A DNA stretch of 64,000 nt from Lepas anatifera (taxonomy: Eukaryota > Arthropoda > Thecostraca > Lepadidae). A program made the translations under genes and the position numbers. The notes beneath the pieces were generated by a model. The model saw only the letters and a list, made by a program, of their open reading frames with translations, did no database searches and had not been told where the DNA came from. Below, in pieces: positions 1 through 64,000 of this stretch (position 1 is its first letter; the number at the start of each line of letters is the position of its first letter). The DNA is taken from contig JAOTON010001028.1 of assembly GCA_034440635.1 (NCBI GenBank), positions 806,001 through 870,000 of the forward strand. Direction: 5' to 3'.

Positions 1-2415
1 CGTAAGTACAGGAGCTCAGGGTGTGTCCACATAATGATAGCAATTATGATGGCATGGTCGCCACCAAATTCCTACGCATGCGTACTAGAGTGAGCATGAT
101 GGATTCTGTCTGAGCAAACACTGAATCGGTTTCTCCAAAATTTGGCATGCAGAGCTTCTTTCAGGTTTGCCAGACAGGATTAAGGTTATTTCACCTTGTG
201 GGCTTGCGCCTGAGCAGATGAGATATCATTTTCTGTTTTGGATGAGTTCAGGCGTGACAGGAACAGTTTGCTGCTAATTCTCTACTGATCCTACTTATCG
301 CTAATCGAACTTTCTGGCTAACCCACATTGGCATCGGCTTCTCCTGCGGCAGAGCTTCACAGGCCGAGGCCGCAGGATGAGGTTACGGGGTGCTTTCTAC
401 TCTGCAGAATGCCTGATGAGACCGAAGGGAGGTGTTATTGCATGCTGTTTATGGAAAACACCGAAAAGTCAACGATTGGACTGGTTTAGCAGATGCCTGT
501 GGACATTGAAATCGCTCGGCTGCCGCAGCTGCCTCCCGCTGTTGCCGTGTCCGCCTGCCCCTCTCCGCGGACTCAGTGCGGCTAGTAACGCGCAGCAGAC
601 CTGTTATAGTGCCCATGTTCTGCGTTATCACTTCCTGCTGCTGCTCCGATGAGATTGAATGCCAGGAATTTTGCTCCACCGCAGAAAGTGTTAGCAAGTT
701 TTCAGTTTTCTTATGATTAAATAGAGGTATGGCCTGTCTGAACACCAACGTAGGTAGTTTTACCGTACACGAGAAACTGGTATGTACAAAGCAAAACGCA
801 TTGTGGAATAATTGTTTCCGGGGAGAAAAGGGTCATATTCTGAATGTCAGTGCCGTTGATGTTTGGAGAGCAGGACGGGTGGCCAGGCGGTAGTAACTAT
901 GCCCGTCTGTACCGTGCACAGTCCGAAATATTTCAGTAAGCCTACTTTTAGGCTTGGGGATCCAGTTGCGCGTAGCTTCCGCCCGCGCTCTCCTTACGCC
1001 CGCGCTGATTTGAGCGGAAGTCAGCGCGTAAGCGATTTGGAGGGATTTTCAGGAGAGAGCAATCGCGCGGAGCTCCGCGCCCGCGGGAATTAGCGCGGTG
1101 CATGGAGGGCAATCCGAGGCGGCGGTGAATACCTCCGGCGACCTTAGTAAATGGACGTTAAGGCTCAAATTCCCATAGAATACGGTGCTTTTCTGGCCGT
1201 AGTAAACTCGCGTCATAGGTTACAGCCTGCTGAATGCTGAACGGTGTCGGATTTCCTGGCCGACTGTGGGGGGAGGGGATGAGAGGAAGACACGGCCCCG
1301 CGCTGGGAGGTGAAGTGATGATAAAAGTGCTCGGATCGGATAAAGGGAAAAACTTCCAGAAACGACAATTATACTTATATAGTGACCATTATAAATGGGA
1401 TTTCCACATAAAGGAGACATACATGTGAAAACGATGTAATTTGCCTTTATCTAAATGTGTTTTTATGTTACACCTACCTCAAGTAAATTTATATGAGCAG
1501 GACACTGGCCTCACGAAATTGGATTAGTCAGAGCAATGTGGGAGAGATGAGCCGGGCAGGCCCCAGGAAGCCTGGCTCGGCAAGTGCAGCGCAATTCAGT
1601 TTGAAATTTATTCACGAATCGAACCGTTATTCGGTGCATTTTCTCAAACCTATTCAAGTCATGTTCACTAGCGGATCTAGGGGAGGGGGTTGGGCACAAC
1701 AGGCAATTGCCCCCTGTTATCATCTATCGGCTCCGACGGGGGTTCACCGCCTGCCTTTAGCCTGTCACGCGTATGTTGAGACTGATCTTTTTGACAGTGG
1801 CCTGTAAGTCACGCCAAAGATGTTGCAAGTGGTTGGGTGACTTTCTATGGACACGGGGACATTTCTATGGATATCCTCACGCTCACAGTTCTCAGGGTGA
1901 ACTGGGTTATCGCTGGCGTTCCATGTAATCCTCGACGAGACCGCTCTGGGACGGTGAGTGGTACGAAACATGAGATACGTCCTGGTCCGAAAAAGGTGTA
2001 TTGGAGGGCAGTTAGCATTACGGCTGGTGGTCCACTGGCACATCTGCAGTTATCTATGTTTCTCTTCGCCTGTGTCTCTTCTGAGGATTTCCCAGTGAGA
2101 TGCTGGGAGTTGGTGGGCCTCAATTATTATTATAAAGACATGTTTTGTCGACCGCAAGTCATATAACTTGGATTCATTGACATTTCCAATACCTTTTCGT
2201 TGCTTTAAAAGGATCATACAGGCTTCCGCGCTGTCTTCCGCGCTGTTGAGAAGACGCGGAAAGTTAGCGCGTAAGACGGCGAGTTACGACTCTACTTCCG
2301 CCACAACTTAGCTGCGCGCTGATGGATCCCTCCAAAAGCCCCTGTGCGCTAACTTATGCCCCCGCGCAGCTGCGCGCTGTCTACCGCGCGTCCGGATCCC
2401 CCAGCCTTAGACAAG

Positions 2416-2482
<67 letters not shown>

Positions 2483-3160
2483 AACATCCGGACTGGGGAC
2501 TAAAAGGAAAGTGAACAATATGGAGCAAAAGGAACATATGTAAGTTATAAGAGTTGAAGACAGAATGGAAACGAAGCCGAAAAGTCGAACATGTTCACCC
2601 TCATAAGATTTTAGTTTATTTGTTCGAAGTCTGCGTGATTGTAAGTGTTTTTATTTTACCGTTAATCTTTGTCCTTATCCTCACTCTACCTGGGGACTTT
2701 GAGCGCATGCGCCTGTGGCTGCAGCGACCCCTCCGGGTGGAATCCCACCTAATTTATCCTCACTGTTCCTCATCCTTACCGTCTCCTTCCATAGTTTTAA
2801 TCACTTCATACTTATCACAACACTTTAAAAGCCACCTCAATAGTGTGGAAGTGTGTGAAATACATTAATGAATGAGTGTGGCTACGGAAAACGATTCTGG
2901 GAGCTGCAACTTGGTGCCCCTACTGGAGTTTCTACTAATTTGGTTCCATTTGAATGTGTCGGTGTGTTTCCTTGGTAAGTTTCTTCGAAAAGGGTCATGT
3001 GCGCCAGCTCAGTTTTCAAATTTGTATTTTCCGAGAATTATATCACGGCGTGTTGGTGTGATGCAGTCTGTTTCTGAAGCGTTGATTGTCGGCGCTGTCA
3101 CTCGCGTGTGTGTAGTCTCGCTCCAAACGCCATCGTTCACCGACTGACGGGCTCACTCAG
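1..3160. other. Upstream intronic or intergenic DNA of the NAP1 gene
   Basis: I see no recognisable exon here. The exon that should precede 3161 in NAP1 (dimer and beta-domain region) is not visible in any frame, so it probably lies outside the window. The stretch contains GC-rich patches around 960-1095 and 2225-2400, and a (TA)n run at about 2419-2476. A fragment near 1672 reads GCGGATCTAG, like the end of the hAT-like MITEs found elsewhere in the window. The short open frames here have no coding character that I can support. Confidence 0.6.
2419..2476. repeat. (TA)n microsatellite
   Basis: About 58 bp of uninterrupted AT dinucleotides, flanked by GC-rich sequence. One of several TA tracts in the window. 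Confidence 0.97.
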
Positions 3161-3308
3161 GGCTGCACGATCGACTGGAAGGAGGGCAAAAACATCACGC
3201 TCAAGACCATCAAGAAGAAGCAGAAGCACAAGGCACGAGGTAGCACGCGCACCATCACCAAAACCGTACAGAACGACTCCTTCTTCAACTTCTTCAACCC
3301 GCCAGAAG
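3161..3308 (+). CDS. Nap1: NAP1 penultimate coding exon
   Basis: The acceptor is ...ctcactcag at 3160 and the donor is GAAG|gtaggt at 3308/3309. The frame opens at GGC (G-C-T-I-D-W) and ends one base into a codon (phase 1). The G at 3308 joins TG at 5784 to restore Val. It encodes the basic hairpin and the FFNFFNPPE segment. Confidence 0.93.
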
Positions 3309-5980
3309 GTAGGTGGCCCACTAAGGCCACGGGGTGACTAGTAGGAACCCCTCACTAGGCTACGGCGTGGCGAGTGGGAACCCCTCTGATAGGTCACGGG
3401 GTGGCGAGTAGGAACCCCTCATTAGGTCACGGGGTGGCGAGTAGGAACCCCTCATTAGGTCACGGGGTGGCGAGTAGGAACCCTCATTAGGTCACGGATG
3501 GTGAGTAGGAACCCTCATTAGGTCACGAGGTGGCGAGTAGGAACCCCTCATTAGGTCACGGGGTGGCGAGTAGGAACCCCTCATTAGGTCACGAGGTGGC
3601 GAGTAGGAACCCCTCATTAGGTCACGGGATGGTGAGTAGGAACCCCTTATTAGGTCACGAGGTGGCGAGTAGGAACCCCTCATTAGGTCACGGGGTGGCG
3701 AGTAGGAACCCCTCATTAGGTCACGAGGTGGCGAGTAGGAACCCCTCATTAGGTCACGGGGTGGCGAGTAGGAACCCCTCATTAGGTCACGGGATGGTGA
3801 GTAGGAACCCCTCATTAGGTCACGGGATGGCGAATAGGAACCCTTCCAACAGGTCACGGGGTGGCGAGTAGGAACCCCTCATTAGGTCACGGGGGGTAGA
3901 TAGGTGCTACCGTGGCAGGCGACGGCCCTCCGGTGGGTACCCTCAGCCGATGCACAATAGGTCACGGATGGGGCACCTGTGCAGATGAGAATGGATAGCA
4001 TGCTTACTAGGTGGTCGATTGTAGTCGCGTCACAGTCTGACCACAGGTGAGGTTACGAAGCTGTTTGGGTTTATTATGCCATAAAATCAGCTTAACACGC
4101 GCCCCGCTGTGCTCCCTGGTATGATGCGCCCCGATGGGGGGGTTTATTTCGCCCTCCCCCTCCGTATCTCATTTCTTTGGAAGGCTAAATAAAAATTACG
4201 GACGGCGTTCGAAAGCTCTTACGAGACGAAGAGAAATTATGTGAAGTTGTTTATGTCAGGTCAATATTGAGGTCAGCATAGGTCAAAGAAGTTTTCATAG
4301 GCTTACAACAAGGCAGTGTACGTTGCCCCCTCTAGATTTTTACTCAGAGGAGCTAGAGAAAATATTTATGCATCATTGGATTCTTCTCATCGTGGCAAAT
4401 CAAATTATGTATAATATGACCTTGCTAGGTCAAATTGTGAAAATGATCTGACATCAAGCTAGGTCAGGATCACGGGGTGACCTGGTATGTTCATGTTGCG
4501 TATCAGTCGACTCCCCGTGGAAATATAAGCACAATGCAAGCAAAATAGGAGCTTTATCTCAATGCAGTGAGAAGTTATTGGCAAAACAATCACTCTATGC
4601 TTCTGTGACCTGGCATGAACTTTGAGAGTTCAGATGGTCGAAAACTCAACTTATCGTCAAAATTGTGGTAAGGACACACAGTTTGAGGATTTTCTGCTTT
4701 GATCTATCCAGTATTTACTGAAAATCGAGCCCTTTCTATTTTTCTCCATAGTCTTATAATTGGGTGACCCAAAAATTGACCCCACCTAAGGTCAACAGTA
4801 TCAAAATTCCAAGATAGCAGATCTGTAGACCCTTATGCCATTATATTATTGAAGTTTCAAATTGATCGGTTGGCTGATGTTCCTTAGGCGCCGCTTCAAA
4901 CTCGTGATTTTAGGTTTTTAAGTCGGGTCGCGTAACCTTGAATAGCTTTTTGCCCTGACATGACTTGACGTAAAAAATTTCGTCAGATGCGAAAAATAAA
5001 TCAGAGATAAGGTATAAGTTGAATTGTTCTGCGTCTCTTTGTTTTTGTGTTATCTGGGGAAAAACCAGGAGAGGGGGCGAATTACCCGCACCAGCGGGGC
5101 GCGTTTTAATTGTAATGACTTGGTGGTTGCAGGATCGAGGGTGTCAGATAACCAGCTGTGTAGCTGCAGACTCCCTTTCTTAATGGTTGAATTTAATATT
5201 GCCTCAGAAGTGCATGTTTTATTATAATGACCTATGCTGTAAAAAAAACATCTCGTTTCTTTGCTCAGGCGTCCTGGGCTGTGCTTAGAGTGGCCCTACT
5301 CGCCGGTAGCTGGTGTGTTGCAGTGTGTGGGGTGACCGGTAGATGGTATGTTGCAGTGTGTGGTTTGGCCGGTAGCTGGTGTGTTGTAGTGTGTGGGGTG
5401 ACCGGTAGTTGGTGTGTTGCAGTGTGTGGGGTGACCGGTAGATGGTGTGTTGCAGTGTGTGGGGTGACCGGTAGTTGGTGTGTTGCAGTGTGTGGGTGAC
5501 CGGTAGATGATGTGTTGCAGTGTGTGGGTGACCGGTAGATGATGTGTTGCAGTGTGTGGGGTGACCGGTAGATGGTGTGTTAAAGTGTGTGGGGTGACCG
5601 GTAGATGGTGTGTTGCAGTGTGTGGGGTGACCGGTAGTTAGTATGTTGCAGTGTGTGGTTTGGCCGGTAGCTGGTGTGTTGTAGTGTGTGGGGTGACCGG
5701 TAGCTGGTGTGTTGCAGTGTGTGGGGTGACCGGTAGTTGGTGTGTTGCAGTGTGTGGGGTGACCGGTAGATGGTGTGTTGCAGTGCCGGACGACCCTGAA
5801 GCAGAGGTGGACGAGGACACAGAGAGCCTGTTGTCGGCCGACTTCGAGATCGGCCACTTTATCCGAGAGCGAATCGTGCCGCGGGCGGTGCTATTCTACA
5901 CGGGCGAGGCTCTGGAGGAGGACGACTACGACGAGGATGAAGAGGAAGAGGAGGACAGTGAATCTGAGGCGGACCAGTGA
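3161..5980 (+). CDS. Nap1: Nucleosome assembly protein 1 (NAP1-like), C-terminal part of a spliced gene: join(3161..3308,5784..5980)
   Basis: NAP1 is a histone chaperone that binds H2A-H2B (and linker histone), shuttles between cytoplasm and nucleus, and takes part in nucleosome assembly. The two exons join in phase (148 nt, then 197 nt including TGA) to give 114 residues. The first contributes the beta-hairpin and basic segment (GCTIDWKEGKN, then LKTIKKKQKHK, a nuclear-localisation-like cluster) and DSFFNFFNPPE. The second contributes VPDDPEAEVDEDTESLL, then ADFEIGHFIRERIVPRAVL and FYTGEALEEDDYDEDEEEEED. This is the highly conserved end of the NAP domain followed by the acidic tail, in the order and spacing known for NAP1L1/NAP1L4 and insect Nap1. 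The N-terminal two thirds lie upstream of the window. The tail is somewhat shorter than in vertebrate paralogues and I see no C-terminal CaaX box, so prenylation is not expected. The intron between the exons is bordered by a minisatellite on each side. Confidence 0.95.
3316..3905. repeat. 33-bp minisatellite starting at the NAP1 intron donor
   Basis: Roughly 17 head-to-tail units of about 33 bp, of the form ggtcacggggtggcgagtag followed by gaacccctcatta, begin within about 10-20 bases of the 5' splice site. The 33-bp period (11 codons) keeps reading frames open on both strands. Those open frames are not genes. The segment aacccctcattag|gt in each unit resembles the exon end aacccgccagaag|gt. 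Confidence 0.95.
3906..4091. other. NAP1 intron, unique spacer
   Basis: Short sequence between the donor-side array and a TTAA element. It still contains one degenerate 'aataggtcacgg' piece of the array near 3956. Nothing else is recognised. Confidence 0.6.
4092..5109. mobile_element. TTAA-bounded non-autonomous element, AGGTCA-rich (copy 1)
   Basis: It starts TTAACACGCGCCCCGCTG and ends with the inverted counterpart CAGCGGGGCGCG near TTAA at 5106-5109, about 1.02 kb. The interior has many AGGTCA/TGACCT hexamers (for example 4257-4290 and 4425-4480) and no coding frame. TTAA at both ends with C-rich inverted termini is the hallmark of piggyBac-superfamily elements and their MITEs. The assignment rests on ends only, since no transposase is present. 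It lies inside the NAP1 intron. Confidence 0.75.
5300..5783. repeat. 33-bp minisatellite ending at the NAP1 acceptor
   Basis: About 14 units of 32-33 bp (ggtgaccggtagatggtgtg followed by ttgcagtgtgtgg). The final unit ends ...gtgtgttgcag, which is the 3' splice site of the last NAP1 exon. Every unit therefore carries the same ttgcag|tg acceptor-like string. Confidence 0.96.
5784..5980 (+). CDS. Nap1: NAP1 last coding exon with stop
   Basis: The acceptor is gtgtgttgcag at 5783, which is the end of the last unit of the adjacent minisatellite. The exon encodes the last conserved helix region of NAP (ADFEIGHFIRERIVPRAVL) and a strongly acidic tail ending SEADQ, with TGA at 5978-5980. The acceptor lacks a normal polypyrimidine tract because it is built from T/G-rich repeat. 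Confidence 0.94.
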
Positions 5981-6425
5981 CACAGCACTGGCGTCCAATA
6001 GACTCGGCGTCAGCTGTGACTGACATCGGGCTGAAGCGAGGCTCTGTTCCGGGCCCGGCGTTACTTGTTGCGATGTTGGCGTTCTGCAGCTCTGGTTGTG
6101 TCGCTGTGTCCGGCCGCCGGCCTCAGAATCTCTGTGCGCGCGCTGCGGTCAAGTTGGGACCAGACGGAACCGCCGGTATCTTGTCAGAGAAGGTTAGTCT
6201 CAGCGGCTCGAGACTGCGACAGAGCGTCCTGTGAGCCCGCCTCGCCGCTTGTGATGGACCAGAGCGCTCTCTGAGACCATCTTTCCACTTGTGATGCAGC
6301 AAAGCGCCCTGTGAGACCACCTCCTCCACCTGTGGTCTACAAGAGCGTTCTGTGAGACCGCACCAGCCATTCAATGCCGGCCCAACTCCCAGTCATTCGT
6401 GCATAAATATATTCTGTGCTTTGCT
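5981..6425 (+). other. Nap1: NAP1 3' untranslated region (predicted)
   Basis: Sequence after the TGA with no conserved frame. It contains three to four degenerate copies of a roughly 55-bp motif (agagcg..ctgtgagacc ... cttgtgatg) at about 6217-6365. The end is placed at a CATAAA signal followed by T/G-rich sequence. Confidence 0.5.
6402..6407 (+). terminator. Candidate poly(A) signal CATAAA for NAP1
   Basis: CATAAA is a known variant hexamer. It is followed within 10-45 bases by tgtgctttgc and ggtgtgattgtgag, which fit a GU-rich downstream element. No canonical AATAAA was seen between the stop codon and this point. Confidence 0.4.
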
Positions 6426-9400
6426 AAGTACGGTGTGATTGTGAGCGGCGGCACTCAGAGTCGTCGGGCGGTCGTCCCGCCGTCAGCGGCAGCTGCGCGG
6501 AGCGTCGCCTTCGCTGGTTCCTCCGACAGTTCACAGAGGGCAGTTTTGGGGGTTAAAGGGATGACAATATGACAATAACGGGTGAGCACTTAGTTTTGGG
6601 ACAAATATTTTATTATCAATATCTTCAAATATAATTAATATCTTCAATTTATAATTTGCATAATGCAGGACCAATAGATTGACTATGTGCAGACAAAAAT
6701 TAGCTCATCATGTTTATTTATAGTGAACATGGAGCCCTTAACCAAATCGGCTGCTCACGGTTCTGTCGGGAATTTCTTAAAAATAGGCCAAATGAACCAA
6801 GTAATGTTGTTCGCCATTTCAGAAATTTGTATGGCGAAGGCAACCATTTACCTGATGATTATTATCAACAAGGCAGGAAGGAACGTTGACATGGCAATAT
6901 TGTAGAAAAATTGCCGATCAGTCACAAAATGACACCCAGAAACATTATGCACTGATCACGCAGCGAGAAACAAGGTCGGGACTTCCACTCGTGCTCTTGC
7001 ATTGCCGTTTGTTCGTCGACGGTGGTGCTGCCTTAGTACGGAGGGGCGCGCACCGCCGGCGCGGTGCCCAGTTGTCTGTGGTTGTGGGGGTGCTAAGCGC
7101 CCAGATGGTCTTGGCGGAGTTTTATCGCGGGAGGATGCCGGCCGGGGTTTTTGGGGGTGGGGTGTCCTGTCGTGGTTGGTACACTGTGTGGGTGCTTCGG
7201 GGTCTGGCCTGTGTTTGTCCGCGGGTTTCGTGGGAACCCCGGTGGTGCCTGGGTTCTCTCCTTGTGGGCTTCCGTGGTGTTCTGTTTTGGTGGTCTGCGC
7301 GCTCTGCCGCTGGCTTCGGGGCGTGCCCGTGGTCCGTCCCTGTCCCGCTGGGCCTCGTTTTGGGGCTGTTTGGGTTTAGGTGGGTGGGCTCTGTCTTGCT
7401 CGTTGGTCTGCTGGTCGCCGGTTCCTCGACTGTGGGTGGGCGGGCGGGGCCGCGCCGCGGGTCTACTGTTTCTGTTTGTCCCGCTGTGCCGCCGGTGGGT
7501 CTGTTTGTTTTTTATGGCTTGTCTTCGCCCAACTTTCGCGCAAACTTTCAGAGAAAAGGAATGTGTAATCCATTGGCTAATAGTAGGTTGAACGCTGATT
7601 ATACTGGGGTATATTTAAAATCAGGGCAACCAAATTGAAAGTGCGAACACCGATACAGTGCTAATTGAAGCCATTCCAAACCTGAGAGCTCGGGGACATC
7701 GAAATTCATCCTGGTGTTCCTAACTGGTTTGTCACAAAGATTATCAGCCGTAATCCAGTTGTTTTTTTACGAAATAAGAAATGCCAAGCACATCGGCTTC
7801 AGACGGTGAGACGGTACTGCTGGTCTGCAGTAGAGTGTTCCAGATCTGTGGGGGGGGCTGGGTGGAGTGCAGCACCCTGGCCAGCTGAATTTTCACCAGC
7901 TTGTTTTATTTTTACTAAATTCTCCACACGCTTTTCAAGTAAGCTTCTCTTAGCAGAATTCATTAATCCTGGTGTATATGAACTCTTAGTGTGGTAGTCA
8001 CAGCATTTTTTATAGTTTTTTCCTAAACTTTAAGGTTGAGATAAGGGCTTGAACTGACTTTGGCAGTGGTAACTTTTCATTCACTATATTTTTCTATATG
8101 AATTCTGCACTTTGCCCTTGCGAAAAGCCAGGTTTGGGACACAGGTGGATTACAGAGTGACCCGAGAGTCGAAATGGTAGCCTTAGATCCTATCATGAAT
8201 GGGTTGGCGAAGGTCAGGGACATCCTGGTCTCTTATATTCAGTAAGCACTTCATGCATCAGCTGTGTGTGACTTTCCAATTGGAGTGTCCACTCCGTCTG
8301 TCCGATAATCGCGATATCTAGCGAGTTATGCAAATCATAGACTTGGTCAAAGGTATTGCCAACTATAGGAGAAAGCTCACGGTGGATCCTCGTGGTGTGT
8401 CAGGCGTTGGAGGCACTGGACGGAAGGGTGCAACGCTTAATTCATAAAGCGTTATTTTATTCTGACCGCGTTACCAATTTCGTCGTCCGATGTCTGTAGG
8501 TCTGTCGTAACCAGCCCCCTTTCAACTCGTTTCAACTGGCAGTGCCCCAAAATTATGCGTCTCTATGCAGATAACAGGAGTTTGATATTCGGTAGACAGA
8601 TATTCTGGATTTCTATGGGTCCAGAGGTTCTGAAGAAAATTGGCACACAGCCTTAGACGCATCAAATACTCGTGGCCGTTTTGGCCGGCTTAAATACTAA
8701 AGCCGGTTTACCCTCCATAGCCGGGTTCGCTCTACAGAAGCTAATGCGACCCAATGGCCAAATCCAACAATTCGACATGCATAATGACATTTGGATGGCT
8801 TTGGCGCAACACGTTTTAATGAAAATCAACACATTCTTCCACACTCTCAAACCAAAATTCTGGGCCTTTTTGTGATGCACATCTTAGTTCACGCTACGAA
8901 ACCTAATATGATCAATGTCAAATCATTGGTGCCCGAATCAGTATTGGCTTGCCTTCTCTGAATCTTTTTGAATTACACGCCGTCAGAAAGCTCTGAATTC
9001 GGCCGTTGCAAAACTGGTCTGGTCTATTTTTTTTCAAGCAAATCCCGGTATTTGGAACTCAAGATGCAACGAAAATAAAGTTTTTCCCGTCATGCATCAA
9101 ATCTCGTTGACTGAAAGAGCACCCATGAGGACGTCAAAAGCGACCCATCGATTTCGCCCAAAAGTGGCACACTGCTGAAAACGTAACAGGAAAACACTTA
9201 CCAGCCTTTTACGGGGCACGACTTGGCTTAGGCTCCAGAGGCTTATAAACGTAGGCCAAATTCTTGGCATCCCGATGCCACTTGAATTATTTTTTCTTGT
9301 ATTTACTGAATGTCAAATTATACATCGATGAAAATTTTTGCCGGGTCGATTCTAAGAGCTTTCAGATGAAGCCTGCCTGCCTCTAATGACCTGCTTCCTT

Positions 9401-9636
9401 GAATCTCCTTGAATGTTTAAGTCAATGGTAGCTAATGCAGATTTTTGGTACATCTTAGACTCTATTTTAAGAACGGGTTCAGCACTTCTGTCTTCGGAAA
9501 TTACAAAATAAACCATTCATGTTCTGTTCAGGGTATAGGGGAACACATCTCAGCAGCTAAGAGGCACCTGGGCACCGGTGGGACTGGAGGTGTTTTTGCC
9601 TTCTTCCTGTGCCCCTGTGTATATGGTTCTAACGGT
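6426..9636. other. Intergenic stretch, no gene recognised
   Basis: It includes a GC/GT-rich block at about 7000-7600 in which three + strand frames stay open at once (6886-7638, 7002-7379, 7151-7591). Their products are low-complexity Gly/Val/Leu/Trp/Cys-rich strings without a domain, as expected from G/T-biased composition and not from coding. The remainder is AT-rich unique sequence. Confidence 0.5.
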
Positions 9637-9835
9637 TTAAACTTTGCCCGGGTGGTGGGTACGAGCCACCTCCGCTCTGGTGGGGGTAAAAAAGACCTCC
9701 CACCGACTATCTAAAAAAATAAACAGGAACCAGAAAAAAAGCAGAAAAAGACAATCGAAAGCTCGTCATAAATACAGGCGAGACTGCTTTAGTCACTTTT
9801 TTCGTCAGGTCAATATTGCGGTCAGTAGAGGTCAA

Positions 9836-10872
9836 TTAACCCGCCCCCCACCGGGGGTCCGGCGCCACCTTCGCCCCACCGGGGGCCATCGATGGCCCCC
9901 GGTGGGGCCCTCCGAACATGGGGGTGGGGGTTAGCGCCAATCTGTAAAGTGCATTAGAAAACTCGCGTGAATTCAGCAAGAAATTAGTTCACATGCTTAA
10001 GTGCTCAGGTGAATAGTTTGACCTCCAGAGGTCAATTTAGGTCAATATAGCCTATTTTCACTCAAATATGCAATGATTAAGCATACGGGGCATAACTCTT
10101 ATGTCATTAGAGCTGTTGAGATCTGATAAAGTACATTTGATAGGAAAATGCCAGACCTTTTTCCGCTATTTGGAACGTAATGACCTCCCGCCAGTGGTTT
10201 GACCTCAAGAGGTCACCTCGTGATCTAATATGACCTTAGGTCACGAAAGGTCAGAACGTGACCTTGCCGTATATCAAATGAAAGCCAGTGACGAGACATA
10301 CAAGGTGCTGTTTGATGCAACGCTCTAACTTAATTAGGTCAAAAGTTATTGTTAAAATACTGTTTTTGACCCTGGTGACCTTGGATGACTTCGGAGAGGT
10401 CAGAGGGAAAATATGGCCCCTGGGATCCGTGAGAGGGTGTCCAGGAACGCGTTTCTGAGCAAGCCGAGCGTTTGCAATCGTTTTCGCGACTTTTATATCA
10501 TAAGGCAGCTTTTCCCCATGCTTTTTTAATGGGAGAGGTCACCTCGTGACCTGACCTCAGGTCACGAAATCGAAAAATCCTGGAGATACATCTTGTAGAC
10601 CCTGGTAGGGCAATGAAGTGTAGGAAGTTTCAAATTGATCGACCTAGAAATGTAGCTCTTATGGAGCTCAAAAGTTGAAGTGAGGTGACTGGTTGACATC
10701 GCCTGGTGACCTGACCGTAGGTGACCTGGAGTAAAAAATGTCAGGGATGGTGGGAAAATGATGGGGTGAGAGTTAGAGCCCTCAACCGCGGTGCTGCGCC
10801 TCATCGTTTCTCTGCTATCCCGAAAAAAATCCTTAGGGGGCCATCTCTGGCCCCCGGTGGGGCGAGGGTTAA
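9836..10872. mobile_element. TTAA element nested in copy 2 (copy 3)
   Basis: It runs from TTAACCC... (9836) to ...GGGCGAGGGTTAA (10869-10872), about 1037 bp, with inverted ends rich in CCCCACCGGGGG. Joining the flanks across the element gives aggtcaa-TTAA-ggtcaaaa, which corresponds to the uninterrupted sequence near 47037-47055 in the related copy. This is direct evidence of insertion at TTAA. The interior carries many AGGTCA motifs, including AGGTCAcctcgTGATCT near 10213. Confidence 0.88.
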
Positions 10873-11102
10873 GGTCAAAACCGCTTAAATGAGAGGTTCT
10901 TACAAAACCTCGATTATCCTACGAACTTTCATAACTAGCAACATTTTTAGACGCCATTTGAATAGCTCTTTCATAACAGTGTCATCCATTTTATTGTCAG
11001 GTCAAAGGGTAAGGCGCTGCGGGTCACTGAACTTTCGAATTTTAGGATGTACCCTTTGGCCAAAATGTGAAGTATGCTCGCTTTAAACGCGAGATTCCTT
11101 AT

Positions 11103-11884
11103 TTAAAGGGAGATACGCGAAAAAAATTATTGTGGTTTCTTGCTATTTGAAAAATCCTGATTACGAAATTGTCAGTTATTTCTGTATATGCTGCAAAATT
11201 TTGGGAGGCCACACACTTATTATCGAAATAGGTTAACAGTTCCTATAAAATCCTGAAACCTTCGCCCATCACTTACTTTTCGAAAACTATTTAAAGTTGA
11301 AAACTAATGTTCTTTTTGTTAAAAATGTCTGTTCTCCTGTATTTGTATTTGAATTAATTTTACAAAGCCTTTAAAAATACAAAATTAATTAGTTTGCCCT
11401 AAAAACGGAAAAAACATAATTGCTCAAGTCTTCAGCCGTTTCTTACCTCGGGTCTTGAGTTGTCTTCTGCTTCATCCCCAGGATGACAAATCGTTTGCGT
11501 CAGAAAGGTCACGTGCCCACCTATGAGGTGCCTGTACGTTCTGATTAGTCAAATGTGATTTCTTAAAAGTCCTATATTTTTGTTTTAATATTATTTTTTG
11601 CTGTAGCTTTTTTAAATAACTTTTTCTTAAATAGTTTAAACTTTCAAGTCGCTGGTTAGGAAAAATGGGACCGTTTTTTTTTAGAGAATTTGATAGCCTT
11701 AGCCGGGGGTACGTCATTCATATCGATAAGAGGTGTACCGGTAAAGTCGTCTAGAAATGATGACTTTGAGAGCAATTTTAAGGCATTTGCAGGCCGAATT
11801 CGCAAAAATGAGAGTAGGACTTCGGAAACAACTTTTTGTTACCTTTTATCTAGCCAATAATTTTTTTCGTGTATCTCCCTTTAA
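11103..11884. mobile_element. Second type of TTAA element with AGGGAGATAC ends
   Basis: It begins TTAA then AGGGAGATACGCGAAAAAAA, and ends with the inverted TTTTTTTCGTGTATCTCCCT then TTAA, 782 bp, with terminal inverted repeats of about 27 bp and an exact TTAA duplication. The interior is AT-rich, has no transposase and is unrelated to the AGGTCA family. A second copy lies at about 18100-19932. Confidence 0.88.
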
Positions 11885-12806
11885 GAAGCAATGTAGGACA
11901 GTTCTTCCGCAGCCATTTGAAAGCTATCGTTAGCACGTATGGACAGAGGCTACCAAGTTTAGCTCAAGCCTGGGTGGTGTTCAACCGAGGTCAAGGACGG
12001 TACGCTCCCCATACTATGGGGTGTTTGCTTTTTTGGGAATAACTTCCCGAAAAAAATTGATTGAGCCGTAATTCAGGGATTATTGTAATCCTCTGGCTAA
12101 TTTGAAAGTAACTATATGTGATTGCACTATGCTAGCTGAAATTCAAAGTTTGAGCTGACCCTAGGTTAACGAATTGATCCGAAGTAACCTGGTATGGTCA
12201 CCGCCTACGTCATTGGCCTCGCAGTGGCACAACAAACTCAATGCTGGTAAAATAAAGGTGCACAGTTTTTTACTCAAAAGTTATAAGGTAACATTCAAAA
12301 TTACTTATTTGACTTCAGATGACCTCGAGAAGGTAACGGGTAAACAATGTGAGTACATACCTTTGTAATGGGCCACAAATAAATGATTTTGAAGGTTTTG
12401 TAGTTGATCTGAGCCCTGCGGACTGAAATACAGACATTTCAAAATTTTCCCGTCGACTTACAATGGGAAGGTCATCACCGGTACATGACCCTAGGTTACC
12501 AATATCGAAAATCCTGTTACCACATATTAATGTACTCGGTAACCTCATGTACGACGAGTCTATGATGAATAGACTTAACATACTTTCACTGGTGCTACTT
12601 TGAACATTTTTGGAGGTGTGGTCACCTGACCTGACCTGGTGACCTGATATAACACCTTGGGCGTAAAATTGTCAGGAAATGTGCAAAAAACATCATTCAA
12701 CAACTGTGCTAAGTACGGCGGAGCTGCGCGCCACCTTTTTCCGGTCATCCTGGAAAAACCTTAGGTGGGGGAGGGGTAAAAAAGACCCCACCAGGGCGAA
12801 GGTTCA

Positions 12807-13254
12807 GCGACCTTTGCCCCAGGGGAAAATTCACTTGGGAGTCATACCAACCAGATTTCAAAGGGTACTTGGACTTCAATTAGGGGCCAAGTATATGTCC
12901 TCTTGTGCCCACTAACTTCGCCCGTACAATTATTGCCGACAAGTGAGCCTCGGCTGGCGGTGGATCAAGCGTCCTGAATCCTCTTTGGGGCATTGAAATG
13001 TGACATGATGCCCCAACTGACCACAGAGTACAAACTCGCCACAGAAGAGTACCCATGGACACACACGGTCCAGCTGCATCCAGGCTCAGCGGTGCAGAGC
13101 ACCTTGGGTCGATGGGCACAGGCTCAACGTGGGCACACCTTTCAGCAGTCGATGGGCAAACGTTTTTGCTGTTACGTTTTTCCTCGACCGACAGCGCTTT
13201 TGCTGAGATTAACTACCGCCAACTTACTCCCTTATGCCTCCTGGACTGGTTGAA
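12807..13254. other. Stretch upstream of the retrotransposon remnant
   Basis: It could be degraded retrotransposon sequence upstream of the reverse transcriptase (RT) motifs. I could not recognise any domain in the three + strand frames. Confidence 0.3.
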
Positions 13255-13506
13255 AGGCAGTACCTCACGACAAACTAATCACGAGACTGCATATGTTTGA
13301 CATTGAAACGCCTTGGTTTGGAGACTACTTGACTAACCACTACCAGCAGGTTCAAATTTTAAACTTCTGCATATCAAACCTCATGTCATCACTGTTGGCC
13401 ATTCGCCCGGCCACTTCTGAACCCCATGGACACATCCCAATGACCAGCCCTTGGATCTTTGCTGTTTTCTATCCATGCCAACGACCTTCCTTTGTATGTA
13501 GACAAT

Positions 13507-13888
13507 CAGTGGCGGATCTAGCCGGTTGGTTTGGGAGGGGCAAACCGAAGTCGAAAAGCAAAAAAAACGTCACGCAGTGAAAAATTGCGCTACAATATGC
13601 CTTTTTCGATAGGATTTTCGCGACTGGAGACGAAAAGCAAAAAAACGCCACGGGGTGAAAAATATGGCTCAACATACTTTTTTCCTATCCAAGCCCCAAT
13701 ATTTACACTGAAATTCACTAATTCTGTTTGAAGTTGAGAGTTGAAGCACCAAAATCTTGCTTACAAGCTAAAAAGGAGTCGGGGAAAAAGGAGGTCGGTC
13801 TCTTTGGGGGGGGCAAAAACATAGCTTTGCCCCGAGCTTTTCCGTTTGGGGGGCAATTGCCTTTTTGCCCCCCCTGGATCCACCACTG
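13507..13888. mobile_element. hAT-like MITE with 8-bp target duplication
   Basis: The ends are CAGTGGCGGATCTAG and CTGGATCCACCACTG (15-bp inverted repeats, two differences). TAGACAAT flanks both sides (13499-13506 and 13889-13896). At 382 bp with no coding capacity, the 8-bp duplication and CAG..CTG ends fit the hAT superfamily. It splits the RT remnant after PLYVDN. Confidence 0.92.
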
Positions 13889-14125
13889 TAGACAATGCTA
13901 AAACCGTGTAATGCTAGGACGGCACGCAGGTGTCTTCCGGACCACCGTGTGATCTCGGTGTCTCATCGGCTCTGTGGAAGACGACCTGGTGCAGCCTTCA
14001 CATTTGCTCAGCCAAAACGGTGTGGAAGAAGCTGCGTCAAAAATACAGTTCATTGTGCTATATTCCTAGCAGATCTTTCGGCGCCTTCCTCCCATCCCTC
14101 TGAATTTTATGAGCACAGCTATGAC

Positions 14126-16007
14126 CAGAGTTGTGCGACTCGCAAGTCAGAGTCGGAGTTTAACTCAAATTCTGACTCATTCGACTCTGAGTTGAGTTGA
14201 GTTGAGTCGAAAAAATTTGACAAGTGAGTTGAGTTGAGTTGAGTGGGTTCACAACACGTCAATGAGTTGAGTTGGGTTGAGTTGTGAAGGCAGCGAGTCA
14301 AATGAGTTGACGAAAAAAGTTGGCTCAACAGGTAAACATGATGTCAAGTTAGAAGTGTTTGAATTTGCTTTCCTTTTGCAAACCTCCTTCAACCTCCTTT
14401 AAATACCTTTTCGCTCAAGAATTTAAATTGTTTAAATCAAAGTTTCAATCTTTTTTCAATATATCAATAATTGTATGGTTCATTTGCTTATTTTAAAGGC
14501 CCATCCGGCCTGAAGAAAAACCTAGGCACAAATAATATATGTACTGAAATATTTAACAGGTTCCTATCACTGGCCTTGTCTTAAACATTTGAAGTGGTGG
14601 AACGCAGCACAAAATACATTTCAAATCTCTCAAAAGCTTCTCATCTTCAATATTTAGCACTACTTCTTTACTTCAACCACCCCAACCACACGCGTCGTCG
14701 TTGCTGATTGCGCTGATTGTTGTCGTCAGTGGTCTTCGTCTGAGAATAGTGTGTGCTGCGCCATTGCTGTCTTTGAAGAACTAATTCAACTGAGTATAGG
14801 TTCAACCTTAACTAGTCTCAAGGCAAAAAGTGTAAATATCACGTGATAATTCATGAAGCAATGCAAATATTTGTATACCTACATGTTATATTATTTCTTT
14901 TGTCCTAAATGTGCCGTCTGCCATCACTTTTTTCATTTTGCCTATTAAAAGCAGATACTGTTATTAGCATAGAAAAGTTGGACCTCTGATTGGACAGAAA
15001 TTTTGAGACGCCTTTGTCGCAAGAATCAGAGGAATTATTTCATGCTACTGGTTTTGTCTGATCAGAGGCCCTCGCCTGGCGTCCGCGTTTTATTTAGAAA
15101 GCTATACATTGTAAATTTTCGATTAAATCGTGCTGCAATTTTGAAGAGCGATAGGTATGTACTGTATTGGAGGTTCTCAAGCTAAAAATTGGATTGGGTT
15201 TAGAATATGAATATATAAAAATCCAACATGTTAATGGAATTTCCATTTCTATTGTCCTGTGTCATATATGGTATACTTTTTTAGGGTTTTCTGTAGTTCT
15301 TAAAATTAGCAATTGCAACTAGATACAACAGTACCTAATTATTGCTTAACTTTTGATTAAACTCATGGCATAGTAATGTTTTATTTAGAAAAATTACCTC
15401 CCATCGTTCTTAAAAGAAAAAACAATACCGATACCATCCCTACAAATACTGTTTATATATCTTTTAGCTTGGACCTTTTTGACTGTATGGAGGCTCAATT
15501 TTTGCCTGTGCCTTAGCCCTTTTAGGTTCCTTTCCACTCCATTTACCTAGTTTAATATGTAATGCTCCTTTTAGAAATAATTGCAACACGTGGTAGCTTT
15601 TTTTGGGCAGTGACAGTCTGGAAGAATTAAAAAGTTATTTATGGTTGTTGGCTTATTGTTAACCAATGTTTGAATGCAAATTGATTAATTTTGCTTCTAT
15701 TAATATTCCGTTTCATGTCAGACTTTCTGAACAGCTTGGTTTTTGCTGGTTTATTGATTTATTTCTTGTTTTTAATATTATTTATATATGTATAATGTCT
15801 TTATTTTATTTTGAAAATGAGTCGAAGTTTGAGTTGAGTTGAGTCGTGAGTTGAGTCAGAGTTGAGTCAGATGAATTTAGCCTTGAGTCGGAGTTGAGTC
15901 GACTCACTGAACTCTTGATCATGAGTTGAGTCGGAGTTGAGTCAACTGCTCTCAGCAGTTGAGTTGAGTTGAGTCGACTCAATAAAATTCTGAAACGCAC
16001 AACTCTG
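14126..16007. mobile_element. Larger hAT-like non-autonomous element rich in GAGTT/GAGTC repeats
   Basis: The ends are CAGAGTTGTGCGACTCG and ...CGCACAACTCTG, with near-identical 8-bp flanks GCTATGAC (14118-14125) and GCTATGAG (16008-16015). Both inner edges are tandem gagttgagtcggagttgagt arrays (about 14160-14310 and 15815-15980). The 1.5 kb core is AT-rich without a transposase frame. It lies within the RT remnant, between NFMST and the NLGIVFD motif. Confidence 0.85.
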
Positions 16008-16430
16008 GCTATGAGAGGGTCCTCATCAGTCCAGAACCTGGGTATAGTCTTTGACCAGTGTATGACTTTTACCAACCACGTGGATGACGTCACGTCGCGG
16101 CGCTGCACGGGAATGATGCGTGGACACGCGGCACTCCTGTCACCGAGCCGATAATGGTAACGCTGCTGCAAGATCTGGTGCTCTCTGTACTCTATAGTCT
16201 ATTACCGCGTATGTGTATATGATGCGTGTTGGGTAACGCAGATCCAGAAGTGGCAGAAACTGATAAACTCTGCCACGGCAGAGATCTCGGGAAGACGGAA
16301 GTTTAGTCACGTTGGTGACGTGATTACGAGACTAGGCTGGTTGAGGGTAGAGCACCTGTATAAATATCACTGTCTAACTACACTGAAAAATGTTTTATTG
16401 ATAGGACGGCCTCAAGTCTTTGCACGCATA

Positions 16431-16620
16431 CTAGACATTGGCGGGCGCCGGTGGGGGCATTCTGGCCATGCCCCCCCAAGCGCTGGAGGGGGGCAAACTA
16501 TCTTTTGGCCCCCAAACGCCGGATAAATTTTTGAAATAAGGTGTTTACACTAGGTCTGTAGAGCAAAAAAATATTCGCTCCCACCCCCCCCGAGACCGAC
16601 CATTCGTCCGGGGGGCCGAG
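16431..16620. mobile_element. MITE-like G/C-rich repeat, also present inverted near 60365-60535
   Basis: It starts CATTGGCGGGCGCCGG and contains 'ggccatgccccccaagcgctgg' then 'gtgtttacactaggtctgtagagcaaaaa'. The reverse complement of the same succession occurs at about 60380-60540. Boundaries on the right side are unclear and target duplications were not found. Confidence 0.6.
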
Positions 16621-17190
16621 CCGAGCCACGTCACCTCGGCGCGGTACACCAATAAGTCTAGCACACTACTGAATGTTCAAGTCAATGGCACTAACGACAA
16701 TCTCCGTGTATTATCTAGTATTAATGACCCGGTGCACAATAGTAGTCTTCGGATAGATTAAAACCCAATTTGCGATCATATTACGACCAAAAGTGTTGTC
16801 GGCACAATGCTGTTTATCAGCCCTTGATTTGTGTTTGATTTGGAAAATAATTCCTTTTTTAGAGTGTCTTAAAGTAAGCAGCTGTTTCGGTGGTCTCTCA
16901 ATTGGGGCTTTATCGATGGCTGTAAAGTCAATGTGTAATGGATATCATCCAGTAGTCGCTGGTAAACGAGTCCCACTAGTTAATTGAAATTTAGTCGATT
17001 GTGATATGCGTTTTTTCGGCTTTCTTGGTTGCAGATGCTAGCACATTACTTGTCATGTTTCAACCTGTACCATAGGTTTAAATAGCACAGAAATGTATTC
17101 AACCCGTATCTACATTCCATAATCATCAAAAATAGCACCTGGTTCATAAGTTTTAAGAGTTTGAAATGTTGTTTTGAGCGTGATAGTCAT
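16621..17190. other. Intergenic stretch, no gene recognised
   Basis: AT-rich unique sequence. It contains 'atcatcaaaaatagcacc' at about 17121-17138, repeated after the hairpin at about 17349-17366. Confidence 0.5.
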
Positions 17191-17354
17191 GATGATTATG
17201 CTATATAAAATTAACCGGCAATCGCTCATAATATAATGTAATTGAAAACGCCAAAGAGTATATAGACACGTCGAAATATTACTATACTCTTTGGCGTTTT
17301 CAATTAAATTATATTATGAGTGATTGCCGGTTAATTTTATATAGCATAATCATC
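17191..17354. repeat. Long inverted repeat (72-bp arms, about 20-base loop)
   Basis: The left arm 17191-17262 (gatgattatgctatat ... ccaaagagtata) is the reverse complement of 17283-17354 with only about two mismatches. It could extrude a very stable hairpin, or be the remains of a foldback element. No frame or promoter motif was recognised in it. Confidence 0.95.
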
Positions 17355-17541
17355 AAAAATAGCACCGATCAGTTTAGTTTTGCTAAACAACTACCCGTCA
17401 AATGGAATATGTGTGTGCGTGTGGTATTAAATGTTATGGATAACTGCGTGAAGTAGTACTATTCCAAAATCAAGTGATTTAGAAGAATGCTTTGACTCAA
17501 CAGGGACCAGTGTAATTCTGCCGTGGCAGGCAGCCACCTCG

Positions 17542-18098
17542 ATGCTTTATTTGTTACTTCTATCTTCACAGCTGTGGTCGGCGGCGCTGACGTGCTTTTG
17601 CTATCAGTCTCACCCAGTTTATTGGCTAGAACTAAAAGTTTTTGCAGATAGATTCGCGTATTCCTTTGCTTCACCGAGAGTACCGCTTATAGCGTGGTGG
17701 TTCCTAAATATTTTCTACGACCTCGTCTTAATTCTGAGTATAGGAGGAATAGAATCAAATCCCGACCCTGAGAACTGGACCAGAGACATTAAAGTTTTAC
17801 ACGTAAATATCAACAGCATCACACATGAAAACAGGCAGGGTGAATTAGAACAATTCGTATAGCTGAACCGAATACAAAATTCCGCACTAACTGAGACTAA
17901 ACTGGACGCAACCATCCATCCCAGTTTGTACAGGATCGATGGTTTTCAGCAGCATTTTGTTCGCCATCGTTCAAGGAATGGCGAAGGAGTAGCCCTATAT
18001 TGCCATTCGTCACTGTCAGCATCAAGGCTTCCATAATTCGAATTTGGAGATGAGGAATGGATTTGGTCAAAAATACAGTTTAGCTCAACGAGTTTAGC
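17542..18098 (+). pseudogene. Non-LTR retrotransposon fragment: start of ORF2 with endonuclease (APE) domain
   Basis: The + strand reads LILSIGGIESNPDPENW, then IKVLHVNINSITHENRQGE, a stop, then ALTETKLDATIHPSLYRI and VRHRSRNGEGVALYCHSSL. This follows the start of LINE endonucleases: 'GDIEvNPGP', then 'LhvNIRSI..K...', the metal-binding 'TETkLd', and 'R..RnGGGVaLYv.ssL'. In-frame stops at about 17860 and 18030, and truncation by the TTAA-type repeat starting near 18099, show that it is dead. It may belong to the same family as the RT remnant upstream. Confidence 0.8.
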
Positions 18099-19932
18099 TC
18101 AAAGGGAGATACGCGAAAAAAATTATTATTGTGGTTCCTTGCTATTTGAAAAATCCTGATAACGAAACTGTTAATTATTTTTGCATCTTCGGCAAAATTT
18201 TGGGAGGCCACTTACTTATTATCGAAATAGGTTAACAGTTTTAATAAAATGCGCACCACTTACCCATGCCAATACCCATCACTTACTTTTCGAAAACTAT
18301 TTCAAGTTGAAAAGTAATGTTATTTATAATAAAAATGTCTGTTCTTCTGTATTTGTATTTGAATTAATTTCAAAAAGCTTATAAAAACTACAAAATGAAT
18401 TAGTTTGCCCTAGAAACGAAAAAAACATAATTACGCAAGTCTTCAGCGGTTTCGTACCTCGGGTCTTGAGTCGTTTTCTGCTTCGGCCCCAGGTTGACTA
18501 AACTTTTGCGTCAGATAGGTCACTTGACCCTGGTTTGAGAATTCCTAGGCTTCTGATTGGTTAATTGTGATTTCTTTTAAGCCCTATATTTCTGTTTCAA
18601 AAAGTTTTTGAATGTTGTTTTTCTTAACCCGCGCCCCACCGGGGGTCCGGCGCCACCTTCGCCCCACCGGGGGGCCATCGATGGCCCCCTCTAACTCCGA
18701 AAATATGGGCGTTAGCGCAAATCTGCAAAGTGCAATAGAAAGCTCGCGTGAATTCAGTAAGAAATTACTTCGCATGTTTTAGTGCTCAGGTCAATGGTTT
18801 GACCTCCAGAGGTCAAATTAGGTCAAGATCGGCTATTTTCACTCAAATATGCAATGATTAAGCCAACTGGCCATAACTCTTAAGTCATTAGAGCTATTGA
18901 GGCCTGGTAAAGTACATTTGATAGCAAATTGCCAGTACTTTTTCCGCTATGTGGAACGTAAAGACCTCCCGCCAGTGGTTTGACCGCCAGAGGTCACCTC
19001 GTGACCTAATATGACCTGAGGTCACGAAAGGTCAAAAAGTGACCTTGCCGTATATCAAATGAAAGCCAGTGACAAGACAAACACGATGGTGTTTGTTTCA
19101 CCGCTCTAGCTCAATTAGGTCAAAAGTTATTGTCAAAATACTGTTTTCGACCTCTGGTGACCTTGCATGACCTTGGAAAAGTCAAAGGGCAAATATGACC
19201 CCTGGGATCCGTGAAAGGGTGTCCAAAAACGTTGTTCTGAGCAGTCTGAGTATTTGTAATCATTTTTGTGGCTTTTATATCATGAAATAGCTTTTCCCCA
19301 TGCTTTTCCAATGGGAGAGGTCGCCTCGTGACCTGACCTCAGGGCACGAAATCGAAAAATCCCGGATATACACCTTGTAGACCCTGGAGGGGTCATGAAG
19401 TGTAGGAAGTTTCAAATCGATCGACTTTGAAATGTAGCTCTTACAGAGCTCTAAAGGTGAAGTGAGGTGACCTTGGTTGACCTCGTCTGGTGACCTGACC
19501 TTAGGTGACCCGGGGTAGAAAATTTCAGGGATGATGGGAAAATGATGCAGTAAGAGGTAGAGCCCTCAACTGCGGTGCTGCGCCTCGTCGTTTTTCTGCT
19601 ATCCCGGAAAAACCTTAGGGGGCCATCGATGGCCCCCCGGTGGGGCGAGGGTTAAGTAATTTTTTCTGTAGTAGTCCAAAGTTCTTTATCACTGTTTAGG
19701 ATAGATATGACCTAATTCTTAGAGAAATCGATAGCCTTAGCCGTGTGTACGTCATATACATCGATATGAGGTGTACCGGTAAAGTCGTCTAGAAATGTTG
19801 ACTTTGAAAGCAATTTTAAGGCATTTGCAGGTCGAATTCGCAAAAATGAGAATAGGAATTCCGAAACAACTTTTTGTAACCTTTTGATATAGCCAATAAA
19901 TATTTTTTGGCGTATCTTCCTTCAACGAGTTT
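18099..19932. mobile_element. Second copy of the AGGGAGATAC-ended element, split by an AGGTCA-family element
   Basis: 18099-18623 and 19656-19932 together match 11103-11884 over most of their length, with ends AAGGGAGATACGCGAAAAAA and ggcgtatcttcctt. Instead of TTAA, the string tcaacgagtttag occurs on both sides (about 18085-18097 and 19922-19938), suggesting a local duplication or an altered insertion site. Confidence 0.8.
18624..19655. mobile_element. TTAA-bounded AGGTCA-rich element (copy 4)
   Basis: It runs from TTAACCCGCGCCCCACCGGG to GGTGGGGCGAGGGTTAA, 1032 bp, with TTAA at both ends and inverted C/G-rich termini. It is inserted in the AT-rich AGGGAGATAC element. The interior has dense hexamers, including the palindrome AGGTCAcctcgTGACCT at about 18990-19006 and paired or everted TGACCT/AGGTCA up to 19045. 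No coding frame is present. Confidence 0.92.
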
Positions 19933-19938
19933 AGTAAC

Positions 19939-19993
19939 GAGTCGGAATTTGAGTTAAACTCTGACTCCGACTCATGAGTCGCACAACTCTGAC
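19939..19993. mobile_element. Solo end of the GAGTT-rich hAT-like element
   Basis: The sequence gagtcggaatttgagttaaac ... gagtcgcacaactctg is the inverted counterpart of the first 60 bases of the element at 14126. Only the terminus is present. Confidence 0.7.
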
Positions 19994-20179
19994 AGCATCA
20001 TAATATTCGCTGATAAAGAATCGTCAAATAGATTCGAAATATCCAATTAATAACTTTCTTATATACCTACCAGAAACTAAATCCCGAAAAAACCTTAAAG
20101 TTGATGTAACATTAGTTCGGGAAAAAATGACGTTATCTCTTGACATGCAAATAAATAAATCGGGGGCATTTCGGAGCCG

Positions 20180-20469
20180 ATGGGTGGAGGGCGTTCCCTC
20201 TGTGCCCCTCGCTGTACCCCCTGCTCCTGTGAGAGGAGGCACTGTTCTCAGCAGTCCTTAGGACAGGATCTCGTTGTCACACGAAATCGGCAGAAATGTG
20301 CGGTCGGGGAGCGCTGGCGCGCGCCGCTTCTGGCTGAGCGCCGCGCGCAGGGGACTGGCTGGGGACGCCCCCGGGCTGCGGAGGTAGGGGCGGTCAGAGG
20401 GAGCAGTCGGCGCCGACTCCTCGCTGGGTGTGTGTCCGCGTGTGCCTGCGCCACCTCACTGTCGCAGCC
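20180..20469 (+). promoter_or_regulatory. CpG-rich 5' leader/promoter region of the spectrin-repeat gene
   Basis: A sharp change from AT-rich repeats to CpG-rich sequence (gcgctggcgcgcgccgcttc around 20311) immediately precedes the start codon. No TATA box was recognised. This supports a transcription start nearby and an intronless 5' UTR, although an acceptor-like gtcgcag sits just before ATG. Confidence 0.45.
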
Positions 20470-20634
20470 ATGGCCTGCTGGTCCGAGAACTACCACTTCA
20501 TCAAGGAAGTGTACGACTTCCGAGTGGAGGAGATGAACAAGTGGATGGACGCGCTGGAGGAGAGCAGCAAGAAGCTCATCACCAACAAGGTGTACACGTC
20601 ACGGGAGTTCCGCCGCATGCGGGACCAATTCCGG
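20470..20634 (+). CDS. Spectrin-repeat gene, exon 1 (coding part)
   Basis: 55 codons from ATG to CGG|gtaagc, phase 0. It encodes ENYHFIKEVYDFRVEEMNKW, then KLITNKVYTSREFRRMRDQFR, an amphipathic helix pair. The start is chosen because upstream in-frame sequence is low-complexity leader and gcagccATGg is a strong initiation context. Confidence 0.82.
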
Positions 20635-22029
20635 GTAAGCCTCGCGGGCATTCTCCAGTGGGTGTCGCAGCCTCCACTGAGGCTTCTCCGATTAGCTGCT
20701 GTGCCATTATTGGCTCGTAGAAGTTAGTTAGTTGAGGGCTTTTTATAAGGTGTTCTGTGCAAGACACCTTTGCCCGCCTCTAAAATACAGGCTCGTAGAA
20801 AGATAATGTATTCATGTGTAGAAACCTTGTTTGGGAGTTGCCTGGTAGTAATTGATGGTATCGGCAGATTTTGTCAGTTTCTTTTGTGACAAACCTCAGC
20901 TGAAATACATCTTCAGCACCCATTAGTTATCTACAGAGCAAGCATGTAAGGACTTATTGCATAAGAACTGCTATCACATCAGTAGGCCTATTTTGAGCTA
21001 CCAGAAATATGTTCTTCGCTTGCTCTAGTTGAGGAAATCGGGAAAGTCAATGAGCCGTGGAGATTCGTATGGTTATGTCAAGTTTAGTACCTGAGTAAGC
21101 TGATACTAATTTAAAGATGGGAACCCAGTATTGTGACGTCTATAAACGCTGTGAGTCTCTAAGTTCAAAGACTGTGATTGCATTAATAGCTCATTGTTTT
21201 TTATAAGTTTTTGCAGTTATGCAAGGTGCGTTTATGCGTTATTGTTTACCGCAGCAGAACATTTCCGGAATGGTCCAATGGCCCATCGTCAAATTCATAT
21301 AAATAGCGTGGAAAACCAATGCCCGACTGCGAAAGCACGCCGAAGTTTCGGGAGAAAGAACGGGCTGGCTCTGTGTGGAACACTTGTAAAGGAGATAGGT
21401 ATTATTCGGGTGATTATTTTCCCGGGTAGAAGTGGCCACTGAACCGTCAGTTGAGGTGAGAAGGGAACAGATGCCTATTTTCTACAGTGGAAAATCACGT
21501 GGGCGAAGAATATTTTCTGAGGTATTTGGGCCATCTGACGATATTTTTTCATTTTTATATTTTGTTTGAGCAGTATTACGTCACAGTGCAGGTTTGAACT
21601 ACCGAATTTGTTTCAAGCAAGATAAATTAAGCGCTTTTGTAGTTTGTGCTTTCCCATTTCTGGAAGTTGGACTTTGCGGGAAAATATATTTTAAAAACAT
21701 GTAGAGAAGGAATGTATAGGCTCTTAATACACGTGAAGAGAATAGAGAGCAAGAAGGACCAGGATAATAAAGAATGGAAGATTTTCTATTAGAAATAAAT
21801 TTCCCACACATTAATCCAAAATATTTTCCTTGGTTTATCCTGCTACGCCCAGCGAGCAAACGTGCCTAATTACAGGGAGAACTGACTGAGCGAGTCTAAA
21901 ATGGGCCTTCTCATGATCCCCATTCAGCCCGGCGAGACACAGAGGGCAGTTTTCCGTTATGGGAAATGTTCCGCTTCAATTATTGTTATCCGGTCTAGGA
22001 ATCAGGCAATAAAACCACGAGGTCAACAG

Positions 22030-22066
<37 letters not shown>

Positions 22067-25000
22067 GGCACGTTGTCAAACTGATTCAAAGTGTGGAATA
22101 TGAATTCGTATGCCAAACATGTCATCATTGATTTTCCTGATAATCTCCCTTGTCACGGTCGATATAATGATCTACGATATAATGGCCTTAATCAGTTGAA
22201 CAAACCCGTTAATCTAGGGTGATATGATATCGTTAGCGGGCTTTACAATGCACCAGATGTTGAGGTCATATGACGTTGCCAACTCTCTTTCTGTTGGAAG
22301 AGAATATTGGAGATTAGGAAGACCTTATTCAGTATTCCTTCCGAGGACTTTAGCCCGGGTCAGTGCGCGCGGACGTTCAATGCACTACCACTGCGTCACT
22401 GCATCCCCACTTTTATGATGAAGACTCAAGGTTCAATACTCAAATATATTGGTTGGGTTTCACGGCAGCGGGGGGATTTTCACACGATCACGTCAGGAAT
22501 ATGACACAGTAAAAGTGGACTAAAAGGAATAAAAGAATCAAAGATAAAAGGCGCACACTCTGGCGCATAAACATGTCCCGTAAAAGTATAATACGCTGAC
22601 TATATAGCTTAAGTCACATCAGGCGCCAGTGATAAAAATATCTCAGGCTGGCTTTAAAATGAGCGGGCCTTATAATGAACACATTCATGGAATGGAAACT
22701 GTGTCCATGAGGTTCGACACCTCAATAGGTATTTGCATGCCGACTTGGTTTTGACGCTGGCGAGTGGACGGATGGAGTTATCGCCTTTGAACGATGTATT
22801 ATGGATGCACTAATTAAGTGGTACTTTTGAAGCATAATTTTCAGTGACCAGCGCAACAAGTACCCATTTGCTAATTTAATTTAGGTACCGGTAGTTCATT
22901 TGGAAATGAACAAAAGCATGAGAATCACAAGGGAAGAAAACAGCACATGGGTAAAATATCAAATACTTGCCCGACAAGAAAACATGGTATCATTTTGCTT
23001 TCTTCACCCGCTACGGAGTGGGTGTGCAGTATCTTCGAGGTCTCTCCCTACACATGGAGACCTTTCAGGCGTGAGCGACACGGCCAGGTGACAATAATCG
23101 AACTCCCGTGACTTATTGCACCATAACTCAGTTTTTGTTGATCTGAAAGGTCTAAACTTGATGTGCAGGGAATAACGATGCTGTGAGTTAGGAAGTAAAT
23201 AATTTCATCCTAAGCCAAAACGTTCGAGCACAGGTGCATGAAAAAGAGGTGAGCAGTTTCCACAGCCACGCTGTAATAAAAACAACTGCGAATCCAATCG
23301 TAGTGGTATTTACAGCATATATTGGGACTGATCTAAGAACAAGATGCCGTGGCTACACTTGAGGTCCTACAGCACGTGCGAACGTACATACATACGCGCC
23401 TCTCTTCAATATCTCAAGCTACTGCCTCGATCGGGCTGAAATTTGGCATGCACCAGAAAAATAGCTGGACTCCACCGATCAGCACTAGAGCCATGCCTGG
23501 CGTGCGCATATGCAGACCCCTTCAATAATGAAAAGACATTTTCTGAAAAATTCAAGAATCTGCCACGATGTCCCGAGGAAACGCCGTGGCGTACACTGAA
23601 CTGCTCTTCGAATGCTTGTAATATGGTGGATACTAAATCGTATGGACAAGAGCATGCAGCATTAACAGCGGCAGCCTCTCCCGGGTAAGGGATATTATCT
23701 TCAATTCTAGTTTTTTGCCCACTTCTTCGTAACGGACACACAAACTTCACCATAGTGTGCAGGGTCAAATGTCAAATACTACGTTGTGCTGTTTTTAATA
23801 ATTAAAGGCTCCTTAATTTTTGTCACGTATAATTTTGTATAACAGTGGTTATACAAAGTTGTATCACCATCATGTACACCATCTGCTGTGTTGGTTTAAT
23901 TGTATAATTTTGTATTCAAAACTAAAAAAAGTTGCAGGAGCTTTAGAATTTAAACAAAGGTGTGCATTTCTGAAACTATTGGTGCTCGATCATGGGCATC
24001 AGTGAGCCAAATCTGCACCCATGTACCCATAGGCGTCGGAAAGGGGGGCAGGGGGGCCTGGCCCCTCACTTTTGGCCAAAAATTTCCTGATCTCAGTCAA
24101 AATGGGAGAAAACCCGACATTTTTCATAATGAGCCGATGCGGAAGGCAAGGAGGAGCCCAAATTTGAACACTTTTTGGTCCTATCATGGAAAGTTTTTGT
24201 CAGCATCAGGTTGAAGTTTGGCTGCCCTCCTATTTTCCGGTGGCAATGCTTATGCATGTACCGTCTACACGATACAAGTACAAGCAACGCTCTATGAGGC
24301 ACCGGTCAGCCCCAGGGACAGTTCAAGCAAGGCGCTATCAATTTGTGGATTTTGCATCTTCTCGGATATAAATCGCAAATGACGGGTGATAAGAAGACAG
24401 AAATGAAGGCAATAGAATGTAAATAGCTGCTGGAATTTTTTTTTTAAATCTATACCAAGCCACGACGACTGACAACTCAGAAGCGTAGGCAGAAAGATAA
24501 CTACACCCGAAAAATGTCATCTCGAAGTGTTTGCTCTTTCGTCCATTTCAAGCCATAGTATAAACTTTATTTTCAGAAAATATTATGTCCAGAAAGGCCC
24601 AATCATGAGCTAAAAATATGCAACTTTTCTCTTCCTGTAGAATAAATATCAAAACGTTATGAGCTATCTATGGATTTTATTGCAGATCTAGCTTTTTAGA
24701 CCTGCAAAAGTCTCAGCGTTGTCAATGTCATATAGAAAATGAGCATAGTACGCTCTTGGGGTCCGCTGCATGAAATATTCGGCCATTATGATCTCTATTC
24801 GATGTCTTATATGAGATACCCGCAAGGTTTTTCCCCAACCGGCGCAAAGTGGTGGTTACAAGGGGGGGCTAGGGGGCCCAACTCCCCCCCAAATGTGTGC
24901 GTGCCTATAGTTAATGCATAGGCGGCGGAGGCTGATCCGAGGCAATGGTGGGGCTGGTTTGAGCCCCTTAGCTTCCCCGGAAATGAAGCCCTGGATCCGC

Positions 25001-26491
25001 CACTGCAGGCGTTCTACTGGTTATTTTAAATGGCTGCTCGGCCGATAAGACTGACAAATTAGGTGCGTAAGTGGGAAGATTGGAACATTAGAAAATTTGT
25101 ATCTCGGAACTGTTTGTTTCTTTGTCTACATCAAGTCTTGATTACGTTTTTCTGTTGCAAAATGATATTAAGCTAGTAAGTTTTATTTTGGGCCAACTAT
25201 TTCTTGGTCTAGGAGTTAACGTGGATTTGGTCACAAATTTGACTGCCCACTCGTGTTACAATATAGCATTTTAAACACCACACAGAAAGTAGAATCACCA
25301 CATTTGTAGGTTATCACACGGCGGTAGAGTTCAAGCATCTGGTTTTTAGCTGTCGGAATAGGCACCTGTCTGCTTTTAGCCCTTTTTTGGAATTTTATTG
25401 GATTGTTTTCCGTAAAATACCTACTCTTAATATGAAATTGAGTGGATTCCAATCAACTCTAGCAAGAACGATCCCCTTGTACTGGAAGTTCTCTATTAGA
25501 TCAGGTTTGTCTCATCGTAGTCAACTCCAGCGAAGGAATTTTAGCACGAGCTGTGAAACGTATATAGGTTATACCTTTGTAAAGCAAATGTGAGCCTTCT
25601 AGTTTAGCTTAGTTTGCGTTTTATCCTCACAACTTAGCACAGGCGCAGTTGATTTGTGTCCGTGAGCAGATGCATGACTGGTTATTTGTCACGTGCTGCC
25701 TGTGCGGTGCCATTGTAGTGGTCTGACCTTTTAGGAGCGATTTTTTAGGAATTGCTCGTGAACCCAGCAACCTGATGTGGCGGAAACTGGCTTATCTCTT
25801 CCCCTGTGAAGACGGTAAGTGCATAAAGCTTACATAGGTTGGTAAGTGCTGTTGCATCCCACTTGGGGCCGTCAGAATGCTTATGTTAACGCCATCGGCC
25901 TCTCCCACAACTGGTCTTAATATCGTTTTTAGGACGCTTAATGAACACGCACCAAAATGCAGTTTCTACATCCCTTATATTTCTAGCTGCTTCTCAGTGT
26001 TGAAGCGATGTATAGTTTTTGCTTTCCACGGCAATGCAATTTTGAACCCATCAACAGGACTGGAAGAGTAAGCCACTATAGTTCACCGGAAACGTTGTTA
26101 TATATCGCAGACCGAGCTCTGACTGAGAATTTGCTATTAGATGAGCCGTATTCGAGTTCAGTAAGTGGCCTTCCGTTCATAATGTATATTTTATAAGAAA
26201 TCAGCTGGCAGATCTAACCCCGCTTGTCCTTGTTCTAGTTGGTACTTTTTACGGAACACAGCCCTGCTACTATCAAAGTGGACTGGTCATGTCAGCTAAC
26301 ACACTGCGGCTGAATTGCAGGTCCTTTGTTTTTCATGAAGCCGTGGGACTTCTTTGCTTTATGGCGCTTTATGATTCATACTAATTCACGTGGTGAAATG
26401 CTACTATTTTTGTGTCATATTAACTTAATGGACCACCACCAAAGACACGTATATGGGCTTTACCATACACACCCAAGCATGCATACATGTA

Positions 26492-26555
<64 letters not shown>

Positions 26556-27238
26556 AGCGTAGGAACGGGGTGGGCCAGGAGGCCATGCCCCTCCCCAATA
26601 TTCATGATTCTTATCCATTAACTCTATGGCGTTGACTGGAAAGAAATGACTTCAAAATGCCCGCTGCCCCCCAATATTCTGCGTTCCTACGCCTATGTAT
26701 ATATATATAAATAAATATATATATATATATATATATTTGTGTAGTTAGGCAAAATATTTTCTCTCAGGCATTGACCGTTGAATATAATGACACTTCTTGC
26801 TTTCGAAAGTTTCTTGTTTATGTTTTCGATGGTCCGGATGATCTTTTTCGTTTTCTTTTGGAGGCTAAAAATCAGGTTTCCTATTCACATTAGCACATGT
26901 ATGTTAATACTTAACGTTTCGGATTATTTACATTACTCCATTTCGGAAAGAATTAGAAATTGACATAGCTCGCATTTGGTAGCAATTTATACATACATTA
27001 GATTAAAAATATGAAGTCGAGCCATTCGAGATACATCAAGAGTATCATTACATTCAACGGTCAATGCCTGAAAGAAAAAAGTATGTACTCGTCGTGTTCA
27101 TAATGATCTTTATGAAAAAAGTAGCAGTGGTGTAACAAATAATTGGGAAAATATATCATAAGAACCTTGTAATTTTCTACATAAGCGCCTCCTGCATAAG
27201 TTTTAAGAGCTTCTTTTTCGGTGTGTAGAGCAATATTG

Positions 27239-27287
<49 letters not shown>

Positions 27288-30200
27288 TTATTCACATTCC
27301 CTCTGGCGTATAGAACTGCGTAAAACCGATTATGAGTTCTTCTAATCAAAATCCAGAAAATCTTTAAAAAAATTCCAACATTGTTTTGACGTCTCTTTGG
27401 GGCATTAAACGGCCAAGATCTACTGGTAAATTTGTTTTGGCTATGTTCAAGGGCTGTGAATCTGAAGAGCACAAGCCTACGTGTTCAGCTGTACACTGGG
27501 TTACAGTTTCTTTGAACTGTACCTATATGTACCTATTTATTGTACGTGCGTCCCGAGTTGGCTGACGTCGCTGGTGCGTTACCGGCGGCCCCCAGTACCA
27601 GTGCAAGAACCTGAAGCGGGACGAGCTGAAGCAATGGCTGAACGAGATGCTGAAGCTGCTGAACCAGAAGTCGGACCAGAACCTGGAGCAGGAGAAAAAG
27701 CGGCTGGAGGCGCTCATCCTGCGCCACACCGAGGTTCTGCCCGGCATTGAGGAGAGCATGCGAAAGGTGAGGGACGCAGGCGGTCCTTCCAGGGATGCAC
27801 CCGCTGACTGGTGGCTAGGCGGACGCACAGACGAACGCACAGAGGGCGCACAGACGAACGCACAGAGGAGGCACAGACAGACGCACAGAGGACGCCCAGA
27901 CGGACGCACAGAGGGCACACAGACGAGCACACAGAGGACGCACAGACGGATGCACAGAGAACGCACAGACGGACGCACAGAGGACGCACAGACGGACGCA
28001 TAGACGGACACACAGACAGACACACAGAGTACGCACATACGGACGCGTAGACGGACACACAGGGGAGGCACGCACAGACGGACGCACAGACGGACACACA
28101 GGGGACGCACAGAGGGACGCACAGACGGACGCACTGACGGACGCACAGACAGACGCACAGACGGACGCACTGACGGACGCACAGACAGACGCACAGACGG
28201 ACGCACAGACGGACGCATAGACGGAAACACAGACAGACACACAGAGTGCGCACATACGGACGCTTAAACAGCTATATTCATACAACATAGTTCAAGCTGT
28301 GAATGATGGGGTAATGATCACCACGGAATGCTCAGGGGTTGGGGTAATGGTCTCGGGAGAGCTGGGAACCAAGATGGTTGGTGTTTGAGTGGCAGCAGTG
28401 ATGATGCCGCCATGATACAGAAATTCCAGTGGCAGCAATTTTACTGCAGTCTCGATGCGGAGTGGCTGTTGGTCGGGTGGCAGTATTGTCGACACAGTCT
28501 CGATGCCGAGTGGCTGTTGGGCGAGTGGCAGTATTGTCGACACAGTCTCGATGCGGAGTGGCTATTAGGCAAGTGGAAGTATTTTCGACATAGTCTTGAT
28601 GCGGAGTGACTGTTGGTCGATTGGCAGTATTGTTGGTACGGTATTGATGCCGAGTGACTGTTGACCGAGTGGCTGTATTGTTGGTACGGTATTGATGCGG
28701 GGTGACTGATGGTTGAGTGGCAGTATTGTTGGTACGGTATTGGTGCGGAGTGCCTGTTGGTCGAGTGACAATATTGCTGATACGGTATTAGTGCGGAGTG
28801 GCTGTTGGTCGAGTGACAATATTGTTGGCACGGTATTGGTGCGGAGTGACTTTTGGTCGAGTGGCAGTATTGTCGACACAGTCTCGATGCGGAGTGGCTG
28901 TTAGGCAAGTGGCAGTATTGTCGACATAGTCTCGATATGGAGTGGCTGTTGGTCGAGTGGCAGTATTGTTGGCACGGTATTGGTGCGGAGTGACTTTTGG
29001 TCGAGTGGCAGTATTGTCGACACAGTCTCGATGCGGAGTGGCTGTTAGGCAAGTGGCAGTATTGTCGACATAGTCTCGATATGGAGTGGCTGTTGGTCGA
29101 GTGGCAGTATTGTTGGTACGGTATGGATGCGGAGTGACTGCTGGTCGAGTGGCAGTATTGCTGACACGGTATTGGTGCGGAGTGACTGTTGGTGGAGTGG
29201 CAGTATTGCTGATACGGTATTGGTGCGGAGTGACTGTTGGTGGAGTGGAAGTATTGCTGACACGGTATTGGTGCGGAGTGACTGTTGGTGGAGTGGCAGT
29301 ATTGCTGATATGGTATTGGTGCGGAGTGACTGCTGGTCGAGTGGCAGTATTGCTGACACGGTATTGGTGCGGAGTGACTGTTGGTGGAGTGGCAGTATTG
29401 CTGATACGGTATTGGTGCGGAGTGACTGTTGGTGGAGTGGAAGTATTGCTGACACGGTATTGGTGCGGAGTGACTGGTAGGCAAGTGGCAGTATTGCTGA
29501 CACGGCATTGGTGCGGAGTGACTGTTGGTGCAGTGGCAGTATTACTGACACGGTATTGGTGCGGAGTGACTGTTGGTGGACTGGCAGTATTGCTGACACG
29601 GCATTGGTGCGGAGTGACTGTTGGTAGAGTGGCAGTATTGCTAACACGATATTGGTGCGGAGTGACTGTTGGTGGACTGGCAGTATTGCTGACACGGTAT
29701 TGGTGCGGAGTGACTGTTGGTGGAGTGGCAGTATTGCTGATATGGTATTGGTGCGGAGTGACTGGTAGGCAAGTGGCAGTATTGCTGATACGGTATTGGT
29801 GCGGAGTGACTGTTGGTGGAGTGGCAGTATTGCTGATACGGTATTGGTGCGGAGTGACTGTTGGTGGAGTGGCAGTATTGCTGATACGGTATTGGTGCGG
29901 AGTGACTGTTGGTGGAGTGACAGTATTGCTGATACGGTATTGGTGCGGAGTGACTGGTAGGCAAGTGGCAGTATTGCTGATACGGTATTGGTGCGGAGTG
30001 ACTGTTGGTGGAGTGGCAGTATTGCTGATACGGTATTGGTGCGGAGTGACTGTTGGTGGACTGGCAGTATTGCTGACACGGCATTGGTGCGGAGTGACTG
30101 TTGGTAGAGTGGCAGTATTGCTAACACGATATTGGTGCGGAGTGACTGTTGGTGGACTGGCAGTATTGCTGACACGGTATTGGTGCGGAGTGACTGTTGG

Positions 30201-33200
30201 TGGAGTGGCAGTATTGCTGATATGGTATTGGTGCGGAGTGACTGGTAGGCAAGTGGCAGTATTGCTGATACAGTATTGGTGCGGAGTGACTGTTGGTGGA
30301 GTGGCAGTATTGCTGACACGGTATTGATGTGGAGTGGCTGTTGGTCGGGTGGCAGTATTGTTGGTACGGTATGGATGCGGAGTGACTGCTGGTCGAGTGG
30401 CAGTATTGATGATACGGTATTGGTGCGGAGTGACTGGTAGGCAAGTGGCAGTATTGCTGATACTGTATTGGTGCGGAGTGACTGTTGGTGGACTGGCAGT
30501 ATTGTTGATACGGTATCGGCGCAGGTGGACGTGTACTCCCGCTGCTACCAGTACGTGGACGATATCACGCCCATGGTGAAGCTGTTGGAGGACCTGCGCC
30601 GGAGGTCCACTGAGGATGTGAGTACACCCGCCTGGCGGCACAGCTGTGACCTGAATCCCGTGCTGAGGCACTTTCTTGGTCTCAAATTGTATTCACAACT
30701 GAATATGTTTGTGTGTATGTAAATGATACCCCTGGTTTGAAAAGACGGATACACTAGTGCAGTTTACACTCTTTTAATGAGTGCAGAGAATTCGGACTAC
30801 GGTGGAAGACACCCAGATGGCTTCCGTACGTGTTCGAGTTCACACGGTGCCAGGTCTGAATTTGTTTTTTTTTTTGGGGGGGGTCAAGCGATAATATTGG
30901 GCTAAAACATTAATAGCTATTGCTGCCTTCTGCCTTTCGAATACAGCTTCCCTCTTTTAAGAAAACCAAAAGCGAAAGTTGTCTGTATAGCCCACTCGTC
31001 CCATCGCTTGACACGTCACTACCGTTGCCCGTCAAAGGCAGTTGCAAAGTCGTAGCACGCGGCGTAGGTAATGTCACTAGTCACGTGATCGCATGATAAT
31101 ATGTCCTGCCAGGATTAGGTACTGCATGGTAACCTGGCAATAGACTGAGGCTTCTCTAGCCTTCCAATTACAACGTGATGCTTGCAACGACGCTAGTTAT
31201 GCGCACGTCCGAGTGGCTGCCAAGCGCGTGTTAACCCGCGCCCCACCGGGGGTCCAGCGCCACCTTCGCCCCACGGGGGGCATCGATGGCCCCCACTAAC
31301 TCCGAAAATATGGGCGTTAGCACAAATCTGCAAAGTGCAATAGGAAGCTCACGTGAATTCAGTATGAAACTACTTCATATGTTTTAGTGCTCAGGTCAAT
31401 GGTTTGACCTCCAGAGGTCAAATTAGGTCAAGATCGGCTATTTTCACTCAAATATGCAATGCTTAAGCAAACTGGACATAACTCTTAAACTCTTATGCCA
31501 TTAGAGCTATTGAGGTCTGGTAAACTACATTTGATAGGAAATTGTCAGTTTTTTTCGCTATGTGAAACGTAAAGACCTCCCGCCAGTGGTTTGACCTCCA
31601 GAGGTCACCTCGTAACCTAAGATGACCTGAGGTCACGAAAGGTCAGAAAGTAACTTTGTCGTATATCAAACGAAAGCCAGTGACAAGATAAACACGATGG
31701 TCTTTGTTTCATTGCTCTCGCTTAATTAGATCAAAAGTTATTGTCAAAATACCGTTTTTGACCCCTGGTGACCTTGGATGACCTTGGAGAGGTCAAAGGG
31801 CAAATACGGTCCTTGGCATCCGTGAAAGGGTGTCCAAAAACGCTTTTCTGATCAAGCTGAGCATTTTCAATCGCTTTTGTGACTTTTAGATCATAAGATA
31901 GCTTTTCCCCATGCTTTTTCAATGGGAGAGGTCACCTCGTGACCTGACCTCAAGGGCACGAAATCGAAAAATCCCAGATATACACGTTGTAGACCCTGGA
32001 GGGGCCATAAAGTGTAGGAAGTTTCAAATCGATCGACTTCGAAATGTAGCTCTTACAGAGCTCTAAAGTTGAAGTGAGGTGACCTTGGTTGACTTCGTCT
32101 GGTGACCTGACCATGGGTGACCCGGGGTAAAAATTTCAGGGATGATGGGAAAATGATGCAGTGAGAGGTAGAGCCCTCAACCGCGATGCTGCGCCTCTTC
32201 GTTTTTTTGCTATCCCGGAAAAACCTTAGGGGGCCATCTTAGGGGCCATCGCTTAACCCTCGCCCCGGTGGGGCGAGGGTTAAGCGAGGGGGAGAATGAG
32301 GTGTACGGACTGAACACTCTTTTTAGTGTTTTGAAAATATAAAAGCTGTGTTGAGAAGAAAGCGACAGCTACTCCTGCTCTATCTTCCTACTTGTTCCGA
32401 AAAGCCTCGGCCCTGGCACCGTAGAAATTTGGGTTTGGATGTATTTTGCCGTGGTCCGGTTAAATCATGCAAGGCTGGATATCTCCTCTCGACCGGGGTG
32501 GGGGGGTCTGGATGGGTGAACGCTGGCACGACAATACAAACCCTATACAAATTCAATGGGAAACCCAAAATACAGGGAGGGTCCTAAGCCCCCAACTTCC
32601 CCCCGGGACCTCCACCCATGGCCCTATACCAGTTAAAGCCTATAAACTGCACTTTTTTACACAAGTATCCACCAAAACAGCTCTCCTCCGTAACAGAAAT
32701 AACTCAACCAGACATTTTCTTATGAATAATTCTTGAAGGACCATACCAATGTGTAAACACCGATGATTTTTCTCAAGTTTAAGTTTTTAAGGGGTCTAAA
32801 AATGCTCCCAATGAGCTTCTAACCTGACTGGAATTTCGGAATTGACCGTAATTCATGTCCCTCTTTCAGTGGCGCAGCCAGGGGGGCACAGGGGGCACGT
32901 GCCCCCCATCGGTGCCGGGGTGCCCTTTTGATTGCCAGGTTGTGTGCCCTTTTTGGCCGTGCCGCTCGAAATTTAGTGCCCTACGTCGTTGAGCCTAGAT
33001 GGAACTAGACTGCATTTAGCGATTTGAACTATTGTTTGACAATTAAGTGCCTTTTTGGTCAGTTAGGGCATTCTGTCGCCTTTCCAAGCACCCAGGAAGA
33101 GTATAGGCACGTAATCCGTTTCCAAATAATGCCTCATCGTCGCCAATAATCGTATGGGCAGAGCTAAACTGGTGCCCCTTGAGCTCATCTGGTGCCCCTG

Positions 33201-36200
33201 AGTGCTGGTCTTGAACCTTGGAGCTGATCATGTGCCTTCTGAGCTGATCTGATGCCCTCGTAGTCAATCTGGTGCCCCCCTGAGAAAATAATTGTGCCTT
33301 CTGAATCTATATAATGCTCTCTGAGTTAGTCTCATGCCTCCGAGCTTGCCTGGTGCCCTATTAGCTGTTTTAGTGCCCCTTGAGCTGATCGGGCCCTGAA
33401 CTTATCTAATGCCTCCCGTAGTTTATCTACTGTCCAGGGCCGCAGCCAGGGGTCACAGGGGGCACGTGCCCCCATCGGTGCCGGGTGCCCTTTTGATTGC
33501 CAGGTGGTGTACCCCCTTTGGGCCGTGCCGCTCGAAATTTAGTGCCCTACGCCGTTGAACCTAGATGGAACTAGGCCACATTTAGCGATTTCAACTATTG
33601 TTTAACAATTAAGTGCCTTTTGGTCAGCTAAAGCATTCTGTCGCCTTTCAAGCACCCGGGAAGAGTATAGGCACGTAATCCGTTTCCAGATAATGCCTCA
33701 TCGTCGTCAATAATCGTACGGGTGGAGCTCATCTGGTGCCCCTGGAGATGATCATGTGCCTTCTGAGCTGATCTGATGCCCTCGTAGTCAATCTGGTGCC
33801 CCCTCCCTGAATAAATAATTGTCCCTTCTGAACCTGTAATGCTCTCTAAGTTGGTCTGTGCCTCCGAGCTTGCCTGCTGCCCGATTAGCTGTTTTATTGC
33901 CCCTTGAGCTGATCCGGCCCCTGAACTTATTTAATGCCTCCCGGAGTTTATCTACCGTCCAGGGGGCACAGGGGGCATGTGCACCCATCGGTGCCGGGTG
34001 CCCTTTGATTGCCAGGTGGTGTACTCTCTTTGGTCCGTGCCACTCGAAATGTAGTGCCCTGCGCCGTTGAACCTAGATGTAACTAGACTGCATTTAGCGA
34101 TTTCAACTATTGTTTGACAACTAAGTGCCTTTTTGTCAGCTAGGCATTCTGTCGCTTTCCAAGCACCCGGGAAGAGCATAGGCACGTAATCCGTTTCCAG
34201 ATAATGCCTCATCGTCGCCAATAATCGTACGGGCGGAGCTCATCTGGTGCCCCTGGAGCTGATCATGTGCCCTCTGAGCTGATCTGGTGCCCTCGTAGTC
34301 AATCTGGTGCCCTCCTGAGAAAATAAGTGTGCCTTCTGAACCTATAAAATACTCTCTGTTAGTTTGATGCCTCGAGCTTGCCTGGTGTACTTTTAGCTGT
34401 TTTAGTGCCCTTGAGCTGATCCGCCCCTGAGCTTATTTAATGCCTCCCGGGTTGATCTACTGTCGGGTGCAGCCAGGAAGGCACAGGGGCACGTGCCCCC
34501 ATCACTCCAGGGTGCCCTTTGATTGCCAGGTGGTGTACCCAATTTGGGCCGTGCGCTCGAAATTTAGAGCCCTAGCCGTTGAACCTAGATTTAACTGGAC
34601 TGCATGTAGCGATTGAAACTATTTTTGGCCAACTTTATTCTCGGTCACTGGCATTTTGTCGCCTTTCAAGCACCGGATATGGCACCTGTATGTGTCTACC
34701 TATTGCATCATCGTCGCCAATAATCGTGCGGGTGAAGCCAATCTGGTGCTCCTTGAGCTCATCTCGTGGCCCCTTGAGCTGATTACTTGCCCTCTAAGCT
34801 GATCTGGTGCCCTGAGTCAATCGAGTGCCCCACTGGGCAAATAATTGTGCCTCCTGAACCTATATAATGCTCTCTGAGTTAGTCTAATGCTTCCGAGCTT
34901 GTTTGGTGCCCTGATAGCTGATTTAGTGCCCTTGAGCTGATTCGGGCCCCTGAGCTGATATCATGCCTCCCAAGTTGATTCTGTATCCTAAGTCAATATG
35001 GTGCCTCTTCAGCTGATTAGGTCCCCTCAACGGATTATTGATGTCTCCTTAGATGGTCTGGTTCCCCTAAACTGGTTTTGGGCCCTGAGTCCACCTTGTG
35101 TCCCCTGAGCTGTTATGTTGCTCCCTGAGCTGATTTAGGCTCCTGCCATAGTCTGGGGGCTGGGGCTGATCTGGACCCCGAGCGGATCGATCTGGTGCCA
35201 CCTGAGCCGCACTAATGCCCTTATCGATCTGTGCCTCCTGAGCCCATATGATGCCCCAGAAATCTGGTGCCTTTTCAGCTGATCTGGGCCTCCTTACGTG
35301 ATTTCATGAGCAGATCTAAGCCTGAGCTGAGCTGGGCCCACAGAGGCTGATGACCCTGAGATGGTATGGGCTTATGAGCTGATTATGTCCTGACTTGATC
35401 TGGTATTCCGCTGTGGCGACCACTGATCTGATTGTTTGTCGCCGGAGCTGATCGGTGCCTTGGGCATCTGTGTCTATTGGGGCTTTTGAACTGATTGGGC
35501 CCGGCTGTGGACCTGAGCTGATTTGTCCCTGACTTGAACATGCCCTGTGCTGATCGATCTGTGCACCTGAGCAGATATACTGCCTCCTGAACTTAACTAA
35601 TGCCCGGTCGATCTGGAGCCTGCTGAGTCTAGTGTTCTCGAGCCATCTTATTCCTCTGAGCTAGTCTGGTGCCCCATGGATAATATTGTCCCTTTAAGCT
35701 GACCCGGGCCTCCTAGGTTAATTCGTGATTTCCTGAGCAGCTCCCAGGCCTTGAGCTGAGCTGGACAGGGGTTGGTGAGGGTCCCTGAGATGGTATGGGG
35801 CTCCTGAGCTGATCCTCCTGACTCCTGGTATTCCGAACTGATCTGGGCCCCGGCTGGTCGGGGACCACTGATTTGTTGTTTGTCCCTAGGCTGATCTGGT
35901 GCCCTATGGGCTGATCTGGTCCCCTGAGCAGCTCTGGGTTTTGAACTGCTTGGGCCCCGAGCTGGTGAGGGATTCCTGAGCTGAATTAGTGCCCTGACTT
36001 GATCTTGCCCCTGACCTGACTTGAGGCCCTGAACTGATTGGGGCCCCAAGAGTGATCTGGGGCCCAAGAGCGGATCTAGGTTCTGAGGGTACCCTGAGCT
36101 GGTCCGTGCGCTGAGCTTGTGAGAGCCCCTTGTTGGCTTGGGCCCCTGAAGTGATCTGGCGCCTTAAACTGTTCTGGGCTTCTTGAACTGGTTTAAGGCC

Positions 36201-39200
36201 CCATGAGTCTATCTGTGGCCCATTGAGCTAGTCTGATGACCTCATCTCTGGGACCAATGAGCTAGTCTAGTCCCTGGGTGAAGCATGAGCTGCTCTGTGG
36301 CCCTGATCTACATCAGGGACCCTGAGATGATCTTGAATAGATAGATAATAAGACACAAGAACCCATCATCTTGGGGCGGGGTCACTGAGCTGGTCTATTC
36401 CTGGGCACATCTGGGGGATGGGGAAGTTGCTCTGGAGGCCTCTGATCCACACTTGGGGGCCCCAGAGCTGGTCTTGAATAGATTGGGAATAAGAACCCAA
36501 TGGAAACTCCTTGTAAAACGGAGCTAACGGGGAATGAGGAATCTCTAAACGGCTTGTGATACCTAGGCACCCCTGGTTATATAATTGCTTTTATACTGGT
36601 GGATTCTGAGGGATGATAAAAGGCATGTGCCCTGAGCTCGAGCACAGTCCCTAAACCAGGATTTCTACTAATTAATTTAGATGAAGAAATAGTTTTCAAT
36701 TTTTAGCCCTGTCACACCATCCCCATCCAAACCACCGGCCTGTTCACCTTTATTTACTCTTAACTGGGACGAGCCTTGCGAATATGGAACTTAATAAACG
36801 CGTTCAAATGTATCTCCCAAATTTTTCCGGCAGCAAAAATGTTTCTTCCAAAGACACTATACTACTCCTCGTCCCACGGCGATTGTGGGAGGCAAGGAAC
36901 TTAATCCGCATTCAGCTAGGCTCACTCGTCACGACAAAACCAGTGGGCATAACAGAAAATTTTCGACTCCAATATGCCTTAACCTGCACATTTAAGATAT
37001 CACATGCTCCGCTGATTTCTCTGATGTTAAGTACTTGCGTGAGTTGGCTGCCCTTAAATCTATCCAAAAAGTAGTGTTTTGGCTACTTCCATGACATTTT
37101 GGTGATATTTCGTTCCTTTTTTCGGTTTTAATCGAGTTTTCAAATGATTTCTCTGCATTTTTATTGAACCAAAGATGCCCAAAAATTATATAAACAAAGA
37201 TATAGTAAGTTTTTAGGTTACGTTAAAAGTGCCCTTTTTCCCGGGTCCCTCAAGTTGGTGTCCCCCCTGAGCTCTGGCTCCCCTGCCCTCTTTGCCGCCT
37301 AACATTGGGAATGGTTTGCGCCGACTGTATATTAGAGAAGAGCTACCAGCTTGAAGCGTTATTATATCGGAAGTCTTTTTAAATTTGTGTTTGAAATTTT
37401 CCCTGGGATTGAGTTCCACACCTATTTTTGTTGCTTAACGTAAGGCTGGTTTTCGTAGTGTGTTGTATATATTTTACCTCTGTATGCTGTATATCCTTTA
37501 CCTCTGTGTATTTTCGTTCGCTGTTGTGATATTTCAACCATGTTTTATCTCGTAGGAGCACGACAAGAAGCCTGAATCCGGCGGAATGAAGGTAAATCAC
37601 GTCGTCGCTGCATACATTTCCTGTAATGACGTTGATTTTTGCGTTAGTAGTGGCATGGACTTATTCGCTGCACGGTACAGGATCTAATTAAGAAGAAACG
37701 TTCAATTTTATGTTAAGCCAAAACACTAGTGCATACATGGGAATAATTCCAAATCGCTGAAACAAACTGGGGCTGTATCACACCCGTGTTTTCCGTTCTG
37801 TAATAAGTGTGCAATTCTTAATGCATGAGATACTACTTTGGATTGCGTATGCAGGCTCCAAAGTAAGTGTCATTAGAGGATATATGTTATCTAATAAAAC
37901 GCTTGCGTTAGTATATTACATAATTAGTATGATCAACATCCATGTTCGTGCTATACGAAGTACAATTTCTAGTTAACGTAACAAACTTTGGGAGTCACAG
38001 TAAATTATATTTAACATTGTTGTGCTGCAGCAGCTCAATAACAGCATTCTACGGATCATTTTTCGACATCTAAAAATAGAATAACACACTCCTTCTGAGT
38101 ACATTTTGGACGATTTATGAGATGCCAAACTCGGGCGGGCATTCTCAGCTCTAACGCCAGCAGTGTGTCGCTGTTTTACCGAACAGTGGGGCCCTCTCAC
38201 CCATTCAGTCTGTCCGTTCAGATCCACCCAGATAGCACCGAGCAAGTCACCACCTTCATCGAGAACCAGGAGGCCAACATCGGCAAGATCGACGAGAAGC
38301 GCGGCGAGTTCCACCAGCTCATCAAACGCGGAGAGAAGCTGGAGAACCAAGCCGACTGTCCAGATTTCCTCAAGGAGCAAGTCAAAGGACTCAGCAACCT
38401 CTTTGTTGACACAGAGCAAAAGGCCAAGTTGAAGCTGGAGGTGCTCAAAAGTAAGTTATATTTGCTCTATATTTACCCAGGTGCTTTCTCCTGGCTCCTG
38501 GCTCTAAGGCTTGCGCTCCTGGACATCGTGATTCTTTGTGGTCAGAAGTTTTTCTGAGAGTCGTGAGATATACATAGTCCCTATCTGAATACCTGATCAT
38601 GTTCCGATATCAAAGTCCAGTGGAATAAATCACCAAACTGAAAGCCTCAAACAAAATAATCAGCATAAATCAGCCTGTAAAATCAACGCATATTTACATT
38701 TTAATGTTCTTAAGATGGCAACCAGTCACTGACCACCTTTCTAAAACACCCTCAGGCATAAATAAATCCATAAATGCAGGCAAGATGTGATGAGAGGTTA
38801 TTGTTGGGCATTTAACCATCAACCAATTCTACCTAGCTGTTCTGCAATCTATTGATCTGATCCCCCAAATCCCTCCCAAAAGGTTAAGAGTTGACGACTC
38901 CGTATAACCTTGGCAGTTGGTGCGTTGTTAAACCCTGTCTTGCAGTTTGTTTAGGAACACAGAAGCTTGCATGCATTAAATTGATGTATGCTTATTTTGC
39001 ACTGGGCTTTTGATTCATTTTCCGAACTATCAGAGGGAGGCTGAGCCTCAGTTGAGGGCCGCCGCTGGAATTGACATCCCTTTTCCTGCACGATTGTCCG
39101 AGAAGTTGTGTAGAAAGCTTACGACCCTTGAGAGGCCTAAAACACGCCCAGTTGCCAGAACGTGTTGTGGATACTAGTTAAGTAGGGTTTACTTTGAAAA

Positions 39201-39353
39201 GGTCTGAAACCAAGATTTGACGTTGATCTCGATTAGATGTTCATGTCTAACTTTCAGCTTTAGTTCAATTTTTATGGAATTTTCAGCCTATCTTAAGACA
39301 AATTTCAAAGACCTGCGTGGTAGGCATCGGTTGAAAACCATTGATCTGGGCTG

Positions 39354-39410
<57 letters not shown>

Positions 39411-41455
39411 ACTCTTCTACAAGACTTATTACACAGGGAATAGTGAATTATGGAAAATTGTATAAGTTTATCTTGTTTTGTTTTGTTTATTGCTTGATTT
39501 CTGTCTGGCAGACAACGAGAAGGCTTGGCAGGAGTATGAGGAGGGTAAGGTGTCTATAGTCAGTCTTCTAGACCAGGCCGATGACAAGCTTCGCAACATC
39601 CGTAAACTCTTCAACCCCAAGGAGGGCGCCGACGACCTCACCAACCGCGTGGAGATCGCCAGAAAGACACGCGAAGCCAACGAAGCGTGCTTGAAAAAGC
39701 TGAAGGAAAATGTGGAGATCATTTGTGCCATTTGTTCACCGGATAAAAAGGAGGAGCTGAGCAAAATCGTGAGTTGACGCCTGATATCGCATTTTATTGC
39801 CAAGTTGGTTGGGTTCCGAGTTCAAAATGGGCATTGAACATCTGAACATGTTTCGTGCTGATTAACAGTGCTGAATCATCTCACCGCAGTAAACTCAGAT
39901 ATCGCAGTGACTTCACTTATCTAGCAATAAAACTACATTCGTTGCCCAGCTTTCAGCAAAGTCTTCTACCATTATCAAAAGATGATTATAAAATCATTGG
40001 CATTGTCACACAATGAAGACTTGTTCAAAGCAGGAGTATCATGGAGCCCATTCTTGTTATGTGTTTGCTTCAGATGTCAGGGTTTGAGGAGCGCAACAAG
40101 GTCCTGGAAAACACAGACGACCGTATTTCAAAACTGCAGAAGTACACATCTGATCTACAGGTGAGCCAGTGCAAGTGACCTCTCTTCCTTCTCTGGTTTA
40201 GCGCGGAGAAGGAACAGCACAGATCACCCTGCTCCTGCCTGAACCTCAAACCATGGGCTGAGGTAAAGTCGATAAGTCTGAGATCTTCACCAACATAAAT
40301 CCCTTGTCCTGCACATAATCAAGGCTCGACGAAGTAGAGGAGAACAACAAATGGCTACTCGTCAGTTCAAAGATGGAACTAAAGGCAACAAATTAAGAAC
40401 TCATATGTTTAACGATGGAAGGAATTCCTAGAAAGAGTGGATCAATCCCATCGTAGTTTTCATATGAAAATCGTGTATATTCATATAACCTGTCACAATA
40501 GCGCATTTGTTCAAAATCCGATAAATGAAACTTTCACAGAAAGCTTAACACCTCAGTTTTTATCGTGGATCGAGTGCGAGTCTGACGCCGCGTCGCCGCC
40601 GGCGCGCAGACGTTCGTCGACAAGAAGGAGGCGTCTCTGGCATGGCTGCACACCGGTCAACAGCAGCTGGACGAGCTGATGAAGTTCCCCGGCGAGGACA
40701 AGTCTGACGAGAAACTGCTAATGACAGTCAAAATGCAGAAGGACATGGAGGTGCAGCTCAACATCCTGGCTGACCTGTGCACCGAGTCGGAGCGGCTGCT
40801 GGGAGGTGAGGTCACACCACCGCGCCCTCGGTGCAGTCACGTGACCAGCGTGACCGGCTCTTGGGTCACGTGACCAGCGCGGCCGCCCTGTCGCCGGTCG
40901 TTGGCTGAGTTGGAGGTCGTTTTGGCTGGGATCTCTCTTGATCCTCCAGGTGGTAGCACCAGTTGGCTGATTATTTAATGCAGCTGTTATGTTAAGACAT
41001 CTCCACCGTCAAGCTATTTATGTTAACATGCGCAGAAAAAGGGATGAAATTTACCCTAGCCCATGCTTTTCAAATCATATCACTGCTCTACTGTTTTGAC
41101 GTTTCGATACTTTGTCTGCTTTGCCAGAAAAAAATTCTGGAACGCCTTGATAACTGGTTGGAAGAAATCAGGTGATTTAAAATATTTCCTGGATATTTTG
41201 GTTGTTTCATGCTAACGCTGATGCAGTTGTCGAGTTGAGCCCACGCGAACGTGGTTAGATATTGTGAATTTCATCGCTTTCAATGTCCACAGGAAAGCAA
41301 AACTCAGTCGCTGAACAGCACTGCTTGGAAGTAGAGCAGGTGAAAAATAAGCTAGAAGAATTGAACAACAAACTGAAAGATGTTTCGGGAGAGATTTCGG
41401 AAGATCTGCACCACTGGGCTGATTATCAGGTGAGAGAGAGAGAGAGAGAGAGAGG

Positions 41456-41494
<39 letters not shown>

Positions 41495-44400
41495 GCACGA
41501 TGCTTGACGGATTGCAAGACCACTGAGTCTTGATGAACGCCGAAATCGAATAGAACCGCCTGAGTGGCGAGTTTATGGACGGTTTCATTTGAAATCACAC
41601 TAGTCTTGAGGTCTTCGGTGTGAAATATTGTCGGTGAATTGGTGTTTCCCTCACATTTGCTTTTGGGTGGTGGTTTTACGGAATTCGATTTCAAATACTG
41701 GAGTTCTTAGCTTCTATATATAATATACATGCATCCAGTAAGACCAAACAATTTTGCTGTCATGTTGGGCACAACTGTACGTGTGGTCTGAAGCGTTTGA
41801 CTTAACATTAAGCTTATTTAGTCATTGGCACCGGCCTCAGTACCGACAACCTCAAAGTTGTTCCAGCAAGACTTAATCAATGTGAAAGTACGCATCGGAA
41901 CTGATCTCAACATGGAATAAAATATCGTGAGTTAAAGTGAATAGACCACTTTGTCGAAATTCTGAAAGGAAAAATCCAAGAGCAAAATAGGTCTGAAAAT
42001 CAGGAAAATAATAAGGAAAATAACTGACTTACATTCATTATTAATTCAAGCAAACAGGCCAGAAAGATAAACAATATTTCAAAATTTATTCTGTGTCAAG
42101 TTATGTGAAAGATGGAAGTATTGGCAATTTATATTTATTATGGCAACATTCAAATTACGTATCTCCCATCGCAAAATGAAAACCAGGAAACTAAATTTTG
42201 CGTCCACCTCAAATCGCTCGAAACAAAGACATCGCCCTTTGTCGTACTACGCTGGGTTGACCTAAACATTGCGTGTAATCACGAATCTGGCAGCTTAAGG
42301 CCGGTTGCGACACGTCAAGTTGTGTGGCCATGCCATTTGTCAACATGTATCACGCAACATGCGCTGCCAGCTGAAAAGGGATTTTTCATGGTTTGGACTA
42401 AGGTAATAAGCCCCTTTACTTTGAACTTTAAAGATTGCGGAAATTTTATGGAGAGCTTTGGGTAAAATGCAATATATAAATACAGGTTTCTCTACACGCT
42501 TTAAAAGCTGTTATCTCAGTTCAAAATCCATTATGGAAGTGAGTCGCTCCCTTTAAAGACAGTGTGTCCTCTTGTAAACTGAAGGAGTAGTCTAGCAAAG
42601 CGTGCCAAAAAAAACAACTGGCATCTTCCGTTTCACTCAAAGCTCTCTTTATCGAGTTTCTGCACAATTCCAATGTATGATGGAATATAAAATAAACTAA
42701 TGCCCTCATTAAAAGCCTGAAATGATTATTTTCCACCTGGTTGCAAAGTTTTTATTGGTGTAAGCCCTCTCACTAATGAAAATACCGTGCGTGCAAGTTG
42801 GACATTCCTACTGCATTCCTGCAGTACTTTGCAAATACGGGCTGCACTTGGCAGTGATCTCCATGGGTTAATTGGATATCTTTCCGTATAAAAAGTTGAC
42901 ATCTATATTTATGCCATCGTTACCATTGGCTTTGAAGTTCCGAGGAAAAATTAGAATTGAATATGCAATTTTGATGGTGCGCTGCACCGGGCTATGGCTC
43001 AAAGTCAGCCTTTTTAGCGCCTGTGATCAAGTTTTTTATTTTTCAGACGACAAAAGCTGTTGTTTTGATGACGCTTATGGTTCGGAAGAAGAAATTGTTT
43101 AGTGCTTTAAGGCGGGAGAACGATTACTTTGAGGCTTCATGTTTCTTTTGTCCGTAGGAATTGTTAAAAAAATGGAGCAATTGTTTTTAAGTTTTGTAAA
43201 CCATAGTATATAAATGAATTAAGCTCTAGAAACGTTGATGACAATGCCGCCCCGGTAGCTCAGTTGGTAGAGCGTTGGGCTCTGGCCCGTTGCTCATGAA
43301 GCATGCAGTGGCAGTGCATGTCCAGGCTTGGGAGTCGATTCCCTGAGACGCTCCGGCGCTCAATAGTTTACCCGACGTACGGTCGGCTGGCAACTGACTG
43401 ATGAGAGGGTGACCTGAGCGGGGCGGCCGTCCCCTGTGCTTTGTGGGACGTTAAACTTTGGCTTCTAAATTGACCCTCCATTGAGGGAGTTGCTCGTTCG
43501 GGTGGTGGGGTCGGGGTCTCCGTGACAAGTCCCTTGATGACTTTAGTGAGACTCCAACTCCGGCAGCCGTACTAGGAACAACTTGAACAAAATTTATAAA
43601 AAAAATGAGAACAGACGTGGCTTGGCTCGTTTCATTGTATGTATGTTCTCGTAGTTACCTGATCATCGATGGGGAGTCCCCAATTATAAATGAAGTCATG
43701 TCGTTACCTCTTGCCTCATTGGGTTGGGGGGTCACGGTAACGTGTTGGAACACCCCTGATGGCACCCAAGCGGTAACTGTTAGCTGAATGTACGGTTAGC
43801 AGAATATCACCATCCCAGTCCCCTGAGGCTGCGGGACAACCCCGAAACAGACGCAGTTTGTTCCGACAAAGTTCAGGCATAGGGCCAGTGTCAGGCCATA
43901 GTGCCAAAAGGCCAAAAGAGGCCGAGACCAAAAGAAACCGCTTTAGTTGGTTCCGTCCAGTAAGCCTTATCACTAACGTTGCCAGGCCGAGCTGAAGACC
44001 TTCCAGCCGTGGGTGAACGAGGTCGAGGAGAGGATTAAGGGCGGCCAGAAGAAGCCGACCAGCCTCGCCGAGGCCCAGGAGATGCTCAAATCTGTGCAGG
44101 TGAGCCTGCTCTGGAATTTCCACCAGATCAGTCTACTATTGCTACTGCGGTGGACTGTTCAATTTGCACAATTGATGTGCCAGCAAAATATTGAACAGGC
44201 GAAAGCTGAGGTACCTGTTTTTTAAGTTTCCTTGTAGCAAGGTTGAGTGTCTATTACTATTTATATTTTTAAAATATGCTATCTAACACTGCGATGCCAA
44301 GACGCAACAACAAACCTCGATTTCTTGGCTTAGATTGTGTCGATTGAGACTTCGTCCTTAGATTTGGAAATTTGCAAGGGCTAGTAATTTCTCCGAATCC

Positions 44401-47400
44401 TTCAGGCTCCTCGCATTGCTTCCAAGTGTTTCCGATTTGCTCAAGCAGCGCAGGGCTATTCAGCCGGTTTGGATTAGCACCCATGTACAGAAGCGCCGAG
44501 TTAGCAGCGACTGAGGGTGCCGGATGGTGTTTGCAGGAGTTTGACACTGACGTCAAGGAGCGTCTGGCCAACCTGGACAAGATGACGGAGACGGTGACGA
44601 TGATGACGCAGCACGAGAAGGCGGACCGCGAGATCACCGAGTGCCGCGAGCGCCGGGAGAAGGCGGAGAAGGTCTCCACCGAGTGGGTGGAGAAAACCCA
44701 GAAGCTGGTCAAACAATGGGAGGACCTCAACAACACGGTGAGTGGGGCGGGGGATGAGGTTTCACCGCTGGTCTGCCGTATGAACCACTTCAGGACCCGG
44801 AGGCCGGGGGCTAGCCCTCTGTTATCTCGGCTGGAGGTAGCATCACCTTCGCTGCAACTTTGTAAAGCTAACAGTTCAGGGACACACACCCCTGAAAACC
44901 AGGGTTTGGCTCGGTTGCACTCACTAACACCGTGAAAGTGCTTAATGAACTTACAGATTAGGATGGGATAGTAAATTGGGTTGTTTCCGTTACACAAGCT
45001 AAGAAGCAAAACGTGTTGGTAAGTACGATATCACAGTCACATAGAGAATGCAATTGACGTGATTCGTCCTACCTGCAAGCAATTGAGATGAAAGAAATTC
45101 AACGTTTTTTGTTCGGTTCGAAATCCTCCGCCTGGTTGGTTTCGTGGACTGAGTTTGAACTCGCGATTCTTACATCGGATGTCTGCGGATGAAAAGAAAA
45201 TATTGGTCAGGATAAAATACCAATCGGTGCGTCTCAAAATATCCCACTTCCGGTTAAGCCTGTGCACCTTTTCAGTTGAAGTGTCTCCCTGCAACGAAAA
45301 AAGACGAGAAACGCACAGTCTATGCACGCTTCCAAACACCGTTGCAAATTACACCCAATTGTCAATTTACACCCAATCTTATGCCCAATTGGTTTTCCAG
45401 CTTAACTTATTGCATCCAATGGCGCCCTTGTTGGCGATTGACTGGCCTCGAGATGACGTGGATCCCTATTTCAAAATGTTTCGCTATTGCACTTTCGAAT
45501 TCCTATCAGTAAGGCAGCCTCGGTACTGTATACTGTCTTTTGCGTCATCAGAAAAATGTGATCCCTTGCTTTCGTCATGGATAACATATCAAGCATACAA
45601 TTAGCTTAAACCATTTCTTCTCTCGATGGCACTCTTGTTTCCGAGCTTAATAGCCTTGAAGTTGAGTTGTGCTGCTCAAAGCTGATAACTTTTTTTAAAT
45701 GAGCATCTCTCTGGGATCTAACTGTTGGAAATATCAGAGCAATATTCCCTTCGGTAGAAGATTCACATTTCTGAGAAACAAACGTATCTAGAGCGTAACC
45801 CTCAGCCTAAGATCTACGTCCCGTGCCAGTGTGCAACAAGTAGACGTAACTGACGACTCGTTATCGACTACGCGCTGCGAGGAATCCCGGCGGAGCTAGG
45901 TGTCGCCGCCGTGGAGACCTCTTCCTTCTTCCTTATTCTTCCCCTTCTCTGCAACTGTTAGGCGAAATAAATATATAACCACGAGGGTATTCTACAGGCA
46001 GGACTCATACCTCTCCTCCGATCCAATAAAGGTGTCACATTCCTTCCAACGCCTGCAAACGACTCTGAGCCTCAGCTCGAAAGGCACATGCTGGGCCGCC
46101 AAAGTTGATTTTTTTGCCTCGCTGCTTTACGTGTGTCTCAGACTGAGGCCAACTCAGTGAGGTGCCAACGGTTGAAGTTAGACCGGCCGGGAGAAATTTG
46201 ACACTCCGGTCAGTGCTGCGGGGTGCACCTGTCAGACCGACAGAGGGGTCCGGGCCCGGGGACGACGGGGCCGCGCCCGCTGCCAGTTGGCAGCCGGCGG
46301 ATCGCCCTGTCAGCCTCCCGAAGTCGACCCACCATCCCAGATGTCGCGGTAGCGCCGAAAACGAGAGGAGTCCTTCATTTTGAGAGTGACCGCCACCACT
46401 GTTCTTGAGAAAGGAGTGCCTACTCCCGTGCAGCAAGAGCTTTATCTTCTCTTTCCATTCGAAAATATTCACTGCACCAAGAAACAAATATGGTCCTCAC
46501 TTTTATTCCGGTCTCCAGACAGTCAAGGAACCAACACGCTTCCACACGTTCCATCGACCCACTATTCCCCACTGTGGGTGATCTAAAGAGCAAAAAAAGA
46601 GGTTAGAAAGGTCAGGGAATTATCCCCGGTGATGCAAAGAATCTCGAAGGAGGGTTTGATGCGAACATCCATATCGAGAAAATCTGCTCGGTGCCAGAGG
46701 AATGACGGAGGTCTATTGGAAAAGGTAAAACAGAACTGGAGGGAGCTGCTGTTTGCTGACGAAGAATCTCACGCCTGCAGCGAGTGACAAGCTGATATCC
46801 ACCTGGCCCTTCCGGCTGCGGAGGAAAGCCTGCATATCTCACCACCCGGGCAGGTTAACCCTTGCCCCGGTGGTGGGTACGAGCCACCTTCGCCCTCGTG
46901 GGGGGCTAAAAAGACCCCTCAATCTAAAAAAAACTAAGAGAGATAGACAAAAGCACAAAACGGCAATCAAAAGTTCTCCAAAAATGATACCGAAAATACT
47001 ATGGTCATCTTTCTCAGGTCAATATCAAGGTCACTAGAGGTCAAAATAGGTCAAAATCGATAATATAAGGTGTACTAAGAAAACCTCATATATCTAAAAA
47101 AAACTATGATGCTAGAATATTTTTAATACCATTCTAAAGCTCTTGAGTTGTTCTTTCATTACAGTGGTAATTATTTTCGGCTCAGGTCAAAGCCTAGGGA
47201 GATATAGGTCACTGAATATTTAGAATGTTCTTGGAAATGTCCATAGCCATCCATACATAAGGGTGTTTCCTTTTTCGCTCATAACTTCCAAACTAAACAA
47301 GATACAGTCATAGTTGATACACAATTGCAAACCTCTCGTCAATACAAATTGAATGATATATAATATTGCTATGTTAGGTCAAATTTAAAGTTTGACCTGA

Positions 47401-50400
47401 CCCACGTCAACGATCTGACTCAACATGACCTGGTATAGTCATGAATATCATTTGACTTGCAGTGACTATTCAACACTTTGGTGACAAAATAAAAGTTATA
47501 TCTTTGTTTATTAAATTTTTATAGAGTAAAAACCCCAAAAATCATTATTTGACCTAAGGTGACCTTTCAAAGGTCACAAGTAAAAAAAATTAATCAACTT
47601 CAGAAATGGGCTAAGAGAAAGCCGTAAACTATGTTTGAAGTTCATTTCCATCCATACTTACTGAGAAAAGCTCATTTCGTGATTTTCCCCATGTATTTAC
47701 AATGGGCAGGTCATGCTCTGCACATGACCTTAGGTCACCAATATAAAAAAATCCTGGACCTGATATGACCTTGAGCTAAAATTTTCAGGAAAGATATAAA
47801 AATGATGCAAAAACAGCCAGACTAAGTTTGGCGGTGCTGCGCGCTGCCGTTTTTTATCACTTCGGAAAAACCTGTGAGGGGTCTAAAAAGGCCCCCATCC
47901 GGGCGAAGGTTAACACGCGCATTGACGAGGGTCTGAGCCACCTTCGCTTTGACAGAGGGAGGAGCCCTAAGATCTCGAAACTACGCTAGATAGCAAAAAA
48001 CGGCAAACTGCGTTGGGCAGTCCCTGAAATTCTCAAAACTAAATATTTGAACCTTTCCAGGTCATATTTATGGTCACTAGAGGTCAAGTCATGCCACCAC
48101 AGAGATAACATGCAGATGAAGGTTTTTAGTCATTACATCTGAACGAGTTAAAATAGGAAATACAATCTAGATCATTGGAATTCTGGCAGCAAGCCGAATC
48201 AAATTATATGACATGACCTTTCTAGGTCAAATCAGGTTAAGTCTAGGATCTGGCCTCACCTGAGGGCAGGTCATGGTCAAATTGGGTCAAAATACATATC
48301 ATTAGAACTGCATGGATAATGTAAACCCACTGGCGTTAAAATAAATGGTCTACCGCCATTCATTACTAACTTATTAAGTTTAAACCATTTTCCCATGTAT
48401 TTCCAATGAACAGGTCATGGTTCCTGCCCGACCTTCAGGTCATCGATATCAAAAATAGCGGAATCTATTTTTTAGTACTCGGTGGGCTCATTATTTGATA
48501 TGAGTTTCAAACCAGATAGGTTCACCCTGTTCTGATTTATACTAACTAGGGCCAAAGTGTTCGGTGTCACCATTGAAAATGTCAAACCATAAATGTGTCA
48601 GACCAAACTGCAAATGTGAACGTTTTGCGTCAGTAGGAAACCAATGGACTCTCATGGATCATCTAGTTGTTGAAAAACAGTGGATTCTAATTATGGAACC
48701 ATCTAGCGATTTGTTCCGTATTTGTCTGGCGAGAACATGCCAAGTAATTTTGTCACTTTGCCACCTTGGGCTGTCACCATTTAGATGGCAAAATGTGATT
48801 TTTACCCTGTACTAACTTAAACTTTTTAGGTGAGGTCACTTGACCTGCACTGGTGACCTGAGCTGAGATGACCCAACTCAAAATTTACCGAAATTTTTTT
48901 AAAAAATAAACACATAAACTTATGTCAAGTATGGCGGCGCTACGCGCCGCCGCTTTTATTCTGTCTCATAAAAACCCAAGGAGGGGGAGGGGCGGGTACC
49001 CGCCCCGTCAATGTACGTGAAAGAAACGTGTTAGTATGAAAAGAATCAGATGCAACATGGCCCATTACACATCAAATCGTACTCAAGCTGCCCTCCATCC
49101 GTTGGATTTGGTTCATATTTGGGAGACGCATACCTCTAGCTATGCACAGTGCTAGGCTTTAGCATTAGGGTGACATTTCAGGTCATTTCCGCAAGCCACT
49201 AAAGGAAACTGAATTTCCCAAGCATTATACAAACCAAATCGCTGTAGAACGATAAAATTTAATTTATTGAATGCATAGGTGTGTGGGTTGTCTTGGCCAG
49301 GCCATCGTTATCCGATGAGCTCAACCTGACAAATGATCCAGAGTGGTGAAATGTGAAGATAGGAAAGATGATAACTTAAATCATCTTGAATCTCCATGTC
49401 CATACTTGATAAAATTTTGAGATGTGATCAGTTGAATCACAGAAACCCTTGCGGATCCAGGTTGAGGGGGCAAAGGAACAGTGACCCCCACCAAAGGCTA
49501 AAATATTATATTTTCCCCTCCCCAAAAAGGACTATGTTTTGGGCAGTTTTTATTTCAAAATATTATTTGCGCGATTTTTTCTCGATTTAGCCCCCCGAAC
49601 GTTGGTTTGCCCCTCAAAAGCTGCTCTTAGATTTGCCAATGCCGAAAGGTGTCATAAACACCAACAACCTCCGGCTATTTAAAGAAAATACATGTTTCCT
49701 TGTTGTTCGTCCAAATAAACTGAAATTTGGTGTGTATTCTCCCACCACATCCATAAACGTCCAGCTTTACTTTTATTTTTCATCACCTCTACCCATAAGG
49801 GTGAAGAGCAATGTACCTTTTTTGTTCTGTTTAATGACTCATGTCTCAACAGTTCACTTGAAATATCACATTTATAATGTTGATTTCCCGCGAGAGGTAG
49901 GGCTGATGGTGTGCTGTTGTGTGCGGCGCGAGGCTGTTAGTGCCCTGTTGTGCGAGCGTTAGGGCCAGGCCATTTTTTAACATGTTAACTGGGGGCCATT
50001 TGCCCCCAATCGACCGAACTGCCCCCAGTGCCCGGAAATTGGCCCCCAGTGAAATAGACAGGAGATGACTTAAACTTCAACCAATACGAACTCACCTAAC
50101 GAAGATAAGACGGAACACCAACCGATAATAATAATTTAGTTTTATAACTGGTGCTAAATTGGTAATTCACAAAAATTATGTTAGAAAATTTTCATCCCTG
50201 GCTATCTCCTCCGTCGTGTAAAGACGAAACACATCGCGTAGTTACGGGAAATCCTGGCACAAGCAGCCTCAGTATCAACTACTCACAACGCTGGAGATGA
50301 ACGCTGGCCTACAACCTATCAAACATCATGTTCTATTCGACCGGAAACCGATACCCCAGCCAGAATCGTGAGATCATCTCACGATGCATGTGTGAAACGC

Positions 50401-53400
50401 GTGGAAATGAGAGCATCATACAATTATTGTATGATGCTCTCTCTCATTTCACACGCGGTCAGTTGTGAGCGCTTAGAGCTCGTTCGTGGATTAGACGGGA
50501 CACGGTGTAGCCAAAGCGCGTAAGACTAGTTGCTGGTGTGGCGGTGTGAAGTGCTTAGCATTTTTATTTGTTATTGTGATGGTAGCATACATAAACGTCA
50601 CCACCGGCAAAAAAGTGGGGGGGCCAGTCAAACTTCAACCTCATGCTGACAACAAACTTTCCGCGTCAGTACCAAAAGCCGTTGGAATTTGGGCTCCTCG
50701 TTGCCTTCCGCAGCGGCTGGTTATACACATTTCCGGTTTTCTCCCATTTCGACTGAGATCAGGAAATTTCTGGTAAAAAAGTGGGCGGGGGCAGCCCCTG
50801 GGCCTTTTCCGACGCTTGTTGTAGCATATGTGAAATTTATAGTGAGATCGCTGCATAAATTTGTTCTGCAAAGTTCATTAGTTGTTGACTGGCCTTTCTC
50901 ATCGATTCCTTGATGTTTAAAATTGAAAGAAATTATATATTCGGCCACAGCCCCTCGATAGAATCATCAAATTGTCTCCCGAGAAACCCCTCTAACAAGG
51001 AGGGGAGCTGGCGACGCCATATGACTCTGACAGTTGGTGCGTCGATAAGCCTAAAAAATTATGAACTGGTTTGTGTACTACATTCCCTAGATGATTTTGA
51101 CAGCAACAGCCACACATCATAGTAGGTATGTACATAAAAATCTCGATTTAGCCAATAAATCACTTGTGTTTGATACTTTAGGAATTTACTTACCAGGCCA
51201 CACCCATAAAGAAAATTAAGAAAATAACCTTTTCATTTGGAATAAATTGAGGAAGCACCAGGGCTGCCAGGTTGGCCAATTTTGTGGCCAAATATCTCGA
51301 ATTGGGCCCTTTTTGTTTGAATTGGCCCCGAGATTTTTTCAGTCAGCCCTTCCTTGGAATCTGGCCTTTTTGCCCCTTTTTCTAGCAGCTGGTACCTAAG
51401 CTATTTATGATTTGTCCTTTGTATAAATATGGCTTCTTTTGACCTCTTCCGCTCTTGAATATGATATTCTGACACCGAAATGCAGCTGGGTAGCAGAAAA
51501 AAACTGGTATTGTGGTGGGAGGGAGGGACAGAACTTTGTTAACAACACAATCCACAAAAAAATGATGGCCACCGAAAACAGGACGCGAAAGATGCGATAC
51601 TATAGGCGCCCTTTGGGTGAAAACTTGATGGCAAAGTGCGCCCTCTGAGTCTCCACACTCCACCACTTACCAAAATCCTAGATCCGCCACTGTTCAAGAG
51701 CAAAAAATGCATAGTTGGAAAAGAGAGAAAACATTAAATGTTGCGGGTAGTAGTGCGGCCGAGATGATTACTGATGCTAACAAATGTTCTGGTATGTGAA
51801 TAAAATCATTTGATGGTCACGCAGGATTGAAAGGGTGGCTTCCTATTAAATGAGCAGTGTACTAAAAATATTGCGTCAAGTCAATATCAAACTGTCAACA
51901 ATTAGTTTTAAACAGTGATACAAGTCGTTTTTGTGGGCTTATGACTACCGCTAGGGATTGTTTTAGCCTCAAACCTGGCTTTTGTGGTATTTATTTTGCT
52001 ATTTTAGTGAACATAAAATTGTGCCCCTCTTTGGGTCTTTTTCTTCCTCGGCTTGACTTGTCCCAACAAAAAAATTTGACAGCCCTGGGTAGCATCTATA
52101 ATCTGGAATAACATAGAATAACATAAAATTTTAGAAACATCTTATAACACTAACGCGTCTACGTTTTGTTAAACCCCCTCGAAATGGGGTCTTAATCCCC
52201 TGAAGACACTATACCTAATAGCCAGCACAAGAAATGCCCCCCCACTGACTTGTCCTTCAAAAATGCCCTGGTTAGGGCTGACAGTGCGCTGTTTGTGTGC
52301 GGTACGGGGCTGTTGGCGACCTGTTGTGCGAGTGTTTGGGCTGACAGGGCACTGTTTTATTGTACCAGGGCAGGCAGTGCACTGTTGTATAAGAGTTAGG
52401 ACTAAAGGCACCATGTTGTGCGATGGTTAGGACTGACAGTGCGCTGTTGTATGAGAGTTAGGACTAAAGGCACCCTGTTGTGCGATGGTTAGGACTGACA
52501 GTGCTCTGTTGTATGAAGGTTAGTGGACAGTGCTCTGTTGTACGACGGTAAGTGCTGATGGTCCGCTGTTGTGTGGGAATAGATATTGGAGGTATGCCCA
52601 GGGCTGTTGTGACTGACTGACTGACGATACACTGTTGTGAAGGTCCGGGTGACGGAGGTGCAGGGCTGACGCTGTACCATTGTGTAAGAAGCAGGACTGA
52701 TGGGTGGGGGCTAGGGGTGATGGTACTCTCTTGTGTGAGGGTTAGGGCTAATGGTGCGGTGTTGTCTGAGGAGCAGGGCTTTTGTGTGAGGGACAGGGTT
52801 GATGGGGGAGAAGCAGTGCTGACGGTGGGCTGCTGTGTGAGGTGCAGGGCTGACGGTGCGCCGCTGTGTGAGGTGCAGGGCTGACGGTGGGCTGCTGTGT
52901 GAGGTGCAGAACTGACGGTGGGCTGCTGTGTGAGGTGCAGAGCTGACGGTGGGCTGCTATGTGGGTGCAGAGCTGACAGCGGGCTGCTGTGTGAGGTGCA
53001 GGGCTGACGGTGGGCTGTTGTGTGAGGTGCAGGGCTGACGGTGGGCTGCTTGTGAGGTGCAGGGCTGACGGTGGGCTGCTGTGTGAGGTGCAGGGCTGAC
53101 GGTGGGCTGCTGTGTGAGGTGCAGGGCTGACGGTGAGCTGCTGTGTGAGGTGCATGTGACGGAGGTGCAGGGCTGACGGTGGGATGCTGTGTGAGGTGCA
53201 GGGCTGACGGTGGGCTGCTGTGTGAGGTGCAGGGCTGACGGTGCGCTGCTGTGTGAGGTGCAGGGCTGACGGTGCGCTGCTGTGTGAGGTGCAGGGCTGA
53301 CGGTGGGCTGCTGTGTGAGGTGCAGGGCTGACGGTGGGCTGCTGTGTGAGGTGCAGGGCTGACGGTGGGCTGCTATGTGAGGTGCAGGGCTGACGGTGGG

Positions 53401-55493
53401 CTGCTGTGGTGCAGGGCTGACGGTGCGCTGCTGTGGGTGCAGGGCTGACGGTGGGCTGCTGTGTGAGGTGCAGGGCTGACGGTGCGCTGCTGTGTGGGTG
53501 CAGGGCTGACGGTGCGCTGCTGTGTGAGGTGCAGGGCTGACGGTGGGCTGCTTGTAGGTGCAGGGCTGACGGTGCGCTGCTGTGAGGTGCAGGGCTGACG
53601 GTGGGCTGCTGTGTGAGGTGCAGGGCTGACGGTGTGCTGCTGTGTGGTGCAGGGCTGACGGTGCGCTGCTGTGAGGTGCAGGGCTGACGGTGCGCTGCTG
53701 TGTGAGGTGTAGGGCTGACGGTGGGCTGCTGTGTGAGGTGCAGGGCTGACGGTGCGCTGCTGTGTGAGGTGCAGGGCTGACGGTGGGCTGCTGTGTGAGG
53801 TGCAGGGCTGATGGTGCGCTGCTGTGTGAGGTGCAGGGCTGACGGTGGGCTGCTGTGTGAGGTGCAGGTGACGGAGGTGCAGGGCTGACGGTGGGATGCT
53901 GTGTGGGTGGGATGCTGACGGTAGGCTGCTGTGTGAGGTGCAGGGCTGACGGTGGGATGCTTGAGGTGCAGGGCTGCTGTGTGAGGTGCAGGTGACGGAG
54001 GTGCAGGGCTGACGGTGGGCTGCTGTGTGAGGTGCAGGGCTGACGGTGGGCTGCTTGTGGGTGCAGGGCTGACGGTGGGCTGTGTGAGGTGCAGGGCTGA
54101 CGGTGGGCTGCTGTGTGAGGTGCAGGGCTGACGGTGGGATGCTGTGTGAGGTGCAGGGCTGCTGTGTGAGGTGCAGGTGACGGAGGTGCAGGGCTGACGG
54201 TGGGCTGCTGTGTGGGTGCAGGGCTGACGGTGGGCTGCTTGTGAGGTGCAGGGCTGACGGTGGGCTGCTGTGTGAGGTGCAGGGCTGACGGTGGGATGCT
54301 GTGTGAGGTGCAGGGCTGCTGTGTGGGTGCAGGTGACGGAGGTGCAGGGCTGACGGTGGGCTGCTGTGTGAGGTGCAGGGCTGACGGTGGGCTGCTGTGC
54401 GGGTGCAGGGCTGACGGTGGGCTGCTGTGTGAGGTGCAGGTGACGGAGGTGCAGGGCTGACGGTGGGATGCTGTGTGGGTGGGATGCTGACGGTAGGCTG
54501 CTGTGTGAGGTGCAGGGCTGACGGTGGGATGCTGTGTGAGGTGCAGGGCTGCTGTGTGGGTGCAGGTGACGGAGGTGCAGGGCTGACGGTGGGCTGCTTT
54601 GGGTGCAGGGCTGACGGTGGGCTGCTGTGTGAGGTGCAGGGCTGACGGTGGGCTGCTGTGTGAGGTGCAGGCTGACGGTGGGCTGCTGTGTGAGGTGCAG
54701 GGCTGACGGTGGGATGCTGTGTGGGTGCAGGGCTGCTGTGTGGGTGCAGGTGACGGAGGTGCAGAGCTGACGGTGGGCTGCTGTGGGTGCAGGGCTGACG
54801 GTGGGCTGCTGTGTGAGTGCAGGGCTGACGGTGGGCTGCTTGTAGGTGCAGGGCTGCGTGCTGCTAGGTGCAGGGCTGATGGTGGCTGCTTGTGAGGTGC
54901 AGGGCTGACGGTGGGCTGCTGTGTGAGGTGCAGGGCTGAGGTGGGCTGCTGTGTGAGGTGCAGGGCTGACGGTGGGCTGCTGTGTGAGGTGCAGGTGACG
55001 GAGGTGCAGGGCTGACGGTGGGCTGCTGTGTGAGGTGCAGGGCTGACGGTGGGCTGCTGTGTGAGGTGCAGGTGACGGAGGTGCAGGGCTGACGGTGGGC
55101 TGCTGTGTGAGGTGCAGGGCTGACGGTGGGCTGCTGTGTGAGGTGCAGGTGACGGAGGGTGCAGGGCTGCTGTGTGAGGTGCAGGTGACGGAGGTGCAGG
55201 GCTGACGGTGGGCTGCTGTGTGAGGTGCAGGGCTGACGGTGCGCTGCTGTGTGAGGTGCAGGGCTGACGGTGGGCTGCTGTGTGAGGTGCAGGTGACGGA
55301 GGTGCAGGGCTTGTGCGGTGCAGGGCTGACGGTGGCTGCTGTGTGAGGTGCAGGTGACGGTGGTGCGGTGCAGGGTTGGGTGGCTGCTGCCGAGAAGCTG
55401 GGCGATACACCGGACCAAACCACCGTGGACGACACCCTCAACAAGCTCAAACACTACTTTGCCGAGAAACAGAAGCTCGTCGAGGCACTGTAA
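20470..55493 (+). CDS. Spectrin-repeat protein, Msp300/nesprin-like short form, 12 exons
   Basis: The join is 20470..20634, 27596..27766, 30525..30617, 37556..37591, 38222..38450, 39512..39768, 40074..40160, 40610..40805, 41293..41429, 43986..44099, 44537..44737, 55374..55493, all with GT/AG junctions and matching phases. This gives about 601 residues. It begins MACWSENYHFIKEVYDFRVE in a good Kozak context (gcagccATGg) and ends FAEKQKLVEAL then TAA. The product is almost entirely helical and acidic/basic. Spaced tryptophans (KQWLNEML, AWQEYEEG, AWLHTGQQQLDEL, PWVNEVEERIKG, EWVEKTQKLVKQWEDL, GWVAAAEKL) are the marks of divergent three-helix spectrin repeats. Such proteins act as cytoskeletal spacers in muscle or at the nuclear envelope. 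I see no actin-binding CH domains, KASH peptide or transmembrane helix, so if this is Msp300/nesprin-related it is a rod-only form. Resemblance to arthropod muscle-specific protein 300 is from memory. The family call (spectrin repeats) is firmer than the gene name. Confidence 0.75.
22031..22063. repeat. (TA)n microsatellite
   Basis: About 33 bp of alternating TA in intron 1. Confidence 0.95.
24028..24235. mobile_element. MITE-like repeat, inverted copy at 50613-50818
   Basis: It starts CATAGGCGTCGGAAAGGGGG. The next roughly 190 bases (atttcctgatctcagtc, atgggagaaaac, aaggagcccaaatt, ggaaagttt..tgtcagcat) recur as the reverse complement near 50613-50818, and the last 50 bases recur near 62487-62530. 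No coding capacity. Confidence 0.8.
24905..25005. mobile_element. hAT-like MITE right end
   Basis: It ends CTGGATCCGCCACTG at 24991-25005, matching the terminus of the 13507 element. The left end and target duplication could not be fixed. Confidence 0.5.
26496..26550. repeat. (TA)n microsatellite, left part
   Basis: About 55 bp of TA immediately left of a small inverted-end element; TA continues on its right side. Confidence 0.95.
26552..26697. mobile_element. 146-bp inverted-end MITE within a TA microsatellite
   Basis: The ends CATAAGCGTAGGAACG and CGTTCCTACGCCTATG are inverted copies with one mismatch. The flanks are TA repeats on both sides, so any TA-based target duplication cannot be resolved. 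The terminus resembles CATAGGCGTCGGAA at 24028. Confidence 0.85.
26698..26736. repeat. (TA)n microsatellite, right part
   Basis: TA tract broken by one ataaataaat, the continuation of the tract left of the inserted element. Confidence 0.92.
27242..27285. repeat. (TA)n microsatellite
   Basis: About 44 bp of TA, some 310 bases ahead of exon 2. Confidence 0.95.
27596..27766 (+). CDS. Spectrin-repeat gene, exon 2
   Basis: 57 codons, acceptor ggcccccag, donor AAAG|gtgagg, phase 0 both sides. It encodes YQCKNLKRDELKQWLNEMLK ... LEALILRHTEVLPGIEESMRK. A second AG 9 bases downstream (taccag|TGC) would drop three residues, and the longer form keeps the helix register better. Confidence 0.88.
27820..28262. 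repeat. 12-bp minisatellite close to the exon 2 donor
   Basis: Dozens of gacgcacagacg-type units (variants gacacacagaca, gacgcatagacg) start about 50 bases after the donor, following a transitional gacgcaggcgg. The 12-bp period leaves frames open on both strands (Arg/Thr/His/Asp/Ala/Gln or Cys/Val/Arg/Ser/Pro strings), which are not genes. Confidence 0.95.
28440..30524. repeat. 48-bp minisatellite ending at the exon 3 acceptor
   Basis: About 43 units of 48 bp (tggcagtattgctgatacgg ... gagtgactgttggtggag). The distal units at 28440-29130 are more variable (gtcgacacagtctcgatgcg forms) and the middle is homogeneous. The last unit changes from gatacggtattggtgcggag to gatacggtatcggcgcag, which is the acceptor used by exon 3. 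The 48-bp period (16 codons) explains stop-free frames of up to 627 residues on the minus strand. Confidence 0.96.
30525..30617 (+). CDS. Spectrin-repeat gene, exon 3
   Basis: 31 codons, VDVYSRCYQYVDDITPMVK ... LRRRSTED, acceptor atcggcgcag (no polypyrimidine tract, part of the repeat), donor GAT|gtgagt, phase 0. Confidence 0.88.
30618..31230. other. Intron 3, first part, unique
   Basis: No exon or repeat was recognised apart from a T(n)G(n) run near 30866-30883. Confidence 0.5.
31231..32283. mobile_element. TTAA-bounded AGGTCA-rich element (copy 5) with a palindromic right end
   Basis: It starts TTAACCCGCGCCCCACCGGG and ends at TTAA 32280-32283. The last 31 bases form a perfect hairpin, TTAACCCTCGCCCC-ggt-GGGGCGAGGGTTAA (32253-32283), as if a second terminus had been added head-to-head. 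The interior closely matches copy 4, including the AGGTCA clusters. Confidence 0.9.
32284..32871. other. Intron 3, unique stretch
   Basis: No exon was recognised. Confidence 0.5.
32872..36500. repeat. Large degenerate satellite with about 530-bp higher-order units
   Basis: It begins with a hAT-like head CAGTGGCGCAGCCAGGGGGG. A block starting gcagccagg..gcacagggggcacgtgccccc and running through gattgccaggt and degenerate 20-25 bp 'gagctgatctggtgcccct' monomers recurs near 32876, 33442, 33958 and 34468. It then gives way to a monomer-only array to about 36500. No coding character. Confidence 0.85.
36501..37555. other. Intron 3, last part
   Basis: No exon was recognised before the microexon at 37556. 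A short run near 37235-37290 (gtccctcaagttggtgtccc) recalls the satellite monomers. Confidence 0.5.
37556..37591 (+). CDS. Spectrin-repeat gene, exon 4 (36-nt microexon)
   Basis: 12 codons, EHDKKPESGGMK, between a good acceptor (ttttatctcgtag) and donor AAG|gtaaat, phase 0 on both sides. It can be included or skipped without changing frame. Charged and Gly/Pro-containing, it sits at a linker between helices. Confidence 0.75.
37592..38221. other. Intron 4
   Basis: Unique AT-rich sequence, no feature recognised. Confidence 0.5.
38222..38450 (+). CDS. Spectrin-repeat gene, exon 5
   Basis: 76 codons plus one base, acceptor ctgtccgttcag, donor AAAA|gtaagt, phase 1 at the 3' end. It encodes IHPDSTEQVTTFIENQEANI ... 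GEFHQLIKRGEKLENQADCP ... AKLKLEVLK, a helix-turn-helix segment. Confidence 0.92.
38451..39511. other. Intron 5 with a (TA)n tract
   Basis: About 53 bp of TA at 39356-39408. Otherwise unique. Confidence 0.7.
39512..39768 (+). CDS. Spectrin-repeat gene, exon 6
   Basis: 257 nt completing the split Asn codon (A|AC), then NEKAWQEYEEGKVSIVSLLD ... LRNIRKLFNPKEGADDLTNR ... SPDKKEELSKI. Acceptor ctgtctggcag, donor ATC|gtgagt, phase 0. Typical spectrin-helix heptads with a conserved Trp near the start. Confidence 0.93.
40074..40160 (+). CDS. Spectrin-repeat gene, exon 7
   Basis: 29 codons, MSGFEERNKVLENTDDRISK ... QKYTSDLQ, acceptor gtttgcttcag, donor CAG|gtgagc, phase 0. A single helix continuing the exon 6 repeat. 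Confidence 0.86.
40610..40805 (+). CDS. Spectrin-repeat gene, exon 8
   Basis: 196 nt, TFVDKKEASLAWLHTGQQQL ... KFPGEDKSDEKLLMTVKMQK ... CTESERLLG, phase 1 at the 3' end. Acceptor gccggcgcgcag is GC-rich without a pyrimidine tract; donor GGAG|gtgagg. Trp in SLAWLHTG marks helix A of a spectrin repeat. Confidence 0.9.
41293..41429 (+). CDS. Spectrin-repeat gene, exon 9
   Basis: 137 nt completing Gly, then KQNSVAEQHCLEVEQVKNKL ... KDVSGEISEDLHHWADYQ; acceptor caatgtccacag, donor CAG|gtgaga, phase 0. The donor runs straight into a (GA)n tract. Confidence 0.91.
41430..41491. repeat. (GA)n microsatellite at the exon 9 donor
   Basis: gtgagagagag... starts at the intron's first base, interrupted once by gggagg. 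The 5' splice site is the start of the tract. Confidence 0.95.
41492..43243. other. Intron 9, unique part
   Basis: No exon or recognised repeat. Confidence 0.5.
43246..43606 (+). mobile_element. tRNA-derived SINE
   Basis: A pol III A box TAGCTCAGTTGG (43256-43267) and B box GAGTCGATTCC (43332-43342) lie in a tRNA-like head whose acceptor and T stems do not pair properly. The A-B distance is longer than in a plain tRNA. A roughly 230-bp unrelated body (cctgtgctttgtgggacgtt etc.) follows, and the element ends in an A-rich tail (aaaatttataaaaaaaatgag). This is the structure of a SINE and not of a functional tRNA gene. It lies in intron 9. Confidence 0.85.
43607..43985. other. Intron 9, last part
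   Basis: No feature recognised. Confidence 0.5.
43986..44099 (+). CDS. Spectrin-repeat gene, exon 10
   Basis: 38 codons, AELKTFQPWVNEVEERIKGG ... TSLAEAQEMLKSVQ, phase 0; acceptor cactaacgttgccag, donor CAG|gtgagc. This is the clearest canonical spectrin-repeat helix A plus loop (PWVNEVEERI..., then AEAQEML). Confidence 0.92.
44100..44536. other. Intron 10
   Basis: Unique sequence with no recognised feature. Confidence 0.5.
44537..44737 (+). CDS. Spectrin-repeat gene, exon 11
   Basis: 67 codons, EFDTDVKERLANLDKMTETV ... ITECRERREKAEKVSTEWVE ... VKQWEDLNNT, acceptor gtgtttgcag, donor ACG|gtgagt, phase 0. It completes the repeat begun in exon 10 (helices B and C) and opens the last repeat. 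Confidence 0.93.
44738..46854. other. Intron 11, first part
   Basis: Unique sequence with GC-rich pieces near 46160-46330. No exon fitting the spectrin rod was found. Confidence 0.5.
46855..47913. mobile_element. TTAA-bounded AGGTCA-rich element (copy 6)
   Basis: It runs from TTAACCCTTGCCCCGGTGG to CCGGGCGAAGGTTAA, about 1059 bp. It is uninterrupted and is the reference for the outer element at 9637. The interior has AGGTCA clusters (for example 47015-47055). Confidence 0.88.
47910..49020. mobile_element. TTAA-type element (copy 7) directly abutting copy 6
   Basis: It starts TTAACACGCGCATTGACGAG, sharing its TTAA with the end of copy 6, and ends ...CCCCGTCAATGTACGTG near 49006-49020, the inverted match of its start. 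The terminal TTAA on the right is not clean. Same AGGTCA-rich interior. Confidence 0.75.
50401..50455. repeat. Short perfect hairpin
   Basis: gtggaaatgagagcatcata pairs with its inverted copy tatgatgctctctctcattt around aca-att-att-gt, with one 4-base bulge. A smaller hairpin, cgtgaga/tctcacg, lies just upstream near 50368. Confidence 0.85.
50613..50818. mobile_element. Inverted copy of the 24028-24235 MITE-like repeat
   Basis: The reverse complement matches over about 200 bases, including gatctcagtcgaaatgggag and gcggaaggcaacgaggagcc. Confidence 0.82.
52265..52790. repeat. Degenerate outer part of the intron 11 minisatellite
   Basis: Diverged units such as gttaggactgacagtgcgct followed by gttgtatgagag, with the same order of motifs as the homogeneous 31-bp array next to it. 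Confidence 0.75.
52791..55373. repeat. 31-bp minisatellite ending at the exon 12 acceptor
   Basis: About 80 units of gtgtgaggtgcagggctgac followed by ggtgggctgct, many with indels. About 13 composite units contain gtgcag followed by GTGACGGAGGTGCAG (first clear copies near 53156, 53867 and 53992; last near 55295). The array runs into the last exon at 55374. A 31-bp unit with almost no stop codons on the minus strand yields spurious Ser/Pro/His/Thr-rich frames of 800-900 residues. Confidence 0.96.
55374..55493 (+). CDS. Spectrin-repeat gene, exon 12 (last coding exon)
   Basis: 39 codons, GWVAAAEKLGDTPDQTTVDD ... KHYFAEKQKLVEAL, then TAA at 55491-55493. The acceptor ggtgcggtgcag at 55373 is G-rich repeat; phase 0 fits exon 11. 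The first helix of this repeat seems about five residues short. A donor reading GCACT|gtaatc overlaps the stop, so continuation into further exons is possible, but no such exon was found downstream. Confidence 0.78.
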   Translation, partial: GWVAAAEKLGDTPDQTTVDDTLNKLKHYFAEKQKLVEAL

Positions 55494-58400
55494 TCCGCTG
55501 CCAGGTGTAACGTTGGATTAAGGGTCCTTAAAATGCCCCAACAGGCTTAAACGCATCACGGGAAGAAGGGGGGGGTGGGCAGGCGATGTGCCTGGAACTA
55601 CTTCTGCATAGCTCAACTACCGACTACAGACCCTGCCCTTGTACCGATGAGCTGTGTGATAAGCAAGGCAGATACTCTTCTCAGCATCGCGTCAGGCACC
55701 AAATTATCATCGAGAAGTGGTCTAGAGATTTTTTTTTTTTTGGGGGGGGCACTTAGGAAGGGAACACTGTAGGGACAAGGAATGATCGGGAGCATGTTTC
55801 AGAATGTGCCTTCTTGGGTGGAGGGGGTTCAGAAGGCATTGGAATGCAGTGCGAGGTTGCTGCTGCTCCATCGGGAGGCAGATGGTCCAGTGACTCCGGG
55901 GTCCGGCTACGCTGCCTGCCCTAGTCATCAACTAAAACCTTTTGCTTCAAAGCTGTGCGGAGTGGTTTTTCAGAGATAAGCTTGCCTGGCGAGTAGCCAA
56001 GTTCTGCTCCTCTTTCCCATCTGCTCCTCTTCGTTGCGGCACAGAGTTATGCCGCTTCAATTTCTGGAGACATCCTTGCAGGAGGCTCACGGTCATGTAC
56101 AGAGATGAACGTAAACGCCGAACATTGCCCCGCTTAATTTCACCCAAAATCAGAAGAGCAACCAAACAAATGTGCAAACTTGCAAAAGGTATTGATTTGC
56201 CTCTCGATATTTTCGGGAAATCAGGAGACCAAGTGAGTCTGTTGTAAACCTTGAAGTGAGTCACTTCAAATTACCTTAGTTTGCCTCTTTCGGTCTTCGA
56301 TGAATGCAAAATGCTTCTTCTGACTATTGGGAAATTCTGATGGATATCCGCTGTGGGTAATTGGTTTTTAGTGCCACTTCGTTATAGCCAAGACTGCCTC
56401 CTAACCAATGCCATCAAAGCTGACAAAATGACTTCTGTGTGCTCGGATATCATGTGTAAAGAACAGTCAGAAGCCATGTTTAGCTGGCGTTAGTATCTCT
56501 CTCGTGCCGCGTTCGTGGGTGACGCCAATAAGCCCATATCCCAGTTTCGGAAATAATGGCGCCCCAGCATATACCAGGGATGGAGGGGAAGTGTCACGCT
56601 TGTCATAGCTCCGTGAGAAATGTTTCTGTGCTTTATGTAATATTTGTGGGGCTAGAGACTAACTCGTTACTGCCAAACGCTCTTTATGTTTTTACCTCTT
56701 TTCTACTCTGCGTCTTAGCCACGCTTTTGTACTCAGGACAAGACACTCTTTCCTTTTCTTGTTTTTTTGCCTTATTTCTAGTTTACTGAAAGTATTGCAG
56801 TTCTGCTCCGTTTTCTGTTTCCTTTGTAATTTTGTATCTCCTGCCGGTTTAGTTTTTATTCAAATGCTATGCTGAACTTTCTTCACTAACATGAGTTTGC
56901 AATACATTTGGCTGGGAGCTATGGTGTTTGAGACCGGCTGGTAAAATGTACGACCGAAGAATGAGAGAAAAGGTCAGATTCAATCTTCGGAACGAAGGAT
57001 CCCTGGAAACGCATGCGCAGTAGGCTTCACCTGTAAACTGTATGCCTCTTTACTATTTGGCGGGTTCGAAACCGGCGTGTCTGGGCCGCGCACGATCAGA
57101 AAATGGTGCTGTAGATGTACAGCTAGGATATTTTAGAACTGACCCCTAAACTTCGCACTAGTTTTTTATTTGGATCTGGTTTGTAAATTAGGATCATATA
57201 AATAAATAGCATAGTTCAAATGGGCGTTACCTGGCCTCTCGCTATGAGCTGCACTGCTATTTGCTAACATGGCTGTGATTCTCCCGCATGGCCTTCAGTG
57301 GGTACTCTCTGACCGATGCCAACTTACACTTCGGACGTTTCTTTTAAGCTGTTTTTTTAGGGTATGGTAAGGCTTCAGTAGTTAAGTGGGCTTAGGGCCA
57401 AGAGTGCGCCGTTACAGGGGAGGTCCTAAAGCCCTTCAGAGTTGAGGATACCTCCGGCTGAGAAAAACTCAAAGAGGCATTTTAGCCAAAAATGTACAGT
57501 ACTGTATCATTGTACGCTATGAAGGTAATACAATTGCTTACTTTATAGTCATTGAGAGGCAACGACGAACCGTTAGCTCGTCGTGTGTCAGTGACTCCGA
57601 CTATATTCTGCGTTCCCAATGTTGGATGCGAGGCGGGGTGAAGCGGGGCCACCGAAAGCGCATCACGTTCATAAACTCTTCATTCGGTGTTGGAGAGCAG
57701 CTCAGATACGGTGGCGAGTGGCCGGGCTCTGTAATGAGGTCGCTATGGCTTTGAGGGCCAGCTAGGCGACGTTTGGTGGCCGGCTGCTCTATTTTGGCGC
57801 CGCTGTGGATCGCTGAGATGGTGGCCGGTCGCCAGTGGACGTGGTGGGAGCTGACAGCTGACCTTCCGCCAAATACAGGCTGTGCTGTCGACCGGCACCG
57901 ACACGCCGCCTGGCGGAAATAGCCGCCCGCGCGACCTTCCGTGCCACCCGTCGCCGTGACGATTTTGGCGAGCAGGCGGCGTCGCTGGTGTGACAGGACG
58001 TGCCGTCGGTACCGACGGACGTCATCGGCTGATGGAGCCCCATACCGCCAGCGCCGGGGTGCCGGGCGCGGGTAGCAGCTCAAATGGACTCACGCAGCTG
58101 CTTCTCTGAAACAGCTCTGGTCAATGAACGAAGTGAGGCTGGTTGAAAACGCAGCGTGTTGAAATATGCTTACCCCACAAAGTTGATAGAGTTAAGATTG
58201 AGTCTGAAATTAGTTTTTTTTGTTGTAGGGCTAAGATTTACAAATTTATGGGATAAGACTCTTGAACTTTCTTATCTTACTCTTGAAGTATTACTATTGA
58301 AGTATCTTGAAAATATCTTACTCTTGAAGTATCTTGAAGTGCCGACACGCCGCCTGGCGGAATTAACCGCCCGCGTGTCCACTGGCGCTCATTTATATCT

Positions 58401-58840
58401 ATACTTTTAGACTTTACGTTTACGTTTTCAATTTCCCTTAGGAGCTGGGTATAGAGTTCAAATTCTCCTAAAGGGTTCAATCACGCCAAGCTGCCCCGAT
58501 ATGATTCTGAGCAGCATCCATGCTAGAGCCGATTGGAAAATAATGTAGTTACACACATACATACACATCATGAATATTTGGTAATGGTTTACACCTGCAA
58601 TGTGACATGTGCAGAGATCTGTGAAGCTCCTATTAGGTCATATCACTGAACTGGCGTCCCTCTGACTGACCCCTGGAGCCTTATTATACTGACTTCTGCT
58701 CACCAGCGTCGGAAGCGGGTTATGGAGGATTCGCTCTCAAACTCGTGAACCAGTGGGACTCCCCGTCCCAATTTCGGGACTCGATTTATGATCTTTGGCA
58801 CTCCTTCTTATCAGCAAGGACTTAAGTTTAGGTTTCCTCT
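55494..58840. other. Predicted 3' UTR and intergenic sequence
   Basis: No further exon was recognised. A GC-rich patch at 57600-58080 stays open on the minus strand (57601-58083) without a recognisable domain. A 34-bp direct repeat (ccgacacgccgcctggcgga...) occurs at 57898-57931 and 58341-58374, and four 'ttgaagtatctt' copies lie at 58276-58340. Confidence 0.45.
57200..57205 (+). terminator. Candidate poly(A) signal AATAAA for the spectrin-repeat gene
   Basis: The first canonical AATAAA I could find after the stop codon, 1.7 kb downstream, in atataaataaatag. Distance makes it uncertain. Confidence 0.25.
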
Positions 58841-59660
58841 TTTGGGTCATTCCAGGACAAATCTTTCAGGTAGGCACGAAAAAGTTCACCATAACCGCTC
58901 GGAATTCCACCAAAATTTGTATCCAAGGCTCTCTATACAAAAACTTGGACCCACTTTCAGGTCCCAAGGTCAAAGAGGTCACGATGTACAGGTCATGAAA
59001 CTTTGATTGAGGTCAGTGCAAACATGAACGCAGAAATAATTTTGGATCTTAAAAGTGTCTGATCAAAATTAAATGAATTGGATATCACTGAATAGAAGAT
59101 AAAATGGAACATACAAGAAAAATAAAAACTTTGACTTCAGGTCAGGTTTTGACCTCGTGACCCTGTGAACTTTTCATAAAATGAATAATTATTTTTGAGA
59201 AATCCTTCTTTCAATTTTTCACTGGGGTTCCGTGTCGTATAAGCTAACCAGTGGTGGGAAATTTTTTGTAATTGTTTTGTGGCTGACTTAGACACAGGCC
59301 ACAGAGGTGCTCACCTAGGGCAAAACGCTCATTGGAATCACTTTTTGTGCAGATAAACTACACTATAGCTGATATAGACGCCAAATGAAAGCTGATCACT
59401 TACCTACCACGGATTTTGTACCATCATTTATGCCTTGAAGCTGGTACGACCTGTAACCTCACTAAAGGACCTAGTTTGACCTTAAATTTCATTTAAAAAG
59501 AAAAGTACGCAAATAGGTGGTTACGGATTGCTTTTTATGGCTTGACAGGTTCATAGGGCTTCGAATATGTTTCCAGTATTACTTGAAGCCATACCGACCT
59601 TGTGTGATAATTATTTATTACCTTAGTTGACCCACGCTATGTTCTGCGTGATTTGGTTGC
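58841..59660. mobile_element. Diverged AGGTCA-rich segment, probable old member of the TTAA family
   Basis: Contains ccaaggtcaaagaggtcacg, tacaggtcatg, ttgaggtcagtg and cttcaggtcaggttttgacc between about 58970 and 59160. Termini were not found. Confidence 0.5.
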
Positions 59661-60189
59661 AGGCTGCAGCTACGCTATTTCCAATTCTAGATTTGCAGCG
59701 CACACCGTATGGTTACCCCAAATATCTACCTATCAACCGAAAAATATTTACCACCAAGGTAATACTTACATGCTGCCCCAACACTGCTAACTAGAACAGC
59801 CGTAGTCAAGGAAATAATGGCACTCACGCGAAAACAAGGTCTCAACAGCCTTGTCCCTCTTCATGGCCCCTAGGTACTTGCGGCCGCGGCGAGCTCCCAC
59901 CGCGCAGTGCCGGCGGTGTTCGCACTGTGGCCTCATTGTGTGTTCCGGTGGGAGGATGGTTTTTTGCGTGGCACTTTTACTCCCGCTCCCACTCGTGAGC
60001 CAGGGAAACGTCCCCCAAAGTTTTGACCTCGACTTAATTTGCTTGCATTCTCCTCTTGCTACCTGCGCACGTAAATTTGTTGGTCAAGTGCATTGTCAGA
60101 AGTGTTTCAGAAGCAGCTATAACTATCAAAATATGCGCCCCATCTCCCCCCTCCCCCTGTCATCGGCAGTCCGAGATACGTCATCCCCC

Positions 60190-60540
60190 AGTAAAATCAG
60201 GGGCGGACGCAAACCCGAGTTTTGGGGGGACCAAACCCATGCCTGCCTCTCCTCCTCCTGGGGGGGTGGGAGCTGATATTTTTTGCTCTACAGACCTAGT
60301 GTAAACACCTTCTTTCAGTGCTCGACAGACCTAGTATAAGCTACCTCTCCAAGTACATAATCGCTCTCCGGGGGCGGGGCGGGGGGGGTGGGAGCGAACA
60401 TTTTTTTGCTCTACAGACCTAGTGTAAACACCTTTTTTCAAATAAATTCCGGCGCTTGGAGGGGGGGCAAAAGATAGTTTGGCCCCCCTCCAGCGCTTGG
60501 GGGCATGGCCGGAATGGCCCCCCTGCGTCCGCCAATGAGT
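60190..60540. mobile_element. MITE-like repeat, two partial copies, inverted relative to 16431-16620
   Basis: gctctacagacctagtgtaa occurs twice (about 60286 and 60409), followed by caaataaattccggcgcttgg and a G/C-rich end ccgccaatgag. The reverse complement of this block is at 16431-16620. Confidence 0.7.
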
Positions 60541-61860
60541 AAAAATACAATGGCGATGCCCCTGACAGTGACCCATACCAGACAAATAAGATTTCTGTAC
60601 ACTAGGCTGCCCCAAATGCACGAAAGTAAGGGATAAGCACCAACCCTCAATCGTCATTGTGTTCTTTTTGTTTCACAGATTCCGAAACACTTCGTTTTTG
60701 TCCTAGCATGACGGAAAAATGGTGCAAACTGGTTTGGTTAGTTTCCAAAAACTGGCAAATTGGCTGAAAAACGGGAGTGTCAAAACAATATAACTTTTAT
60801 AACATCTCAGATAATAAAACGGTTGAGGAATATTTTGAAAGCAGGGATTGTAATATCGGACTCAATATTTTAAAACAATCAGAAGAGTCTATCATGAAGG
60901 TCAGATATTCACTTCGCTTTGACCCTCAGCTTTGAAGTATTTTTATTATATTTACTGCCGCGCTGCCTTGCAGCTATGACACTGAAGCTGCTCTCATCTC
61001 TTTGCTCTGGACCAGCCGATACTGTTGCAGTCTCGGATGACCATTTGCACTATACTCTTGACATTGGTGGTGTAGTGGGGGAGGGTGGACTTGAATGGCC
61101 TCCTTATGAATGGACTTGAATGGCCGCCTTTGTCTCGCCATCTGTGTCAGCTAACGGAGGATGGGTGGGTGTATCTCGTTCTGGTAGGTCTTCAAGCTGA
61201 CAGGTACTCATGTTCAGGGGAAGGGTCTAATAATTCCTGACATTCTTCTTATCCCTGAGCTTGCAACCATTCATTTTTTCAGAATATTAGCTGCTTCTCA
61301 ACTCCCAGCCTCCTCACCTTACTTATCACTGGAACCCGCCATGACCATAAAAACACTCTCTGAGTGGGGCTGTTGAGAGTCTAACTGCAGTATGGGTCTC
61401 ATGGCCATCATCTTCGTGCTGTGTACCTCCAGCTGTATGAAGTGGTAAACTCTGTTCTCCAGGTGGTTCTTGAGCTTTATCTGGACTAAGACGCTAGGCG
61501 CATCGTGGAGATACGCAAGGCGCTGCGTGCAAACGTGATGGTAAAGTGTAACGTCGGTAGCGTTTTCAGAGCAGTTAATTACCCAAAATTTACCTCCCAC
61601 CTCCTGCCCCTTTGAATCCTGGTCTTTACCATTATAGGGTCCATCTTTGATGCACTCATTCATACGCATTTCACGCCGTAAAAAATACTAGATTTTGACG
61701 TGATAATGACCCTCTCCGGTAAATTGTGTCCCCTCCAGTAACCTCCCACCCCCAGTCAAAGCACGCCGCCTCCTCCATCAGTCTGACGCCTCCCTTCATC
61801 AGCTCACCGCTTCTTCCGTTATCCATCCCCCCCACCCAAAACAAAAATCCTGGGTGCACA
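60541..61860. other. Intergenic, no gene recognised
   Basis: A minus-strand open frame at 61319-61669 has ordinary composition but no family that I recognise. I do not call it. Confidence 0.45.
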
Positions 61861-61864
61861 CCTG

Positions 61865-62245
61865 ATTGCGTTACAGCATAGCTTCGGGTAAGACACTGCG
61901 GTGCAGTATAGCTGCAGGCTCGACACTGCGGCACAGCATAGCTTCGGGTAAGACACTGCGGTGCAGTATAGCTGCAGGTCCGACATTGCGGTGCAGCATA
62001 GCTTCGGGTAAGACACTGCGCCACAGCATTGCTCGGGTGCAGTATAGCATTGCAGACCATACACTGCGGTGCAGTATAGCTGCAGGCTTGACACTGCGGT
62101 ACAGTATAGTGTCAGACCAGATATTGCAGCACGTGTAGCTGCAGGCTCAATACTGCGGCACAGCATAGAGTTAGACCAGACACTGCAGTGAAGTATGGCT
62201 TCAGAATAGACACTGCAGCGCAGTATATCCGCAGGTTCGTCACTG
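61865..62245. repeat. 30-bp minisatellite with 60-bp dimer structure
   Basis: Alternating 30-bp monomers gcttcgggtaagacactgcg-gtgcagtata and gctgcaggctcgacactgcg-gcacagcata give 60-bp dimers, about 6 in total, with the right half more diverged. The 10-codon period keeps frames open on both strands. Confidence 0.93.
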
Positions 62246-62957
62246 TGATACAGTTAAGTGATAGGCATGGTGCGCAGCGGTGAAAAAATCGGTAGCGATG
62301 GAGACTCTACTGCTGGATATCTGACCCCTATCATTACAGCGTACGCATAGGAATAGCTATCCCACCCCCTCCACTTTTCATGAATGAAATTCCCGATTCC
62401 AGTCAAATTGGTAAAAACAGCGTAAAATGTGTAATCAAAAAGGTAACAACGAGCCGACATTCGATGAGTGCTTGGTTCTAGAGGGAAAAGGCTTTGTCAG
62501 CAGCAGGTTGAAGATTGTGTGGCCCCCTCACATGTTTTCAATGACATCGCCTGTGCAATGTGGCAATGTAGCATGCACGTGTGAAGAAAGTAACTTCAGA
62601 AATTCACACGGCTGGTTCAGCCTCAGCTCTATCGAAGCAATACACTTTCAGGCTAGAAAAATGCAGTTTTATCATCAATTTTCATTTTTCTGGCGTGATT
62701 TACCTTTCCTGATCTGACTGTTACGCTATAATTTGTTGCAGAAACGGATCTAATAGACCAGTTCTTCTGTTAGAAGCAGTTGATGTAAATATTGATTCAC
62801 AGCACCAGTGTACTCCGACTAGCCGGCGTCTCCACCCCCTGGATGTGTTTCAGTGCCCGAGTCTGACACGGGTTCTCCCCATCCGACCGGCTGGATACGC
62901 TAATGATTTTTGCTCTTATTTCAGACCTAAGTAAATCTCTGGTTCATTATTTTCCCC
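62246..62957. other. Intergenic, partial MITE copy
   Basis: ggctttgtcagcagcaggttgaagat at 62489-62514 matches the end of the 24028-24235 repeat. Nothing else was recognised. Confidence 0.5.
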
Positions 62958-63837
62958 TCATCACACACAGTGGAGAGGGTTCTGGCGTCAACGTGAAGTG
63001 GAGGGGGAAGTGCCCTCTGAGATCTACAAAACAGGGGGTTAGAAAACGCCCATTTCGGGGTATGTGGGGGCGATGATGATCTACATGATACCATAGTTTC
63101 ATTGACACAAGTGAATATCTTCAAGGTCAAAGGAGGTCGTAAAGGTAGAAGCTGGACTGTGCAGGAGACCTTTTGGGAAACGCCGTGATTATGCAAAAAA
63201 GCCGGAAATACACCAAGACTAAGGCCACAAAGGGAAGTCTTCACCCAATGTTCTCTGAAAGTTTGAGGTCAAGGTCATGCAAGGTCACTGGCCTATGAGG
63301 TATTGATATGATGATGAACAATATAAGGCTGACACTTGAGCAGCCTTTGGGCACGAAATGAGGGTTTGACCTGAAAGAAAGCCCCTTGACCTCACCTGTT
63401 ATCTTGAACAGGACATTGAATGGCCGTAACTATGAAATCATAGCATAACAAACGTCATACTAAATAATACCATCTGATCAGAGTGCTGGGGTCAATGACT
63501 TTGACATGCTACCCTTTGACTTCGACCTTCATGTGGGTGGCCATGACATATAACCCGATTATACGGCTTTATTACGTCACCACCTAGGTCAACAGCGCAG
63601 TCGAACTGGGGCGACCACGCGATTGTGACGGTCTCAAAATATAAGTCTGATTTTAAAAACCTACAAGTCAAAAAACCTTTGACCGGTTTTCAAAATAATA
63701 TATTCACCAATCAACGCGCTCATGATTTTTGGCAAGTATAGCGAAGTACTGCATCACGGCGCGAGGGGTTCTTTCGGCCACCTCGGAAAATAGGTTAGGG
63801 GGCACTTTAGGACCCTCTCCTCTGCTGTGCGTGTTAA
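62958..63837. mobile_element. TTAA-type AGGTCA-rich element, diverged (copy 8)
   Basis: The right end ...CTCTGCTGTGCGTGTTAA at about 63820-63837 is the inverted match of the left end cacacacagtggagagggtt near 62965. The interior has aaggtcaaaggaggtcg and gaggtcaaggtcatgcaaggtcac. The left TTAA is not preserved. Confidence 0.65.
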
Positions 63838-64000
63838 GATCCCAATGTGCTTCTCGGACACCACCGACGCTAACCACACGCTTGAACGCTGACCTGTATC
63901 GGAACGGTGGCCTGGCAAGAGTCCCAACCACCAAGTGTCAGCATTGGGCCCAGAGGCCATAAACAAATGTTATTTTCCCAATGGAGACCAACTTTTGCAC

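Follow-up and report, generated by a model that had tools for sequence, protein, structure and literature searches.

The closest described counterparts of the arrays reported here are the 'mirage' minisatellites of lancelets, which are known, in the available portions of the two source articles, from Adh3, TnC, the globin genes BflGb6 and BflGb9, and PGBD5 (PMC3087553, PMC3902484). These are tandem repeats with units of 10–160 bp that lie over 5′ or 3′ exon/intron boundaries, and many of the units carry exon bases together with the splice signals, at both types of junction. According to the same portions of text, splicing is undisturbed by the repeats, and their length is unstable both between alleles and somatically (PMC3087553, PMC3902484). 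Related events are described in the accessible part of PMC4974935, where an intron gain in a potato gene is ascribed to one boundary-crossing duplication and where, in the potato RdRp, ATP2A1 and fission yeast cases, duplication of a boundary or of an AGGT site yields new splice sites. The Daphnia-centred tandem-repeat survey contains no word beginning with 'splice' in the available portion of its main text (PMC3152781), and two papers on barnacle genomes, as far as their main text was available, gave no match to 'tandem repeat' (PMC8270832, PMC8917513). Among the matches listed from the open-licence literature, none described boundary arrays from a barnacle.

We analyzed a stretch of 64,000 nucleotides from the barnacle Lepas anatifera (assembly GCA_034440635.1, contig JAOTON010001028.1, positions 806,001–870,000; hereafter the window), together with further loci of the same genome. 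A preliminary description had reported tandem arrays on splice junctions in two genes of the window and had known of no named system that produces them; the lancelet mirages are such a system. The Lepas arrays resemble mirages in that they reach or overlap the boundary (8 of 24 arrays) and occur at both 5′ and 3′ junctions (7 donor, 9 acceptor). Exon sequence combined with intron sequence in the unit is indicated for 13 of 24 junction-near arrays, but unevenly, with 9 of them in the gene on contig C1550 and one among the five of the window. In contrast to mirages, about half of the junction-near arrays adjoin the junction without detectable exon bases, the arrays reach ∼43 units and 2.5 kb, and one of them is associated with a predicted shift of an acceptor. 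The host also differs, being a barnacle (Arthropoda, Cirripedia) and not a cephalochordate, which is a taxonomic and not a structural difference. Judged from DNA alone, the Lepas arrays thus appear to be mirages in an arthropod, with a structural match at both junction types. Unlike in the potato RdRp, ATP2A1 and fission yeast cases, the Lepas introns are expanded at positions where the orthologous proteins are continuous, and no new intron is shown. Imperfect copies and units that are often ∼30 bp long (12 of 51 periods are 29–33 bp) are shared with ordinary intronic minisatellites and VNTRs. To our knowledge, such ordinary minisatellites are not pinned to splice junctions.

The two genes of the window are assigned by protein similarity as NAP1 and the gene of a nesprin-1-like protein. 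The composite NAP1 protein is 80% identical to Pollicipes NAP1L1 over 86% and 79% identical to its Amphibalanus counterpart (coverage in the two species 86–87%). The predicted protein of the second gene is 81% identical, over the full length, to a 594-residue Pollicipes protein, and its Amphibalanus relative carries the name nesprin-1-like. In Pfam searches, nine single exons matched no family above its cut-off, and the joined protein gave only a weak match to Spectrin_SYNE1, below its cut-off. Orthologs of NAP1 and the nesprin-1-like gene lie on contigs of the same size within Pollicipes (44,118,722) and within Amphibalanus (983,805), which suggests conservation of this neighbourhood among barnacles. 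A second NAP1 copy is present at C1407:296661-298023, with exons 90% and 82% identical to those of the window and a homologous intron of ∼1.0 kb, compared with 2.5 kb in the window gene; this relative is probably a paralog rather than an allele. The exons adjoining the arrays are listed below (^ marks a splice junction):

3161..3308, + strand: penultimate coding exon of NAP1, ending ..NPPE, GAAG^gtaggt; edges by ortholog alignment
5784..5980, + strand: last coding exon of NAP1; followed in the Pollicipes ortholog as VPDDPEA
27596..27766, + strand: exon 2 of the nesprin-1-like gene; donor 27766 fixed by orthologs
30525..30617, + strand: exon 3 of the nesprin-1-like gene; MRK^VDVYSRC unbroken in the Pollicipes and Amphibalanus orthologs
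44534..44737, + strand: exon 10 of the nesprin-1-like gene, ending AACAACACG^gtgagt
55374..55493, + strand: final coding exon of the nesprin-1-like gene, reading GWVAAAEK..VEAL up to the stop codon; 1 of 177 AG sites in frame

On alignment, the barnacle orthologs fix two of the intron positions. They are uninterrupted at junction 3308/5784, where NPP is followed by VPDD with one residue at the seam, and at junction 27766/30525 (MRK-VDVYSR).

The arrays of the window were located with TRF, which found every array named in the preliminary description at the position given there:

3324-3894 (from the donor, 3309..3894), + strand: 33-bp array, 17.3 copies, after the NAP1 donor; TRF
5303-5785 (array to acceptor, 5303..5783), + strand: 33-bp array, 14.7 copies, ending on the NAP1 acceptor; TRF
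27820-28263 by TRF (27770..28263 with degenerate units), + strand: 12-bp array after donor 27766; TRF and letters
28456-30516 (to the junction, 28456..30524), + strand: 48-bp array, 42.9 copies (∼43 units), before the exon 3 acceptor; TRF
41432-41491 by TRF (from the donor, 41430..41491), + strand: (GA)n microsatellite at donor CAG^gtgagaga; TRF and letters
52813-55363 by TRF (to the junction, 52813..55373), + strand: 31/62/124-bp array before the last nesprin-like exon; TRF

The distances between array and junction measured by TRF are 15 bp at 3308, 0 at 5784 (with an overlap of 2 bp), 53 bp at 27766, where a lead of about 50 bases had been described, 8 bp at 30525 and 10 bp at 55374. When the letters are read by eye, degenerate units start a few bases downstream of donors 3308 and 27766, and the unit immediately 3′ of the latter is GGGACGCAGGCGG. 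The units of the junction arrays match each other at 79–92% (TRF). The earlier view that the arrays do not belong to one dispersed satellite is borne out by the 33-bp unit at the NAP1 donor, which is not of a family with the same unit at many loci: its consensus has six exact matches in 1.04 Gb, all six inside its own array. The four upstream introns of NAP1 contain no array above the cut-off.

In NAP1, the unit of the donor array holds AACCCCTCATTAG^GT and resembles the exon end, AACCCGCCAGAAG^GT. Compared in register, unit and exon end agree at 6.3 of 13 bases, whereas 100 other exon ends agree at a mean of 3.2 and one of them scores higher; a local-alignment test detects no exon bases in this array. 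Three GTs of the array score equal to the true donor at 3308. The acceptor array shares 21 of 21 bases over the CAG^TG junction, of which two belong to the exon; the first control for this comparison was poor, as its random windows fell on arrays. Four in-frame AGs upstream (5652, 5685, 5718 and 5751) occupy the unit position of the acceptor, three in the context TTGCAG^TG and one in TTGTAG^TG.

Other arrays of the window are separated by at least hundreds of bases from every known junction (6220-6359, 15839-15981, 52375-52523 and 61867-62234). The last of these, a 30-bp array of ∼12 units, has no predicted exon near it and is an exception to the junction pattern. Degenerate 18–20-bp repeats of the type GGAGCTGATCTGGTGCCCC are found at 33161-36077 of the window and at two other loci (L008:8636-8719 and L010:9073-9196), and this recurrence looks like a dispersed family, unlike the junction arrays. 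The intronic stretches ∼4080-5110 and 31230-32000 have in common 'cgcccc..ggggg' blocks of high GC content and numerous words resembling AGGTCA; seen by eye, they are perhaps copies of one mobile element. COX1 of the assembly is 100% identical, over 98%, to the Lepas anatifera sequence. Partial or interrupted COX1 matches are also present on C1854, C1201, C1572 and other contigs, besides C609, and these are probably nuclear copies of mitochondrial DNA.

The relation between array and exon is clearest at the last exon of the nesprin-1-like gene. The 31/62/124-bp array contains ten copies of GCAG^GTGACGGAGGTGCAGGG, i.e. an acceptor AG followed by the codons V-T-E-V-Q and the start of G (VTEVQG), as well as 25 exact copies of the unit GAGGTGCAGGGCTGACGGTGGGCTGCTG, whose second half resembles GGTGGCTGCTG of the exon. 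Barnacle orthologs read ..TVTEVQGWVAAAEK at the seam between exon 10 and the last exon, with five extra residues (VTEVQ) at the position of 55374, where the Lepas exon is no longer intact: exon 10 stops at ..NNT, the last exon retains GWVAAAEK, and VQ codons are found in the bases just 5′ of it. The rest of the window gave no match to a degenerate pattern for AG^ followed by VTEVQ codons, and neither did 540 kb of further DNA from the genome (a figure that counts both strands). Since VTEVQG of the orthologs is encoded after AG in ten copies of the array, and the pattern is absent elsewhere in the DNA searched, the array at 52813..55373 was most likely derived from the acceptor plus the start of the last exon. 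Of the 177 AG sites across the span of the array, only 55374 stays in frame to the stop codon. Because this is the sole in-frame site, the acceptor at 55374 is predicted to have been shifted 15 nt inward, giving a protein that lacks VTEVQ.

The placement of arrays relative to junctions was analyzed in five genes with 93 introns, comprising the two genes of the window with upstream NAP1 and parts of three spectrin genes (Pfam PF00435); the additional stretches with multi-exon genes were chosen before any look at their repeats. Exons outside the window were taken from our own predictor, for whose codon scores and splice scores known exons served as the training set; of the 46 C1550 exons that entered the analysis, 18 coincide with Pfam spectrin matches. 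Arrays were accepted at a period of at least 10, a length of at least 60 and a score of at least 80, with adjacent pieces merged, so that the period of (GA)n at 41430..41491 is under the cut-off; the gap was measured to the nearer junction of the array's own intron. Ten arrays outside resolved introns were excluded, among them three in the random locus L023 and one of C1550 that lies across the acceptor at 365, at the beginning of that stretch. The gap test did not include L023, as its exon start had been set using the array itself, and a donor predicted inside an array at 15455 was set to 15424. Two null models were simulated 200,000 times, one with uniform placement of arrays contained within each intron and a lenient one in which duplications may straddle junctions.

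Sixteen of the 24 arrays lie ≤20 bp from a junction, against 1.90 expected for contained and 4.82 for lenient placement (in both cases P = 5e-6, the lowest value that the simulations can give), 7 of them on the donor and 9 on the acceptor side. Within the window, the count is 4 of 7 intronic arrays (expected 0.14, P ∼5e-6 to 1e-5; lenient 0.35, P ∼7e-5), and outside it 12 of 17 (expected 1.76 and 4.47, P = 5e-6 and 1.3e-4), so the splice position that had been proposed as the property shared by the window arrays, and for which a comparison with random placement had been suggested, extends to other genes. The effect is uneven across genes, and C1550, with 9 of 10 arrays ≤20 bp from a junction, carries much of the signal. 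When this gene is removed, 7 of 14 arrays remain within 20 bp (expected 0.79 and 1.97, P = 5e-6 and 5.5e-4). In C1781 and C618 jointly, 3 of 7 arrays are found at this distance (lenient expectation 1.63, P = 0.21) and 6 of 7 at ≤50 bp (lenient P = 0.006). A circular-shift test of overlap gave no excess in C1550 (8 junctions on arrays, 10.0 expected) or in the window (1 junction on an array, 2.8 expected; with 60 bp tolerance, 5 against 3.5), but it was set aside because shifted arrays can cover whole exons and real arrays cannot. In the Lepas anatifera genes examined, minisatellites are thus found on or ≤20 bp from splice junctions several-fold above chance.

A separate test addressed the exon sequence inside arrays. 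It drew on 24 arrays ≤60 bp from a junction at seven loci, which are not the same 24 as in the gap test, and scored the adjacent 30 exon bases against ∼200 other exon edges. The adjacent exon sequence was contained in 13 arrays at P ≤ 0.05 (1.2 expected), and in nine of the 24 it beat every other edge. Two of the seven loci, L021 and L023, are random stretches that were included because an exon stood next to an array there; they contribute three arrays, two of them positive, and without them the result is 11 of 21. This test shows no exon sequence in the other 11 arrays, which include four of the five in the window, the 12-bp and 48-bp arrays among them. In C1550, donor units at 29087, 29117 and 29148 read CACCAGTT[C/T]ATCAG^gtcagt, and the protein runs from the first CACCAGTT donor copy into the next exon (HQFI-R-DVDDEL). 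Further donor units (AGCAG^gtacgg) are located at 27694, 27744, 27839, 27888 and 27937 of this contig, and acceptor units (CACAG or CGCAG^GACA) at 22851, 22960, 23020 and 23080. L023 (C392:60001-70000) comprises one gene, which we take to resemble MAN1/LEMD3, with two junction-spanning arrays of 161- and 47-bp units and a 42-bp array of 33 copies. Consistent with this enrichment of exon edges, the 15 exon bases closest to the edge show local repetition at 5.3% on the donor side and 3.2% on the acceptor side, compared with 0.4–1.6% for exon bases 31–120. Because 13 of 24 arrays hold adjacent exon sequence and the 31-bp array holds the VTEVQG copies, some arrays at least can be taken, on their sequence, to have started from exon/intron boundaries that were duplicated in tandem, as had been surmised for the window.

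The junction-near arrays were probably produced by tandem duplication of boundaries followed by unequal exchange, as for the lancelet mirages. Donors as well as acceptors show many tandem copies, running into the intron, of a segment that covers or touches the exon edge. Unequal exchange would then raise the copy number; in three arrays, the identity of successive units follows no clean gradient and speaks neither for nor against this step. Purifying selection would spare only the exon-proximal copy while the intronic copies drift, and the edge of the array would stay pinned to the exon because selection keeps that copy intact. If the exon-proximal copy were damaged, the junction could move, as predicted at 55374. 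The least certain step is the choice of boundaries as sites of duplication, for which we tentatively favour repair that re-invades conserved exons. Conserved exons would be the sites where divergent homologues pair, and repair begun in an exon would meet an unmatched intron, re-invade the exon edge and recopy it. High polymorphism of the kind that this step would call on is reported for another barnacle, with coding diversity of ∼5% and ∼20% at fourfold sites in the available part of PMC8270832, and for lancelets, at 6–7% in that of PMC2632668. On a wider reading, which we regard as doubtful, splice-junction minisatellites would be footprints of recombination in hyper-polymorphic animals whose exons are the sole pairing islands, and would have evolved independently in lancelets and barnacles.

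Another possibility, to which we give tentative weight, is that boundaries are not targeted at all: duplications would occur anywhere in introns, and those at exon edges would last, as the perfect copy kept by selection re-seeds them through gene conversion. Per-base repeat coverage is compatible with this, as it does not peak at junctions (6.6–11.3% at 0–29 bp into the intron, lower than the 14.3% overall and the 17–27% at 240–479 bp). So is the finding that 29 of 34 arrays in 20 random 10-kb loci lie >60 bp from a predicted exon, with only 16 exons predicted there, and so is the modest excess of arrays that reach or overlap a junction (8 of 24; 3.35 under the lenient null, P = 0.009). However, long introns of 10.6 and 2.5 kb hold an array at one junction (gaps of 10 and 15 bp) and then kilobases that are free of arrays, and the 11 junction-near arrays without a detectable exon copy have nothing of that kind to serve as an anchor.

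It is quite unlikely that the splice signals themselves are targeted, with G-rich or AG^GT junction motifs driving slippage, R-loops or microhomology-mediated duplication. In 6 of 7 unit consensuses of the window genes, G exceeds C on the sense strand, and distinct arrays with three copies of CAGGTGAGT number 21 on contigs C1–C1084, against 3 for the reversed motif (P = 0.008 after correction for single-motif frequency, with one control motif only). At the level of matches, however, three CAGGTGAGT copies at array spacing occur 226 times genome-wide and the reversed motif 155 times, a ratio of 1.46 that is under the 1.69 of the single motif. The unit consensuses have no significant enrichment of splice motifs compared with shuffles or the antisense strand (judged by ranks, as means were distorted), and donors and acceptors are hit alike (7 and 9) despite their differing motifs. 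The proposal that arrays multiply decoy splice sites thus holds for NAP1, with its three donors and four in-frame AGs, but a general multiplication of splice signals is unsupported, because the units show no significant motif enrichment and the match ratio of the tripled motif falls below that of the single one.

Coincidence in a genome that is rich in minisatellites and in which many spectrin-gene introns are only 400–900 bp long is very improbable, since the null models use each intron's own length and still give P = 5e-6 overall and ≤1.3e-4 outside the window, and the exon sequence inside 13 of the 24 arrays near junctions would not be expected by chance. An artefact of assembly or gene prediction is equally hard to credit: the exon edges outside the window do come from our own predictor, trained partly on the same exons, but the units differ from each other (79–92% matches), the junctions 3308/5784 and 27766/30525 agree with the orthologs, and Pfam spectrin matches fall on 18 of the C1550 exons.

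Boundary-spanning tandem arrays had previously been reported, in the portions of the literature available, from a handful of lancelet genes. What is new here is a statistical excess of boundary arrays in several genes of a phylum unrelated to lancelets. A practical consequence is a warning for annotation, as intronic copies of exons in such genomes can yield false exons and frame errors. Boundary arrays across unrelated phyla would point to a general process of genomes that is open to study, with a bearing on the movement of splice sites, the growth of introns, the choice of site among near-identical decoys, and exon/intron boundaries as edges of recombination. If the arrays were indeed footprints of recombination, the process would shift splice sites and resize proteins.
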